Under the pieces are notes generated by a model that searched no databases, had not been told where the DNA came from, and was given only the letters and a program-made list of their open reading frames with translations. From positions 28,443,554 through 28,507,553 of the forward strand of contig NC_090282.1 in the NCBI RefSeq assembly GCF_037392515.1: a DNA stretch of 64,000 nt, read 5' to 3'. Of the stretch, positions 1 to 64,000 are shown piece after piece; the stretch's first letter is position 1, and the number at the start of each line of letters is the position of its first letter. A program made the translations under genes and the position numbers. Source of the DNA: Haliotis asinina. Lineage: Eukaryota > Mollusca > Gastropoda > Lepetellida > Haliotidae.

Positions 1-2180
1 TCCAGACACATGCATTTGTGACGGTGTGTGGTCCTGTGCATAGTGCTCAATTCATAAATCAGGTGAAGTTAACCAACGCTGGGTGCAGAGTGTCACTAGA
101 TTGGGTGACCGTGCTTAACATGTACAGTTTGACTCCTGAGGGTTTTTAAGTCGTCAGTCAAGTGAGTTTATTCAAAATTGTCTCCGGTCACCCAGCAGAA
201 AATGGGTACCGGGTAGTATAGGTCAACCGTCTGCCACCTAACGGGCGGGGTAATAATATGTTGTGGTTTAGTGTTAGCTCTATGAGCATACCTAGTGTGG
301 AGTTTGGCGGTATATAAATGAACACAACAAAGGTGTGTGTGGACGGGTGGACAACGTCTGCGTATTTATTGCGCAAGACCCTCATCTCGAGGGAAAACTC
401 TGACGCTGGAATGTCGACATCGATGTCTCCAGTGGAGCAAAGAACATTTGCGATGAAGATCACGTGGGTGGAGAAGAGTTCTCTCAACAAATGAGTCACG
501 TTTCCTTTTTCAGCAGCAGTATCTTAATCAGGGCAGTATTAATGGGCAACCTCCGGCCCGCTCCAACTCAGCATGTCTGGAGGTGAGATGAAGCGACATT
601 TACAACGCTATCCGAATCCTTCCAGAACAACGTCATTTCATTTGGGGCAATAAAACTTTAATACCTGTTCTGTTTGTTGTTTGTTTGTCACTATACCTTT
701 GGCCTTTGAGTTAACATTTTATTGCATTAATCAACAAACGAATGTCTTTTTGATGTATCGTGATGTACATGTACATGTAGGTAGACATACATATTTGATC
801 GGTGTAGTGGTTGTTTTATGAAAACACCTGTGAGGAATCACTAATATTATCAACATAAGATCTGGTTTTCTTATGAACTGCTTTACCCTGCATATTTCAG
901 AACATTTGAGAGGAACAAATGAACAGATGGAGGACAATATTTGTTGTTTGACATTTCTGTGTGGGGCCCGTTTACGTTCTCTGTCAATCCAACTTCTTCA
1001 CTAACTCACGCGTCACACAAACAGGTACGATAAGGTTTCAGAAGATATCAGATAAAGCGCCAGTATAGAGCAAATTCTAGAAAATGATTATTTCATATTG
1101 ATTTTTTCCCACCATTTACCCGACTTAATGGCTGCATGAGCATTTAAAACATGCATGCCTTCATGGTTTCAGAAATTCACTGTTGCCCTCTCTCTTATTT
1201 ATGTACATGACTGTTTCAAACAGTTGGAATGTATAGTCTGTTAAATTTCTGATCTCATTCATACACGGTCTAATGTACTAGGAGCGGTTTTGTAGCCCCG
1301 TGGTTTAAGCTTTTGCCCGTCACAGTGAAGTCTCACATTTGTACACTGTGAGAAACCCGTTTCTGGTGTTCCCCGCCACGATTTTGCTGGAATATTGCCA
1401 AAAGCGCTTACCTCCCGTATAAAGCTAAACTCATTCACTCATCTTATTATCTGAACGCCAGTGAGAGCATAGAAATTCCTGTATACTACTGAGCGACGCA
1501 ATGTTGGAATTACATGTATACAGATTATGTGAAGAATAAGTAGATAAGATCCATTGGTGTATGTATGAACAATTTTCACTTCTCAGTCTCGAGCGTATTC
1601 AGCACAGTCCTGGTACTTGATGATAATCAGTGTAGCTGGAGTAGTCTGGAACTATTGCCAGGATACAACCACTTACGTTTCGTACTTCTAGTCATTGAAG
1701 AACTAAACTCACTCACTCACTCACTCACTCACTCACTCCAGTCACTGTACGGCAGCATGTAACATTACGTTACATATTAGGTTTACTCGAGTATACGCTG
1801 TGGCATAAGGTTACACTATAAACAGAAACACCTTCACATGTAGGTCTTAAGACAACGTAAGTGATGAATAGTTTTCTTGTCTTCACACAAGTAGCCATCC
1901 TTGTTTCCCCTTCTTCACCTCACAGCTTTTCTTCAGAGAATCTATCATTCTGAACCATCATCAGTCAAGGTGGGACTGAAGACGTAGTGTAGAATGAATG
2001 AAGCACCTGTGCTATTAGAGCACATCATGGTGTTTAAATATCGGTGTGCAGGAGTTCTTCAGACCCAAGTTCGGGATTCATATTACGCTTGTCCAGATAA
2101 AAAAAACTGCCCAAAATAGATGCACTGATGTAGACAACAAAACAAAAGGTAAAATAAAAAACGTTACCAAAATAACTTCA
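1..2180. other. Gene-free left part of copy A (partner 18422-20605)
   Basis: No supported gene. It opens with sequence that in copy B follows a SINE ending near 18420. A minus-strand frame at 188-499 is open in both copies, but the few A/B changes in it are mostly amino-acid changing, so selection is not indicated. It contains a SINE at 1281-1441 and a second SINE-like tail ending in an ACTC array at 1711-1737. The rest is AT-rich and unremarkable. Confidence 0.6.
1281..1441 (+). mobile_element. tRNA-derived SINE, family S1 (copy A)
   Basis: Begins with a tRNA-like head (GTAGCCCCGTGGTTTAAGC), has a middle part with TTTCTGGTGTTCCCCGCC, and a tail GCTGGAATATTGCC followed by CTAAACTCATTCACTCATC. 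The same architecture recurs at 11968-12118, 58071-58232 and 58288-58437. This family and its CTCA-rich tail are typical of gastropod, especially abalone, genomes. Confidence 0.8.
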
Positions 2181-2184
2181 GTTA

Positions 2185-2440
2185 CCAAGTGAACCCCTGA
2201 CTTTAGTTGTTGGCAATCTAGAGCCCATATTTACATCTTTGTAATAATTAATTAAACATTTTAATGTTCTCAAACTAGTTTTAATAACATATGTGAAGAT
2301 CTAGTAGTTATACTGTCTTTCGATGACAACTTTTCATAAAATATTAATCTAGCTATTCTTATTGATGTCGACACGAATTGGCTGAAATATTGTCGATGTG
2401 ACGTATACTTTTAACTGACTGACTGACTCACTCACTCATT
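2185..2440 (+). mobile_element. 5'-truncated LINE 3'-UTR fragment (copy A)
   Basis: Aligns with the 3' untranslated end of the LINE next door (about 7950-8184). Shared landmarks in order are TTGTTGGC, CTAGTTTTAAT, ACTGTC.TTCG.TGAC, GGCTGA.ATATTG.CGATGTGACGTA and a final CTCACTCACTCA tail. It is more diverged than the main LINE, so it is an older insertion of a related subfamily. It lies immediately upstream of the full-length element. Confidence 0.75.
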
Positions 2441-2477
2441 CACTTACATCCTGAAATAGAAATTCAAAACAGAGAAA

Positions 2478-2537
2478 CCCTTATTGTAGCCACCTTTATT
2501 GTAGAAGCCTTTACTCTAGTAACCTTTACTGTAGTAT
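2478..2537 (+). repeat. 15-bp x 4 tandem repeat (copy A)
   Basis: Four consecutive 15-base units reading CCCTTATTGTAGCCA, CCTTTATTGTAGAAG, CCTTTACTCTAGTAA, CCTTTACTGTAGTAT. It lies between the old LINE fragment and the 5' end of the main LINE. The partner is at 20904-20963. Confidence 0.85.
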
Positions 2538-3235
2538 CCATGCATATAAAGATAAATTATGAAGCCATACTATTCGCAGAGGTTTGGGGTCAGTGTTGTG
2601 AACGTTATCGCCAACAGTTACTGCCCGCCTACTGTCATATAGGCACCTGTGGCGAGCTAACTCCTCGTGGTGGGTGCTGGGTAACGCCAAGAGCTCGCCG
2701 ACACCCCCGTAGTGGACCCGTGGGGATATTTGGTCCACCAACCCGTTTGCCGTGGGTTGCGGCTCTGTGTCGGTGGAGGAGGGGCCCTGGTGGTTGAGGG
2801 CAATGGGAGCAGGACCACTGTTCCTATTGCTCAACACACCACTTCGGCCCTGACTTCACCTAGACGGGAGGTTGAATGGGCCCGGTTCAACCAATCGGCT
2901 GGTCACGCCAAGCCCTGAGCATTACTGTATGTAATGTTGTACAAAGGTTTGAGAATTGTAATATGTTTATTATTAGGTCTTGGCCGATTTTTTTATCTTC
3001 TGTGAATTTCAAATTTTACTAATTCATGTTTTTGGCTAGAGTCGTATGCCCAGAAGGCGGTGGCGCATGGGTCAATCTGGTAGAATTATTAATGTTTTAA
3101 TTCTTCTGCTGGAGTATGTCATCCGAGTATCCTTGGTGCTGTAAGCTGGAGGCCCGTTACTTTAGCATTGTCCTTGTGATACTCCGTGGTGGGTGGGGAG
3201 CTCGGATGATGAACCATTTACACTAACCATGGCTT

Positions 3236-4504
3236 ATGAAAACCCAACACAAAACAACAAAACGTCCACTTGATATTGACCCTGTTGATACTGACCATAG
3301 ACCGTCTGCATCGATTGAGTATTGACCGCGTTTCATTGTGGTTTGAGACTCCTGACAAAACACCCTTGAAGTTGAATCCCTTTGCTGTATCCAAGGGTAT
3401 TCAAGGTATTGCAGCAGACGTGAAGAACATAGGACGCTTACGTTCAGGTGGCCTACTAGTAGAGTGCGGGAAAAAGCAACAAGCAACTAATTTGCTGAAC
3501 ATCAAATCTTTCGTGGGCATTCCGGTCACGGTCTCTGCACACAAAACCTTGAACTCAAGCAAAGGTATCGTTAGAGATCGAGGCCGATTGTTTGATGATA
3601 TGTCGGAACTTGATATAGGATCTGAAATGAAGGATCATGGTGTACTCTACGTCAAGCGCTTTTCAACTCGGAGAAACAGTGAAACCATCAAAACGAACAC
3701 GTATCTGTTTACTTTTTCATGTCCTAATGCTCCCAAATCAGTGAAGGCAGGCTACTGTAACATTCCAGTTGATACCTACATCCCCAACCCGCTAAGGTGT
3801 TTTAAATGTCAGAAATATGGACACGGTGTGAATAGTTGCACATTGTCTGTTGTGTGTGCTCACTGTGGTGAGAAGACACGCACAACAGAAGATTGTGACA
3901 GTGATTATAAAAAAATGCACCAATTGCTCAGGCGACCATTCTTCATTTTCTAAAGAGTGTCCAATTTGGAAAGAGCAAATGGAGATCAATAAAAAAACAT
4001 TACACAAAATATCTCTTTTTCTGAGGCCAAAAAAAACTGGTAAAGAGATCTGAACTTACAGAAAGTTATGCTACAGTAGCAAAAACATCATCGGGGTCTA
4101 GCTCTAAAACATCAACCACATGCTGCCACACTACTTTAACTTGGGTAAATTGCGATTCTCCACAGCTTTTGTACCCTGCTATATCATCACAGACTGAGGA
4201 ATCACTTCCTACTACCCCAAAGTCTTCTTCTGATCACAAATCATCATCTCAGTCACGCTCAACGTCTCAATCGACAGCTGATAGTCAACAAACGGTGAAA
4301 AGTAAACCGAATCCAAAGCCTGATCCTTCAAAACAACAATGTGGCAGAGCTCCTAAAGGGTCACAGAACAAAATTCAATTGTTCAATAAATACGGGTCTC
4401 TTGAAGACATGGACGTTTCTGAAAACGTCCATTCTAGGGCACATAGCTTGTCGCCCTCCAAAAGAGTGCGGGATAGATCCCCAATAAATCCCCCCAAAAG
4501 ATAG
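3236..4504 (+). pseudogene. LINE ORF1, gag-like RNA-binding protein (copy A, broken)
   Basis: Homologous to ORF1 nucleic-acid chaperones of I/Nimb-type LINEs, which coat the element RNA. The ATG at 3236 opens a frame that soon stops, because A carries a 25-base insertion near 3310 that B lacks. From 3340 the frame recovers with PLKLNPFAVSKGIQG, a core domain of about 130 residues, then CFKCQKYGHGVNSC (a perfect CX2CX4HX4C knuckle near 3800) and a second knuckle, CAHCGEKTRTTEDC, that has lost its histidine. A frameshift near 3910 puts the third knuckle (CTNCSGDHSSFSKEC) in another frame. A serine- and proline-rich tail ends in SPINPPKR at 4504. Confidence 0.85.
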
Positions 4505-4515
4505 TTTATTCCAAT

Positions 4516-6545
4516 AATATTGTACAGTGAAACTGCAGAGGATTGAGGACTAATTTACATGAATTACAGCTATTAGTCCACGATTTTACACCTTCAGCGA
4601 TATGTCTCCAAGAGACATATTTAAAACAAACAGACACATTTGACCTTTGTCAATTTAATGCATATCATTGTTTTGCACCTCCGGGTGATAGGGCCACTGG
4701 TGGATCATCCACTCTAGTCAGACAAAACGTTCCAACACATATTTGCACCCTGGTACAGGGACGTATTCTGCTCTCGATTTGTCACTCACAAATTCAGAAC
4801 TACTTAATGAATTTGAATGATCAGTCCACGGTGACCTCTGTGGAAGCAACATTTCCGTTGCCATCCTATGGTGCATAATTTAAATAAATTTAAACTGTAC
4901 TTTTAAACACAACAAACGCCAATCTTGGCAAAATTATGTATCCAAAATCAGTTCTCGGACACCCATGTCCAAGGTATGGAACATGGTCCAGAAAATTAAA
5001 GGTAAGGGTACTAAATCTACAGTCCATCATCTTAAACATGGAGATCAATTACTTACTGATAAATCAGATATTGCGAATAAACTGGGCGAAACTCTCGCTA
5101 AACATTCTTCCTCTTCTAATCATATACCTACATTTCAGCAATATCAAAAACAAGAAGAAAAGAAAACTATTAATTTCAATTCTGATAATGGGGAAGATTA
5201 TAATGAAACGTTTTCTATTCATGAACTCCATACTGCTCTTGATCAAGCTCATGACACTGCTACAGGAGCTGATAACATACATTATCAACTCCTGAAGCGC
5301 TTTAGAGACGCTCTTACCAATTTTTGATGATATTTGGACTTCCGGGAAATTTCCTTCTTCATGGCGTGACGCTATAGTAGTACCAATACCTAAACCTGGA
5401 CGTGATCATACGGATCCATCCAATTATCGTCCGATTTCATTAACTAGCTGTGTTTGTAAGACCATGGAACGCATGATAAATAATCGACTAGTTTGGTACT
5501 TGGAAACAAATAACCTCATAACAGATATACAATGTGGTTTCCGTTTCCGTTTGTGAAAAACGCGCTGATTAATGAAGAACACGCTGTGTCTATCTTTTTT
5601 TGATCTCGGAAAGGCCATTGACACAACCTGGAAATATGGCATTTTGAGAGATTTACATGATTTCGGTTGAAGGTCGTTTGCCTGAATTCATAGGCAAATT
5701 TTTAAATAACAGACAATTTCCGCGTGGGTTCTACCCTGTCTGATCATTACAATCAGGATCAGGGTGTTCCACAAGGCAGTATTTTGTCAGCCACAGTTTT
5801 TAGTATAAAGATAAATAGTTTATCAAAAGTTTTAAACTATTCAAATATGAATACCACAGAGCGGCAGTTGCAGTTGTGTTTAAACAAAATAAATAAATGG
5901 TGTTTTGAAAACGGCTTTAAATTTTCTAAATCAAAAACTAATTGCATACATTTTGTCGTAAATACAAACCACATAGAGACCCTGAACTATCTCTAGATGG
6001 CACTCCCATTAAAGTTGTCAAGGAAGCCAAGTTCTTGGGATTAATTTTTGACTCACACCTAACGTTTCTGCCTCATATTAAAACTCTGAAAACTAAATGC
6101 CTGAAAGCACTTGCTTTGTTGAAAGTGGTATCAAATTCTAAATGAGGAGGTGATCAAGCTACCCTCCTCCATCTATATCGATCACTTGTCCGTTCTAAAC
6201 TTGATTATGGCTCCAATCGTATATGGTGGAGCCTGCAACAGCAACTTAAAGGTATTAGATTCTGTTCATCATCAAGGTCTAAGACTTTGTCTGGGCTCTT
6301 TTAGAACCTCTCCTATCGACAGTCTATACGTTGAAGTTGATGAGCCTTCTCTCAACCAACGCCGCATAAAACTATCTTTACAATACATTACAAAATTAGC
6401 TTCTAATGAGTTTAATCCCGCATTTAATTGTGTCTTTAATCCTCTCTATGAGCATTTGCATAACAAAAAGTCTTCCCTTGTTCAGCTTCTTGGTCTCAGA
6501 ATTAAGCCATTCTTGCTGCTTCTATCATTGAGCTGGAAAATATAG
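4516..6545 (+). pseudogene. LINE ORF2, endonuclease and reverse transcriptase part (copy A, broken)
   Basis: Starts with the endonuclease motif around CRGLRTN, where the expected tryptophan codon is a stop in this copy, then SAICLQETYL with the catalytic glutamate. The endonuclease is cut short after about 75 residues and the rest of the domain is gone. Reverse transcriptase blocks follow in several frames: ATGADNIHYQLLKR, NYRPISLTSCVCKTMERM (5420-5475), FFDLGKAIDTTWKYG, GVPQGSILS (about 5765) and NGFKFSKSKTNCIHF. The block that should carry the YVDD catalytic motif is missing: SLSKVLNYSN runs straight into MNTTERQLQLCLNKI. The polymerase cannot have been active. Confidence 0.85.
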
Positions 6546-6548
6546 CAA

Positions 6549-6976
6549 TAAGGCCGGGCGGGACGTGGTTCTGGTACTGGTACTAATAGGCTTTAAACAG
6601 GGAAAACGACATCATTTAAAGCAAGTCTATCTTAAATTATTTAACGATTGTGTTTAATCTTATTCAACTAAGATAATTCTGGTAGCAAAACAAAAATATC
6701 AGATATACTCTCTACTTTTGTTAAATTGAGATAATTCTGGTAGTGAAATCAAAAAATTCTGCCAGAAATTTCTGCAGGAAAAAAAATTTCTGCCAGAAAT
6801 TTCTGCGGGAAAAAAAATTCTGTCAGAAAGTTCTGCAGAAATGCATTTTCAGAGCCAGTTTCTGAGCTTATTAACACGTGAATACACTGGCAAATGAACT
6901 TTTCGTGTTCATCTCCTCGAGATCTTTCCAATGATATAAAATATGTCTTTGTAGCTTGCTCCCTTCTGTGTGTCAA
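6549..6976 (+). mobile_element. MITE inserted in LINE ORF2 (copy A, right end lost)
   Basis: Starts TAAGGCCGGGCGGGAC, the left inverted repeat seen complete in copy B at 24960. In A the right end has gone with the roughly 298-base deletion that also removes the start of the RNase H domain. It carries two imperfect copies of a block with GATAATTCTGGTAG and a minisatellite at 6752-6842. Confidence 0.8.
6752..6842 (+). repeat. Minisatellite in the MITE, 3 units (copy A)
   Basis: Purine-rich units of roughly 25-35 bases, each reading about AATTCTGCCAGAAATTTC plus TGCAGGAAAAAAA. A has three units and B has four. CAGAAATTTCTG is itself palindromic, so each unit can fold. Confidence 0.8.
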
Positions 6977-7630
6977 CGCCATATTAACGCCATATTAACA
7001 GCTCTTAAATATATCGAAAGACACCCTAAACATAAACAATATATAATCTATTCCGACTCTCTTTCTTGCCTTCAGGCTATTAAAAATATTTCTTGTAAAC
7101 ATCCACTTTTAATAGAAATTATTGAATTGTGTAATGATCTTGCCACTGGCCAATATGACATCGTCTTCTGTTGGTTACCAAGCCATGTAGGAATCTCTGG
7201 TAACACATTGGCTTACTTTGCTGCTAAAGCAGCACTCAACAAATCTGTGACACCACTTCTTATTCCTTATAGTGATTACAAAGCTACCATTCGATCTTAT
7301 ATCCGTGATCCGATGCAAAAGAAGTGGGACACCCAAGTGGGTATCAATAAATTACATGAGATAAAACCTTACATTGGTTATACCCATTTGGGTTGTCAGT
7401 CCAGATTTGAAGAGGTTATTTTACGACGATGTCGTGTTGGCCCCACTAGATATACTCATGCGTACCTGTTAAAAGGTGAGGATCCTCCATTTTGTATCCC
7501 TTGTGATGAGAGAGTCACAGTCAAGCATATTCTGCTTGACTGTGTTGAATTCTCCATCACAAGGGATAAGTATTTTACAGTTAAAACAATGAAGGATCTT
7601 TTACCAGCGTTAATTCTTATTTTATTATAG
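6977..7630 (+). pseudogene. LINE ORF2 C-terminus: RNase H domain and CCHC-like end (copy A)
   Basis: Reads through ALKYIERHPKHKQYI, YSDSLSCLQAI (RNase H third acidic residue), VFCWLPSHVGISGN, and a C-terminal zinc-finger-like block with RRCRVGPTRYTHAYLL, CIPCDERVTVKHILLDC. The first RNase H strand with its aspartate and the glutamate helix are deleted in A. Compared with copy B at 25502-26359, the open part differs by about three bases in 620. In the element's cycle this domain would remove RNA from the RNA:DNA hybrid. Confidence 0.85.
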
Positions 7631-8184
7631 ACTGAATTTTGAATAGTATGTTCTGTAAATATTTTAGTGATTGGTTGTTTGAATTAGTAACTTGGATTGT
7701 TGGTGGCTGTACCCTCAAAGCTGGTTGAAGTATAGTAAAATTATTGTCCTCCTGAGAGGGTACGTAAGTCCACAAACATTCACAGTAAATTTAAGTTTAC
7801 CAGGTTTTTAATCATAGTATTCATGTTCATTTAATTTTGGCTAACTTTTCGTACAATCGCCAGCAGCCGAAGGGATGGTGTAAATCCAACTAGGGTCCAT
7901 GTAGGTAGCAAAGGTACTGTAAGTCCCCATGGTCCCTAGTGTGGTGACCTACCTTCTGTTGTTGGCGATCTATAGTCTGTTTGTATATTGTATTGTCTAA
8001 ATAGTGATATTAGTTTTGACTTTCCATGCTAGTTTTAATTGAAATTGTGATATTCTAGTTGTTTTACTGTCCTTCGTTGACCGATTTTACCACATGCATA
8101 TATTTCATTTAAATGTTCTCGTCACGATATGGCTGAGATATTGCCGATGTGACGTAAAATATTAACTCACTCACTCACTCACTC

Positions 8185-10040
8185 CTGTCATATATATGAC
8201 ATTATGTATCACCATCTTCACTGACGTCCTGGATTTCTCCGTCTGATCAACAGATTCCTGTCTCCTCGGGGTCATTGTGAAATCAATATGGAATGAAGAA
8301 TACACCAAATGACTTTCATTTAAGATTAGTAAGTTTATTTATGTACAGATTTAAAGTACAGTACCGACTAAAAATGAACAAATATGATGTACATGTCATA
8401 TAGGAATTAATACGATAACCATTTTTCGTATTAGTGCATACACTGTGAAACGCTGAGGTAAAACTGAAATATATGTTACGAGTGTGTATTTCTTGTATAT
8501 TTTGTTATTAATTCAGTAATAATTATTATTGGGTCACAACATTTAGTGTTTTGAATAATAATTATGATGGGTCATATTTCGTTTTATTAGTGATCAACAC
8601 TTTTAGGATCTGGTTTTCCGGAATTTATCTGCTCCTAGTTTTCTATGTGTTTGCTTCCGGGAGTAATTGTAACTGGAGTTACATCGCCAACAATCATCAA
8701 CGCCTTATCTACATCATCCGCTGTCAGACCGATCCCTGTGTTAACATTCTGCATAGTTGATTCTCTCTCATACCAAGACTTTGGTGAGTTTGCTACTAAA
8801 TATATTTTGTGACCCATTGCCATAGATTTTGTCACACATATATTGCATTTGAAATCTGTGTTGTGAAATTGACTTGTGACTTTGTATACGTTGCTCTTCT
8901 TGCATAATAATAATACATAATTTGAACTTTTATGACTTGTCTTTGTTCTGTTTTGCTGGTTCACAAGGGGATTTCTTACATCGATTGTCTAGCATAATTT
9001 ATGCATTGCACAATGCTTGGATTGTACAATGAAGGTATCATACGTTCCTGAAGATTAGGATATACACAGGATACTAAAAGACCTTCCGTGTAATACCACC
9101 TTTTTAGATGAGTTAATGCTTTGGTATCAAACAAGAAAAAGCGAATTTAGTCTTCTGTTTATTACTCCTCAACATATATTGATAGAAAGTACAGTGTGAT
9201 GACTCACAAATTTCCGCGGGTCAAGCAAGGTCTGATACAACTGTGACAGAGATATTAGCAGTGTCACGTCATAACCGTAAAACATTATGACGTCATACGT
9301 CAAAAGATATTACACGAGTGTAATACTGACGTAAAAATGTTGCTTTGGAGTATCTTCCACGTGCGAGTAATAAATTGAGGTTTTTTTTCAACCGAATGTA
9401 TTCCTGAAAACAGATTACTTTAAACGGAAGAGCGTGAGTAGTTTGACCAAGTGTATCACAGTATATTTTGGACGGCTACTATTTCCCAAACCACTAAAGA
9501 CCTATTTAACAAGTGAAACAGTGCACAAGCTTGACGAAATATTTCAGTGTACGAAGCTCTAATGAGCTAAAAAAAAACACGATACTGTACAAGAAATTTG
9601 TACCGAAAGAATGTTCTGCTTTCTTCAGCCATCACAGGAGTACTGCCACGCGTATTACTCGTGCCATTGGGATATATATTTGTTAACGTCCAATGCCTGT
9701 TGGCCGTCGTTGCGGTTCAGTTAATAAAGCGTGTGCAAAGACGGCGACACGAGTGACTCGAGCCCCGGCCGCAGCGTAGCATAACATGTTAAAATATGGC
9801 GCTTGTTGTTACCTTGCCTGGCGTTCGGCATAAACGACATAGAAAGTAGAATGGTTCTCTCCAAAAGTATCAGAGTTTAGTTGAGTATTTTTCAACGCTA
9901 GAGTCTCGTACTTCTGGCAAAAGTAATTCCAACGAGAAATAGAAGAGAAAAACTGACTCGGAGAACTCAATCACTAAAATTCAGTAATTTACACCAACCT
10001 TTCGCGCAAAGGGTACGGAATGACGGAGATAGTGATATAT
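8185..10040. other. Intergenic part of the duplicated unit (partner 26914-28790)
   Basis: Mostly AT-rich sequence without recognised genes apart from the unassigned minus-strand frame at 8635-8964. It holds a perfect TGACGTCA (CRE-like palindrome) at 9288-9295 among several CGTCA half-sites, and ATTACACGAGTGTAAT, another palindrome, shortly after. From about 9700 to 9850 the sequence becomes CpG-richer, just upstream of the candidate two-exon gene. There is no clear TATA box. Confidence 0.5.
8635..8964 (-). CDS. Unassigned minus-strand open frame, possible exon relic (copy A)
   Basis: 109 residues, not recognised. It contains CNICVTKSMAMGHKIYLVAN, then LTADDVDKALMIVGDVTPVT and ITPGSKHIEN before the stop at 8635. 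The B partner extends nine residues further at its N-terminus because A lacks 26 bases there. The few A/B differences in the shared part change amino acids (Asn/Lys, Thr/Ala, Asp/Ala), so there is no sign of constraint. It could be a chance frame, an old exon, or a scrap of a transposase. No upstream exon or promoter was found. Confidence 0.2.
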   Translation of the reverse strand: MNQQNRTKTSHKSSNYVLLLCKKSNVYKVTSQFHNTDFKCNICVTKSMAMGHKIYLVANSPKSWYERESTMQNVNTGIGLTADDVDKALMIVGDVTPVTITPGSKHIEN

Positions 10041-10048
10041 TGTTCGAC

Positions 10049-10742
10049 ATGGAGAGTTTACTAGAGGAAACTGGAAGTCCTTTTGGAAAGAGCAGTGGAT
10101 CCTTCAGACGATTCTGTTGGTGTATGTTGGGTACTGGGGTCTACGTAATGGTTCAGGTTTACTTACTGGGATGTCATCGCGTGTCCAGTACTGCTGCTCC
10201 TTGTCGGTTACTCGAGAGTGGTTATTCTATGATGTAGGTGTAATATATCTGCTTTGGGCTGGGTCTGGTGGTGCAGCTTCATTGTAAGCAGGACCATTTG
10301 TCAGTTTTACTGAGTCAACTACGGAGACATTAAAAATGGCACAATTATGATATAAAAAGAACATTTTTCTTCCCCTTCTTGTAACAAAATCTCTACATGT
10401 GTGTGTGAGTGAGACGTAATCATTTACAATCGTTATGTATATTTTACAAACCCACCTGAAAACTTGTTATCCTGTCACAGGATATCCTCGTCCATCATCT
10501 CATGATTCTCCATTTTTGTGTGTTTGTTTACAGGTTGCTGCAGTGTATGTATTGCGTACTTCGCAGATGCTACCGATGGGCACGACATGTGTACCTATTT
10601 CGAGAACACCTGGTGTTATCGCGGATATTTTTTCAGCGATCCACATTTTGCCGCATCTGGTTTTATTTCTGTAGAGATTTCCGTCGTGTGCCCTCAGTTT
10701 CAGTATTGGGGACATGCGATCACTGTGGTTAGGGATTCGTGA
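10049..10742 (+). CDS. Candidate two-exon small cysteine-rich protein gene (copy A)
   Basis: Exon 1, 10049-10121, encodes MESLLEETGSPFGKSSG then SFRRFCW and ends in phase 1 at a good donor (T|GTATGT). Exon 2, 10534-10742, follows a pyrimidine-rich acceptor (TTTGTGTGTTTGTTTACAG) and stays open for 69 codons to a TGA. The phases agree: T plus GT makes a cysteine codon, giving CWCCCSVC at the join. The product would be 93 residues, with aromatic and cysteine-rich sequence such as MCTYFENTWCYRGYFF. No family is recognised. Copy B has the same structure with one Thr/Ile change in exon 2. All three frames of exon 2 are largely open, so the frame choice rests on the splice model alone. Confidence 0.3.
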
Positions 10743-10784
10743 GGGTGTGGCCGTGACAATCGAGGGAGAATTCAGTTGTGCTGA

Positions 10785-10985
10785 GTGAGGGAGTGCGTTT
10801 TACGCCGCCCTCAGGAATATTACAGCTATGTAGAAACGATCTCTGTCTAATCGAATCTGGAAACAGACAATCCAGTGATGCGTGAGCATGACCTACCTGT
10901 GTCAACCAACTTAGCGAACCTGTCCATCCTCTTGCCTCTTGCGACTAGCATGCGACCCTGAAGATGACTTCTAACCCGAAAAGTC
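10785..10985 (+). mobile_element. SINE-like repeat, family S2 (copy A), decayed
   Basis: Matches the better copy at 18098-18421: GAGTGCGTTTTACGCCGC, CTCAGGAATATTACAGCTAT, a middle with AATCTGGAAACAGACAATCC, CAGTGATGCGTGAGCATG, and GTCAACCAACTTAGCGA. Many substitutions make it an old insertion. It lies just after candidate exon 2. Confidence 0.75.
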
Positions 10986-11967
10986 ATGTTGAATAGCTCT
11001 GCAGTAAGTGCGTGGCATAAAAAAAACTGCGGCAGGCTCATCGACAGGTACATATGAGTATCACATCTCTGACTGGAAACATACATTTTATTCCTACAGT
11101 CTGTTTGCAGTGAAATCATGCTGATGAATTTTACTTTAAACAAATAGGTAAACCAAACATCGTGAAATTAAGATGACAAATCCTCCTAATTTTAGCTTGC
11201 CATTTGAAAATTTAAGTCTCAGAATTTTATTCAACTTAAGAAAAGTATAAATGTTCTTTAACAAACCATCATAGTTTCAAATCGCTATTTGTATTAAAGG
11301 GGGAAAGCGCAGTAGTTGGGACAGTGAAACAAATGCTCCTGCGGTACGTGATGAGCGTTAGCAACACTGCGTCTCGGTGTTTCATTTAATGTGCATACTC
11401 CCTTGTAATACAAGTAAAAAAAGCTATTTGAAACTGTGATCGTTTTCTTGAACAACTTTCATCCTAGGCGGAATAAAATTCTTAGATTTAAATGTTCAAG
11501 TGGCAAGGTAAAATAATTCAAATGGTTTACTTTTTTGTTTGAAGTGAAAATCAATTTGTTCATGAAACTTTTCCTGATCTCAGCCCCTCTGTTCCAGGAT
11601 GAAACAAACTGGTTTCAAAGTGTACACCAATATTATTATCTGTGGAAAGATTTGAAATTCGAAACTTGACTTGAAAATTTAAAGACTTCAGAAACTCTGA
11701 TGTGAAGGTTACGCCTCAAAATACTGTCTCGAATCATATAGACAAGAAGCTTATTGTGTTAATTCTGATAAATGTCGACCATCCATTTCTTTAAATGACG
11801 CTACCGTGGTTTCGACGATGAAACCTATCAAAGAAGCTCAGGTCACGTTTAGAAACGAAGAACTGAGCAAATCGTATTTTGATCAACCACAAAGGGAAGT
11901 TAACGATCGATAAAATCGAAATAAATATCTCCTAGCATTAGATCAAATCTTCACTCAAGTCGTAATA
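10986..11967. other. Gene-free stretch (partner 29736-30701)
   Basis: No coding region or structured RNA seen. AT-rich with several poly-A and poly-T runs. Copies A and B differ here by several small indels (for example AAAAAA versus AACA near 11025, and a block near 11610 that is shorter in B). Confidence 0.5.
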
Positions 11968-12118
11968 AGATGAAGGTGGCTGTGACGCTCTTAGCAATAT
12001 TCCAACATAATCACGGCGGGGACACCGGAAATGGACTTCACACATTATATCCCTGTGGGAAATCGAACCCGGGTCTTCAGCAAGACAAACAAACTCTTTG
12101 ACTACTTAGCTACACCTA
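11968..12118 (-). mobile_element. tRNA-derived SINE, family S1 (copy A)
   Basis: Reverse-oriented SINE. On the + strand it reads CTTAGCAATATTCCAACATA, GGCGGGGACACCGGAAATG, then GGGAAATCGAACCCGGGTC. In reverse, GGGTTCGATTTCCC is a clear tRNA B-box, followed by the CCGGTGTCCCCGCC middle and the GGAATATTGC tail. Confidence 0.85.
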
Positions 12119-12929
12119 CACTCCGATTTAATTTCCAACATGTATGCACACGCACATACTTTCTTCTAGTGTCATATTTTACAAACCTGTTATTAAAGAG
12201 TAGATACATTCCTGCAACTCATACCTCTATCTCAGTATTTCTCAGAAGAAATAAATACATTCCTTGTGATAACAGTTTCGTAACCCTTCTGATTCATTTG
12301 ATAAAATCCATGTGTCCCTGGACTCAGAAACTGAAAGAAATCTTACTGTCAATTATCTTTAAAAGGCTCGGTATTTACGGCATTTCATTGCGCAATATTT
12401 TTTTTATCTTTCAACATGATCGCCTGCATGAGATCATAAAGGAACAGCTCTTGAAAATACGGCATGGCTGTTCAATTTCTAGCTAAGCAACATGTATGCA
12501 TGCATGGTCTGACAAATTCATTCAACCCTTGATACGTCAAGTGTTATATACTGCGTCGTATAAAAAGCGTAAATGACATCAATATATTATTAAAGGAAGT
12601 TCATTACTGGTATTCCATCCAAACTACATTTTCTGCTACCGCGTTATGTTCTTTATGCCTCGTAATTTGGTTAAAGACTAACTTCACACAGAACGTAAAC
12701 CTGCACCGTCTTTACAGTGATTGTAGTCTTGATGCCCACGTCCATTTCCACCGATATTGTGAAATAATCTTCATCTATGTTATGATTATGTAAAATGTCA
12801 AAGAGTAAAACAGAACGTGTAGCTTGGCAGTAATATCAAAACAAGACTTAGTCTATAACGCTGGATATTGGTTTCTAAATAATTCCGCATTCTTACATGA
12901 TGCGATACTGAACTGACGGGATCTGTTGA
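12119..12929. other. Gene-free stretch (partner 30853-31650)
   Basis: Contains a 151-codon open frame that begins inside the reverse SINE (12031-12486). This is read as a chance frame because its first part is SINE sequence. The remainder is AT-rich with no recognised feature. Confidence 0.5.
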
Positions 12930-13836
12930 TGAGGATGCAAATCAAACTGTGCGACTTTGTCTTGGATCTTTTAAAACTCTCCTGTTGACGGGCTCTATGC
13001 TGAAACTGATGAGCCATCCCTTAACCATCGTCGTATACAAATATCCTTACAGTATATAACAAAATTCTGTTTTATCTATTCTAAATCTGCATTTGACTGT
13101 TTTCAATCCTCTTCATGAGGATTTGTACAAGTCTTCTTTTGTTCCGTCTCATGGGACAAGAATTAAACCGCTCATTTCTGCTGCCTGCTGACATTGAGCT
13201 GGAAAATATAACTCCTTCCCGTCTTCTTTCTTCTCCTCCTTGGCAGCTTGTGAGGCTTGAAGTTGACCTACCTCTGACAATATTTAAGAAATCAGAACCC
13301 AATAAATTACAATATAAACAAGAATGTGATCAATTAAGACTAAAGTATGATACATATACATCCTTATATACAGATGGGTCCAAGGGTGGTGAGACATATA
13401 TCCTCTAGAATACCGGATAACAGCTGTATTTTCAAAGCAGAAGCAAACGACATATTAACGACTCTTAGATATATGCAGACACATTAAACATAAACCATAG
13501 TTACATATTTCTTTCCGATTCTCTTTTGTGTCTTTAGGCTAATAGCAATCTTTCTTGTAAACATCCACTTTTAATCGAAATTATTGAAGTGTATAATGAA
13601 CTTGCTATTGGCCAATGCGGACCGTCTTTTGTTGGTTACCCAGCGATGTAGGCATTTCTGGGAACACAATGACCAAATTTCCTGCTAAAGCAGTACTCAA
13701 CAAATCTGTGACACCACTTCAAATCATACTCTGATTACAAGGTTTACATTAGATAGAACATCCATGATCTGTTGCAGAAGAAGTGAGACACCCAGCTAGA
13801 TATCAATAAATTACTTGAAATACTATAGATCAAACT
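12930..13836 (+). pseudogene. Older decayed LINE ORF2 fragment (copy A)
   Basis: Related to the main LINE: the end of reverse transcriptase (LCLGSFKT-like, DEPSLNHRRIQISLQYI), the linker PSRLLSSPPWQLVRLEVDL and an RNase H start with the catalytic TDGSK motif, then decayed RNase H with many stops and frameshifts. It has no MITE between the ENI and PSRLLSS blocks, so it shows the empty site of that insertion. It ends near 13836 without a 3' UTR. By eye it differs from its B partner at about 25 of 510 bases, far more than the neighbouring sequence. Confidence 0.85.
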
Positions 13837-13909
13837 TAATGGATAAGAACTTGTATTCGTGAAAGCGACTCATTGAGACTGAAAAAAATCCATTTTCTGA
13901 CAGTAGTTG

Positions 13910-14125
13910 TTACCGGTAGTCGGACGTTTTGTCTTGACACGGTTTTCTGGTACGAACAGGAAGTATTTCATCTACTTCGGGTTCTTCAAAGTGATCACTG
14001 TGCTCAGATTCGTTAACACAGGCACCGAGACCGTCTTGTGAACGGAACTCAACATAAGACAACTCGAACTTGAAATCCCTTATCATTCCACAACTATTTT
14101 CCGTCGCATCTGGTAATTTTAACAT
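13910..14125 (-). pseudogene. Acidic minus-strand frame at the duplication edge, possible exon relic (copy A)
   Basis: 71 residues including MIRDFKFELSYVEF, CVNESEHSDHFEEPEVDEIL and PVRTRKPCQDKTSDYR. Not recognised. The composition resembles a cytoplasmic tail or linker. The B partner (32595-32810) keeps the acidic core and the end but differs by indels in the middle, and reads about 17 residues past the point where A stops. The duplication boundary lies only about 10 bases upstream of the start, so any upstream exons were not duplicated. Confidence 0.25.
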
Positions 14126-14136
14126 TCCAGTTCAGC

Positions 14137-15670
14137 CAGTGATGACCTTTGCTTTACAAAAGGGACATAGTCGCTCGTTAAACCGGCCACATTAACAGTA
14201 AGATTAGAATAACTACATCTAAACCTTGATAAAGCTATTCTTTAATGTACAGGAATGTAACAACACATGTCTCTTTCAACATTTGACCAAGTTTTAATTT
14301 CATGATTGTACTACAGACAGAATCTTATAATAGATACACAGATGTTTTATGGGATTTTGGTATACGGCCGCTATTTACAACACAAATAAATGTATCAGTA
14401 TTACAAAAATTTTACCTTGACCAAAAATGTTACTGAGAAACTTTATAATGGTAAAAATGCTTTTAACACACAACTGGAGAGACATAAATAGAACAGGAGA
14501 ATATATTTGTGTAGTAAAGTATACCATAAACAAATACAATTACATATTACGACAAAGAGCAAGAATAAAGTAAAGGTGTGGCATATATGTATTCACATGC
14601 TTTTGAAAACATTTCCATTTGAATAAGAATCACCTTGTTCTATCAGTGGCCAATAAGGATGTGTTTTTTTATTCCAAGACATGTTAGAATAAATGGTAAC
14701 CGTTAAAGATGCTCAAGAGTAACCAGTATCAAATACTGTTCCTCACGCCGTTTGTAAGTCTGCTATAAGGAAACATGTAAATCAATGCTGGCACTTGATG
14801 TATAACATACAGAGCCAGTGATGAAAAATACTACTCTCAGTTCCCCGTGTCATAGAGATAACGTTGTATTAAGTCGGTGCCAAATAGGGCATTGCCACCG
14901 GACCCATGCTTTCTTACTAAAATGGGATGGTGCTCCATTGTGGATTCTACGCAGGTAACCATCAAACACAACACGACTGCGTGGATACAGTTTTAATACA
15001 TCAGAAATAATGTCATGTTTCTGCAATGCAAGCCTTATTACTCAAGTCCATAACATTCAGACTTAAACATTGTAAAAAGAAGTTCATTATAATCGAAACA
15101 TGTAGATATCAGTTGCCGCAGTGACTTTCCTCCTTTTTTCTGGAAATATGGATATTTTTTCCAAACTTTCTTATGCATTTGTATTCTCTATATGCTCATG
15201 TTTAGACCCTTTGATAACTTATTCTTGTTGAGAATAGCTGTAATATTGCGAATGTGATGTAAAGCAATAATTATTTCTTTATTCGTTCACTCTAAACAAA
15301 ATATATGTGGTGGAAACACACATCATTATATTTTATACATACAGCAATGGAAATAGTTTAGAGTGACTGTACAAGGGTTTCGTATTGCATGTATTCACAA
15401 TTTTCAATACTCAACACTTTCCACTTCTGTTGAAACACTAAGCTGAATTGAAGAGAGTGTATTTTCGGTTCACTGAATATATTGGCCTTCCATTTAGTAT
15501 CTTTAAGTGACTGTTTCATGAACGTTTCATTACATCATATCGGATTTCCATTGTCAGATTCTACATATCTGCCTGAAGCCATAACTAAATTACTTAAATG
15601 TTTCCAATCAGTCTCATCAGTGATGCATTCATTCTGATAGACACCTGTCGATGACGTTATGGCGAACTGT
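14137..15670. other. Single-copy spacer upstream of the ApeC gene, no gene seen
   Basis: AT-rich, without recognised genes or SINEs. A GAATAGCTGTAATATTGCGAATGTGATGTAAAGC segment at about 15231-15265 resembles a LINE or SINE tail and is followed by a degenerate TCATTC tail. Nothing else is supported. Confidence 0.5.
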
Positions 15671-15678
15671 GTATGATG

Positions 15679-15686
15679 TATAAAAA
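15679..15686 (+). promoter_or_regulatory. TATA box of the ApeC gene
   Basis: TATAAAAA, 73 bases upstream of the start codon. This predicts transcription from roughly 15705-15715 and a 5' UTR of about 50 bases. It is the only strong TATA element near an identified start in the window, as expected for an inducible or tissue-specific secreted-protein gene. Confidence 0.6.
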
Positions 15687-15758
15687 TCATGGCCCAATCT
15701 ACCGACATCACTGAACTCTCGTTGAGTTTCACAGCCCCGGTTTCGTCTTCCCACCATC

Positions 15759-16478
15759 ATGAACAACCTGTTCTTGCTGTTCACCGTTATCGCTGCCTCC
15801 AGTGCCAGAGACTGTGGACACACAACAGAAGTCCCCACGGCTTCCCCAACTACCGTACAAACACCGACAACATGGCCGGATGGATCCTTTGCTCTTCCCA
15901 AACCCATTGCTGGCTGTCCTGGTACAGAGTGGAAGGAAGGGTCTTTCTATCAAGACACTGAAGATTATTACAACGGGAATACATGGAACACCACGAACAT
16001 GAGCGGCAGGAAGAAGAAAGACGGTTATTTGAATACTTACTGTGTCATGGATGACGCCACGACCGGGTCTGGGGTCTGGCCTGCCGGTGCCTACTGCATC
16101 TTGAGGAAGAACGGAGTCTGTCCTGGAGGTTTTCAGGAAGGGTCCATCCTTTGGGATGATGAAAACAACTACAACATGAACCATGTTACAGAGCAGAGCA
16201 CCCTTCCCGACGGTGACTTCAACAAGGACACTAAGCTGTTTTATTGTTGTCGTGAGGACGCTGTTCCATCTCAAGAGATAGCATTGCCAATATCTGCACC
16301 CTTCTACCTCCTGATGAAGAAAGACGTGTGTCAGAAAGTCACTGGGATGTCAGTGACAAAAGAGACACAGCTTTGGGACGATGAAGACACCAACAACCAG
16401 AATGCCAGAGAGGGTTCAACTCCTTTCCAAATCGGAGATCGTACCAACATCGCCATCAACTATTGTTATTACTCCTGA
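15759..16478 (+). CDS. Secreted apextrin C-terminal (ApeC) domain protein
   Basis: 239 residues in one exon. Residues 1-16 are a signal peptide (MNNLFLLFTVIAASSA). A short Thr/Pro linker follows (TEVPTASPTTVQTPTT), then one ApeC domain to the C-terminus. Landmarks are WPDGSFALPKPIAGCPG, YQDTEDYYNGNTWN, WPAGAYCILRKNGVCPGGF, ILWDDENNYN, LPDGDFNKDTKLFYCCR, LPISAPFYLL, CQKVTGMSVT, LWDDEDTNNQN and INYCYYS; conserved cysteines are kept. The ApeC family (known from apextrin and amphioxus ALPs) includes secreted pattern-recognition proteins that bind peptidoglycan. Here an extracellular immune or mucosal role is inferred. The start has A at -3, and a TATA box lies 73 bases upstream. The gene sits in the single-copy spacer between two 14-kb repeats. 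The frame is intact, with no sign of decay. Confidence 0.93.
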   Translation: MNNLFLLFTVIAASSARDCGHTTEVPTASPTTVQTPTTWPDGSFALPKPIAGCPGTEWKEGSFYQDTEDYYNGNTWNTTNMSGRKKKDGYLNTYCVMDDATTGSGVWPAGAYCILRKNGVCPGGFQEGSILWDDENNYNMNHVTEQSTLPDGDFNKDTKLFYCCREDAVPSQEIALPISAPFYLLMKKDVCQKVTGMSVTKETQLWDDEDTNNQNAREGSTPFQIGDRTNIAINYCYYS

Positions 16479-16521
16479 CATTGTATTGTAGTGTCTTTCC
16501 CCAATGACATATGTGGTTAGA

Positions 16522-16527
16522 ATTAAA
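16522..16527 (+). terminator. Polyadenylation signal of the ApeC gene
   Basis: ATTAAA, 44 bases after the stop codon, followed about 20 bases later by the T-rich GGTTTTTCTTTCTAATTTTC. This gives a compact 3' UTR and a transcript of about 0.85 kb. Confidence 0.6.
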
Positions 16528-16534
16528 GGCATCC

Positions 16535-18097
16535 ACGATAACGGTTTTTCTTTCTAATTTTCTAGTGATTGAGCCCGTACAGTAAATTTGACATTATTCC
16601 GACCTTACCATGTGGATGTGACATGTTAGGAAAATTACTTGGAACGACATTTTACTGGTAAAATGTTGAAACATTCACTATGCCAGACAAGGATCCACTC
16701 CCAATCAAACGGGAAGGCCAGTTAACATTCATTCAGATTCTGCTACCATTCTCCCATAACACTCCAAATAGTTCAAGAATGTGTTTCGAGACGTTAATTC
16801 TCACTTAGAATATAACTACACAGTTTCATATAATAAACTATACTATAACATAAATGCGTTTTCCTGCTAAACATTCTTATTCGTATCTATAACAGACAAC
16901 ATTTAAAAATCTCTATGTATGAGTAAAATGCCTCAGTGGCCATTGTCATGAGGAATATTGAAATGCTGGCAAAAATATATAGCTTACTAATCATTGCTGA
17001 GTTTAGTCAACAAATATCTAATGGTCAGGCGTTTTCATATATATCAATGTTGTCAGCATATACTGTCTCCTGACATTTTCAGTATCTTCAAGGTATTTGT
17101 ACAAGGCAAACTCGAGAGAAAGTTCTCATATTTTTGGACACACACGCAGGTTCTCATTCTCATAAATATCACAAACACCTGTATTCGACGTTCATTTGGG
17201 ATATCAGCTTAGTGACATTTTAGATAACTGTTGACATGATCCAACTTCTTAAATGATTTATTCATTAGCTGCTTCAACCAACGCTTCTACAATGTGTATA
17301 TAAAGATCAAACGGTTGTTTGGTGCATACGCATGGGAATCCGTTTTGCATACGTATCAAAGTCAAAAATTCGATTTCCACCCAAAACCAATTAATGACAA
17401 TCGACTTCCTGTCACCTTATATCTGAGACTGAAGTGGATGAAATATATTCTTCTCTTTGGTGATTTATGTCAGAAGACGTTGTCTTGTCAAAGGGTATCT
17501 ATGTCTGTAAAAGTTACTCCCAGCTTCCTGACATCTACAAGTACATCAGCACCGGTTCTGAGTGATTACTGCGTCCTTATTAACCAGGCTCAATATGAAA
17601 TCTATCCTGAAAGTAGAAGACTGAATCGTATCATTGAAGATTATGACATTTCAGATAAAAAAAAGATTTCGACGCATAGGACATGAGCAAAATACAAATG
17701 AGCTTGGATCTACAGCTTTGTAGATCACAAATGTATATGATTGATATACCTACACAATGGTTCAATACACCAATGTAGAATTTGAAACAAATATCACTTC
17801 TCAGCAATTTGCATAGTGAAAAAATACTCTGACTCTCAAAGTATACAAAGACAATATGAATTCAGACCTAGCACTGGTATCCCTCCGGTTGGAAGAGGCC
17901 ATGATTTGATGACACATGTCACCATCACTATTCAAAGGATGATTTTTACAGACCTGACAGACAGTTATTATTCAGTGAAGAGGCCTTCGGCCCATAATAC
18001 AGGCAGATGACATTGCATATACGCAAAGAACCTAATTAAGCACACCCAGTACTCTTGCAGGATCAGTAACGATCCAACGTCCAGACCAGTGCACTGA
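16535..18097. other. Spacer downstream of the ApeC gene, no gene supported
   Basis: A 130-codon frame at 17294-17686 has no ATG start and no recognised domain, and is not called. No SINE is evident until 18098. Confidence 0.5.
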
Positions 18098-18421
18098 AGT
18101 GAGTGAGTGAGTTGAGTTTTACGCCGCACTCAGCAATATTACAGCTATATGGCGGCGGTCTGTAAATAATCGAGTCTGGACCAAACAAACCAGTGATCAA
18201 CAACATGAGCATCGATCTGCGCAATTGGGAACCGATGACATGCGTCAACCAAGTCAGCGAGTCTGACCACCCGATCCCGTTAGTCGCCTCTTACGACAAG
18301 CTGAGTCGCCTTTTATGGCAAGCATGGGTTGCTGAAGGCCTATTCTACCCCGGGACCTTCACGGGTTTAGTGCACTGGAACCATACATCAACGACAGAGG
18401 ATCAGTGTCCGTGTCTCAGTG
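18098..18421 (+). mobile_element. SINE-like repeat, family S2 (best copy)
   Basis: Starts GTGAGTGAGTGAGTTGAG, then TTTTACGCCGCACTCAGCAA, TATTACAGCTATATGGCGGC, CAGTGATCAACAACATGAG, CGATCTGCGCAATTGGGA, CGTCAACCAAGTCAGCGAG, CCCGTTAGTCGCCTCTTAC and GCATGGGTTGCTGAAGGCC. This is a very abundant abalone repeat with the CTCA-type end in reverse. It lies exactly at the left limit of copy B visible against window base 1, so it may mark the duplication junction or continue upstream of copy A. Confidence 0.85.
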
Positions 18422-19705
18422 TCCAGACACATGCATTTGTGACGGTGTGTGGTCCTGTGCATAGTCCTCAGTTCACAAATCAGGTGAAGTTAAACAACGT
18501 TGGGTGCAGAGTGTCACTAGATTGGGTGACCGTGCCTGAGGGTTTCTAAGTCGTCAGTCCTGCCCCTGTGTGATCACATCTTTGGCAAGTGAGCTTATTC
18601 AAAATTGTCTCCGGTACCCAGCAGAAAATGGGTACCGGGTAGTATAGGTCAACCTTCTGGCACCTAACGGGTGGGGTAATAAAATGTTGTGGTTTAGTGT
18701 TAGCTCTGTGAGCATACCTAGTGTGGAGTTTGGCGGTATATAAATGAACACAACAAAGGTGTGTATGGACGGGTGGACAACGTCTGCGTATTTATTGCGC
18801 AAGACCCTCATCTCGAGGGAAAACTCTGACGCTGGAATGTCGACATCGATGTCTCCAATGGAGCAAAGAACATTTGCGATGAAGATCACGTGGGTGGAGA
18901 AGAGTTCTCTCAACAAATGAGTCACGTTTCCTTTTTCAGCAGCAGTATCTTAATCAGGGCAGTATTAATGGGCAACCTCCGGCCCGCTCCAACTCAGCAT
19001 GTCTGGAGGTGAGATGAAGCGACATTTACAACGCTATCCGAATCCTTCCAGAACAACGTCATTTCATTTGGGGCAATAAAACTTTAATACCTGTTCTGTT
19101 TGTTGTTTGTTTGTCACTATACCTTTGGCCTTTGAGTTAACATTTTATTGCATTAATCAACAAACGAATGTCTTTTTGATGTATCGTGATGTACATGTAC
19201 ATGTAGGTAGACATACATATTTGATCGGTGTAGTGGTTGTTTTATGAAAACACCTGTGAGGAATCACTAATATTATCAACATAAGATCTGGTTTTCTTAT
19301 GAACTGCTTTACCCTGCATATTTCAGAACATTTGAGAGGAACAAATGAACAGATGGAGGACAATATATGTTGTTTGACATTTCTGTGTGGGGCCCGTTTA
19401 CGTTCTCTGTCAATCCAACTTCTTCACTAACTCACGCGTCACACAAACAGGTACGATAAGGTTTCAGAAGATATCAGATAAAGCGCCAGTATAGAGCAAA
19501 TTCTAGAAAATGATTATTTCATATTGATTTTTTCCCACCATTTACCCGACTTAATGGCTGCATGAGCATTTAAAACATGCATGCCTTCATGGTTTCAGAA
19601 ATTCACTGTTGCCCTGTCTCTTATTTATGTACATGACTGTTTCAAACAGTTGGAATGTATAGTCTGTTAAATTTCTGATCTCATTCATACACGGTCTAAT
19701 GTACT

Positions 19706-19867
19706 AGGAGCGGTTTTGTAGCCCCGTGGTTTAAGCTTTTGCCCGTCACAGTGAAGTCTCACATTTGTACACTGTGAGAAACCCATTTCTGGTGTTCCCC
19801 GCCAAGATTTTGCTGGAATATTGCCAAAAGCGCTTACCTCCCGTATAAAGTTAAACTCATTCACTCA
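19706..19867 (+). mobile_element. tRNA-derived SINE, family S1 (copy B)
   Basis: Copy-B partner of the SINE at 1281-1441, differing at a few bases. It is an inherited copy, not an independent insertion, because the flanks match as well. Confidence 0.8.
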
Positions 19868-20614
19868 TCTTATTATCTGAACGCCAGTGAGAGCATAGAA
19901 ATTCCTGTATACTACTGAGCGACGCAATGTTGGAATTACATGTATACAGATTATGTGAAGAATAAGTAGATAAGATCCATTGGTGTATGTATGAACAATT
20001 TTCACTTCTCAGTCTCGAGCGTATTCAGCACAGTCCTGGTACTTGATGATAATCAGTGTAACTGGACTAGTCTGGAACTATTGCCAGGATACAACCACTT
20101 ACGTTTTGTACTTCTAGTCATTGAAGAACTAAACTCACTCACTCACTCACTCACTCACTCCAGTCACTGTACGGCAGCATGTAACATTACGTTAAATATT
20201 AGGTTTACTCGAGTATACGCTGTGGCATAAGGTTACACTATAAACAGAAACACCTTCACATGTAGGTCTTAAGACAACGTAAGTGATGAATAGTTTTCTT
20301 GTCTTCACACAAGTAGCCATCCTTGTTTCCCCTTCTTCACTTCACAGCTTTTCTTCAGATAATCTATCATTCTGAATCATCATCAGTAAAGGTGGGACTG
20401 AAGACGTAGTGTAGAATGACTTAAGCACCTGTGCTATTAGAGCACATCATGGTGTTTAAATATCGGTGTGCAGGAGTTCTTCAGACCCAAGTTCGGGATT
20501 CATATTACGCTTGTCCAGATAAAAAAAACTACCCAAAATAGATGCACTGAAGCAGACAACTAGACAAAAGGTAAAACAATAAAAAAAACGTTACCAACTT
20601 CAGTTACCATGCGT

Positions 20615-20868
20615 ACCCCTAACTTTAGTTGTTGGCAATCTCCAGCCCAAATTTACACTTTGTTAGTCAATGATTAATTAAACATTTTAATGTTCTCAAA
20701 CTAGTTTTAATAACATATGTGAAGATCTAGTAGTTATACTGTCTTTCGATGACAACTTTTCATAAAATATTAATCTAGCTATTCTTATTGATGTCGACAC
20801 GAATTGGCTGAAATATTGTCGATGTGACGTATACTTTTAACTGACTGACTGACTCACTCACTCATTCA
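20615..20868 (+). mobile_element. 5'-truncated LINE 3'-UTR fragment (copy B)
   Basis: Copy-B partner of 2185-2440, with small indels near its left end. Confidence 0.75.
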
Positions 20869-20903
20869 CTTACATCCTGAAATAGAAATTCAAAACAGAG
20901 AAA

Positions 20904-20963
20904 CCCTTATTGTAGCCACCTTTATTGTAGAAGCCTTTACTCTAGTAACCTTTACTGTAGTAT
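20904..20963 (+). repeat. 15-bp x 4 tandem repeat (copy B)
   Basis: Partner of 2478-2537 with the same four units, so the array length has not changed since the duplication. Confidence 0.85.
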
Positions 20964-21661
20964 CCATGCATATAAAGATAAATTATGAAGCCATACTATT
21001 CCCAGAGGTTTGAGGTCAGTGTTGTGAACGTTATCGCCAACAGTTACTGCCCGCCTCCTGTCATATAGGCACCTGTGGCGAGCTAACTCCTCGTGGTGGG
21101 TGCTGGGTAACGCCAAGAGCTCGCCGACACCCCCGTAGTGGACCCGTGGGGATATTTGGTCCACCAACCCGTTTGCCGTGGGTTGCGGCTCTGTGTCGGT
21201 GGAGGAGGGGCCCTGGTGGTTGAGGGCAATGGGAGCAGGACCAGTGTTCCTATTGCTCAACACACCACTTCGGCCCTGACTTCACCTAGACGGGAGGTTG
21301 AATGGGCCCGGTTCAACCAATCGGCTGGTCACGCCAAGCCCTGAGCATTACTGTATGTAATGTTGTACAAAGGTTTGAGAATTGTAATATGTTTATTATT
21401 AGGTCTTGGCCGATTTTTTTATCTTCTGTGAATTTCAAATTTTACTAATTCATGTTTTTGGCTAGAGTCGTATGCCCAGAAGGCGGTGGCGCATGGGTCA
21501 ATCTGGTAGAATTATTAATGTTTTAATTCTTCTGCTGGAGTATGTCATCCGAGTATCCTTGGTGCTGTAAGCTGGAGGCCCGTTACTTTAGCATTGTCCT
21601 TGTGATACTCCGTGGTGGGTGGGGAGCTCTGATGATGAACCATTTACACTAACCATGGCTT

Positions 21662-22895
21662 ATGAAAACCCAACACAAAACAACAAAACGTCCACTTGAT
21701 ATTGACCCTGTTGATATTGACCATAGACCGTCTGCATTGTGGTTTGAGACTCCTGACAAAACACCCTTGAAGTTGAATCCCTTTGCTGTATCCAAGGGTA
21801 TTCAAGGTATTGCAGCAGACGTGAAGAACATAGGACGCTTACGTTCAGGTGGCCTACTAGTAGAGTGCGGGAAAAAGCAACAAGCAACTGATTTGCTGAA
21901 CATCAAATCTTTCGTGGGCATTCCGGTCACGGTCTCTGCACGCAAAACCTTGAACTCAAGCAAAGGTATCGTTAGAGATCGAGGCCGATTGTTTGATGAT
22001 ATGTCGGAACTTGATACAGGATCTGAAATGAAGGATCATGGTGTACTCTACGTCAAGCGCTTTTCAACTCGGAGAAACAGTGAAACCATCAAAACGAACA
22101 CGTATCTGTTTACTTTTTCATGTCCTAATGCTCCCAAATCAGTGAAGGCAGGCTACTGTAACATTCCAGTTGATACCTACATCCCCAACCCGCTAAGGTG
22201 TTTTAAATGTCAGAAATATGGACACGGTGTGAATAGTTGCACATTGTCTGTTGTGTGTGCTCACTGTGGTGAGAAGACACGCACAACAGAAGATTGTGAC
22301 AGTGATTATTAAAAAATGCACCAATTGCTCAGGCGACCATTCTTCATTTTCTAAAGAGTGTCCAATTTGGAAAGAGCAAATGGAGATCAATAAAATAAAA
22401 ATTACACAAAATATCTCTTTTTCTGAGGCCAAAAAACTGGTGAAGAGATCTGAACTTTCAGAAAGTTATGCTACAGTTACTGTAGCAAAAACATCATCGG
22501 GGTCTAGCTCTAAAACATCAACCACAGGCTGCCACACTACTTTAACTTGGGTAAATTGCGATTCTCCACAGCTTTTGTACCCTGCTATATCATCACAGAC
22601 TGAGGAATCACTTCCTACTACCCCAAAGTCTTCTTCTGATCACAAATCATCATCTCAGTCACGCTCAAGTCTCAATCGACAGCTGATAGTCAACAAACGG
22701 TGAAAAGTAAACCGAATCCAAAGCCTGATCCTTCAAAACAACAATGTGGCAGAGCTCCTAAAGGGTCACGGAACAAAATTCAATTGTTCAATAAATACGG
22801 GTCTCTTGCAGACATGGACGTTTCTGAAAACGTCCATTCTAGGGCCCTCCAAAAGAGTGCGGGGTAGATCCCCAATAAATCCCCCCAAAAGATAG
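21662..22895 (+). pseudogene. LINE ORF1, gag-like protein (copy B)
   Basis: The cleaner ORF1. The ATG at 21662 reads MKTQHKTTKRPLDIDP and continues through PLKLNPFAVSKGIQG, KTLNSSKGIVRDRGRLFDD, YIPNPLRC and the CX2CX4HX4C knuckle to 22312, about 216 residues. A frameshift there moves the third knuckle and the FSEAKKLVKRSELS region to another frame (to 22703). A second frameshift precedes the serine-rich tail, which ends at 22895. The second knuckle lacks its histidine, as in A. An earlier ATG at 21655 lies in a frame that stops after 14 codons, so 21662 is preferred. Confidence 0.85.
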
Positions 22896-22906
22896 TTTAT
22901 TCCAAT

Positions 22907-24956
22907 AATATTGTACAGTGGAACTGCAGAGGATTGAGGACTAATTTACATGAATTACAGCTATTAGTCCACGATTTTACACCTTCAGCGATATGTCTCC
23001 AAGAGACATATTTAAAACAAACAGATACATTTGACCTTCGTCAATTTAATGCATATCATTGCTTTGCACCTCCGGGTGATAGGGCCACTGGTGGATCATC
23101 CACTCTAGTCAGACAAAACGTTCCAACACATATTTGCACCCTGGTACAGGGACGTATTCTGCTCTCGACTTGTCACTCACAAATTCAGAACTACTTAATG
23201 AATTTGAATGATCAGTCCACGGTGACCTCTGTGGAAGCAACATTTCCGTTGCCATCCTATGGTGCATAATTTGAATAAATTTAAAATTGTAAATGCTAAA
23301 GCACGGCGTACTTTTAAACAGAACAAACGCCAATCTTGGCAAAATTATGTATCCAAAATCAGTTCTCGGACACCCATGTCCAAGGTATGGAACATGGTCC
23401 AGAAAATTAAAGGTAAGGGTACTAAATCTACAGTCCATCATCTTAAACATGGAGATCAATTACTTACTGATAAATCAGATATTGCGAATAAACTGGGCGA
23501 AACTCTCGCTAAACATTCTTCCTCTTCAAATTATATACCTACATTTCAGCAATATCAAAAACAAGAAGAAAAGAAAACTATTAATTTCAATTCTGATAAT
23601 GGGGAAGATTATAATGAAACGTTTTCTATTCATGAACTCCATACTGCTCTTGATCAAGCTCATGACACTGCTACAGGAGCTGATAACATACATTATCAAC
23701 TCCTGAAGCGCTATAGAGACGCTCTTATCAATTTTTGATGATATTTGGACTTCCAGGAAATTTCCTTCTTCATGGCGTGACGCTATAGTAGTACCAATAC
23801 CTAAACCTGGACGTGATCATACGGATCCATCCAATTATCGTCCGATTTCATTAACTAGCTGTGTTTGTAAGACCATGGAACGCATGATAAATAATCGACT
23901 AGTTTGGTACTTGGAAACAAATAACCTCATAACAGATATACAATGTGGTTTCCGTTTCCGTTTGTGAAAAACGCGCTGATTAATGAAGAACACGCTGTGT
24001 CTATCTTTTTTTGATCTCGAAAAGGCCATTGACACAACCTGGAAATATGGCATTTTGAGAGATTTACATGATTTCGGTTGAAGGTCGTTTGCCTGAATTC
24101 ATAGGCAAATTTTTAAATAACAGACAATTTCCGCGTGGGTTCTACCCTGTCTGATCATTACAATCAGGATCAGGGTGTTCCACAAGGCAGTATTTTGTCA
24201 GTCACAGTTTTTAGTATAAAGATAAATAGTTTATCAAAAGTTTTAAACTATTCAAATATGAATACCACAGAGCGGCAGTTGCAGTTGTGTTTAAACAAAA
24301 TAAATAAATGGTGTCTTGAAAACGGCTTTAAATTTTCTAAATCAAAAACTAATTGCATACATTTTGTCGTAAATACAAACCACATAAAGACCCTGAACTA
24401 TCTCTAGATGGCACTCCCATTAAAGTTGTCAAGGAAGCCAAGTTCTTGGGATTAATTTTTGACTCACACCTAACGTTTCTGCCTCATATTAAAACTCTGA
24501 AAACTAAATGCCTGAAAGCACTTGATTTGTTGAAAGTGGTATCAAATTCTAAATGGGGAGGTGATCAAGCTACCCTCCTCCATCTATATCGATCACTTGT
24601 CCGTTCTAAACTTGATTATGGCTCCAGTCGTATATGGTGGAGCCTGCAACAGCAACTTAAAGGTATTAGATTCTGTTCATCATCAAGGTCTAAGACTTTG
24701 TCTGGGCTCTTTTAGAACCTCTCCTATCGACAGTCTATACGTTGAAGCTGATGAGCCTTCTCTCAACCAACGCCGCATAAAACTATCTTTACAATACATT
24801 ACAAAATTAGCTTCTAATGAGTTTAATCCCGCATTTAATTGTGTCTTTAATCCTCTCTATGAGCATTTGCATAACAAAAAGTCTTCCCCTGTTCAGCTTC
24901 TTGGTCTCAGAATTAAGCCATTCTTGCTGCTTCTATCATTGAGCTGGAAAATATAG
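22907..24956 (+). pseudogene. LINE ORF2, endonuclease and reverse transcriptase part (copy B)
   Basis: Same structure as 4516-6545, but the first endonuclease motif is intact (VQWNCRGLRTN, catalytic asparagine) and is followed by CLQETYL. The endonuclease is again truncated, ending at 23269. A reverse transcriptase N-terminal segment (23259-23738), a NYRPISLTSC block, FFDLEKAIDTTWKYG, GVPQGSILSVTVF and the thumb region follow in separate frames. The YVDD-bearing block is absent here too, so the loss predates the duplication. Confidence 0.85.
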
Positions 24957-24959
24957 CAA

Positions 24960-25449
24960 TAAGGCCGGGCGGGACGTGGTTCTGGTACTGGTACTAATAG
25001 GCTTTAAACAGGGAAAACGACATCATTTAAAGCAAGTCTATCTTAAATTATTTAACGATTGTGTTTAATCTTATTCAACTAAGATACTTCTGGTAGCAAA
25101 ACAAAAATATCAGATATACTCTCTACTTTTGTTAAATTGAGATAATTCTGGTAGTGAAATAAAAAAATTCTGCCAGAAATTTCTGCAGGAAAAAAAATTT
25201 CTGCCAGAAATTTCTGCGGGAAAAAAAATTCTGCCAGAAAGTTCTGCAGAAAAAAATTCTGCCAGAAAGTTCTGCAGAAATGCATTTTCAGAGCCAATTT
25301 CTGAGCTTATTAACACGTGAATACACTGGCAAATGAACTTTTCGTGTTCATCTCCTCGAGATCTTTCCAATGATATAAAATATGTCTTTGTAGCTTGCTC
25401 CCTTCTGTGTGTCAAGTTAGGACTCGCTGGCCATTCCCGCACGGCCTTA
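24960..25449 (+). mobile_element. Complete MITE with terminal inverted repeats, inside LINE ORF2
   Basis: 490 bases from TAAGGCCGGGCGGGAC to ATTCCCGCACGGCCTTA; the ends are inverted repeats matching at 14 of the outer 16 bases. The related LINE fragment at 13195-13250 is uninterrupted here (GAGCTGGAAAATATAACTCC), which gives an empty-site comparison. TAGC lies at both junctions (24954-24957 and 25448-25451) and may be the target duplication, although its overlap with the inverted repeat makes the exact edge ambiguous. There is no transposase inside, so this is non-autonomous. The superfamily is not decided. Confidence 0.8.
25164..25280 (+). repeat. Minisatellite in the MITE, 4 units (copy B)
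   Basis: Same repeat as 6752-6842 but with one extra unit ending AAGTTCTGCAGAAA, so the array length has changed since the segment duplicated. Confidence 0.8.
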
Positions 25450-25501
25450 GCTCCTTCCCGTCTTCTTTCTTCTCCTCCTTGGCAGTTGATTAGGCCACAA
25501 G

Positions 25502-26359
25502 TTGACATTAGCTACATTTAAAAAATCAGAAACGAATGAATTACAGTATAAACAAGATTATAATCAATTGAAACATAAATATTATAGCAATTATAAATCC
25601 TTATTTACAGCTGGGTCCAAGGACGGTGGCGCAGTGGCTTGTGCCACTGTCATTGGATCCAGAACAATATCTTCTAGATTACCAGATAATAGTTTTATTT
25701 TTACAGCAGAAGCTAACGCCATATTAACAGCTCTTAAATATATCGAAAGACACCCTAAACATAAACAATATATAATCTATTCCGACTCTCTTTCTTGCCT
25801 TCAGGCTAGTAAAAATATTTCCTGTAAACATCCACTTTTAATAGAAATTATTGAATTGTGTAATGATCTTGCCACTGGCCAATATGACATCGTCTTCTGT
25901 TGGTTACCAAGCCATGTAGGAATCTCTGGTAACACATTGGCTTACTTTGCTGCTAAAGCAGCACTCAACAAATCTGTGACACCACTTCTTATTCCTTATA
26001 GTGATTACAAAGCTACCATTCGATCTTATATCCGTGATCTGATGCAAAAGAAGTGGGACACCCAAGTGGGTATCAATAAATTACATGAGATAAAACCTTA
26101 CATTGGTTATACCCATTTGGGTTGTCAGTCCAGATTTGAAGAGGTTATTTTACGACGATGTCGTGTTGGCCCCACTAGATATACTCATGCGTACCTGTTA
26201 AAAGGTGAGGATCCTCCATTTTGTATCCCTTGTGATGAGAGAGTCACAGTCAAGCATATTCTGCTTGACTGTGTTGAATTCTCCATCACAAGGGATAAGT
26301 ATTTTACAGTTAAAACAATGAAGGATCTTTTACCAGCGTTAATTCTTATTTTATTATAG
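25502..26359 (+). pseudogene. LINE ORF2 C-terminus with RNase H (copy B, long open frame)
   Basis: An open frame of 285 residues from about 25502. RNase H blocks in order: SLFTAGSKDGGAVACATVIG, AEANAILTALKYIERH, YSDSLSCLQASKN, VFCWLPSHVGISGNTLAYFA. Two catalytic acids are gone: the first motif is TAGS instead of TDGS, and the last is LAYF where family members have LADF. The glutamate (AEAN) and the middle aspartate (SDS) remain. The domain folds on paper but should be inactive. A zinc-finger-like C-terminus, CIPCDERVTVKHILLDC, follows. The long frame reflects recent decay, not function. Confidence 0.85.
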
Positions 26360-27363
26360 ACTGAATTTTGAATAGTATGTTCTGTAAATATTTTAGTGAT
26401 TGGTTGTTTGAATTAGTAACTTGGATTGTTGGTGGCTGTACCCTCAAAGCTGGTTGAAGTATAGTAAAATTATTGTCCTCCTGAGAGGGTACGTAAGTCC
26501 ACAAACATTCACAGTAAATTTAAGTCTACCAGGTTTTTAATCATAGTATTCATGTTCATTTAATTTTGGCTAACTTTTCGTACAATCGCCAGCAGCCGAA
26601 GGGATGATGTAAATCCAACTAGGGTCCATGTAAGTAGCAAAGGTACTGTAAGTCCCCATGGTCCCTAGTGTGGTCACCTACCTTCTGTTGTTGGCGATCT
26701 ATAGTCTGTTTGTATATTGTATTGTCTAAATAGTGATATTAGTTTTGACTTTCCATGCTAGTTTTAATTGAAATTGTGATATTCTAGTTGTTTTACTGTC
26801 CTTCGTTGACCGATTTTACCACATGCATATATTTCATTTAAATGTTCTCGTCACGATATGGCTGAGATATTGCCGATGTGACGTAAAATATCAACTCACT
26901 CACTCACTCACTCCTGTCATATATATGACATTATGTATCACCATCTTCACTGACGTCCTGGATTTCTCCGTCTGATCAACAGATTCCTGTCTCCTCGGGG
27001 TCATTGTGAAATCAATATGGAATGAAGAATACACCAAATGACTTTCATTTAAGATTAGTAAGTTTATTTATGTACAGATTTAAAGTACAGTACCGACTAA
27101 AAATGAACAAATATGATGTACATGTCATATAGGAATTAATACGATAACCATTTTTCGTATTAGTGCATACACTGTGAAACGCTGAGGTAAAACTGAAATA
27201 TATGTTACGAGTGTGTATTTCTTGTATATTTTGTTATTAATTCAGTAATAATTATTATTGGGTCACAACATTTAGTGTTTTGAATAATAATTATGATGGG
27301 TCATATTTCGTTTTATTAGTGATCAACACTTTTAGGATCTGGTTTTCCGGAATTTATCTGCTC

Positions 27364-27720
27364 CTAGTTTTCTATGTGTTTACTTCCGGGAGTAATTGTA
27401 ACTGGAGTTACATCGCCAACAATCATCAACGCCTTATCTACAGCATCCGCTGTCAGACCGATCCCTGTGTTAACATTCTGCATAGTTGATTCTCTCTCAT
27501 ACCAAGACTTTGGTGAGTTTGCTACTAAATATATTTTGTGACCCATTGCCATAGATTTTGTCACACATATATTGCATTTGAAATCTGTGTTGTGAAATTG
27601 ACTTGTGACTTTGTATACCTTGCTCTTCTTGCATAATAATAATACATAATTTGAACTTTTATGACTTGTCTTTGCTCTGTTTTGCTGGTTCACAAGGGGA
27701 TTTCTTACATCGATTGTCAC
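27364..27720 (-). CDS. Unassigned minus-strand open frame, possible exon relic (copy B)
   Basis: 118-residue partner of 8635-8964, with the extra N-terminal MTIDVRNPLV. The 26-base block that A lacks sits just upstream on the + strand at 27719-27744, and the break is flanked by a short TCT/TC repeat, as in a small slippage or microhomology deletion. Function unknown; it may not be a gene. Confidence 0.2.
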   Translation of the reverse strand: MTIDVRNPLVNQQNRAKTSHKSSNYVLLLCKKSKVYKVTSQFHNTDFKCNICVTKSMAMGHKIYLVANSPKSWYERESTMQNVNTGIGLTADAVDKALMIVGDVTPVTITPGSKHIEN

Positions 27721-28798
27721 GGTAAATTTTTAACTGTAACATCTAGCATAATTTATGCATTGCACAATGCTTGGATTGTACAATGAAGGTATCATACGTT
27801 CCTGAAGATTAGGATATACACAGGATACTAAAAGACCTTCCGTGTAATACCACCTTTTTAGATGAGTTAATGCTTTGGTATCAAACGAGAAAAAGCGAAT
27901 TTAGTCTTCTGTTTATTACTCCTCAACATATATTGATAGAAAGTACAGTGTGATGACTCACAAATTTCCGCGAGTCAAGCAAGGTCTGATACAACTGTGA
28001 CAGAGATATTAGCAGTGTCACGTCATAACCGTAAAACATTATGACGTCATACGTCAAAAGATATTACACGAGTGTAATACTGGCGTAAAATGTTGCTTTG
28101 GAGTATCTTCCACGTGCGAGTAATAAATTGAGTTTTTTTCAACCGAATGTATTCCTGAAACAGATTACTTTAAACGGAAGAGCATGAGTAGTTTGACCAA
28201 GTGTATCACAGTATGTTTTGGACGGCTACTATTTCCCAAACCACTAAAGACCTATTTAACAAGTGAAACAGTGCACAAGCTTGACGAAATATTTCAGTGT
28301 ACGAAGCTTCAATGAGCTAAAATAAAACACGATACTGTACAAGAAATTTGTACCGAAAAAATGTTCTGCTTTCTTCAGCCATCACAGGAGTACTGCCACG
28401 CGTATTACTCGTGCCATTTGGATATATATTTCTTAACGCCAAGTGCCTGTTGGCCGTCGTTGCGGTTCAGTTGACAAAGCGTGTGCATAGATGGCGACAC
28501 GAGTGACTCGAGCTCCGGCCGCAACGTAGCATAACACGTTAACATATGCCGCTTGTTGTTACCTTGCCTGGCGTTCGGCATAAACGACATAGAAAGTAGA
28601 ATGGTTCTCTCCAAAAGTATCAGAGTTTAGTTGAGTATTTTTCAACGCTAGAGTCTCGTACTTCTGGCAAAAGTAATTCCAACGAGAAATAGAAGAGAAA
28701 AACTGACTCGGAGAACTCAATCACTAAAATTCAGTAATTTACACCAACCTTTCGCGCAAAGGGTACGGAATGACGGAGAGAGTGAAATATTGTTCGAC

Positions 28799-29492
28799 AT
28801 GGAGAGTTTACTAGAGGAAACTGGAAGTCCTTTTGGAAAGAGCAGTGGATCCTTCAGACGATTCTGTTGGTGTATGTTGGGTACTGGGGTCTACGTAATG
28901 GTTCAGGTTTACTTACTGGGATGTCATCGCGTGTCCAGTACTGCTGCTCCTTGTCGGTTACTCGAGAGTGGTTATTCTATTATGTAGGTGTAATATATCT
29001 GCTTTGGGATGGGTCTGGTGGTGCAGCTTCATTGTAAGCAGGACCATTTGTCAGTTTTACTGAGTCAACTACGGAGACATTAAAAATGGCACAATTATGA
29101 TATAAAAAGAACATTTTTCTTCCCCTTCTTGTAACAAAATCTCTACATGTGTGTGTGAGTGAGACGTAATCATTTACAATCGTTATGTATATTTTACAAA
29201 CCCACCTGAAAACTTGTTATCCTGTCACAGGATATCCTCGTCCATCATCTCATGATTCTCCATTTTTGTGTGTTTGTTTACAGGTTGCTGCAGTGTATGT
29301 ATTGCGTACTTCGCAGATGCTACCGATGGGCACGACATGTGTACCTATTTCGAGAACACCTGGTGTTATCGCGGATATTTTTTCAGCGATCCACATTTTG
29401 CCGCATCTGGTTTTATTTCTGTAGAGATTTCCGTCGTGTGCCCTCAGTTTCAGTATTGGGGACATGCGATCATTGTGGTTAGGGATTCGTGA
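28799..29492 (+). CDS. Candidate two-exon small cysteine-rich protein gene (copy B)
   Basis: Partner of 10049-10742. Exon 1 is 28799-28871 and exon 2 is 29284-29492, with donor, acceptor and stop unchanged. The only coding difference from A that I see is Thr to Ile in WGHAI[T/I]VV. Nothing downstream suggests a polyadenylation signal close by; a SINE follows at 29535. Speculative, no recognised domain. Confidence 0.3.
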
Positions 29493-29532
29493 GGGTGTGG
29501 CCGTGACAATCGAGGGAGAATTCAGTTGTGCT

Positions 29533-29735
29533 GAGTGTGGGAGTGCGTTTTACGCCGCCCTCAGGAATATTACAGCTATGTAGAAACGATCTCTGTCTAA
29601 TCGAATCTGGAAACAGACAATCCAGTGATGCGTGAGCATGACCTACCTGTGTCAACCAACTTAGCGAACCTGTCCATCCTCTTGCCTCTTGCGACTAGCA
29701 TGCGACCCTGAAGATGACTTCTAACCCGAAAAGTC
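29533..29735 (+). mobile_element. SINE-like repeat, family S2 (copy B), decayed
   Basis: Partner of 10785-10985, almost unchanged. Confidence 0.75.
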
Positions 29736-30701
29736 ATGTTGAATAGCTCTGCAGTAAGTGCGTGGCATAAAACAACTGCGGCAGGCTCATCGACAGGTAC
29801 ATATGAGTATCACATCTCTGACTGGAAACATACATTTTATTCCTACAGTCTGTTTGCAGTGAAATCATGCTGATGATGTTTACTTTAAACAAATAGGTAA
29901 ACCAAACATCGTGAAATTAAGATGACAAATCCTCCTAATTTTTGCTTGCCATTTGAAAATTTAAGTCTCAGAATTTTATTCAACTTAAGAAAAGTATAAA
30001 TGTTCTTTAACAAACCATAATAGTTTCAAATCGCTATTTGTATTAAAGGGGGAAAGCGCAGTAGTTGGGACAGTGAAACAAATGCTCCTGCGGTACGTGT
30101 TCAACATTAGCAACACTGGTTCTCGGTGTTTCATTTAATGTGCATGCTCCCTTGTAATACAAGTAAATAAAGCTATCTGAAACTGTGATCGTTTTCTTGA
30201 ACAACTTTCATCCTAGTCGGCATGAATTTTTAGATTTAAATGTTCAAGTGGCAAGGTAAAATTATTTAAATGGTTTACTTTTTTGTTTGAAGTGAAAATC
30301 AATTTGTTCATGAAACTTTTCCTGATCTCAGCCCCTCTGTTCCAGGATGAAACAATGTGTACACCATTATTATCTGTGGAAAGATTTGAAATTCGAAACT
30401 TGACTTGAAAATTTAAAGACTTCAGAAACTCTGATGTGAAGGTTACGCCTCAAAATACTGTCTCGAATCATATAGACAAGAAGCTTATTGTGTTAATTCT
30501 GATAAATGTCGACCATCCATTTCTTTAAATGACGCTACCGTGGTTTCGACGATGAAACCTATCAAAGAAGCTCAGGTCACGTTTAGAAACGAAGAACTGA
30601 GCAAATCGTATTTTGATCAAGCACAAAGGGAAGTTAACGATCGATAAAATCGAAATAAATATCTCCTAGCGTTAGATCAAATCTTCACTCAAGTCGTAAT
30701 A

Positions 30702-30852
30702 AGATGAAGGTGGCTGTGACGCTCTTAGCAATATTCCAACATAATCACGGCGGGGACACCGGAAATGGACTTCACACATTATATCCCTGTGGGAAATCGA
30801 ACCCGGGTCTTCAGCAAGACAAACGAACTCTTTGACTACTTAGCTACACCAA
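30702..30852 (-). mobile_element. tRNA-derived SINE, family S1 (copy B)
   Basis: Partner of 11968-12118 with a couple of substitutions. Confidence 0.85.
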
Positions 30853-31654
30853 CACTCCGATTTAATTTCCAACATGTATGCACACGCACATACTTTCTTC
30901 TAGTGTCATATTTTACAAACCTGTTATTAAAGAGTAGATACATTCCTGCAACTCATACCTCTATCTCAGTATTTCTCAGAAGAAATAAATACATTCCTTG
31001 TGATAACAGTTTCGTAACCCTTCTGATTCATTTGATAAAATCCATGTGTCCCTGGACACAGAAACTGAAAGAAATCTTACTGTCAATTATCTTTAAAAGG
31101 CTCGGTATTTACGGCATTTCATTGCGCAATATTTTTTTTATCTTTCAACATGATCGCCTGCATGAGATCATAAAGGAACAGCTCTTGAAAATACGGCATG
31201 GCTGTTCAATTTCTAGCTAAGCAACATGTATGCATGCATGGTGTGACAAATTCATTCAACCCTTGATACGTCAAGTGTTATATACTGCGTCGTATAAAAA
31301 GCGTAAATGACATCAATATATTATTAAAGGAAGTTCATTACTGGTATTCCATCCAAACTACATTTTCTGCTACCGCGTTATGTTCTTTATGCCTCGTAAT
31401 TTGGTTAAAGACTAACTTCACACAGAACGTAAACCTGCACCGTCTTTACAGTGATTGTAGTCTTGATGCCCACGTCCATTTCCACCGATATTGTGAAATA
31501 TATCTTCATCTATGTTATGATTATGTAAAATGTCAAAGAGTAAAACAGAACGTGTAGCTTGGCAGTAATATCAAAACAAGACTTAGTCTGTAACGCTGGA
31601 TATTGGTTTCTAAATAATTCCGCATTCTTACATGATGCGATACTGAACTGACGG

Positions 31655-32553
31655 GATCTGTTGATGAGGATGCAAATCAAACTGTGCGACTTTGTCTTGG
31701 ATCTTTTAAAACTCTCCTGTTGACGGGCTCTATGCTGAAGCTGATGAGCCATCCCTTAACCATCGTCGTATACAAATATCCTTACAGTATATAACAAAAT
31801 TCTGTTCTAACTATTCTAAATCTGCATTTGACTATTTTCAATCCTCTTCATGAGGATTTGTACAAGTTTTATTTTGTTCCGCCTCATGGGACAAGAATTA
31901 AACCGCTCATTTCTGCTGCTGACACTGAGCTGGAAAATATATCTCCTTCCCGTCTTCTTTCTTCTCCTCCTTGGCAGCTTGTGAGGCTTGAAGTTGACCT
32001 AGCTCTGACAAAATTTAAGAAATCAGAACCCAATAAATTACAATATAAACAAGAATGTGATCAATTAAGACTAAAGTATGATACATACACATCCTTATAT
32101 ACAAATGGGTCCAAGGATAGTGAGACATATATCCTCTAGAATACCGGATAACAGCTGTATTTTCAAAGCAGAAGCAAACGACATATGAACGACTCTTAGA
32201 TATATGCAGACACATTAAACATAAACCATACATATTTCTTTCCGATTCTCTTTTGTGTCTTTAGGCTAATAGCAATCTTTCTTGTAAACATCCACTTTTA
32301 ATCGAAATTATTGAATGGTATAAGTAACTTGCTTCTGGCCAATGTGACATCGTCTTTTGTTGGGTACCCAGCCATGTAGGCATTTCTGGAAACACAATGG
32401 CCAAATTTCCTGCTAATGCAGTACTCAACAAATCTGTGACACCACTTCAAATCGTACTCTGATTACAAGGTTAACATTAAATAGAACATCCATGATCTGA
32501 TGCAGAAGTGAGACACCCAGCTACATATCAATAAATCACTTGAAATATTATAG
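31655..32553 (+). pseudogene. Older decayed LINE ORF2 fragment (copy B)
   Basis: Partner of 12930-13836. In the RNase H part it is nearer the family consensus than A (for example CCAGCCATGTAGGCATTTC and GACATCGTC are kept). It has TNGSK in place of TDGSK. Confidence 0.85.
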
Positions 32554-32594
32554 ATCAAACTTAATGGATAACAACTTTTTTTCGTGAGAGCGAC

Positions 32595-32810
32595 TCAGTG
32601 AGACTTAAAAAATGCATTTTCTGACAGCAATTGTTGCCGATAATCGGACGTTTTGCCTAGACACGGTTTTCCGGTACGAACAGGAAGTATTTCATCTACT
32701 TCGGGTTCCTCAAAGCGATCGCTATGCTCAGATTCGTTAACACAGTACTGAGACCGTCTTGTGAAACGGAACCCAATACAAGACAACTTGAACTTGAATT
32801 CCCTTATCAT
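32595..32810 (-). pseudogene. Acidic minus-strand frame at the duplication edge, possible exon relic (copy B)
   Basis: Partner of 13910-14125. It shares CVNESEHSDRFEEPEVDEIL and PVRTGKPC and continues to LLSENAFF. Preservation of the acidic block despite flanking indels is suggestive but not proof of coding. Confidence 0.25.
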
Positions 32811-32860
32811 TCTACAACTATTTTCCGTCGCATCTGGTAATTTTCACATTCCAGCTCAAA

Positions 32861-33240
32861 CAGAAACAGAAAGTACGGACCACACGTATTTCAGTACCTG
32901 CAGGTGTGATCATCAGTTTGTACTGACGACAGACTGACTATAGTAATGACCTGCTAGTTGCAATGAATGGATCAGAGTGAGAAACATCAACCATGCCATC
33001 GGCTACCGCTATTATTCTCCCGTACAACAGTAATCGGTATGTTCTGCACTTCCACACCTCAGGGAAACTGATGCAAGAGTGTGAAAGAAAGAAACATGAA
33101 GACCATACAGTAAGTCTGACAAAATCTGTCACGAATTCACCATATAATTGTTTATCTTTCCATCTTTACCTTGATTTTACTTCATGTGCTATGTTAAGAA
33201 ACATGGACTTGGGTACTGTCGTCCTCAGAAGAAAATGACA
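32861..33240 (+). other. Junction between copy B and C1, with an 81-codon frame
   Basis: From an ATG at 32993 the sequence encodes MPSATAIILPYNSNRYVLHF and then TSGKLMQECERKKHEDHT, where a good donor (CA|GTAAGT, 33108) could end an exon. The frame continues to 33238 if unspliced. No family is recognised and no upstream promoter is evident. The right part from about 33095 is homologous to C2 and C3, so the frame straddles a repeat boundary. Confidence 0.2.
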
Positions 33241-34699
33241 CGTTGGTAATTATTGCAACGATAGCTGGTTAAATGGATATTTGCAGAAGTAGAAACTTTA
33301 TCTGTTGGAGGATTAACCTTGTCGTTCTGCCATCACTAGCCCTTTCCATGTTCTCTTAAGGATCATTTCGTCATATCGATATTTTCTCAAATGCTCAACA
33401 AGGAATCTGAGTGTATATTTAATCTATTTAGCCAGGTGTGTAATCGATGGTGTAGATAAGGCGGAACAGCAGTAGACCTCTTGGAGTTGACCAACATATT
33501 TTCTCAATGAATGATGCTTAAAATGCACCTTTCATATTGAGAGATCAAAAACATTTCCAGTCAAAATTCTTATGAATGTTGTTATACTTTGTCAGCCCTG
33601 AGATCTCATAAAGCATAGTCAGAAAGAGGCGATGGACTTCTCTCCCTTTTCATTTCTGGAGGACTTACAAAACAAGACTTTCTTATTCAAATTCTAAAAT
33701 CGATAAGCTGCTTATTCCTATCCGTCAGATGGCCAGACATAGACAGCCACTCTTGGAAACAGGCCTACACTTCACTACAACCGTACGTCAGGTTCACTTC
33801 AGAAATAACCCCGAACTAAGACGGTGCCAGTAGTGATGGCATTTACTTAAAAGTTGTTGGATTGGTCGATCTTGAATTTGATGATGAAATGATCACATGT
33901 TCCTTGCAAATATCACCATAAAACTCAAGCAACGGGCGTTTCAATATGATTATTAGTTTCGATGTAGTTATTGAATTAAATTCATGCCAAGCATTAAAAT
34001 GACATGTAATTTGGCGAGTTTATAAAACTGGCACTACACCAAGTAATCCAATTAGTGTTCATTAATAAATGAAGGTCTAACCACCAAATGAATGCGATGC
34101 TGTTGTAAGCCCTGACATCTGCTTCCCTTATTCAACACATTTCATGTTGCCAACAAGTGTTTGGTTTCAATTCAGATTAATGGCTCGTTGTTAAAGGTCG
34201 ATGAAAACGATAGGATTTCTAAAGTCACTGAAATGAAAAGATCATTCCTCTTGTAACATTGTTACTTCTGTGCCAAATTACAAGATGGCCACTGTTGCTT
34301 AATCACGCCAATGTCTTTCATCAACCGAACGTTGGATGTAATAAAGTAGCAATAAAATATTATCGGATCATTAAGACCAAAGCAAAATAAGCTTTGAAAA
34401 CACTATAATCATACGACCAGTTCTTTTGTCCCCATCGCCATCTTTAAATAAATCTATACTGGGTATGGATGCCGACTGTATCAGCAACATACATGGACGT
34501 ATAAAGTCATCTGGTGATATCATACCCCTTTTCACTTCATCTATCACCCACGATCATTCGTCTCAATAATTCGGTGAATTTCGGTTTCTTTTGAGGACTG
34601 CAGATAGGGTGTAAGGAGGGGTTAGCTTATCGTTATGTCACAACATGAGAGTTGTGGGAGAGTGTTAGAAGTGTAGGTCTTATATGTATACTGCGCATG

Positions 34700-34930
34700 G
34701 TGCAGACAAACCCAGAAATATGATCAAGGAGACTATGGGATTCGAACTCACAACCTTGTGTTAAGTGTTATGGTCACCTTTTGTCTGCCATATCCTGATT
34801 TGTGTGTCAGGATCTAGTCCATAAAAGACTGTACAATGATTATTATATTTATTATCATATGATATTTATATAGCGCACATATCCATGCAGCGAGTGCTTA
34901 CTCAAGGCGGATTCAAGAAAACGAGAAAAG
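34700..34930 (-). mobile_element. SINE-like repeat with tRNA B-box plus TATAGCGCA module (C1)
   Basis: The + strand reads GGTGCAGACAAACCCAGAAA, GGGATTCGAACTCACAACC (reverse of a B-box GGTTCGAATCCC type) and then TTTATATAGCGCACATATCC followed by a poor GTGCTTACTCAAGGCG. The TATAGCGC...CTCAAGGCG module is widespread in marine invertebrate genomes. Partners lie at 39880-40130 (C2) and 47806-48040 (C3), and a lone module is at 42797-42870. Confidence 0.6.
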
Positions 34931-35332
34931 CAAGCCCACTTTTATTGTGAACACTGCATACAAACAAGCTAAACGTACATGCAAAGCGTGTATATAAAAC
35001 ACAGCAAACGTGCGATCTCTAAAAAGATGTAACATTTGTAGTAACATTACCAATTTGCTTTCATTCCTTCTTGTAATCATATTTGTCATACCTTCCAGAA
35101 TATGAAACAACATGAGTAGTGTGCAAATTTTAAAGTTGTCTTTCTGTGTAACCGAAAACAAGGGAAAAAGAAGACATTTTGCCTTTTCCATTTGATCAAC
35201 TGTTAACAAACCATTCATACCAAGCGAAGAGGCACAAATCTGCTTCATTTGCATCCAAGATAAACTTTTGAATACTGCTCTCAGTCGAGCTCCCAGAGAA
35301 CCATCTCTCTTAAATTGGGGGTCATCACTCAA
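34913..35332 (-). pseudogene. Death-effector-domain-like exon relic (C1)
   Basis: 139 open codons on the minus strand. Residues 2-95 look like a helical death-fold domain: SDDPQFKRDGSLGARLRAVF, SLSWMQMKQICASSLGM, LTVDQMEKAKCLLFPLF, DNFKICTLLMLFHILEGMTN. The spacing of leucines and the DN(F/L)..L..LL..I pattern recall death-effector domains of FADD and caspase-8-like proteins, which pair in apoptotic signalling. That is a pattern judgement, not a database match. The last 35 residues run into a SINE module and are not exon. An AG (TGTTAAG) precedes the first codons. C2 and C3 versions are broken, and this one has no visible companion exons. Confidence 0.35.
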
Positions 35333-36840
35333 CTTAACAGTGTGAAACTGTCAATTTACCTTCCTCTTAAAGTGACAAATTTCTTTTTCTCTCCGTTTTA
35401 ATCAGGCTATTTCAACCTATATCACGTGCAGCTTTTTAAGTTTACTGCAACCTGTTATTCGATCTGAGGGTGTAATGGCACCGAATTGGGGAATCTAGGA
35501 AATGTACAAAACAGGAAGCCGAGCGCCATCTTTAAGTATTGATTCTAGACTTGTGTCCTTGGATAATTCCTTCCTTTAGTGTTTGCCTTCTCTCTCACTG
35601 TCTTGACGCAGTGTCGTTTTTAATCACATGACATTTGTTGTTTTTCATACTATTATTTGTTGCAATTTACACTTTATTCACAAAGTGTGAAATGGGTTTT
35701 CGCGTGTTTGTATGGTCAAACGTCAAAACTATAAGTGAGATCATAATGTTTCTATATTATTACTGCTAATATGACTAGAAGCAGTTTCTTTATGAATCAG
35801 AAGTTGGGGCAGTGAGGTAGGATGACAATATAAGGATGAACTGTAAATTAAACAAGTTGTTATCCTTTCTTAATAGCAGTGGTACGGAAGATTTTGGAAA
35901 GTTTTAAAATATTCCAGCTATAACATGGCAGGGATATGTTTCACTCACTCTACACACGGTAGATTCGAAAACGAATTTTCGGCATGAACAGTAAACGCTT
36001 AGCATCTCAGCTACCTATGCTAATTATATACAAATTCCACAACGATCTAACAACATGTCCTCCATTATCTCATTCCAAGATCTGCTTATCTGTCGTCACG
36101 AGAAGTAAAAAAATGAGAAACTGTGCCTCAATAACAAATACACTTTTGAGATAAACGATATTATGAAAAGCGAATCTAAACACGGAGACGTTACTTGTGG
36201 TTAGCGGAAAACCAAAGGTCTCGTAGTGTCTTTAGATCGATAAATCGATTTAACATCTCTCAAATTAACTGTTTCATCTGGATTCAATACGGCGTTGACT
36301 GAACATCGTCATTCAGCGCAATTTTCAAAGTGATTTTTTATGTCAAACACCACTGCAAAAGTTTAATGGTGCAGATTCGGTCGTAGGTTCCCATCAGCCG
36401 ACGACAGAAGAAAATAAACGCCGATAATAGCCAGGACATAATACAGCGATCCAATCAAATATACACAAACTGACATGGATCTGTTAGGATATTGAGGTTA
36501 GTATATTATGAACACTGATCCATTCAACAGTGGTGATAGCGTGGATGTCCCATTCACTGTGAAAGATTGACAAAGTGTGCTATCTATAGAGTTCTACGGA
36601 GACAGGTCCTTAAAGCACTGTACATATCAATAAGGTCTCTTCTGAAACTTATGAAGATGTGGTCCTGAAAAACCTGGAAACATAAGTAGAGGAAACTAGC
36701 ATTCGAACCCAGAGTTGACTGGCGCGTTCAAGAGACGCAACTCTGTAAAGTGAATCACAGAGCGTGAATCACACGACGGAACCACCTGTGCCCCTATAGA
36801 ACGTTTGGAAAAAAGCAGCAGTTGAGATGCAACAATAGGA

Positions 36841-37335
36841 TAATTTGATATCAATCAAGTTAAGGCCACTGGCATATAGCTCAACGTCAGGTAGTGCCAC
36901 TGATGTTTCAGGTATTAGGTGGGAGATTTGGTAGCTGTCGTTTTCATGTGAGTGTAATCCCCAATGTCCGATACAATCAACATATGACCCATTGTCTGCA
37001 CGTGTAGGTGTGTGTGTGGTGCGGGGATACTATCTGATGCATAGAGCCAAAGGCAGTCCTGTGTATGATACGCATTACACATGTATACATCTTATTAAGC
37101 GAAGTGGCTGATACGGCGATTGTCGTACAAATGAACTGACCCCAGATACTGAATCGGATTCTGTAACAAGAAGTATGTTTGGCTTTGACAGATGTTTGAA
37201 CATTACGCTTAGATTTTAGACGAGTGTATATATAGCAGTTTCTGCACATGGTGTTTATTTTGAGATCAGACACTATACACATATGGGGAGTCGAACCTGG
37301 ACCTTCGACTCCTTAACCACTGGCCTGCAACATCT
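36841..37335 (-). mobile_element. Repeat T, copy T1
   Basis: Reverse copy of a roughly 500-base repeat. Minus-strand landmarks are CAGCCACTTCGCTTAATAAG, GCAGACAATGGGTCATATG, TTGATTGTATCGGACATTGG, TGAAAACGACAGCTACCAAA and CTGACGTTGAGCTATATGCC. The right end on the + strand has GGGGAGTCGAACCTGGACC, a tRNA-like B-box in reverse. It is part of the inverted block of C1. Confidence 0.75.
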
Positions 37336-37985
37336 TCAGCAAAAATATATTAGATGATGTTCTGTGTTGTTACTTTGTCAGGCGTTAAGAGAGGTATTCA
37401 TGTTAAGATTGGGCATAATATGTCAGTGGGATGGTAATGGAAACTGGAAACTAAACTATGACTCACACGCACGCACAAACATCGCAATTGCAAAGAGCAA
37501 TAACCTCAAACACGAGTTAGCTTTCGTTTTTGCAGAATTATTCAGGAAATGAAAAGAAGCTTGCAACCTGTAGTTTTATTGAAAAAGTCTAATCGGTTGC
37601 TTGCGTGTAGAAGTCGTAAGAGTGTATTTATGCCATGTTACCAAACTTTGTTAGAATTTATCAAGCATGTTAATGATTTATGACTGTATAGATTTCCCTT
37701 CTCACGGTTTTTAACTGTATGTATGTTAGTGATGCTAGGTTTTGGTCACATTGCAGTTACCTGACGTACCATCAGATTATATATCAACGTCAGTAGGTCT
37801 TGAAATGAAATTACCGCAATTTCTTACAGACAATGTTTCATATTCTCTTAAGGTCCTATTGACAACGTCTCAAACCACCGCAGCCTGACAGGAGATATGA
37901 CAGAAAATTGGGTAATGTTTCACGATGACGCCCAAAGATAAAATATTTAAAAGTCTTATCTCAAACATGTTTTACCTTTCAGTTT
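36841..37985 (-). repeat. C1 distal block in inverted orientation
   Basis: Read on the minus strand, 37985 to 37690 matches 51580-52020 in C3 and 43900-44290 in C2 (GCGGTGGTTT, ATATGAAACATTGTCT, TTTCAAGACCTACTGACGTT, GAAGGGAAATCT, though shortened). Then 37335 to 36841 matches the T repeats at 44660-45020 and 52195-52775. In C2 and C3 this order lies on the plus strand; in C1 the whole block is flipped, leaving a T repeat facing the C1 body. Confidence 0.75.
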
Positions 37986-40169
37986 AAACAACAAGATGGC
38001 TGACTTAGACGATGCTTTACATCGTATCCCAACGGTGTAGTTTAATGCCCATGGTGTCAGTCACTAGATTATCAGGTCGAGATTCGATAACTTACAGACC
38101 TCTGTCATCGAGGAAGGGTGACAATATATGAATGAACAACATCCTTATTACATAAATCTGGAATATTGCTGATTTGACGTTAAACAAAGAACTGAAATCA
38201 TAAATCATGAAAATAATTTCTAAAAGTCTCCAAGGAATACTCCAATCACTATCGGGTCATGATAGTCCAACGATGAAATATATACTGAGTCTGCAAATAG
38301 GGATTATTTTAAGATCTGCTGAGGAAAACCATTCTATTATCGTTTACCTTCGTGTTAATTTTTTAGTTTACTCCATGTGCTATCTTAAACAGCATGGACT
38401 TGAGTACTGACGATATCAGAAGAGAAGAACACGTTGATCATCAATGCAATAATGGTTGGTTCAGTAAAACATTTCCAGATGTCTATTTCTGTCCACATTA
38501 TGAAAACATTTTAACTAACTGAATGATGATTCTGGTCCTTCTACCATCATCAGGCTATCTTGTCAGGATCACGTTGCCATATCAAAATTATCTTAAATGT
38601 TCAGCAAAGACGTTTTCACTGAATAATCAAATATTCTCACTATACCTGTGATACAAAACCGAGCACTGACTCAGACGAGTACAAATTGCTTCGCTGTGGA
38701 CACAAAGAGAGAGATGAACATCTTTAAGTAATTTCTTGCTTTGCCACACAGTTTTCCCATCTGCCATCACCAGCCTTGTCCATCCTGTCTCCGGCAATTG
38801 GGGTTCTTTCAAGAAGTTCATTTTCTCGAGTGTCATGCCTTCAATTTCCGATGGTACGAGAATAAAATTGAATAGTTTATTTTTATCTTGTCAATCTGCG
38901 ATGTAAAACACTGAGCTTTGTATAATTCTAGGTCACAAGGTCGCATGCTGACTTCTATCGGAAAAGAATCTAAGCAGACATTACTGTACTTGGTCTTTAA
39001 TTTGATGGCAATTAACAAGATACATTTTCAGTTTCGATTAGAGAAGCCTTATGTTTTAGATTAAATGGGTCCTGATTCCTCAACCTTCTTAGACGATATC
39101 TTCTATTCCTGAAGAAAGACGACTTTAATATCATATCAGAAATACGGATGAGGCCACGTAATCATAAACCGTTGCTCTTGCCCTGAGATCTGATAAAACA
39201 TGGGCAGGAAGAGGCGATGAAGTTAGGAGTTATAGTTGTATTAATGAATGGATGGTTTTATTGATTGACTGTCTCTCCCTTTTCATTTCTGGAGGACTTA
39301 TAAAACAAGACTTTCATATGTAATTCTAAAATCGATAAACTCCGTACTCCTAGCCGTCAGATGACAAGACATAGACAGGAACTCTTCACAAGTTGGAAAC
39401 AGGCCTACACTTCACGACAACCGTACGTCAGGTTCACTTCAGAAATAACCCCGAACTAAGATGGTGCCAGTAGTGATGGCATTTCTTAAGGTTAAAAGTT
39501 GTTGGATTGGTCGATCTTGAATTTGATGATGAAATGATCACATGTTCCTTGCAAATATCACCATAAAACTCAAGCAACGGCCCTTTCAGTTTGATTACTA
39601 GTTTCGATGTAGTTATTGAATTAAATTCATGCCAAGCATTAAAATGACATGTAATTTGGCGAGTTTATAAAACTGGCACTACACCAAGTAATCCAATTAG
39701 TGTTCATTAATAACTTAGCATTTTGGCCTAAACACCAGCTGAATACCATGTTGTTGTAACGTTTAACAGCCCTGACAACTGCTTCTCTTATGGAACACAT
39801 GTCATGTTGTCAACAAGTGTTTGGTTTCAATTCAGATTAATGGCTCCTTGGTCTTAGACTACTTTGTCCTACTTTGGTGAAACTCATGGGCATGCCCATG
39901 GTGCAGACAAACCCGGAAATGTAAACAAGGAGAATACAGGATTAGAACTCACAACCTTGTGTTTAGCGTTATGGTCACCTTTTGTCTGACATATTCTGAT
40001 TTGTGTGTATGGATCTAGTCCATAAAAGACTGTACAATGATTATTATGTTTATTATCATATGCTATTTATATAGCGCACATATCCATGCAACGAATGCTT
40101 ACTCAAGGCGGATTCAATAAAAGGAGAAAAGCAAGCCCACTTTCATTGTGAACACTGCATGCAAACAAG

Positions 40170-40490
40170 TTAAAAGTACATGCTTGACCTAAAATAAAAC
40201 ACAGCGAACCTGAGACCTCGAAAAGGATGTAACATTTGTAGTAACAATACCAATTTGCATTCATTCCTTCTTGTAATTATATTTGTCATACCTTCCTGAA
40301 TGTGAAACAACATGAGTAGCGTCCAAATTGTAAAGTTGCCTTTCTGTTTAACCGAACGTAGTTTTTCGCCAAGGGAAAAAGAAGCCATTTTGACTATTCG
40401 ATTTGACCAACTGTTAACAAACCTTTCATACGAGCAGGCACAAATTTTGCTTCATTAGCATCCAGGACAGTCTTTTAAACACTGTCCTCA
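40170..40490 (-). pseudogene. Death-effector-like exon relic (C2, broken)
   Basis: Same exon as in C1 but without the SDDPQFK start. It has AQLRTVFKRLSWMLMKQ, then frameshifts and stops, then KGNFTIWTLLMLFHIQ and EGMTNIITRRNECKLV. Clearly not functional. Confidence 0.4.
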
Positions 40491-40546
40491 GTTGAGCTAA
40501 AAAAATCATAAATCATAATTTTAACACTTTAATCAGAAAACGTGGA

Positions 40547-40547
<1 letters not shown>

Positions 40548-40603
<56 letters not shown>

Positions 40604-40640
40604 TGTGTGTGTGTGTGTCTGTGTGTGTGTGTGTGTGTGT
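40548..40640 (+). repeat. GT microsatellite
   Basis: About 45 GT dinucleotides with two CT interruptions, in C2 only. Confidence 0.95.
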
Positions 40641-42368
40641 CCGAAGGTTATAACTGTTAGTGTTTAGCGAGGTCATACTGTTTACTTTAATATTAACTAA
40701 CTTCTTATATCAGACGTTGGAGCAATGACAGATGACACTAGCATAATGTAATGCCTAAAATAAACTGGTTCATCCCTATATAAATTCTCTTCCGAAAAGC
40801 GAGTTTAAACACTGAGATGTTAGCGGAAAGTCTTTTAGGGACTTTAGGTCGATAACTTCGATTTAGTAACTCTTTAACAACTCTCAAATTAAGTTTCATC
40901 TGGATCCAATATGGCGTTGATTGCACATCGTCATTCAGCTCAATTTTCTAAGCGAATTTTGTCAAACACCACATAAAAAGTTTAATGATGCAGATTCTGT
41001 CATTTGTTCCAATCTGCCGATGACAGAAGAAACTAAACGCCCATAATGTCAATGATATAATATAACGATCCAATTAAATACTGAGGTTGACATGCAGCTG
41101 TTAGGATACTGATACTGAGGTTAATACACGATGTACATTGAGCCATTCATCAGTGGTGATAGCGTGAATGTCTCCTAGACAGTGGACAATTGACTTCTTA
41201 TGCCGTCTTCTATAGAGATAGGGCCTTAAACCACCGTACACATCCATAATCTCCATTCAATTTCTCGCGTAGGTAAATTGTGTTAGGTCCACTACACTGA
41301 AACCAATACATGGTACATGGTTCCAATCATTTTTCAACAATTTTGTTTTTACCTCAAGGGAGTAAACTTATATTTCTTTGTTTTTCTTATCGGTTAATTA
41401 ATTGAATCGGGTAAAAACAAGCTGAGAAGATTGTAATTCGTTGACATATTGGACTTCGCTCTTACAATTGGCCGTCCGGATTTTATTAGATAAAAACATA
41501 AAAATCTTTATGTTGTTTTAATGGAATGGGATTAAGAACGACATTGGCAGTTCCAGGTGCTGCCGTATAATCTGAAGCATAGCAGGATGTTAACAGTAAA
41601 GATACTTCGCCCGGAACTCGCCTACGGGATTCTGCCAAGAAGAACAGTTTGCGACGGGGGCCACAGTTCAGCGTCTCACGTCTAGACAGAGGATTATTTT
41701 AATACTGCTGATACAGAACATATTAGATTATACTAAACGTTTGAAACCTGTCACAGTGCAGGCTTATTTCTGACAGCATCACTTCTAATAAAGGTTCAAT
41801 TTGTTTTATAAACCAAACAGCATAGGAGCGCTATTGATACACATGGCGATGCATATGTCATTTCTGCCCAAATTTCACATGTGTGTTTGTGTGTGTGGAA
41901 GTATAGCCCTTGATATATTGTTTTCAGATGATGTTTACTTCTGTGTCTTCGCAGTTTTGGGTTTGATGCCGAAAGTTGATATTACTAATCAGGTGAGTTC
42001 GCAGAGTTCCCAATCTGCTGAGATACTGACCCAACGATCGTGTAGGTGATGGCGGGTCTAATGGGCACCGCTCTGCGTAGTTGTGTGCTGTGGCATCATC
42101 CTCTATCTGTTTAGTTAGGTTTACCTGCAGTCCAAAGGCTGAAATAGTCATTCAACCATATCGTGATGTAACTGAAGAACGATTAAAACAATTAAACTGT
42201 GCCGATCTTTATTTGTGTGATATGTCCACCGCCTGCTGTGATACCATATTTAGTTGTCACTCACCATGATATTAGAAATCACACAGAAATAACTATTAGA
42301 TATTATACAATTTCTCCGACTGAAGTAAACTTATTACAGATGAACACCTTTCTCCACATTTCCCATAG

Positions 42369-42535
42369 ACCTTGAGGGGCAAGTAGATGAGACACTTCAA
42401 GCCAGACGTTACGCTAAGCCCTACTGGATCACCGTTGATTACAACGATAGAGAGGTCTCATTAGTTAGTCCCAACAAGATCTACACTTTGAACTTCATCC
42501 CGAGGCTAAATTTACCCTTTCACTCCAATCAGTGA
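42369..42535 (+). pseudogene. Terminal-exon-like relic (C2)
   Basis: Follows a pyrimidine-rich acceptor (TTTCTCCACATTTCCCATAG). It reads LEGQVDETLQARRYAKPYWI, TVDYNDREVSLVSPNKIYTL, then runs past the C3 stop for 14 more residues. The frame is shared with C3 and third-position changes are tolerated (CAA GTA/GTC, CAA GCC/GCG). Looks like the C-terminal cytoplasmic end of a receptor or adaptor; family not recognised. Confidence 0.35.
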
Positions 42536-42599
42536 CTGCTGAAGCACGAGGATGCGCCACAATCGTAACACTGTTCATGTACATTCTCTGTTTCACAAT

Positions 42600-43040
42600 G
42601 TCACGTCTGGCTTAGAATGACATGACTCTTGTATATTCTTTCCCCTTTTTCCTCCTTTTGTGCAAGTTTTATTGTACGAAAGTAACATCATTCAAGCTAT
42701 ATGATGATAATGTATTACTAAATATTTGAGTCTTTAGATAATTCCTGGGATTATTACCATAACCATCGTTCTGCGTATTTATAATACGATGACTTAATAA
42801 TAATAATAAGAGTACTTACATAGCGCCTCATCCACATCACTAAGGGACATGCTTTAAGCACATATAACATACTAAACATCATAATTACCCAGGATAACCC
42901 AAGTTAGAAGGTAATAATAGGCGCTAGAGGGTTATAGTCACATGACGTTATCTCACCGGGTACCCATTTTCTGCTGAGTGGACATAAACCAAGCCATGCG
43001 AGTCAGCACCCATCAATCATGTCTGCTAAATCAGGGTATG
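42600..43040. other. Gene-free part of C2
   Basis: Contains an AATAATAATAATAAG run at 42799 leading into a lone TAGCGCCTCATCC...GCTTTAAGC module (42797-42870) and a GGGTACCCATTTTCTGCTGAG segment typical of SINE ends. No coding sequence seen. Confidence 0.5.
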
Positions 43041-43044
43041 TTTT

Positions 43045-43475
43045 GGCTGAAGGGGTCGTTGTCGGCACAGGTACTACAGATATGTACCCCAGGTACGTTT
43101 CTGTATTCAGTATTCTACCCTAAACAAGGTCGAAATACAGAAACGTACCCGTTTCTTCACACGGACGACGAGTCCAGATTTTGCATCCCCAAACCGAAAC
43201 TGTATGTAGTTGTTCCCGTTCAACTGATTGCAAATGGCATTGTGTTCCGCGAAATATTCGTTACCTTTCCTTTCTTATAGAACGCAAATGCATCTAATAC
43301 AACAGTATGACAGTTCCAGTCAAGAAGACAACACACTGCGGAATGGAATCGTCCAAGGGTACGTTTCTGTATTCCGATTTGGAATTCCGCTAGGGTACTT
43401 TTCTGCAGGAAACAGGACAGGAACGTACCTGGGGTACACATCTGTAGTAGCCGTGCTGACCACGCCCTCTTCAGC
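43045..43475. mobile_element. TIR (foldback or MITE) element
   Basis: Left end GGTACTACAGATATGTACCC followed by CAGGTACGTTTCTGT is matched in inverse at the right (AACGTACCTGGGGTACACAT then CTGTAGTAG): 28 or more near-perfect inverted bases. Weaker inverted similarity continues outward (GCTGAAGGGG...GTCGGCACAG against GCTGAAGAGG...GTCAGCACGG). Internal copies of GGTACGTTTCTGTATTC and its inverse form a second, nested inverted repeat. No transposase. C3 lacks it. Confidence 0.7.
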
Positions 43476-44475
43476 TATATCTTTCAATCTCGACAACAAC
43501 ATGAGCATGTTTGTGTAAATCGCCTTTAATTTGGGGTGATACCAGGTGCCCGTAATAAGCACATTTCCATCGTGACATCGGGAGTGCCTACCCAAAGAAT
43601 CCTATAACCAGCACATTGACATCAGGGGAGTATTCATAAAAGACCTTAAGTCTAAAAAATGACTTAAGTTTCAAATAAAAATTAAGACAAAGCTTAAGAA
43701 AAGTCTTAGACTTATTTAGCTGTTTTGGTATTATGTTCAGTTCAAACCACAACGGATGTAGACTTTAATTGATTACAACGTTCTGTTCCCACTTGAGATA
43801 TATAGTCCGAATTTGAATTTTGAGTGATATGCAAAAAGCTGACCACGTTTGAGTTACGATTTTGAAATATGTGAGCTTTTAAAAATTGTTTAGGTCTCTG
43901 GTGCCATATTTGGTACCACATTTGCGATTATGAAAGAGTAATATGTTACTGTCAGTGTATCTAGACATGTGTGTGGCACAAAGTAACCAGTTACATGAAG
44001 CTTGTGTGCGTTATCGTGAAACATTACTCACCTTCTTGTCATATCTTCTGTCAGTGATTGCCAGGATGCGGTGGTTTAACGTCAACTGAAGATGAGACGT
44101 CGTCAGTGGGACCGCGGTGAAATATGAAACATTGTCTCTATGAAATTATGGTAATTTCATTGCAAGGCCTACTGACGTTGACATAGCAGATGATCTGATG
44201 GAAACATCTTGTGACTGCACTGTGACCTCAGTCTGGCACCATTAACATACATAACCTAAAACGCCCTCAGAAGGGAAATCTGTACGGTCATGAAACACAC
44301 TGTGGTAACATGGTATTAATACAGATCTTACCATTTCTACACGTTAGCGGCTGCTTAGGTTGTTTTCAGGTGAAAGGACATGCTTGCAAGCTTGTTTTCT
44401 ATTCCCGTTTTCTTACTTTCTAAACGCTACACCAAAAGCGATGTTACTCGTCGTTATCGCTGTTTGCACTCCTCA

Positions 44476-44480
<5 letters not shown>

Positions 44481-44533
<53 letters not shown>

Positions 44534-44567
44534 TGTCTGTCTGTGTCTGTGCGTGCGCGTGTGTGTA
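44481..44567 (+). repeat. GT / CTGT microsatellite
   Basis: About 25 GT repeats, then GTCTGTCTGTCTGTGTCTGT and GCGTGCGCGTGTGTG. Confidence 0.95.
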
Positions 44568-44659
44568 ATGGTTTGACCTCCTGCCGATACCTTATTGCAA
44601 TCCCACAGAAAAAGCCTGGCCCATTTTAATCTGCTAACGTTATCTAATCTAGTTTTGTA

Positions 44660-45020
44660 TGAGGTGGCCTGGACGGCCGGGGCTCGAACCTCTGGCAGGT
44701 GCTCTATCCACTACACCACAGAAACTCGTTACGTGTATGCGAAGGCGTACCTTTACATTACAAAATCTATTTATTAGGACGTGCGTAATACGCACCATAC
44801 ACAGAACTGCCTGTCGCTCTATGAATCAGATGGTTTCCCCACACAACCCACACACCTACACATGTAGACAATGGGTCATATGTTGATTGTATCGGACATT
44901 AGGGATTATACTCACATGAAAACGACAGCTGCCAAATCTCCTACCTAATACCTGAAGCATCAGTGGCACTACCTGACGTTGAGCTATATGCCAGGGGTCA
45001 TGACGTGACTGTGATCTAAT
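44660..45020 (+). mobile_element. Repeat T, copy T2
   Basis: Begins with a reversed tRNA-like head (GGGGCTCGAACCTCTGGCAG, TGCTCTATCCACTACACCAC), then CGCACCATACACAGAACTGC, ACATGTAGACAATGGGTC and CTGACGTTGAGCTATATGCC. It is shorter than T3 because the CAGTATCCGAATCAATGCC part is missing. Confidence 0.75.
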
Positions 45021-48000
45021 TGAAGCCTTGTGTGTGACATAAGAAAAACCTATCAATACAAAAGGTCATACTTTCGCTGTGCTCCACGTATGGACCTGTT
45101 TGGATCTGTTGTTGTGTCTCCGCAGAATTTTTATGAAGGACACAAAATGTCAATACGCCTTATTCTGAGAATATGCCATATACAAAGCGAACGGACACAG
45201 TACTCCGGACCATTTAACATGTGCTTTTATTTAAGGCAAGTGACTTTGTTAAGTGTTGTTCACTCAGCAGTGAATGGGTACCCAGTGGAAATATTACCTT
45301 CTAGTTCCTCACTGTCAGCTTGGTTTTAAGTGCACACTGATCTATTGCCATACACCGTGTGTGGATCTCACTGCACATACGTTATTGACTTTCTGTCATA
45401 GAAACCATATTCACACTATTATTTAGTAAAACAATATATTTTTAACAAATAGCAACAATGAATTTTCTTTACAAAACTATGAACTAAGATAGTATAGGGT
45501 TCACATAAATACCATGCTATGCTATGAGACGCGTGAAGATGAAGGTCAGATCTCGTCTCGACTATTGTATGTTCTCGATATGGCTGAACGGTTGATGCTT
45601 TTCTTCGTATCCCAACGGTGGTTTGGCGTTAAACATTATGCAAATATCTTCTCAATACCCCCAGATATACCACAATCACTATTCTTTTAAGATCTTCTGA
45701 GGATTTCATTATATAATCGTTCATCTTTGCGCTCGTGTTTTCTGTTCCTGTGTTGCTGATTACTTATAGAGCGCTCTCAAAGAGCTGTGATATGGGCATC
45801 CTATCATACACAAAAAAACTGAAATTCTTTATTCTTCATTTGTCATTTATCTTTGCTTTATGGTTTTACTATCTTCAGCTACACTGGCGTCATCAAAAAG
45901 AGAACACGTTGATCGTCAATGTAACAGTAGTTATTTTAAGAAATTCAACCTCTGCCCACATTGTGACAATGTTTTAACTGATTGGGTGATTATTCTGGTT
46001 CTTCTGCCTTCGTTAACCTTTCTTTTAAGGATCATGCCGTCAATCAATGTTATCTCACATGCTCCACAAAGACGTTTTAATTGAAAATCCAAATATTCCC
46101 ACTGTACCTGTGATCCACATCAAGCACTGACTTAGACGAATTGCCGCGTACACCAAGAGAGAGGTGAACATCTTTAAGTAATTTCTTGCTTTGCCACACA
46201 GTTTTTTTTCATCTGCCATCACCAACCTTGTTCATCTTGTCACAGGCAATTGGGATTCTTTTAAGAAATTCATTTTGTCGGGTTTCATGACATCGCTTTC
46301 CGATGGTGCGAGAATCAAATTGAATAGTGTATTTTTATCATGTCTATCTACAGTGTAAAACACTGATCTTTATATAATTCTAGGTCACAATGCTTCTGTC
46401 AGAAAATACCTAAGCTGATATCACTTCTCTTAGTCTTTTATCTGTACGGCAATTAACAAGATACTCTGATTAAAGAAGCCTTATGTTTTAGATTAAGTGG
46501 GTCCTGATTCCTCAACCTTGTTACACGATATCTTCTTTTCCTGAGAAATACGACTTTCATTGTATCCGAAACAGTGATGAAGTCTCTTAATCATAAATGG
46601 TTGCTCCTGCCCTGAGATCTGATAAAAACATGGCTATGGAGTTAGGAGTTATAGTTGTATTAATGAATGGATGGTTTTACTGATTCACTCTCTGTCCCTT
46701 TTCATTTCTGGTAGACATGCAAAACAAGATTTCCTTATGTAATTCAAGAATCGATAAGTTGCGTACTCCTAGCCGTCAGATGACAAGACGTGGGCAGGAA
46801 CTCTTGGAAACAGGCCTACACTTCACGACAACCGTACGCCAGGTTCACTTCAGAAACGAACAAGACGGTGCCAGTAGTGATGGCATTTCTTAAGGTTAAA
46901 AGTTGTTGGATTGGTCGATCTTGAATTTGATGATGAAATGATCAAATGTTCCTTGCAAATATCACCATAAAACTCAAGCGACGGCCGTTTCAATTTGATT
47001 ACTAGTTTCGATGTAGTTATTGAATAAAATTCATGCCAAGCATTAAAAAGGGCATGTAATTTGGCAAGTTGATAAAATTGGCACCACACCAAGGAATCCA
47101 ATTAGTGTTCATTAATAAATTAGCATTTAAGGCCTAAACACCAACTGAATACCATGTTGTTGTAACGTTTAACAGCCCTGACAACTGCTTCTCTTATGGA
47201 ACACACTTCATGTTGTCAACAAGTGTTTGGTTTCAATTCAGATTAATGGCTCGTTGTTAAAGGTCGATGAAAACGATAGGGTTTTGAAAGTGTAGTCAAT
47301 GAAGTCATAAGATCATTACTCGTGTGCAATAAGAAGTCAAGAAGGAGTGATATATGAGAACATGTTTGTTTTTCTCTTTATCCTAACAGAAAACCTTGTT
47401 ACTTCTGTACCAAATTACAAGATGGCCACTACCGCTTAATCACGCCAATGTCTTTCATCAACCTAACACTGGGTGTAATAAGCCAGCAGTAAAATATCGT
47501 CGTATTATTAGCACCAAAGCAAAACAAACTTTGAAAAGAAAACACTATAATCGTACGGCCATTACCAACACAACACACATGTACATGTACGTCACTATAT
47601 AAAGTCAATCATCTCAGACGCGATATGAAAACCCCTTTTCACATCATTCATCACCCACGACCATTCGTGTCAATACTTCGGTGAATTAAGGGCTGTTTTG
47701 AGGACTGCAGATAGGGTGTAAGGTTTACGTTATGGTTATGTCACAGCATGCCAGGTGAGGTGGTAGGACGTAATGTAGGTCTTAGGCGTATACGACTTTG
47801 GTGAAAGTCATGGGCATGCTTATGGTGCAGACAAACCCAGAAATATAAAGGAGAATATGGGATTCGAACTCACCACCTTGTGTTTAGCGTTATGGACATT
47901 TTGATTTGTGTGTGTGGATATAGTCCATAACAGAGTGTACAATGATTATTATAGTTATTATTATATGATATTTATATATTACATGAGTTTATATACATCC

Positions 48001-48084
48001 GTGCAACTAGTGCATGCTCAAGGCACATTCAATAAAAGGAGAAAAGCAAGCCCACATTCATAGTGAACCCTGCATACAAACAAG

Positions 48085-48440
48085 CTAAAAGTACATGCAA
48101 GGCGTATATATAAGAACACAGCAAACGTGCGACCTCGAAAAAGGTGTAACATTTTGTAGACACATTACCAGTTTGCTTTCATTCCTTCTTGTAATCATAT
48201 TTGTCATACCTTCCAGAATATGAAGCAACATGCGTAGCGTCCAAATTGTAAAGTTACCTTTCTGTTTAACCAAACGCAGTTTTCACCTCGGGAAAAAGAA
48301 GCCATTTTTAAGCCTGTTAACAAAACATTCATACGAAGAGGCACAAATTTGCTTCATTTCCACCCAGAATAGTCTTTTGAACACTATCCTCAGTTGAGCT
48401 CCCAGAGTACCATCTTTCTTAAATTGGGGGTCATCACTCA
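48085..48440 (-). pseudogene. Death-effector-like exon relic (C3, broken)
   Basis: Keeps SDDPQFKKDGTLGAQLRIVF and KRLFWVEMKQICASS, then breaks, and resumes with KGNFTIWTLRMLLHILEGMT. R/K and S/T exchanges relative to C1 are conservative, but other changes are not. Not functional as it stands. Confidence 0.4.
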
Positions 48441-50418
48441 CCTCTTAACAGGGTGAAACTGTCAATTTACCTTCCTCTTAAAATGACGAATTTTCTTTTT
48501 CTCTCTGTTTTAATCAGGCTATTTCAACCTATATCACGTGCAGCTTTTTTAAGTTTACTGCAACCTGTTATTCGATCTGAGGGTGTAATGGCACCGAATT
48601 GGGGAATCTAGGAAATGTACAAAACAGGAAGCCGAGCGCCATCTTTAAGTATTGATTCTAGACTTGTGTCCTTGGGTGATTCCTTCCCTTAATGTTTGCC
48701 TTCTCTCTCAAAGTCTTGACGGAATGTCGTTTTGGTTTTAATCACTTGACAATGGTTGGTTTTTATATTATTATTTCCTGCAATTGACACTTCATTTACA
48801 ATGTGTGAAATGTTTCTATGTGTTTTTCTTATTTGCTAAATATAACCGAATTTTAAAACTAAGCGAGGCCATAACGTTTTTTATATAAATGGTGCCAATA
48901 AAATTAGTACTAGCTTCTTAAGGAAGCATTTAGACGTCGGAGCAGTGAGGTAGGATAACAACATATGGGTGGACTGTGATGAGGAACTTGTTCATTCTTA
49001 TATATAGTTATTCTTCCTAGTATTAGCAGTAACTTAATCATTGAGTAAGATTCTGGCACGTTCTCTCCTGATATTGCAGCAATATGATCGCTTACTCTAT
49101 CCATAGTAGATTCAAACCCGATTTCTAGCCGTAAAGAGAAATCGCCTTTACCTCTCTGCTACCACATGCTACTTACATACAAATCACATTGTTGAATCAG
49201 AGATCTAACAGAATACCGTCCCTTACTTCAGGCCAGGATCAGCAGATCTGTCGTCAAGAGAGTAGGAATACATCGAGCAACTTTCTCACAATAACAAATA
49301 CACTTCAAAATGCATGCACGGATAATTCGCAAGTACAGATAAACGATATCAAGAAATGCAAATTTGAACACTGAGACGTTTACATGGGGTTAGCGGAAAA
49401 CCAAAGGTCTCCTAGTGTCTTTAGATCGATAAATCGATTTAACATCTCTCAAATTAACTGTTTCATCTGGATCCAGTACGGCGTTAACTGCACATCGTCA
49501 TTCAGCTCAATTTTCGAAACGATTTTCTATGTCAAACACGACTGAAAAAGTTTAATGATGCAGATTCGGTCATAGGTTCCAATCTGCCGACGACAGAAGA
49601 AATTAAACGCTAATAATGACTATGATATAATGCAGCGATCCAATCAAATACCATACAGAAGTTGACATGCAGCTGTTAGGATATTGAGGTTAGTATATCA
49701 GTGATGATAGCTCTCCTGGGTGCACCTTACAATGTGGAAGATTGACTTGCTATACCGTCTTCTATAGAGACACTCATCAAGTTCATTCACCTTCACTCGT
49801 CACTTAATTGTTTTAGGTCCACATCACAGAGACCGATACAGGATTTGTTTATGGCTCCAATAAGACTACATTAAGTATCTTCTGAGGCTTGATTGGATTC
49901 ACGTGGATCAGGTTTGCAGAACAGAACTCTTCATTTAACTGGAATGTTCGCAAGTTTAGTCCATTTACACAATAGTATGGAATCCTCCATTGGACATTGT
50001 TGTGCTGTCTTAATATCGCATTGCCGCCCTTGCAAAGACAAGCAGAAGTGGCACTGTGCCTTCTTGGATTCCACACAAACGCTTCGATAATTTGTAATGA
50101 ACTCAAGGTAGTACCTTCTTACACATGAACTTGTTTTACATGTATGTTTGCCTAATCGGTTATATGCTGAATGGAATAAAAACCAAGATTGACAAGATTG
50201 ATTGTAAGTTGCTAATATACTGGTCGTCGTTCTAACAACCGCCCGGATTCATTAGACAGCCTACATGATTTATTCATGCAAAAGAATTAACAACTGCATT
50301 AGCAGTGCCAGAAGCAGTGTAGTCTAGGGCATCCTGGGATGTTAGCAGTGAAGATAACATCCATGATATCGTCGCCCACTTTGACGTCTGAGGCTGTCGT
50401 CTACGGAAGTGTGTGTGT

Positions 50419-50450
50419 GGAGAGGGGGGGGAGAAGTGGGGGGGGGGAGC
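50419..50450 (+). repeat. G-rich tract
   Basis: Two long G runs (8 and about 10) separated by AGAAGT, next to GTGTGTGTGG. The aligned C2 sequence has only CGACGGGGGCC, so the tract arose in C3 alone. It may be length-variable and hard to sequence. Confidence 0.7.
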
Positions 50451-51310
50451 ACAGTCTCAGCTTCTCACGTCTAGACACAGGATTATTTTATAAAACAGGC
50501 AATTGCGCTGATACAGAACATACGGAGTTATACCAAATGTTTGAAGCCCAATAAATGCGTCATAAATAATGTCAGACATTGCATTAGTGTATACTTCGGA
50601 GTCGAACGTTGCAATTTTATGGAAGAGACTTCTTCTTTTTGGCTGTCAATTTTTCATTTGTTTTCATTGTTTAGTCTCTACACGGATAAAAGTGACCACG
50701 CTTTGACCACTGTTTTACTTATATTCTTGTGTAGATGAAAATTGGTGCATATCTCTGCCCTAAGTGCCCTGTGACCCAAAATATATGTTCATGAAATGTT
50801 TATGAAATCTAGCGCCTCATGTATTTCTTTCTTAATAAATTTCAGATGACATTTCCTTTCATGTCCACATGTGTGCTTTTGGTTTGACGCCAAACGTTGA
50901 TAGTACTTATGAGGGCTGATGGAAAATTTTCCAATCTACTGAGATTCTGAAGGATCATGTCGGTTTATGGAATTGCCTAATGGACATAGCCTATACATTT
51001 TAATGTTGTGCCATTTTCAGTTATCTTTTTATCTATGATAATCAGCAGTTCAGCAGTTCAGCAGTCCCAATTTGCTTGAATTATGTATTAAGTTGCAACA
51101 TAAAACAACTTTCTGTAACTACAGAATGATTCAAAGAGTCAAACAGTATCGATCTTTATTTGTCTGATGTGATACCCCTTGACGTTCTTGTCACACAATA
51201 TAATATGAGAACTCACACAACAATAATTATTGAATGTTATAGGATTTGTTCCACTGAAGTAAACAAATTAGAGATGGACACCTTTCGCGAAATGACCAAT
51301 ACACCTTCAG

Positions 51311-51429
51311 GGCAAGTCGATACTACACTTCAAGCGAGACATAACGCTAAGCCCATCCGCATCAACACTGATTACAGCGATAGCGAGGCCTCATTTGATA
51401 GTCCCAACAAGATCTACACTTTGAACTGA
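51311..51429 (+). pseudogene. Terminal-exon-like segment (C3)
   Basis: After an acceptor-like ACACCTTCAG it reads GQVDTTLQARHNAKPIRINT, DYSDSEASFDSPNKIYTLN and stops at 51429. The end SPNKIYTLN is identical in C2. Acidic Ser/Asp residues and a short C-terminal tail suggest a protein terminus. Upstream exons were not found in C3, so it is treated as a relic, although it could be the last exon of a live gene with distant exons. Confidence 0.35.
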
Positions 51430-52194
51430 CTCCTGGGGCCAAAGTAACCATTTCACCCCAATCAGTAATTGCTGCACCACAAAGACGTCCTTCCTACTCT
51501 TGATGAAATGTTTCAAGGGAACCTTATGTTCCGAAATTGACAGCAATGACAGAAATGATGTTTAATCTGAACGTTAAAACATGTTTGAGATGCGATTATA
51601 AATATTTAAGCTCTATTTAGTTGTTGGCTCTTTGAAACCATATTTGCGATTTTGAAAGAGTAATGTGTTAACTGTCAGTTTGAAATGCGGACATACAGTG
51701 TGTGGCACAGAGTAACCAGTTACATGAAGTTTGTCTGTGTCATCGCAAAACATTACCCTCATTTCTGTCGTGTCTCCTGGCCATTCTGCGGTAGTTTACT
51801 GTCAAGTGGAGGTGAGACGTTGTCAGTATTTGTCAGCAGGGCCGCGAGGGAATATGAAACATCGTCTCTCTGAAATTATGGTACTTATATTTCAAGACCT
51901 ACTGACACTGATATAACAGCTGATCTGACGGAAACGTCATGTCACTGCACTGTGATCCAGGCCTAGCATCACCAACATACATAACGTTAAAAGCCGTCAG
52001 AAGGAAAATCTATATGGTCATGAATAATTGACTCGTCGCTTGATAAATTCAAACATGGTTTTAACATGGTATTAGCTTAACCCAAACCAACAAAAAATTC
52101 GGTTTATCGGTTTAGAGAGATATATAGTTTGGTGTCCTGTCGACACAGGATGCCGCTCTTACCTCTGAACGCCAAGGTAACAACACTGGTCGTC

Positions 52195-52775
52195 ATCTCA
52201 TCTATTTTAGGACTCGAACAACGGAACTCTCTTTAGACAGGCGCTCTATCCACTACCCCATGGAGACGGTTAGGTGCTCGTTACACGCAGAAGTAGATAA
52301 GCGTACCTACATTACAAAATCTATTTAAACAGTTCATAAAGTCAAAAGAAAAATCATGTACAAAAGATACATGGCAATATGCAGTGATCGTAATTCAAAG
52401 TGTAACCTTCAAACCACAAATCAAGTCAAATAGTTTTATTTTCAGCTCAGTATCCGAATCAATGCCTGGGGTCGGTTCATCAGAACGACACTCGCCTTTA
52501 TCAGCCACTTCGATTAGTAGGATGGATACATGTGAAATGCGTACCATACACAGGACTGCCTTTGGCTCTGTGCCTCAGATGGTGGCCATCATCACCCACA
52601 CACACCTACACATGTAGACAATGGGTCATATGTTGATTGTATCGGACATTGGGGATTATACAAATATGAAAACGACAGCTGCCAAATCTCCCACCTAATA
52701 ACCGAAGCATCAGTGGCACTACCTGACGTTGAGCTATATGCCAGGGGCCACGACTTGACTGATATCAAATTATCC
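52195..52775 (+). mobile_element. Repeat T, copy T3
   Basis: The most complete copy: reversed tRNA-like head (ACTCGAACAACGGAAC, GGCGCTCTATCCACTACCCC), CAGTATCCGAATCAATGCC, CAGCCACTTCGATTAGTAGG and the shared 3' half ending ACTGATATCAAATTA. A tRNA-type head in opposite orientation to the body suggests a SINE-derived composite repeat. Confidence 0.75.
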
Positions 52776-53113
52776 CTATTGTTGCGATCTCAACTGCTCT
52801 TTCAAACGTCCCTTGGGAGCACAGGTGGTTCCGTCGTCAATGGCGCTGCGATCCGCCTTGTCGGGTTGTCTCCCTTGAGCCGCCAGTCAACCCTGGGTTC
52901 GAACGCTGGTTCGCCCTAATTATGTTTCTAGGTTTATCAGCACCGTATGTTTATAAGATTTTGGAGAGACCTAAACGTCTGAAATCTGCATAACTTCTGA
53001 CATTCCTCCCTCACCAACCTTGACTGACTCTCCGCGATATAATGGAATATTGTTAAAAACTTCTATTCACCAAAATGACTTGCTAAACTCTCTCTCGAAG
53101 ATGCTTTTATTAA

Positions 53114-54395
53114 AGGTCACATGCAACGTAAAACACGACTTTGCAGATTCTGGTACCTTTCGGTGTGCACTTACCGAAACAAATCATAAAAAATGCCAAT
53201 TCAACCTATAAAGTTGAAAAAAAGCGATGAAAGAAAAGCCCGCGAAATCGGAGTTCAAACGTTTCACTAAATTCCCCCCAGCGCTGGGGGGAAAACTGGT
53301 TTCAACAGCTGTGCTGCGCTGCGTCCATAACGCATGCGCAGTGAATAGGTTCGCTTAGCTTGAAACAGTATGCATGCCCAGCGTCTGAGGTCGTGAGCAG
53401 TAGTCTAATCTTGGTTGTGTATACAAACAAGTAAATAATCTACTCGTTACGTAAAACAACTTGTTGATTGTGGTAAGCAGTCTCTGTCACAGGGAAAGCT
53501 CAGTGTCTGGGTATTCACACCTATATGTCTGTCTGCCTGTCTGTTAAAGACAGCATGCAGTACACAGCTTCAATCATTGACCACGTGCAATTTGAACTTA
53601 ACACCTATCAGACTATACGACATAAAGAAAATAAGTTGATTTATGACTCGTGCACCCGAGTCCCGTGTCTGCCACATTATGTAATTAGGCACGTGTGATG
53701 CACATGACATGTTTTTATGTCTGTGGATTGCAAACAAACTACATTCACTTTTTTTCGGATGACTGGATCTGACGGAAACTGGTGCAAACTCTTGTCAGTT
53801 TCAAGTCCTGCTTTGTACTTGGACGAATGGCAGATTCCAGCCACTCAGTAGTTTACCATATCTACTGACATGATTTTTGATTGGATCGAACACAAATTCA
53901 GAGAACATGCATTTTCAAAACCCAACATCTCTATATACATTCTTCATGAATAACGACTTCTTTTAGTGTGTATGATTTTGTTTGGTAACTGTGTATGAAT
54001 CCATACTGAAACGACGCATCAAGTACACAAAAAGAAGTTGTTATCCATAAAGAATCTTACTTTCTTGTGACTGGCTATACTTCTAAAATGCTCATCAAAC
54101 AGATCATCTTTCTGTACACACAATGAACCCTCAGCATATCAGCAAATGAAACAGCCAATCAGAAGCCGCTGTTACACTTGAGTGGATATCCACCCGCTAT
54201 GACTTGGTTCGGTCTCCCGATGACTTCGTTTCGGGGGAAGTAAGCCCAAGTACAAAATATTGCACTTTTGAATCGCGATTGTACGCTTATAATTTTGTTT
54301 ATTTGTTTTTTTAAAAGCAGCAATGTAAATTATATGTCATGAATAAGTGATAAATGTGTTTTAATTATGTTTGATTTTTTGGTTGCATGTGACCT
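53114..54395. mobile_element. Non-autonomous DNA transposon flanked by TTAA
   Basis: Ends AGGTCACATGCAAC and GTTGCATGTGACCT are perfect 14-base inverted repeats. TTAA is present on both sides (53110-53113 and 54396-54399), the target of piggyBac and Kolobok-type elements. 1,282 bases with no transposase. Internal structure: a 22-base perfect palindrome at 53272-53293 (core CCCCCCAGCGCTGGGGGG) and a hairpin pairing 53946-53972 with 54024-54048 (ATGAATAACGACTTC against its inverse). One copy in the window. Confidence 0.8.
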
Positions 54396-54399
54396 TTAA

Positions 54400-55590
54400 A
54401 GTTCAGGAGCTGTGAAACCGCTTTATTCCGTATTCGGCCTTCTGGTTGCCATTTTGATCATACCGTCTACAAAGGGACATTATTCCTGTGGCTTCAGTTT
54501 GGATCGAGTCGCAAAACATTGGTACAATACGATGAGATGTAGAGTATTTTACTTTTAATACAAATAACTGCGGGAATTCGGTCATCTGACATAAGACACA
54601 GCCTGTTTGGGCATTTGAAATTGAGTGCCAAAACCTTGGAATCAATCATGTAAAAGCCATCTTGAAATGTGTCAGGCAGAACCATAAGTCTAACACGATC
54701 ATCCTCACATATTAGGTAACCAATTTGGAGATAAGCATCATGAGTTGGCCAATTTCCGGGTGTTATTGAGTATTTGAAGCACGGGATTACACTTGAAACC
54801 GATTGCGTCAGCCGTAAAATGAAAAGACTGAATACATGGACCAAAACATGAAAAAGGAGCTTCTGTGTCGCTGGTTATAGTGTGAGTTTACGTGTGTTTG
54901 TGGTGAAAATGTTTTTACCACTAACGTCAGCCGGATTCAGCGTCTGTCGTACAGATCGTGCAACAAACATATCCAAGAAAGCCCATGCCAATCTAGAACA
55001 TGTGGCAAGTCTAGATTCCCACAGTTGAACAAAACGAAGAAAGCCTCTTCGCAAAATGGCGAGAACGTGGGAGGGGACTTACAGAGGCAGAAAAACAGCT
55101 TTCTTTCTGAATGCATGTGCTATCAAGAGTGCACGTGTTCTTTGTACTCGTCATGGATTGGACACTTTCGCTTGGGACAGCTATGAGGCTGCTGTGGCAC
55201 ACCTCCGTCAAATATGACAAAGTGGCGTCATGTGGCCTTTTAGAGTATAGAATTATACCACAGGTCTGTATAATCATGTAACTTTCGTATACGATTATAC
55301 CAATGGTAATATAATGGTTATACCACAATTGAATCCATCCTTTTCAGTTAAAATGCATATCAGTCTGACACTAAGTAAATCATTATTACAGGGATGAATG
55401 TTATGGATGTACAGTGAAAGCCCTCTAAACCGGCATGCGTTGAGACCGACAAATATGCCGGTGTAGCGAGAGTGCCAGTTTAGTGAACTTGTCATCCATA
55501 TCCATCCATCAAAGTCACATATCACATTACCTCTGATATAGGATTATGTGGTAGATGTGGTTATGATGACCAGTAAAAACGCAAAAAGAC
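54400..55590. other. Gene-free boundary region
   Basis: Minus-strand frames at 54403-54844 and 55011-55525 have no recognised domains and are not called. A pogo-like terminus sits at 55412. Repeat density drops to the right of this stretch. Confidence 0.5.
55412..55500 (+). mobile_element. Pogo/Tigger-like transposon terminus, solo
   Basis: CAGTGAAAGCCCTCTAAACC then GGCATGCGTTGAGACCGACA follows a TA dinucleotide. Tc1/mariner-group pogo elements typically start CAGTG(A/G)AACC.CTCTA. Inner repeats TGCCGG and AGTTTAGTGAAC echo the end. No matching right end was found downstream, so this is a fragment. Confidence 0.5.
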
Positions 55591-55609
55591 ACAAAAAAGA
55601 AGTAACTCA

Positions 55610-55615
55610 TTTATT
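55610..55615 (-). terminator. Candidate distal polyadenylation signal, minus strand
   Basis: AATAAA followed within 30 bases by a U/GU-rich element. It would end a minus-strand transcript near 55590. Confidence 0.45.
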
Positions 55616-57047
55616 GAAGAGCACGGACGTAATTATATAATTTATGTACAGTTATCACAGTGTCCAAGCATTTCTTCGATCTTTAACTTTGATTCATAGT
55701 TTGTTTCTTTAAAATGGAAACGTTTCTTACAGTTCAAAAACCAGCCATTGTCCAGTTCACCACTGACACCTTTTTGCAAGAACTAGACTATCATAATGGT
55801 GAAATGTTAAATCTTTAGTTCATGAAGTGAATTACCTCAGGTTCTCCTTTCAGGAAGCAATCTTTACTAAGGCTAATTTTAACTCCCATTCTTTAACATT
55901 GCATGAAGGCTACCTTAGTGATTTACAATCACCTTAGTACTTTGTGAAAGGAGACCCAGGACAATGCATGTATCTAATTCACTTTTGAAAAGCTGAATTA
56001 CTCCGGGGAACATGAATGTTACAAGAAAGTTATAAAATAATTCCTTTTATCCTCTGTATGATTTGGTTTTGCGGAGTAAGGATTATGCAAGAGGGTTGAA
56101 CTCTGCAAGACTGGCAATCTGGACAGTTTGTGTGTAGAGGTGGTTGTGTTTCACATCATGGACAAGCATGTACACAGAATTATACAGAAAGGAACTAAGG
56201 CAACAAAACCACAGAACTAGCAATACCTGCAAGGTTTCCAGATGAAGAGATATATAATTACCATTACAGACCTTTGAAGTCAGTGTAGCCTTGAATGACC
56301 AAAAAATAAAAACTGAGAGACAGTTGAATAAGTATTGCAGACAGTGTACATCTTGAAGTGTTGAGTGAATAATCCAAGTCGACACTCTGTGGTTGACAAG
56401 GCTTGTCTGATAGCTATGAGCCTTTTAGTACTACTGGATTAATGGATGGATCAATGTAGCAGAACTGTTGACTACAAATCAAATTCATTGACTTTAAAAA
56501 TGTCTTTTTGAGAAATGAATTCTACAACTATAGTCAGTGCAAAAGAATATCACTGACTATCCTTGGTGACATATTCCTCTTGGTGGAAAAAGAAATCAGC
56601 CGTGTAATTTTTATGAACGGGAAATAAATGTTCTCAAAGAGGAAAAGTAGGTCCTGTGCTAACAGTAGTACCCGCCATACACACAATTTGCCTACAGAGT
56701 AACAATTTATAACTAGATGCCACACAGCAGAAAGGCAAGCAGTATCCATTCAGATACTTCTTCTTCCTCTACTTTGGTAAATGCACTTAAAGGTATGTCA
56801 TCTTTTAAAGAAACTGTTGAAAAAATAGTATTATGAAAACATAACTGCCCTCTAATGGAGGCTGGTTGGTCATATGGGCAATAAAACTGGATGTTGTCTG
56901 CAGAGATAACAGCTGGGGTCTGGTTCGTGCCAACAGTCTCTGTATATTTATCTTGTTTGTTTTGTTTGATGCCATGCCCAGGATTATTCTAATAATATGA
57001 ACAGCAGATTGTCAGTTATAGTTTCCAAGACCAGAACATCCTTGGGC

Positions 57048-57330
57048 GAGTGAGTGAGTTTATTTTTATGCCACATTCAGCAAACATGGATTCATGGGTT
57101 CTTTCAAGCCATACAGACACAGCCTGTAAATACTCATATCTGGACCAGACAATCCAGTGACCAACAGCATGAGTATAGAACTACGCAATTAGGATATAAG
57201 GTTAATCAAGTGAGTGAGCCTGACCACCTGATCCTGTTAGTCACCTCTTACGACAAGCATGGGTTACTGAAGACCAATTCTAACTCAGATCGCCAAGGTG
57301 TATGTTTCTTTGAACCAGACTTACCTGGTG
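57048..57330 (+). mobile_element. SINE-like repeat, family S2
   Basis: GAGTGAGTTTATTTTTATGC, CCAGACAATCCAGTGACCAA, AGTGAGCCTGACCACCTGAT, CCTGTTAGTCACCTCTTACG and AAGCATGGGTTACTGAAGAC. Diverged from 18098-18421. Confidence 0.8.
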
Positions 57331-58070
57331 ACACCATGAGAGGCAAACAATTACAACAATGACTGTTCCAGAACATTAGCCTGACTCGACAGTCGATGTC
57401 AAGAGGTCATCCACAATACCCTATCATAATATATGATGTCTTTCTTCATTAATGCTTTAGTTTTGTTACATGAAACAGATCAAAGAAGATCAGAGTGTAC
57501 AAAAATGTCCCTTCATAATTGAATGTTACAATATGTTCTTATAAATGTCACATTTTCAACAGACAAATTAAACCATTGCTATTTCAGGCCAATAAGACAT
57601 ATTCTTTCACAGAAATATATAGAGAATATCTACATACATTATGAACATGGCAAAAATGGAAATCATTAATCAAGAACATTTGCATCTGGGACAATTTACA
57701 ATACATACACTGAAGCACTGCTTGGAATGTACATGTCACAAAAATATACATCCAATTCTAGAACACATACTTATTCTATAAACACAATGAACAGATAGGG
57801 GCCATACTTCAGCATAATAAACACACTTTGCACACATCTTCCTATTTCTGATGGTCTCATTCAAATGCCATTTTAAAACACGAACTTAATCAATTTATCT
57901 AAAAAGTTACCCTAAATGTTCAGCTTGATAGACATACCTTTTGCTAATCTTCAGCCTGACAAATAATGGCTGTATAAGAAACATGAAAATGACATGACTC
58001 AATATTTCAAAAAAAGCAACAAGATAGGTGAAAAGGTGTAACAAGTATTTGTAAAGTACAAATTAAAACA

Positions 58071-58232
58071 GTGAGTGAGTGTGTTTAGTTGTACTTAGAT
58101 TATTAATATTCCAGCAATACCACAACAAAGGACACCAGAAATGGCTACACATATTGTACCCATGTGTGTAATCGAACCTGGGGCTTCTGCATGACGAGCA
58201 GATGCTTACCAACTAGGCTACCTCACTGCCTG
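58071..58232 (-). mobile_element. tRNA-derived SINE, family S1 (left arm of an inverted pair)
   Basis: Reverse orientation: GTGAGTGTGTTTAG tail, ATTCCAGCAATACC, GGACACCAGAAATGG, GTGTAATCGAACCTGGGGC (reverse B-box), and GCTTACCAACTAGGCTACC (reverse A-box side). Confidence 0.85.
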
Positions 58233-58287
58233 TCAAACTAGAACAGAGAGAATATGGTCCATTTATACCATGGTGAATCAGTCCATT

Positions 58288-58437
58288 GTGGGTGGTTGGG
58301 TAGCCTAGTGGTTAACATATTTGCTCATCACAACAAAGACATCAAAGACCCAGGTTTGATTCCCCACATGGGTGCAGTGTGTGAAGCCCATTGCTGGAAT
58401 ATTGCAAAAATCTTCATAAAACCATACTCGCTCACTA
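58288..58437 (+). mobile_element. tRNA-derived SINE, family S1 (right arm of an inverted pair)
   Basis: Forward: GGGTAGCCTAGTGGTTAAC (A-box side), CCCAGGTTTGATTCCCC (B-box), GTGTGAAGCCCATTGCTGGA, and a tail ACTCGCTCACTATT. Only about 55 bases separate it from the reverse copy at 58071-58232. Confidence 0.85.
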
Positions 58438-61400
58438 TTATGGAACTCAAAATGATGCACTGCTATGAAGTCATGAGTAGAGGAATGATTTTGACAAAGC
58501 TAGAAACAGAATCAAGATGAACAGGCATTCAAACCCACAAATGCAAAAGGGAGGCAACTCTTCACAAGAAATTGCAGCATCTCGGACAACTGAGCCACTT
58601 GTTTCCTCCCTTACTTCAGCACCACTATACCTTCATCTGTATACCCAGCACTGCGCTGCTCAAAGAGACTCTGCGATATCTTAAATTTCTTTTCATTTGC
58701 AATTACCATCTCTGTCTCCCAAATGGAACATGCAGTTATAGTCCATTTGGCTCAAAAGCATAGGAGGGAGGAGTACACAAACAGCCAGGTGTGTGAGAAA
58801 GGATAAATGAAAAGGTAAAGGCAAAGGTAAATGAATCAATGACTTTGTTGGCACTTGTGAACATGCTGGCTACTCCTCTCTTTGCACTCCTCCCTAGTAA
58901 TAAATGGTGAACTGTGTCAAAACTTTAATGACAGTTTGTTAAAAACTTTTCAACTTTTAGGACAAAAATTCTGCAAACAATTCTCACAGTTGGTCTGATG
59001 TTTTGATTATGATCAGTGTTTCATTGAATATTATACATTCATTAGTTTTCAAGTTAGATAGCAATTCATCGGTCCACTTTTGAGTCAAACGGAGTACAAG
59101 TGGCAGACAGATCATGGTCACTGAAAGGTCAAGGTTACTTCCATTCTTCACAGGGTATTTGTGAGATTGTGAAATAGACTGACGGCATGCAACATCCAAG
59201 TGATCAATAACAAAATACCTTCAACAAGGGTGGTCAAATAACTATAATATATTCATTCTTGCACACACCGTTTGCTTCATCCCGTCTGATCATAGCAGAC
59301 TGTATGATGATCTTAACAAGTAATATTCAAATGCCATGCCTGTGCTTCAATATGTAACATTTTGTAAATTTGAGCATATTATGGTGAATATAATACATCT
59401 GAAGGTGCGAGTTCAGGAACTGAAACCGTGGTCTCTTCATGAAAAAAACATGCAGCATTATGCATTAAAAGAAAAACATAAACCACTTCAACAATTGCTG
59501 ATGATCAGAGGCTATGATTCATTATGGATGGAGGCTTATTAAACAAGTTGATGTACAAGAACACAGAAATTCCTCATTTGCACATCTAATCAATGATGGC
59601 ATCACTGAAGAGTCAGCTAAAACCGAATGTACCATATGCATTATTACAGCAATATAGCAAACATAACTGGAGAAGTTAAGTTCACTTGTTTTAGACAATG
59701 ATATTTTGTAACAAATATTTGGGATTACACATTTTCAATTAAGTACAAATTCTAGTACTTGTTTGTGTTGAGTACCATCCAATTTGAACCCACACCCTTA
59801 GTGTCAGGTACTTAATCTGTCAGTCGTCTAACCCTCGCCTTAGCCATAGTGGCTTCCACAAAAATGGAAGTCAGACAAGTGGTAGCCGAGACCATGGACT
59901 TTGTGTACCCCTGATATTCTGGTTTTGAAATCTCAAAAAAGGTACAAACAGCAACCAAATGAAGCCTCATATACACTGAGGGCATGGTTTCGTTAACATG
60001 GTGATGTAGTTACACGACCCTATATGATCTACAGCTGTACACTGTACTGAACCCTATAACCTCTATTTGGCTTAGCCCAGCTCTGCTGATGCTAGACTGT
60101 TAAGTAGTTTTCATTGCGGCGCGAAAGCTCTCAATCCATTCTACATATGCATGGTGTTAACAGGTCCATAACACTTCACTTTGATCTCATCATAGAGAGC
60201 TATAATTGCTCAGTGATAGTAGTAACATACTGTCCTACAGTCAAGCCATCATTACAAGGCCATGCTGGGCTACTAAATCAGGTACATCCAATACTTTAAC
60301 TGCCTAATCAGATCTATTGACGGGGCTCTAGAGACAGAGATGGACATAAGGATAATGCTTTGGTGCTGATGCTGGTCCTTTTATGAAGTGTCTATGGCAT
60401 CTGTACCAAAACATTGCACTGAAAACAACAAAGAAGTTGAAATCCAAGAGCCAGCCCTTCATTGCCATTAGGGACTCATATATCTATGCAATTCAGTGGT
60501 CAATATACATCTGGTCATCACCATGCACAAAGCAATCATTGTCTGATAACATTAATACTTTCATCATAAAGGTAAAACTGCTTTGTGCAAGTGATATGAT
60601 AGCGGTTAAGAGGAAGATTACATAAATCAATCCTCCACACAACCAGTCATATATCATTGTGTGCAGGCATTTTCAAATGTCCCTCGATGATTGTAAGATC
60701 ATTCTAATTCTCACATCTTGGAGCAAAACAATAAAAGCGTCAACAACAAAACTGCAGCACTGAGCTCTGAGCAGAGAATTGTGGTGAAGATTTCTTCACT
60801 GCCAACGTGTTGCTATACTGATGATGATCAACAGTCTCCCATATGTACACGGAGGATGCATATGTTAAGTAACTCCCTATGTTCCATGTCAAGTCTTAAA
60901 TACATCACACACAAATCAGGAACGGATGACAGTTCAACAGTTCAGCTGAACAGCCTGTCCTCTGAGTAGAGTGGTAATTCAAGCAGATCACTTAAACCAT
61001 CAACCTGATGTTCAAATCAGTTGAATTACATCAAACCATAAAAGTGGCATCCCTGAAATGGTTGTCTTTTCTTGGTTGAAAAACAGTACAGTTTAGTATT
61101 CAATGAAATGTCAGACGATATTTTCCACATGTCTTCATCACTGCCACTGTAAGGTAACTGAGTTAAGACAGTACCATGTATTCCTTCAGAGCAGTTTCTA
61201 CCAATATTATGCACGCTTCTTGCTGAACCAACTCCATGATGCAACCAGTGGGTGTTAATGATTATGTCCATTAGTTATGATGGTTGTCATGTTCTGTCTT
61301 CAATGTTCAACACTCTGGAAAGATCTAGAACTGCCAGTTTCATGCGCAAGGAAACTAGTCCTGTTTGAGAAAAAAGTCAAACTTTCAATCTCTCATCCTC

Positions 61401-61820
61401 CAATGTTCCAATCAGTCTTCAAGAATAATTTTGAAACTACAACAATAAAAAGTGGTGAAGTGTTTGCCTGGCTCTCAGAAGCTTTACACAAATTTATCGA
61501 CAAAAAACATCAAATTTCTGTATTTTGAGCAACAAATTGGACTGCGAAATTTGTGTTATAAAAGCATAAGATTTTTAACCATTCACAAGTGGGTGTTTTT
61601 ATTTGTGTGTCTGAAGTTTCATTGGAATTTCACTTCATTCTGAAACATGTATGAATTTGAATGAACCTTGCATACACAATAGAATCAATTATTAATGCTG
61701 AATAAATAACAAATACCATTTCAGTATACTGCAGTTGTTTTTTCAAAAACAAGTAGTGTTGAGTAAGTGAACAAGTGAGTATTAAGTGGAACTGTGTAGA
61801 GATTTATTCACCTGTTGGCA

Positions 61821-64000
61821 CTAGACATTCCTGTATGCAACAGCCCGCATAATTTCCTGTTTATATTTATCCTTCTGTGTGTTGATAGTGTTGTCTCCAA
61901 CTTGACCATCTTCATACCTGTAATAAATACACACTACATACAATTGTGGCTTTTAGGCAACTTATATCAGAACTAATTAACAACTGTATTTCACTCTGAA
62001 AAAAGAAAAAGAAATGCAAGAGGATTATCAGATGTATTATTTTATGCATTATAAATAATCAACAGATCATTATACTATAGATTGTTCAAACCCACACGGG
62101 TCACTTACACCCATGGTTCATCCTGGCACAAATGGAACAACTGAGTATAGGGGTGAAGGTTATCTGTTCTCAATGTTGTATGCACTGCTAGAATAGGACT
62201 TTGGTTGTACTGTCAGTATACGATGAGTGATATTTCATGAAATCATTTCCATTATACTTAATGGTGCTCGTTCTGATTAGATATGACATAGTACATATCT
62301 AACTTACTCAATGATATGTACTTAGGTGAGCGAAATCAATGGAATGGACACATATTTGAAAGCAGTGGGTAATGGAAAATGAAATACCCATTCAACATTT
62401 ATAATACCCGCTCCATAAAAATACAGTGAGTACAGTACCCCTATGAGGTAAATTTTATCTCGAGCTCCGGTATAGTCTTGAATAATGATGGCAATATGTA
62501 GGAAAACTGACTAAGGCCAAGCCGTGTTGCTTGTCTGCAATAGGCTGAAGGAGTTGCCATGTTGACCATCTGTCAGTCATGGAATTAGTTCACTTTTCAC
62601 AAGCTGTACAATTGGGATGAATGTCCCATGAAACCCAATATTTCATATCCCATCATTGCATTTTTGTGTTTCATCCACTTTTCTGCATATTTTGGACATA
62701 CTTTATTACAAATCACCATCACTGAATGCAGATATGACAATCCATTTAGGGTACGTTTGTATGAATAGCAACAAAACTGTCAGATATTTCAAATTTTCTA
62801 CTTTTGCATTTCTTTCTTTGCTGAGTATACATACACAATATACAGAAAGACTGCTCATATATGATTATCAGAAATATGTCCAAGGTTAATCACATTTATC
62901 ACAAATATTAAAGATACATCAGATAATAACCTGTCAATTTTGTTAAGAATGATAGGTCACAATGACTTAATTAGATGTCAAACACTATAATGTTCTTAGC
63001 ATACTTATAGATTGTCAGGTGAGTGGTTCCATACCATGAACATGTATAAGCAATATTAATCATACTGTGACAAGACAGTATTTAAATATTTCATAGTATG
63101 ATATGGAAAAAACATTTAGAAAATACTGTCACCAAATCATGTCATTTTACAAAAAAAATCAATACATGAGTAATAAATTCTGTCGATAAGCTTCACAGAA
63201 CACAAATGAATATTCTGTTTGCATGAATTACTGCCCCATTCATCATAGTGCCAAATGGTTTGCAGGATTTGTCATAATAATCATCCATACCACAGGAAAG
63301 TCATTATCTTAAGTTCTTAGGAACTTTGTAAATTGATATTCTTCCAGAAAACCCTGCATCAATAAAGGGGATTAAAGATAGTTCCTGATAAATGACCTCA
63401 TTTGCATATTTATCAGATCCTGATACAACGTTTGTCAGAGTGGTTTTCTACATTGATACCACTGCTGTAAGATAAATTACAGTATTGATCAACCTGCCAA
63501 GGAATAATGCATATCACATGTACTTATTATTTTTCTTGTTGATCCATTTATTCTCTGTAAAGTGTGTTTGGTGCCTGAAGGTGCCTGAAGAAATCTGAGA
63601 CAGCATCTGAGGTACCATTTATCAGTAAGATGATCTCAATTATCTAAAGTGTCTATGTGTCAGCATGCTATTTTGATCTCAAACTGAAAGTAGATATTTA
63701 TTCAATTCACTCATTATAACAGTCACCTTCAAATACTGACACCTCTGACATGGGAGGAGAGCGCTGCAAACAGATGTTCCTTGTCCACTAATGACCATTT
63801 TTATATCAACGTGAAATCCCTTCTTCCACTCAGGTGATAAATGCAATATCAAACCCACTGCAATGCATTGTTCAAGGAAATCTCTTTCATCTCTATAAAT
63901 GTGTGAGTATGGTTTTACCCCATTTATAATAGGCAATGTTTCAGCAATATCATAGTGGGGGACAGCATCAATGGACTTCTTATATTTTACCAATGTGGGG
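61821..64000 (-). CDS. 3' end of a host protein-coding gene, three exons (runs off right edge)
   Basis: Minus-strand exons: 64000-63727 (open to the window edge), 62209-62109 and 61917-61821. The first reads KYKKSIDAVPHYDIAETLPI, INGVKPYSHIYRDERDFLEQ, LILHLSPEWKKGFHVDIKMV and SVCSALLPCQRCQYLK, ending phase 0 at a weak donor (AAG|GTGACT). The second follows CTGACAG, reads YNQSPILAVHTTLRTDNLHP, YTQLFHLCQDEPW and ends phase 2 at GT|GTAAGT. The third follows TTTATTACAG, completes the valine codon, and reads YEDGQVGDNTINTQKDKY, KQEIMRAVAYRNV, stop at 61821. All phases agree, giving 155 C-terminal residues. Mostly soluble, no membrane helix. I do not recognise the family. A small exon within 62210-63726 could be missed. 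Confidence 0.75.
62210..63726 (-). other. Intron of the minus-strand gene
   Basis: 1.5 kb, AT-rich. No SINE and no extra exon with matching phase was seen by eye. The donor GTGACT is non-consensus at positions +3 to +6. Confidence 0.55.

Follow-up and report, generated by a model that had tools for sequence, protein, structure and literature searches.

Probable old tandem duplication and later intragenic unequal crossing-over in a cluster of seven ApeC genes of Haliotis asinina

The 64,000-nucleotide stretch of Haliotis asinina DNA analyzed here (the window) starts within a tandem cluster of seven ApeC genes, shortly before the cluster ends. We consider it probable that the locus went through an old tandem duplication of 18.1 kb, a partial homogenization of the two copies, and later intragenic unequal crossing-over within the seven-gene cluster. 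The initial annotation had described a single-copy ApeC gene flanked by two long repeats. The assembly contradicts this description, with seven open ApeC genes within 44 kb, and the gene seemed to stand alone because of where the window was cut. Upstream positions are given as the position on contig NC_090282.1 (C3) minus 28443553, with values below 1 lying upstream and 0 being a valid position.

The ApeC Gene Cluster

The gene in the window, U5, encodes an ApeC-containing protein (PF16977, E 2.9e-55, profile positions 1–208 of 208), whose N-terminus reads, as judged by eye, as a signal peptide. A six-frame Pfam scan of the stretch between the repeats (the spacer) bore out the earlier claim that this is its only ApeC gene, giving a single ApeC open reading frame, no second domain above cut-off, and one match to Ig_5 below it. 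U5 does not qualify as an apextrin proper, in which a MACPF/perforin domain precedes ApeC: with an E limit of 0.05, the six frames of 14137–18421 gave no MACPF match. In viral and prokaryote collections, a single-protein query, which reaches close relatives only, confirmed no close relative of the U5 protein, and no PDB match was found up to E 1.

Six further open ApeC genes lie within 43.2 kb upstream, the nearest of which ends 1.6 kb before the window, and the 134 kb read contain seven full-length open ApeC reading frames, Uinv on the minus strand and U0, U1, U2, U3, U4, and U5 on the plus strand. A genome-wide search, in which 30 of 30 candidates were followed up, returned 20 matches, 7 of full or nearly full length and 13 partial ones at 33–42% identity. 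The former, all located in the cluster, run from residue 1, 2, or 3 to residue 239 without stops, and nowhere else in the genome did the search find a full-length match in a single exon. The dN/dS ratio is 0.10 for U4–U5 and 0.17–0.35 in 11 of the 15 plus-strand pairs, with higher values for U3–U4 (0.51) and U2–U4 (0.60). Among the literature matches listed, titles and the beginnings of abstracts describe no ApeC array in abalone, a weak indication.

Mixed Genes and Unequal Crossing-Over

Over 1400 bp of 5′ flank, U2, U3, and U4 are 99.4–99.9% identical to one another and U5 is 90.3–90.4% identical to these three; for U0 and U1, the 5′ match to the other genes is limited to ~170–250 bp. On the 3′ side (1300 bp), it is U1, U2, and U3 that are alike (99.1–99.9%), U4 and U5 share 93% identity, and no match was found for U0 and Uinv. 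Such a mixture of 5′ and 3′ flank types, together with uniform units (three intergenic segments, 3516, 3507, and 3505 bp long, share 99.3–99.6% identity), characterizes an array built by unequal crossing-over in its genes. The same mixture is seen within the genes. Between −146 and 802, U2 and U3 have 87 informative sites each. Of the 55 that lie no further than position 380, 51 are U4-type (3 are U1-type and 1 is neither), and from 534 on all 32 are U1-type. Both genes seem to have arisen by unequal crossing-over within an ApeC gene, a known kind of event that here looks very clean, although sites −57, 312, and 315 oppose a single clean switch.

Other trios were also compared. With U3 and U5 as its parents, U4 gives an overlapping switch at 476–534 (112 to 5 on the left, 1 to 36 on the right); with U0 and U2 as parents, U1 gives a less marked one at 140–236 (31 to 21, then 1 to 27). 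A control trio, U5 as a child of U3 and U0, also shows a switch, at 532–534 (62 to 6, then 5 to 12; Fisher value 5.8e-7). In view of these three further switches, U2 and U3 are putative hybrids and the Fisher values are non-strict tests. The three near-identical 4.2-kb units (C3:28428536–28441233), like all copies, were read from one assembly. The unequal crossing-over first suggested for this locus draws support from the mixed genes and from the 4.2-kb units, nearly identical in sequence, that lie upstream, but the exchange sites appear to be the genes and not A and B.

Replication-based template switching, or gene conversion onto existing copies, could also have generated the 4.2-kb units and the mixed genes. 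The off-type sites 312 and 315 suggest a short conversion, and the 1-kb sequences that flank the breakpoints of the 18.1-kb duplication show no homology that we could find, which points to non-homologous mechanisms acting at the locus. However, the 5′ flank type gives way to the 3′ flank type at one intragenic place, which the two genes share and which has more than 1 kb of each type beside it; this is the simple expectation of crossing-over. We therefore regard these alternatives as unlikely, and crossing-over as the presumed agent of the mixed genes.

The Duplicated Unit and Its Divergence

The two long direct repeats of the initial annotation, A and B, proved genuine; they surround a 4-kb stretch and match on the same strand in two parts, 1–6976 with 18422–25415 at 96.7% identity and 6985–14134 with 25714–32858 at 97.3%. 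The left edge first assigned to the repeat is that of the window, as the match extends to −52 in the assembly and the window starts 53 bases within A. A 3-kb piece of A (8001–11000) has two full-length places among the 40 scored of 8107 candidates. The spacer has an upstream counterpart carrying its own ApeC gene (table 1), and positions 15000–17500 find a second full match at C3:28440472–28442922 (95%). The duplicated unit comprises a gene stretch and A, ~18.1 kb in all, and −3950..14134 and 14140..32858 are long, high-identity direct copies with defined ends, as is proper to a tandem segmental duplication.

Table 1. Positions of the duplicated units, the ApeC gene U5, and associated elements.
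Feature	Position	Strand	Remarks
Gene part of unit 1	-3950..-44	+	wholly upstream of window; ApeC CDS -2320..-1604
Repeat copy A, part two of unit 1	1..14134	+	left end outside window, -52
Degenerate LINE-type retrotransposon in A	3240..7630	+	Pfam domains
Right terminal part of A	13583..14134	+	9.1–9.2% diverged from B; ~90% of A/B 0.84%
Duplication junction between end of A and start of second gene stretch	14135..14140	.	
Gene stretch (spacer) of unit 2	14140..18096	+	92.6% identical to -3950..-44
ApeC gene U5	15759..16478	+	open, single-exon, 239 aa, last of seven; hydrophobic N-terminus, then ApeC domain
9-bp direct repeat AGTGCACTG, left copy	18088..18096	+	
High-copy short interspersed element, ~271 bp	18097/18098..18368	+	unit 2 only, between spacer and B
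9-bp direct repeat AGTGCACTG, right copy	18369..18377	+	
Repeat copy B, part two of unit 2	18369..32858	+	right edge 32858
Counterpart LINE-type element in B	21653..26359	+	scanned outside the reverse transcriptase part: endonuclease and RNase H slightly above cut-off

The site of the ~271-bp element is empty in unit 1 (−52..−44), and pieces of this element were found neither in papers nor in viral contigs. In A, the LINE-type element gave a reverse transcriptase match above the Pfam cut-off in one frame, with a weak continuation in another, and matches to a CCHC knuckle, an endonuclease, and RNase H below cut-off; B contains 290 bp without counterpart in A at this element. An origin of the A/B duplication by recombination between two LINE copies, expected from the 9% divergence of the right end, was dropped because the 1 kb before −3950 matches neither the last 1 kb of A/B nor the first 1 kb after B.

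Other features of the window were searched for as well. A stretch after 18422 that resembles 5S rRNA by eye gave no Rfam 5S match in 17900–18800 (E up to 1); snoU25 matched weakly there, below its gathering score, and the window contains no Rfam family at gathering score and no tRNA. Tandem units also occur downstream, at 33.6–53 kb. The first of these has no Pfam match above cut-off in six frames (one Fumarate_red_C match lies below it), and when the units were compared in translation, many frames matched on either strand and no gene was called.

Overall, A and B diverge by 1.76%. A two-state model places 90% of 14,033 sites at 0.84% and 10% at 9.9%, with a log-likelihood gain of 110 vs. at most 1.9 in 20 permutations. 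Of the 11 high-divergence segments, only the longest (13583–14134) is at the right end of A, whereas ten lie inside A; some represent poorly aligned sequence (2107–2253, 6971–6991). When U4 and A are compared with U5 and B, divergence is 6.9% in the left block (10.5% and 10.7% in its first two 250-bp bins), 2.2% in the gene part, 1.4% in the core of A, and 9.1% at the right end, the outermost 0.5 kb being 9–11% diverged at both ends of the unit. Inside the unit, divergence further reaches 7.5% in the bin at −500 and 4.8% in −52..300.

A and B, together with U4 and U5, respectively, might be alleles that the assembler set in tandem, an alternative raised from the outset. Their overall divergence is close to the heterozygosity of abalones (1.27–1.44%, PMC6774278; 1.56%, PMC9709981), haplotig purging shrank one abalone assembly from 1.91 to 1.38 Gb (PMC6774278), and the islands of ~10% inside A could be old alleles. 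An assembler join does not predict, however, that divergence should be highest in the terminal 0.5 kb on either side of the unit; moreover, the two copies have different flanks, no N occurs in the 134 kb, and in this assembly the adjoining genes are themselves arrayed in tandem. Haplotypic duplication is thus disfavored and, in our estimation, very improbable, and the divergence pattern appears to suit an old, later partly homogenized duplication better. As for a lone ApeC gene whose copy number is set by exchange between A and B, an appearance that the window taken by itself does give, it is refuted by the six genes upstream and is hardly credible.

Proposed History and Related Systems

The order of events may be reconstructed as follows. 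The 18.1-kb segment comprising the U4 stretch and A would have been duplicated in tandem long ago, producing the U5 stretch and B. Later exchange, by gene conversion or crossing-over, would have re-homogenized most of the two copies, from which the outermost parts and some internal islands would have escaped, and unit 2 would have gained a short repeat element. In a separate, more recent process, unequal crossing-over in the ApeC coding sequence of U1 and U4 would have inserted 4.2-kb units. U2 and U3 would thereby have become hybrids, of U4 type up to a switch that falls somewhere from about 380 to 534 in the CDS and of U1 type beyond it.

A study of molluscan ApeC-containing proteins (ACPs; PMC9585378) describes short forms such as CgACP1 and BgACP1, with an N-terminal signal-like stretch and one ApeC domain, and reports 1–25 ACP sequences per mollusc species and nine groups. 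U5 seems to share this organization but differs in being one of seven single-exon genes that are closely related and clustered together. In lancelets, presence/absence variation affects ApeC genes, reportedly 5 of the 13 annotated ones in each of the two species (PMC12373286); these dispensable genes are population evidence from chordates, whereas here variation between individuals would follow from the structure of one assembly. The SpTransformer clusters of sea urchins, as excerpted from PMC10887614, contain 4.3-kb segmental duplications, some nearly identical, and family composition varies among animals. They have in common with the ApeC array the clustering of immune-type genes with segmental duplications; however, SpTransformer is another gene family, for which short tandem repeats are proposed as a basis of instability, whereas here exchange appears to take place in the coding sequence.

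ApeC copy number may vary between individuals, and the proteins may have an immune role here. It is possible, though we hold it rather doubtful, that the ApeC coding sequence is a recombination site that is still changing gene number in this animal, with individuals carrying different sets of chimeric ApeC proteins. If so, recombination would shuffle two parts of a bacterial-recognition protein, the N-terminal one, with the leader, the linker, and at least the first half of the domain, and the C-terminal one. This case shows that a window edge can make a member of an array appear single-copy. What began as a guess about one gene is now a tandem array that is well delimited and whose switch points are narrow. 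It could serve as a marker of copy-number variation in this gene family, which in other animals binds bacteria.

Two copies of a gene-bearing unit

The two long direct repeats of the initial annotation, here A (left) and B (right), were borne out by self-comparison of the window, in which 1-6976 matches 18422-25415 (96.7% identity) and 6985-14134 matches 25714-32858 (97.3%). Because the match begins at exactly base 1, its real left edge had to lie out of view; in the genome it extends upstream to -52 (window position x is C3:28443553+x, so that 0 and negative values fall upstream), pairing with 18369, and the spacer between A and B (14140-18096) has its own counterpart at -3950..-44, with 92.6% identity. 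The duplicated unit is therefore the gene stretch plus A, -3950..14134 (unit 1), and its second copy is 14140..32858 (unit 2). Among 40 of 8107 candidates scored across the genome (1,143,192,487 bases, 159 contigs), 8001-11000 of A had two full-length places, A and B, the other matches listed reaching about 0.5 kb at most. Homology between the sequences around the duplication breakpoints was looked for and not found.

A and B share a degenerate LINE-type element, in which the Pfam cut-off was reached only by a reverse transcriptase in A and by an endonuclease and RNase H in B. The two A/B matches are separated by a 290-bp stretch of the RNase H part of the LINE, carried by B (25415-25714) but not by A (6976-6985). 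After the ApeC cluster, three more diverged tandem units occupy 33631-52972, with matching pieces 68-88% identical; no Pfam domain above cut-off was found in six frames of 33.6-37.2 kb.

The 239-aa open reading frame with a full ApeC domain between A and B had been taken for a single-copy gene, which does not hold: tblastn with its protein recovered seven full-length ApeC genes in the surrounding 134 kb (table), all with open frames of 239 or 244 aa. Genome-wide, all 30 candidates were scored and yielded 20 matches, namely the seven array genes plus 13 partial matches elsewhere, 33-42% identical, 3 of the 13 with internal stops. As this search works exon by exon, intron-bearing ApeC genes of full length may have escaped it. 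Whereas distant relatives match piecewise (e.g., query 32-125 and 123-208), each array gene has a single coding exon, and the founder of the array may have been a retrocopy. Outside the window, six pieces of distant ApeC relatives (33-42%) lie in C4:81322969-81449489, two of them interrupted by stops; this may be another ApeC cluster, one whose genes have introns.

Full-length ApeC genes of the array, in window coordinates
Gene	Left end	Right end	Strand	Search
Uinv	-27360	-26644	minus	tblastn
U0	-20197		plus	tblastn
U1	-15023		plus	tblastn
U2	-10772		plus	tblastn
U3	-6545		plus	tblastn
U4	-2320	-1604	plus	tblastn
U5	15759	16478	plus	tblastn

Divergence between the copies

Under a two-state model, 90% of the 14,033 A/B sites diverge by 0.84% and 10% by 9.9%; the log-likelihood is 110 higher than with a single rate (gain in 20 permutations, at most 1.9). 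The high-divergence segments number 11: the longest (13583-14134) forms the right end, and the remaining 10 are inside A. Between units, mismatch is 6.9% in -3950..-2701 (first two 250-bp bins, 10.5% and 10.7%), falls to 2.2% across the gene part, is 3.35% for the 3' flank and 4.8% for -52..300, drops again to 1.4% over the core of A, and reaches 9.1% in the final 552 bases. This pattern fits an old duplication with later exchange between the copies, since the outermost parts would be old and most of the inside young, with islands remaining between. That A and B are instead alleles set in tandem by the assembler seems improbable: the islands inside A would fit this too, and mean A/B divergence is close to heterozygosities reported for abalone, 1.27-1.44% (PMC6774278) and 1.56% (PMC9709981), but such placement does not require the greatest divergence at both ends. 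Separately, in 2107-2253, amid near-identical sequence, A and B disagree at 28 of the 146 aligned positions and show small shifts, through either a local rearrangement or a misalignment.

At the gene/A border, unit 2 contains about 271 bp of extra sequence, an element at 18097/18098-18368 with the 9-bp AGTGCACTG on each side, and unit 1 has a single AGTGCACTG with nothing inserted, an empty site. The element is high-copy (40 of 1423 genome candidates scored, the window's own place included). In 37 of the 39 other places it spans query 57-63 to 327-331, with the same two ends; the remaining two start at 42 and 48, the latter reaching 341, and identity is 94-99% throughout. Insertion into unit 2 after the duplication is the simplest reading; loss from unit 1 through deletion between the 9-bp repeats is less simple.

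Probable hybrid genes within the array

The 5' flanks (1400 bp) of U2, U3, and U4 are mutually 99.4-99.9% alike, U5 matches them at 90.3-90.4%, and U0 and U1 match the others across about 170-250 bp. In the 3' flanks (1300 bp), U1, U2, and U3 are mutually 99.1-99.9% alike and U4 and U5 93%, the two groups sharing only pieces of 133 and 560-604 bp (81-82%); those of U0 and Uinv are without a match. Of the 87 sites at which U1 and U4 differ (-146 to 802, A of ATG = 0), 55 lie at or before 380; U2 and U3 carry the U4 type at 51 of these, the U1 type at -57, 312, and 315, and neither type at -21. From 534 onward, all 32 sites are U1-type in both genes. Between U1 and U2, U2 and U3, and U3 and U4 lie 3516, 3507, and 3505 bp, respectively, and these intergenic segments are 99.3-99.6% identical. 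Exactly this would remain if U1 and U4 had undergone unequal crossing-over within the gene and the array had then undergone it again. We prefer to read U2 and U3 as probable hybrids of this origin, because one type of event then accounts for the three near-identical intergenic segments. Less preferred are U4 as a hybrid of U3 and U5, with an overlapping switch (112:5 left, 1:36 right), and U1 as a hybrid of U0 and U2, with a weaker one (31:21 left, 1:27 right). A control in which U5 is derived from U3 and U0 shows a switch as well (532-534; 62:6 left, 5:12 right), and these comparisons do not decide between the readings. The unequal crossing-over initially suggested for this locus is supported in part, with exchange placed inside the genes rather than between A and B.

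Selection, putative function, and known parallels

Over full coding sequences, dN/dS is 0.10 for U4-U5, 0.17-0.35 in 11 of the 15 plus-strand pairs, 0.51 for U3-U4, and 0.60 for U2-U4; U2 and U3 differ by no amino acid, and the six Uinv pairs give 0.26-0.35. The array copies look maintained as proteins. By domain content, U5 appears to resemble the short-form ApeC-containing proteins (ACPs) more than apextrins proper, because the ApeC domain is present and no MACPF domain was found nearby. Recombinant short-form ACPs from one oyster and one snail are described as binding and agglutinating microbes, not killing them, and as binding Lys-type peptidoglycan with high affinity (PMC9585378); a like putative function may be proposed for U5.

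Presence/absence variation that includes ApeC genes is reported in lancelets (PMC12373286), and massive presence/absence variation in mussels (PMC7653742), in a paper whose main text contains neither "apextrin" nor "ApeC"; sea urchin immune clusters are reported to carry 4.3-kb segmental duplications (PMC10887614). The ApeC array locus is a clean, fresh example of an already known kind of event.
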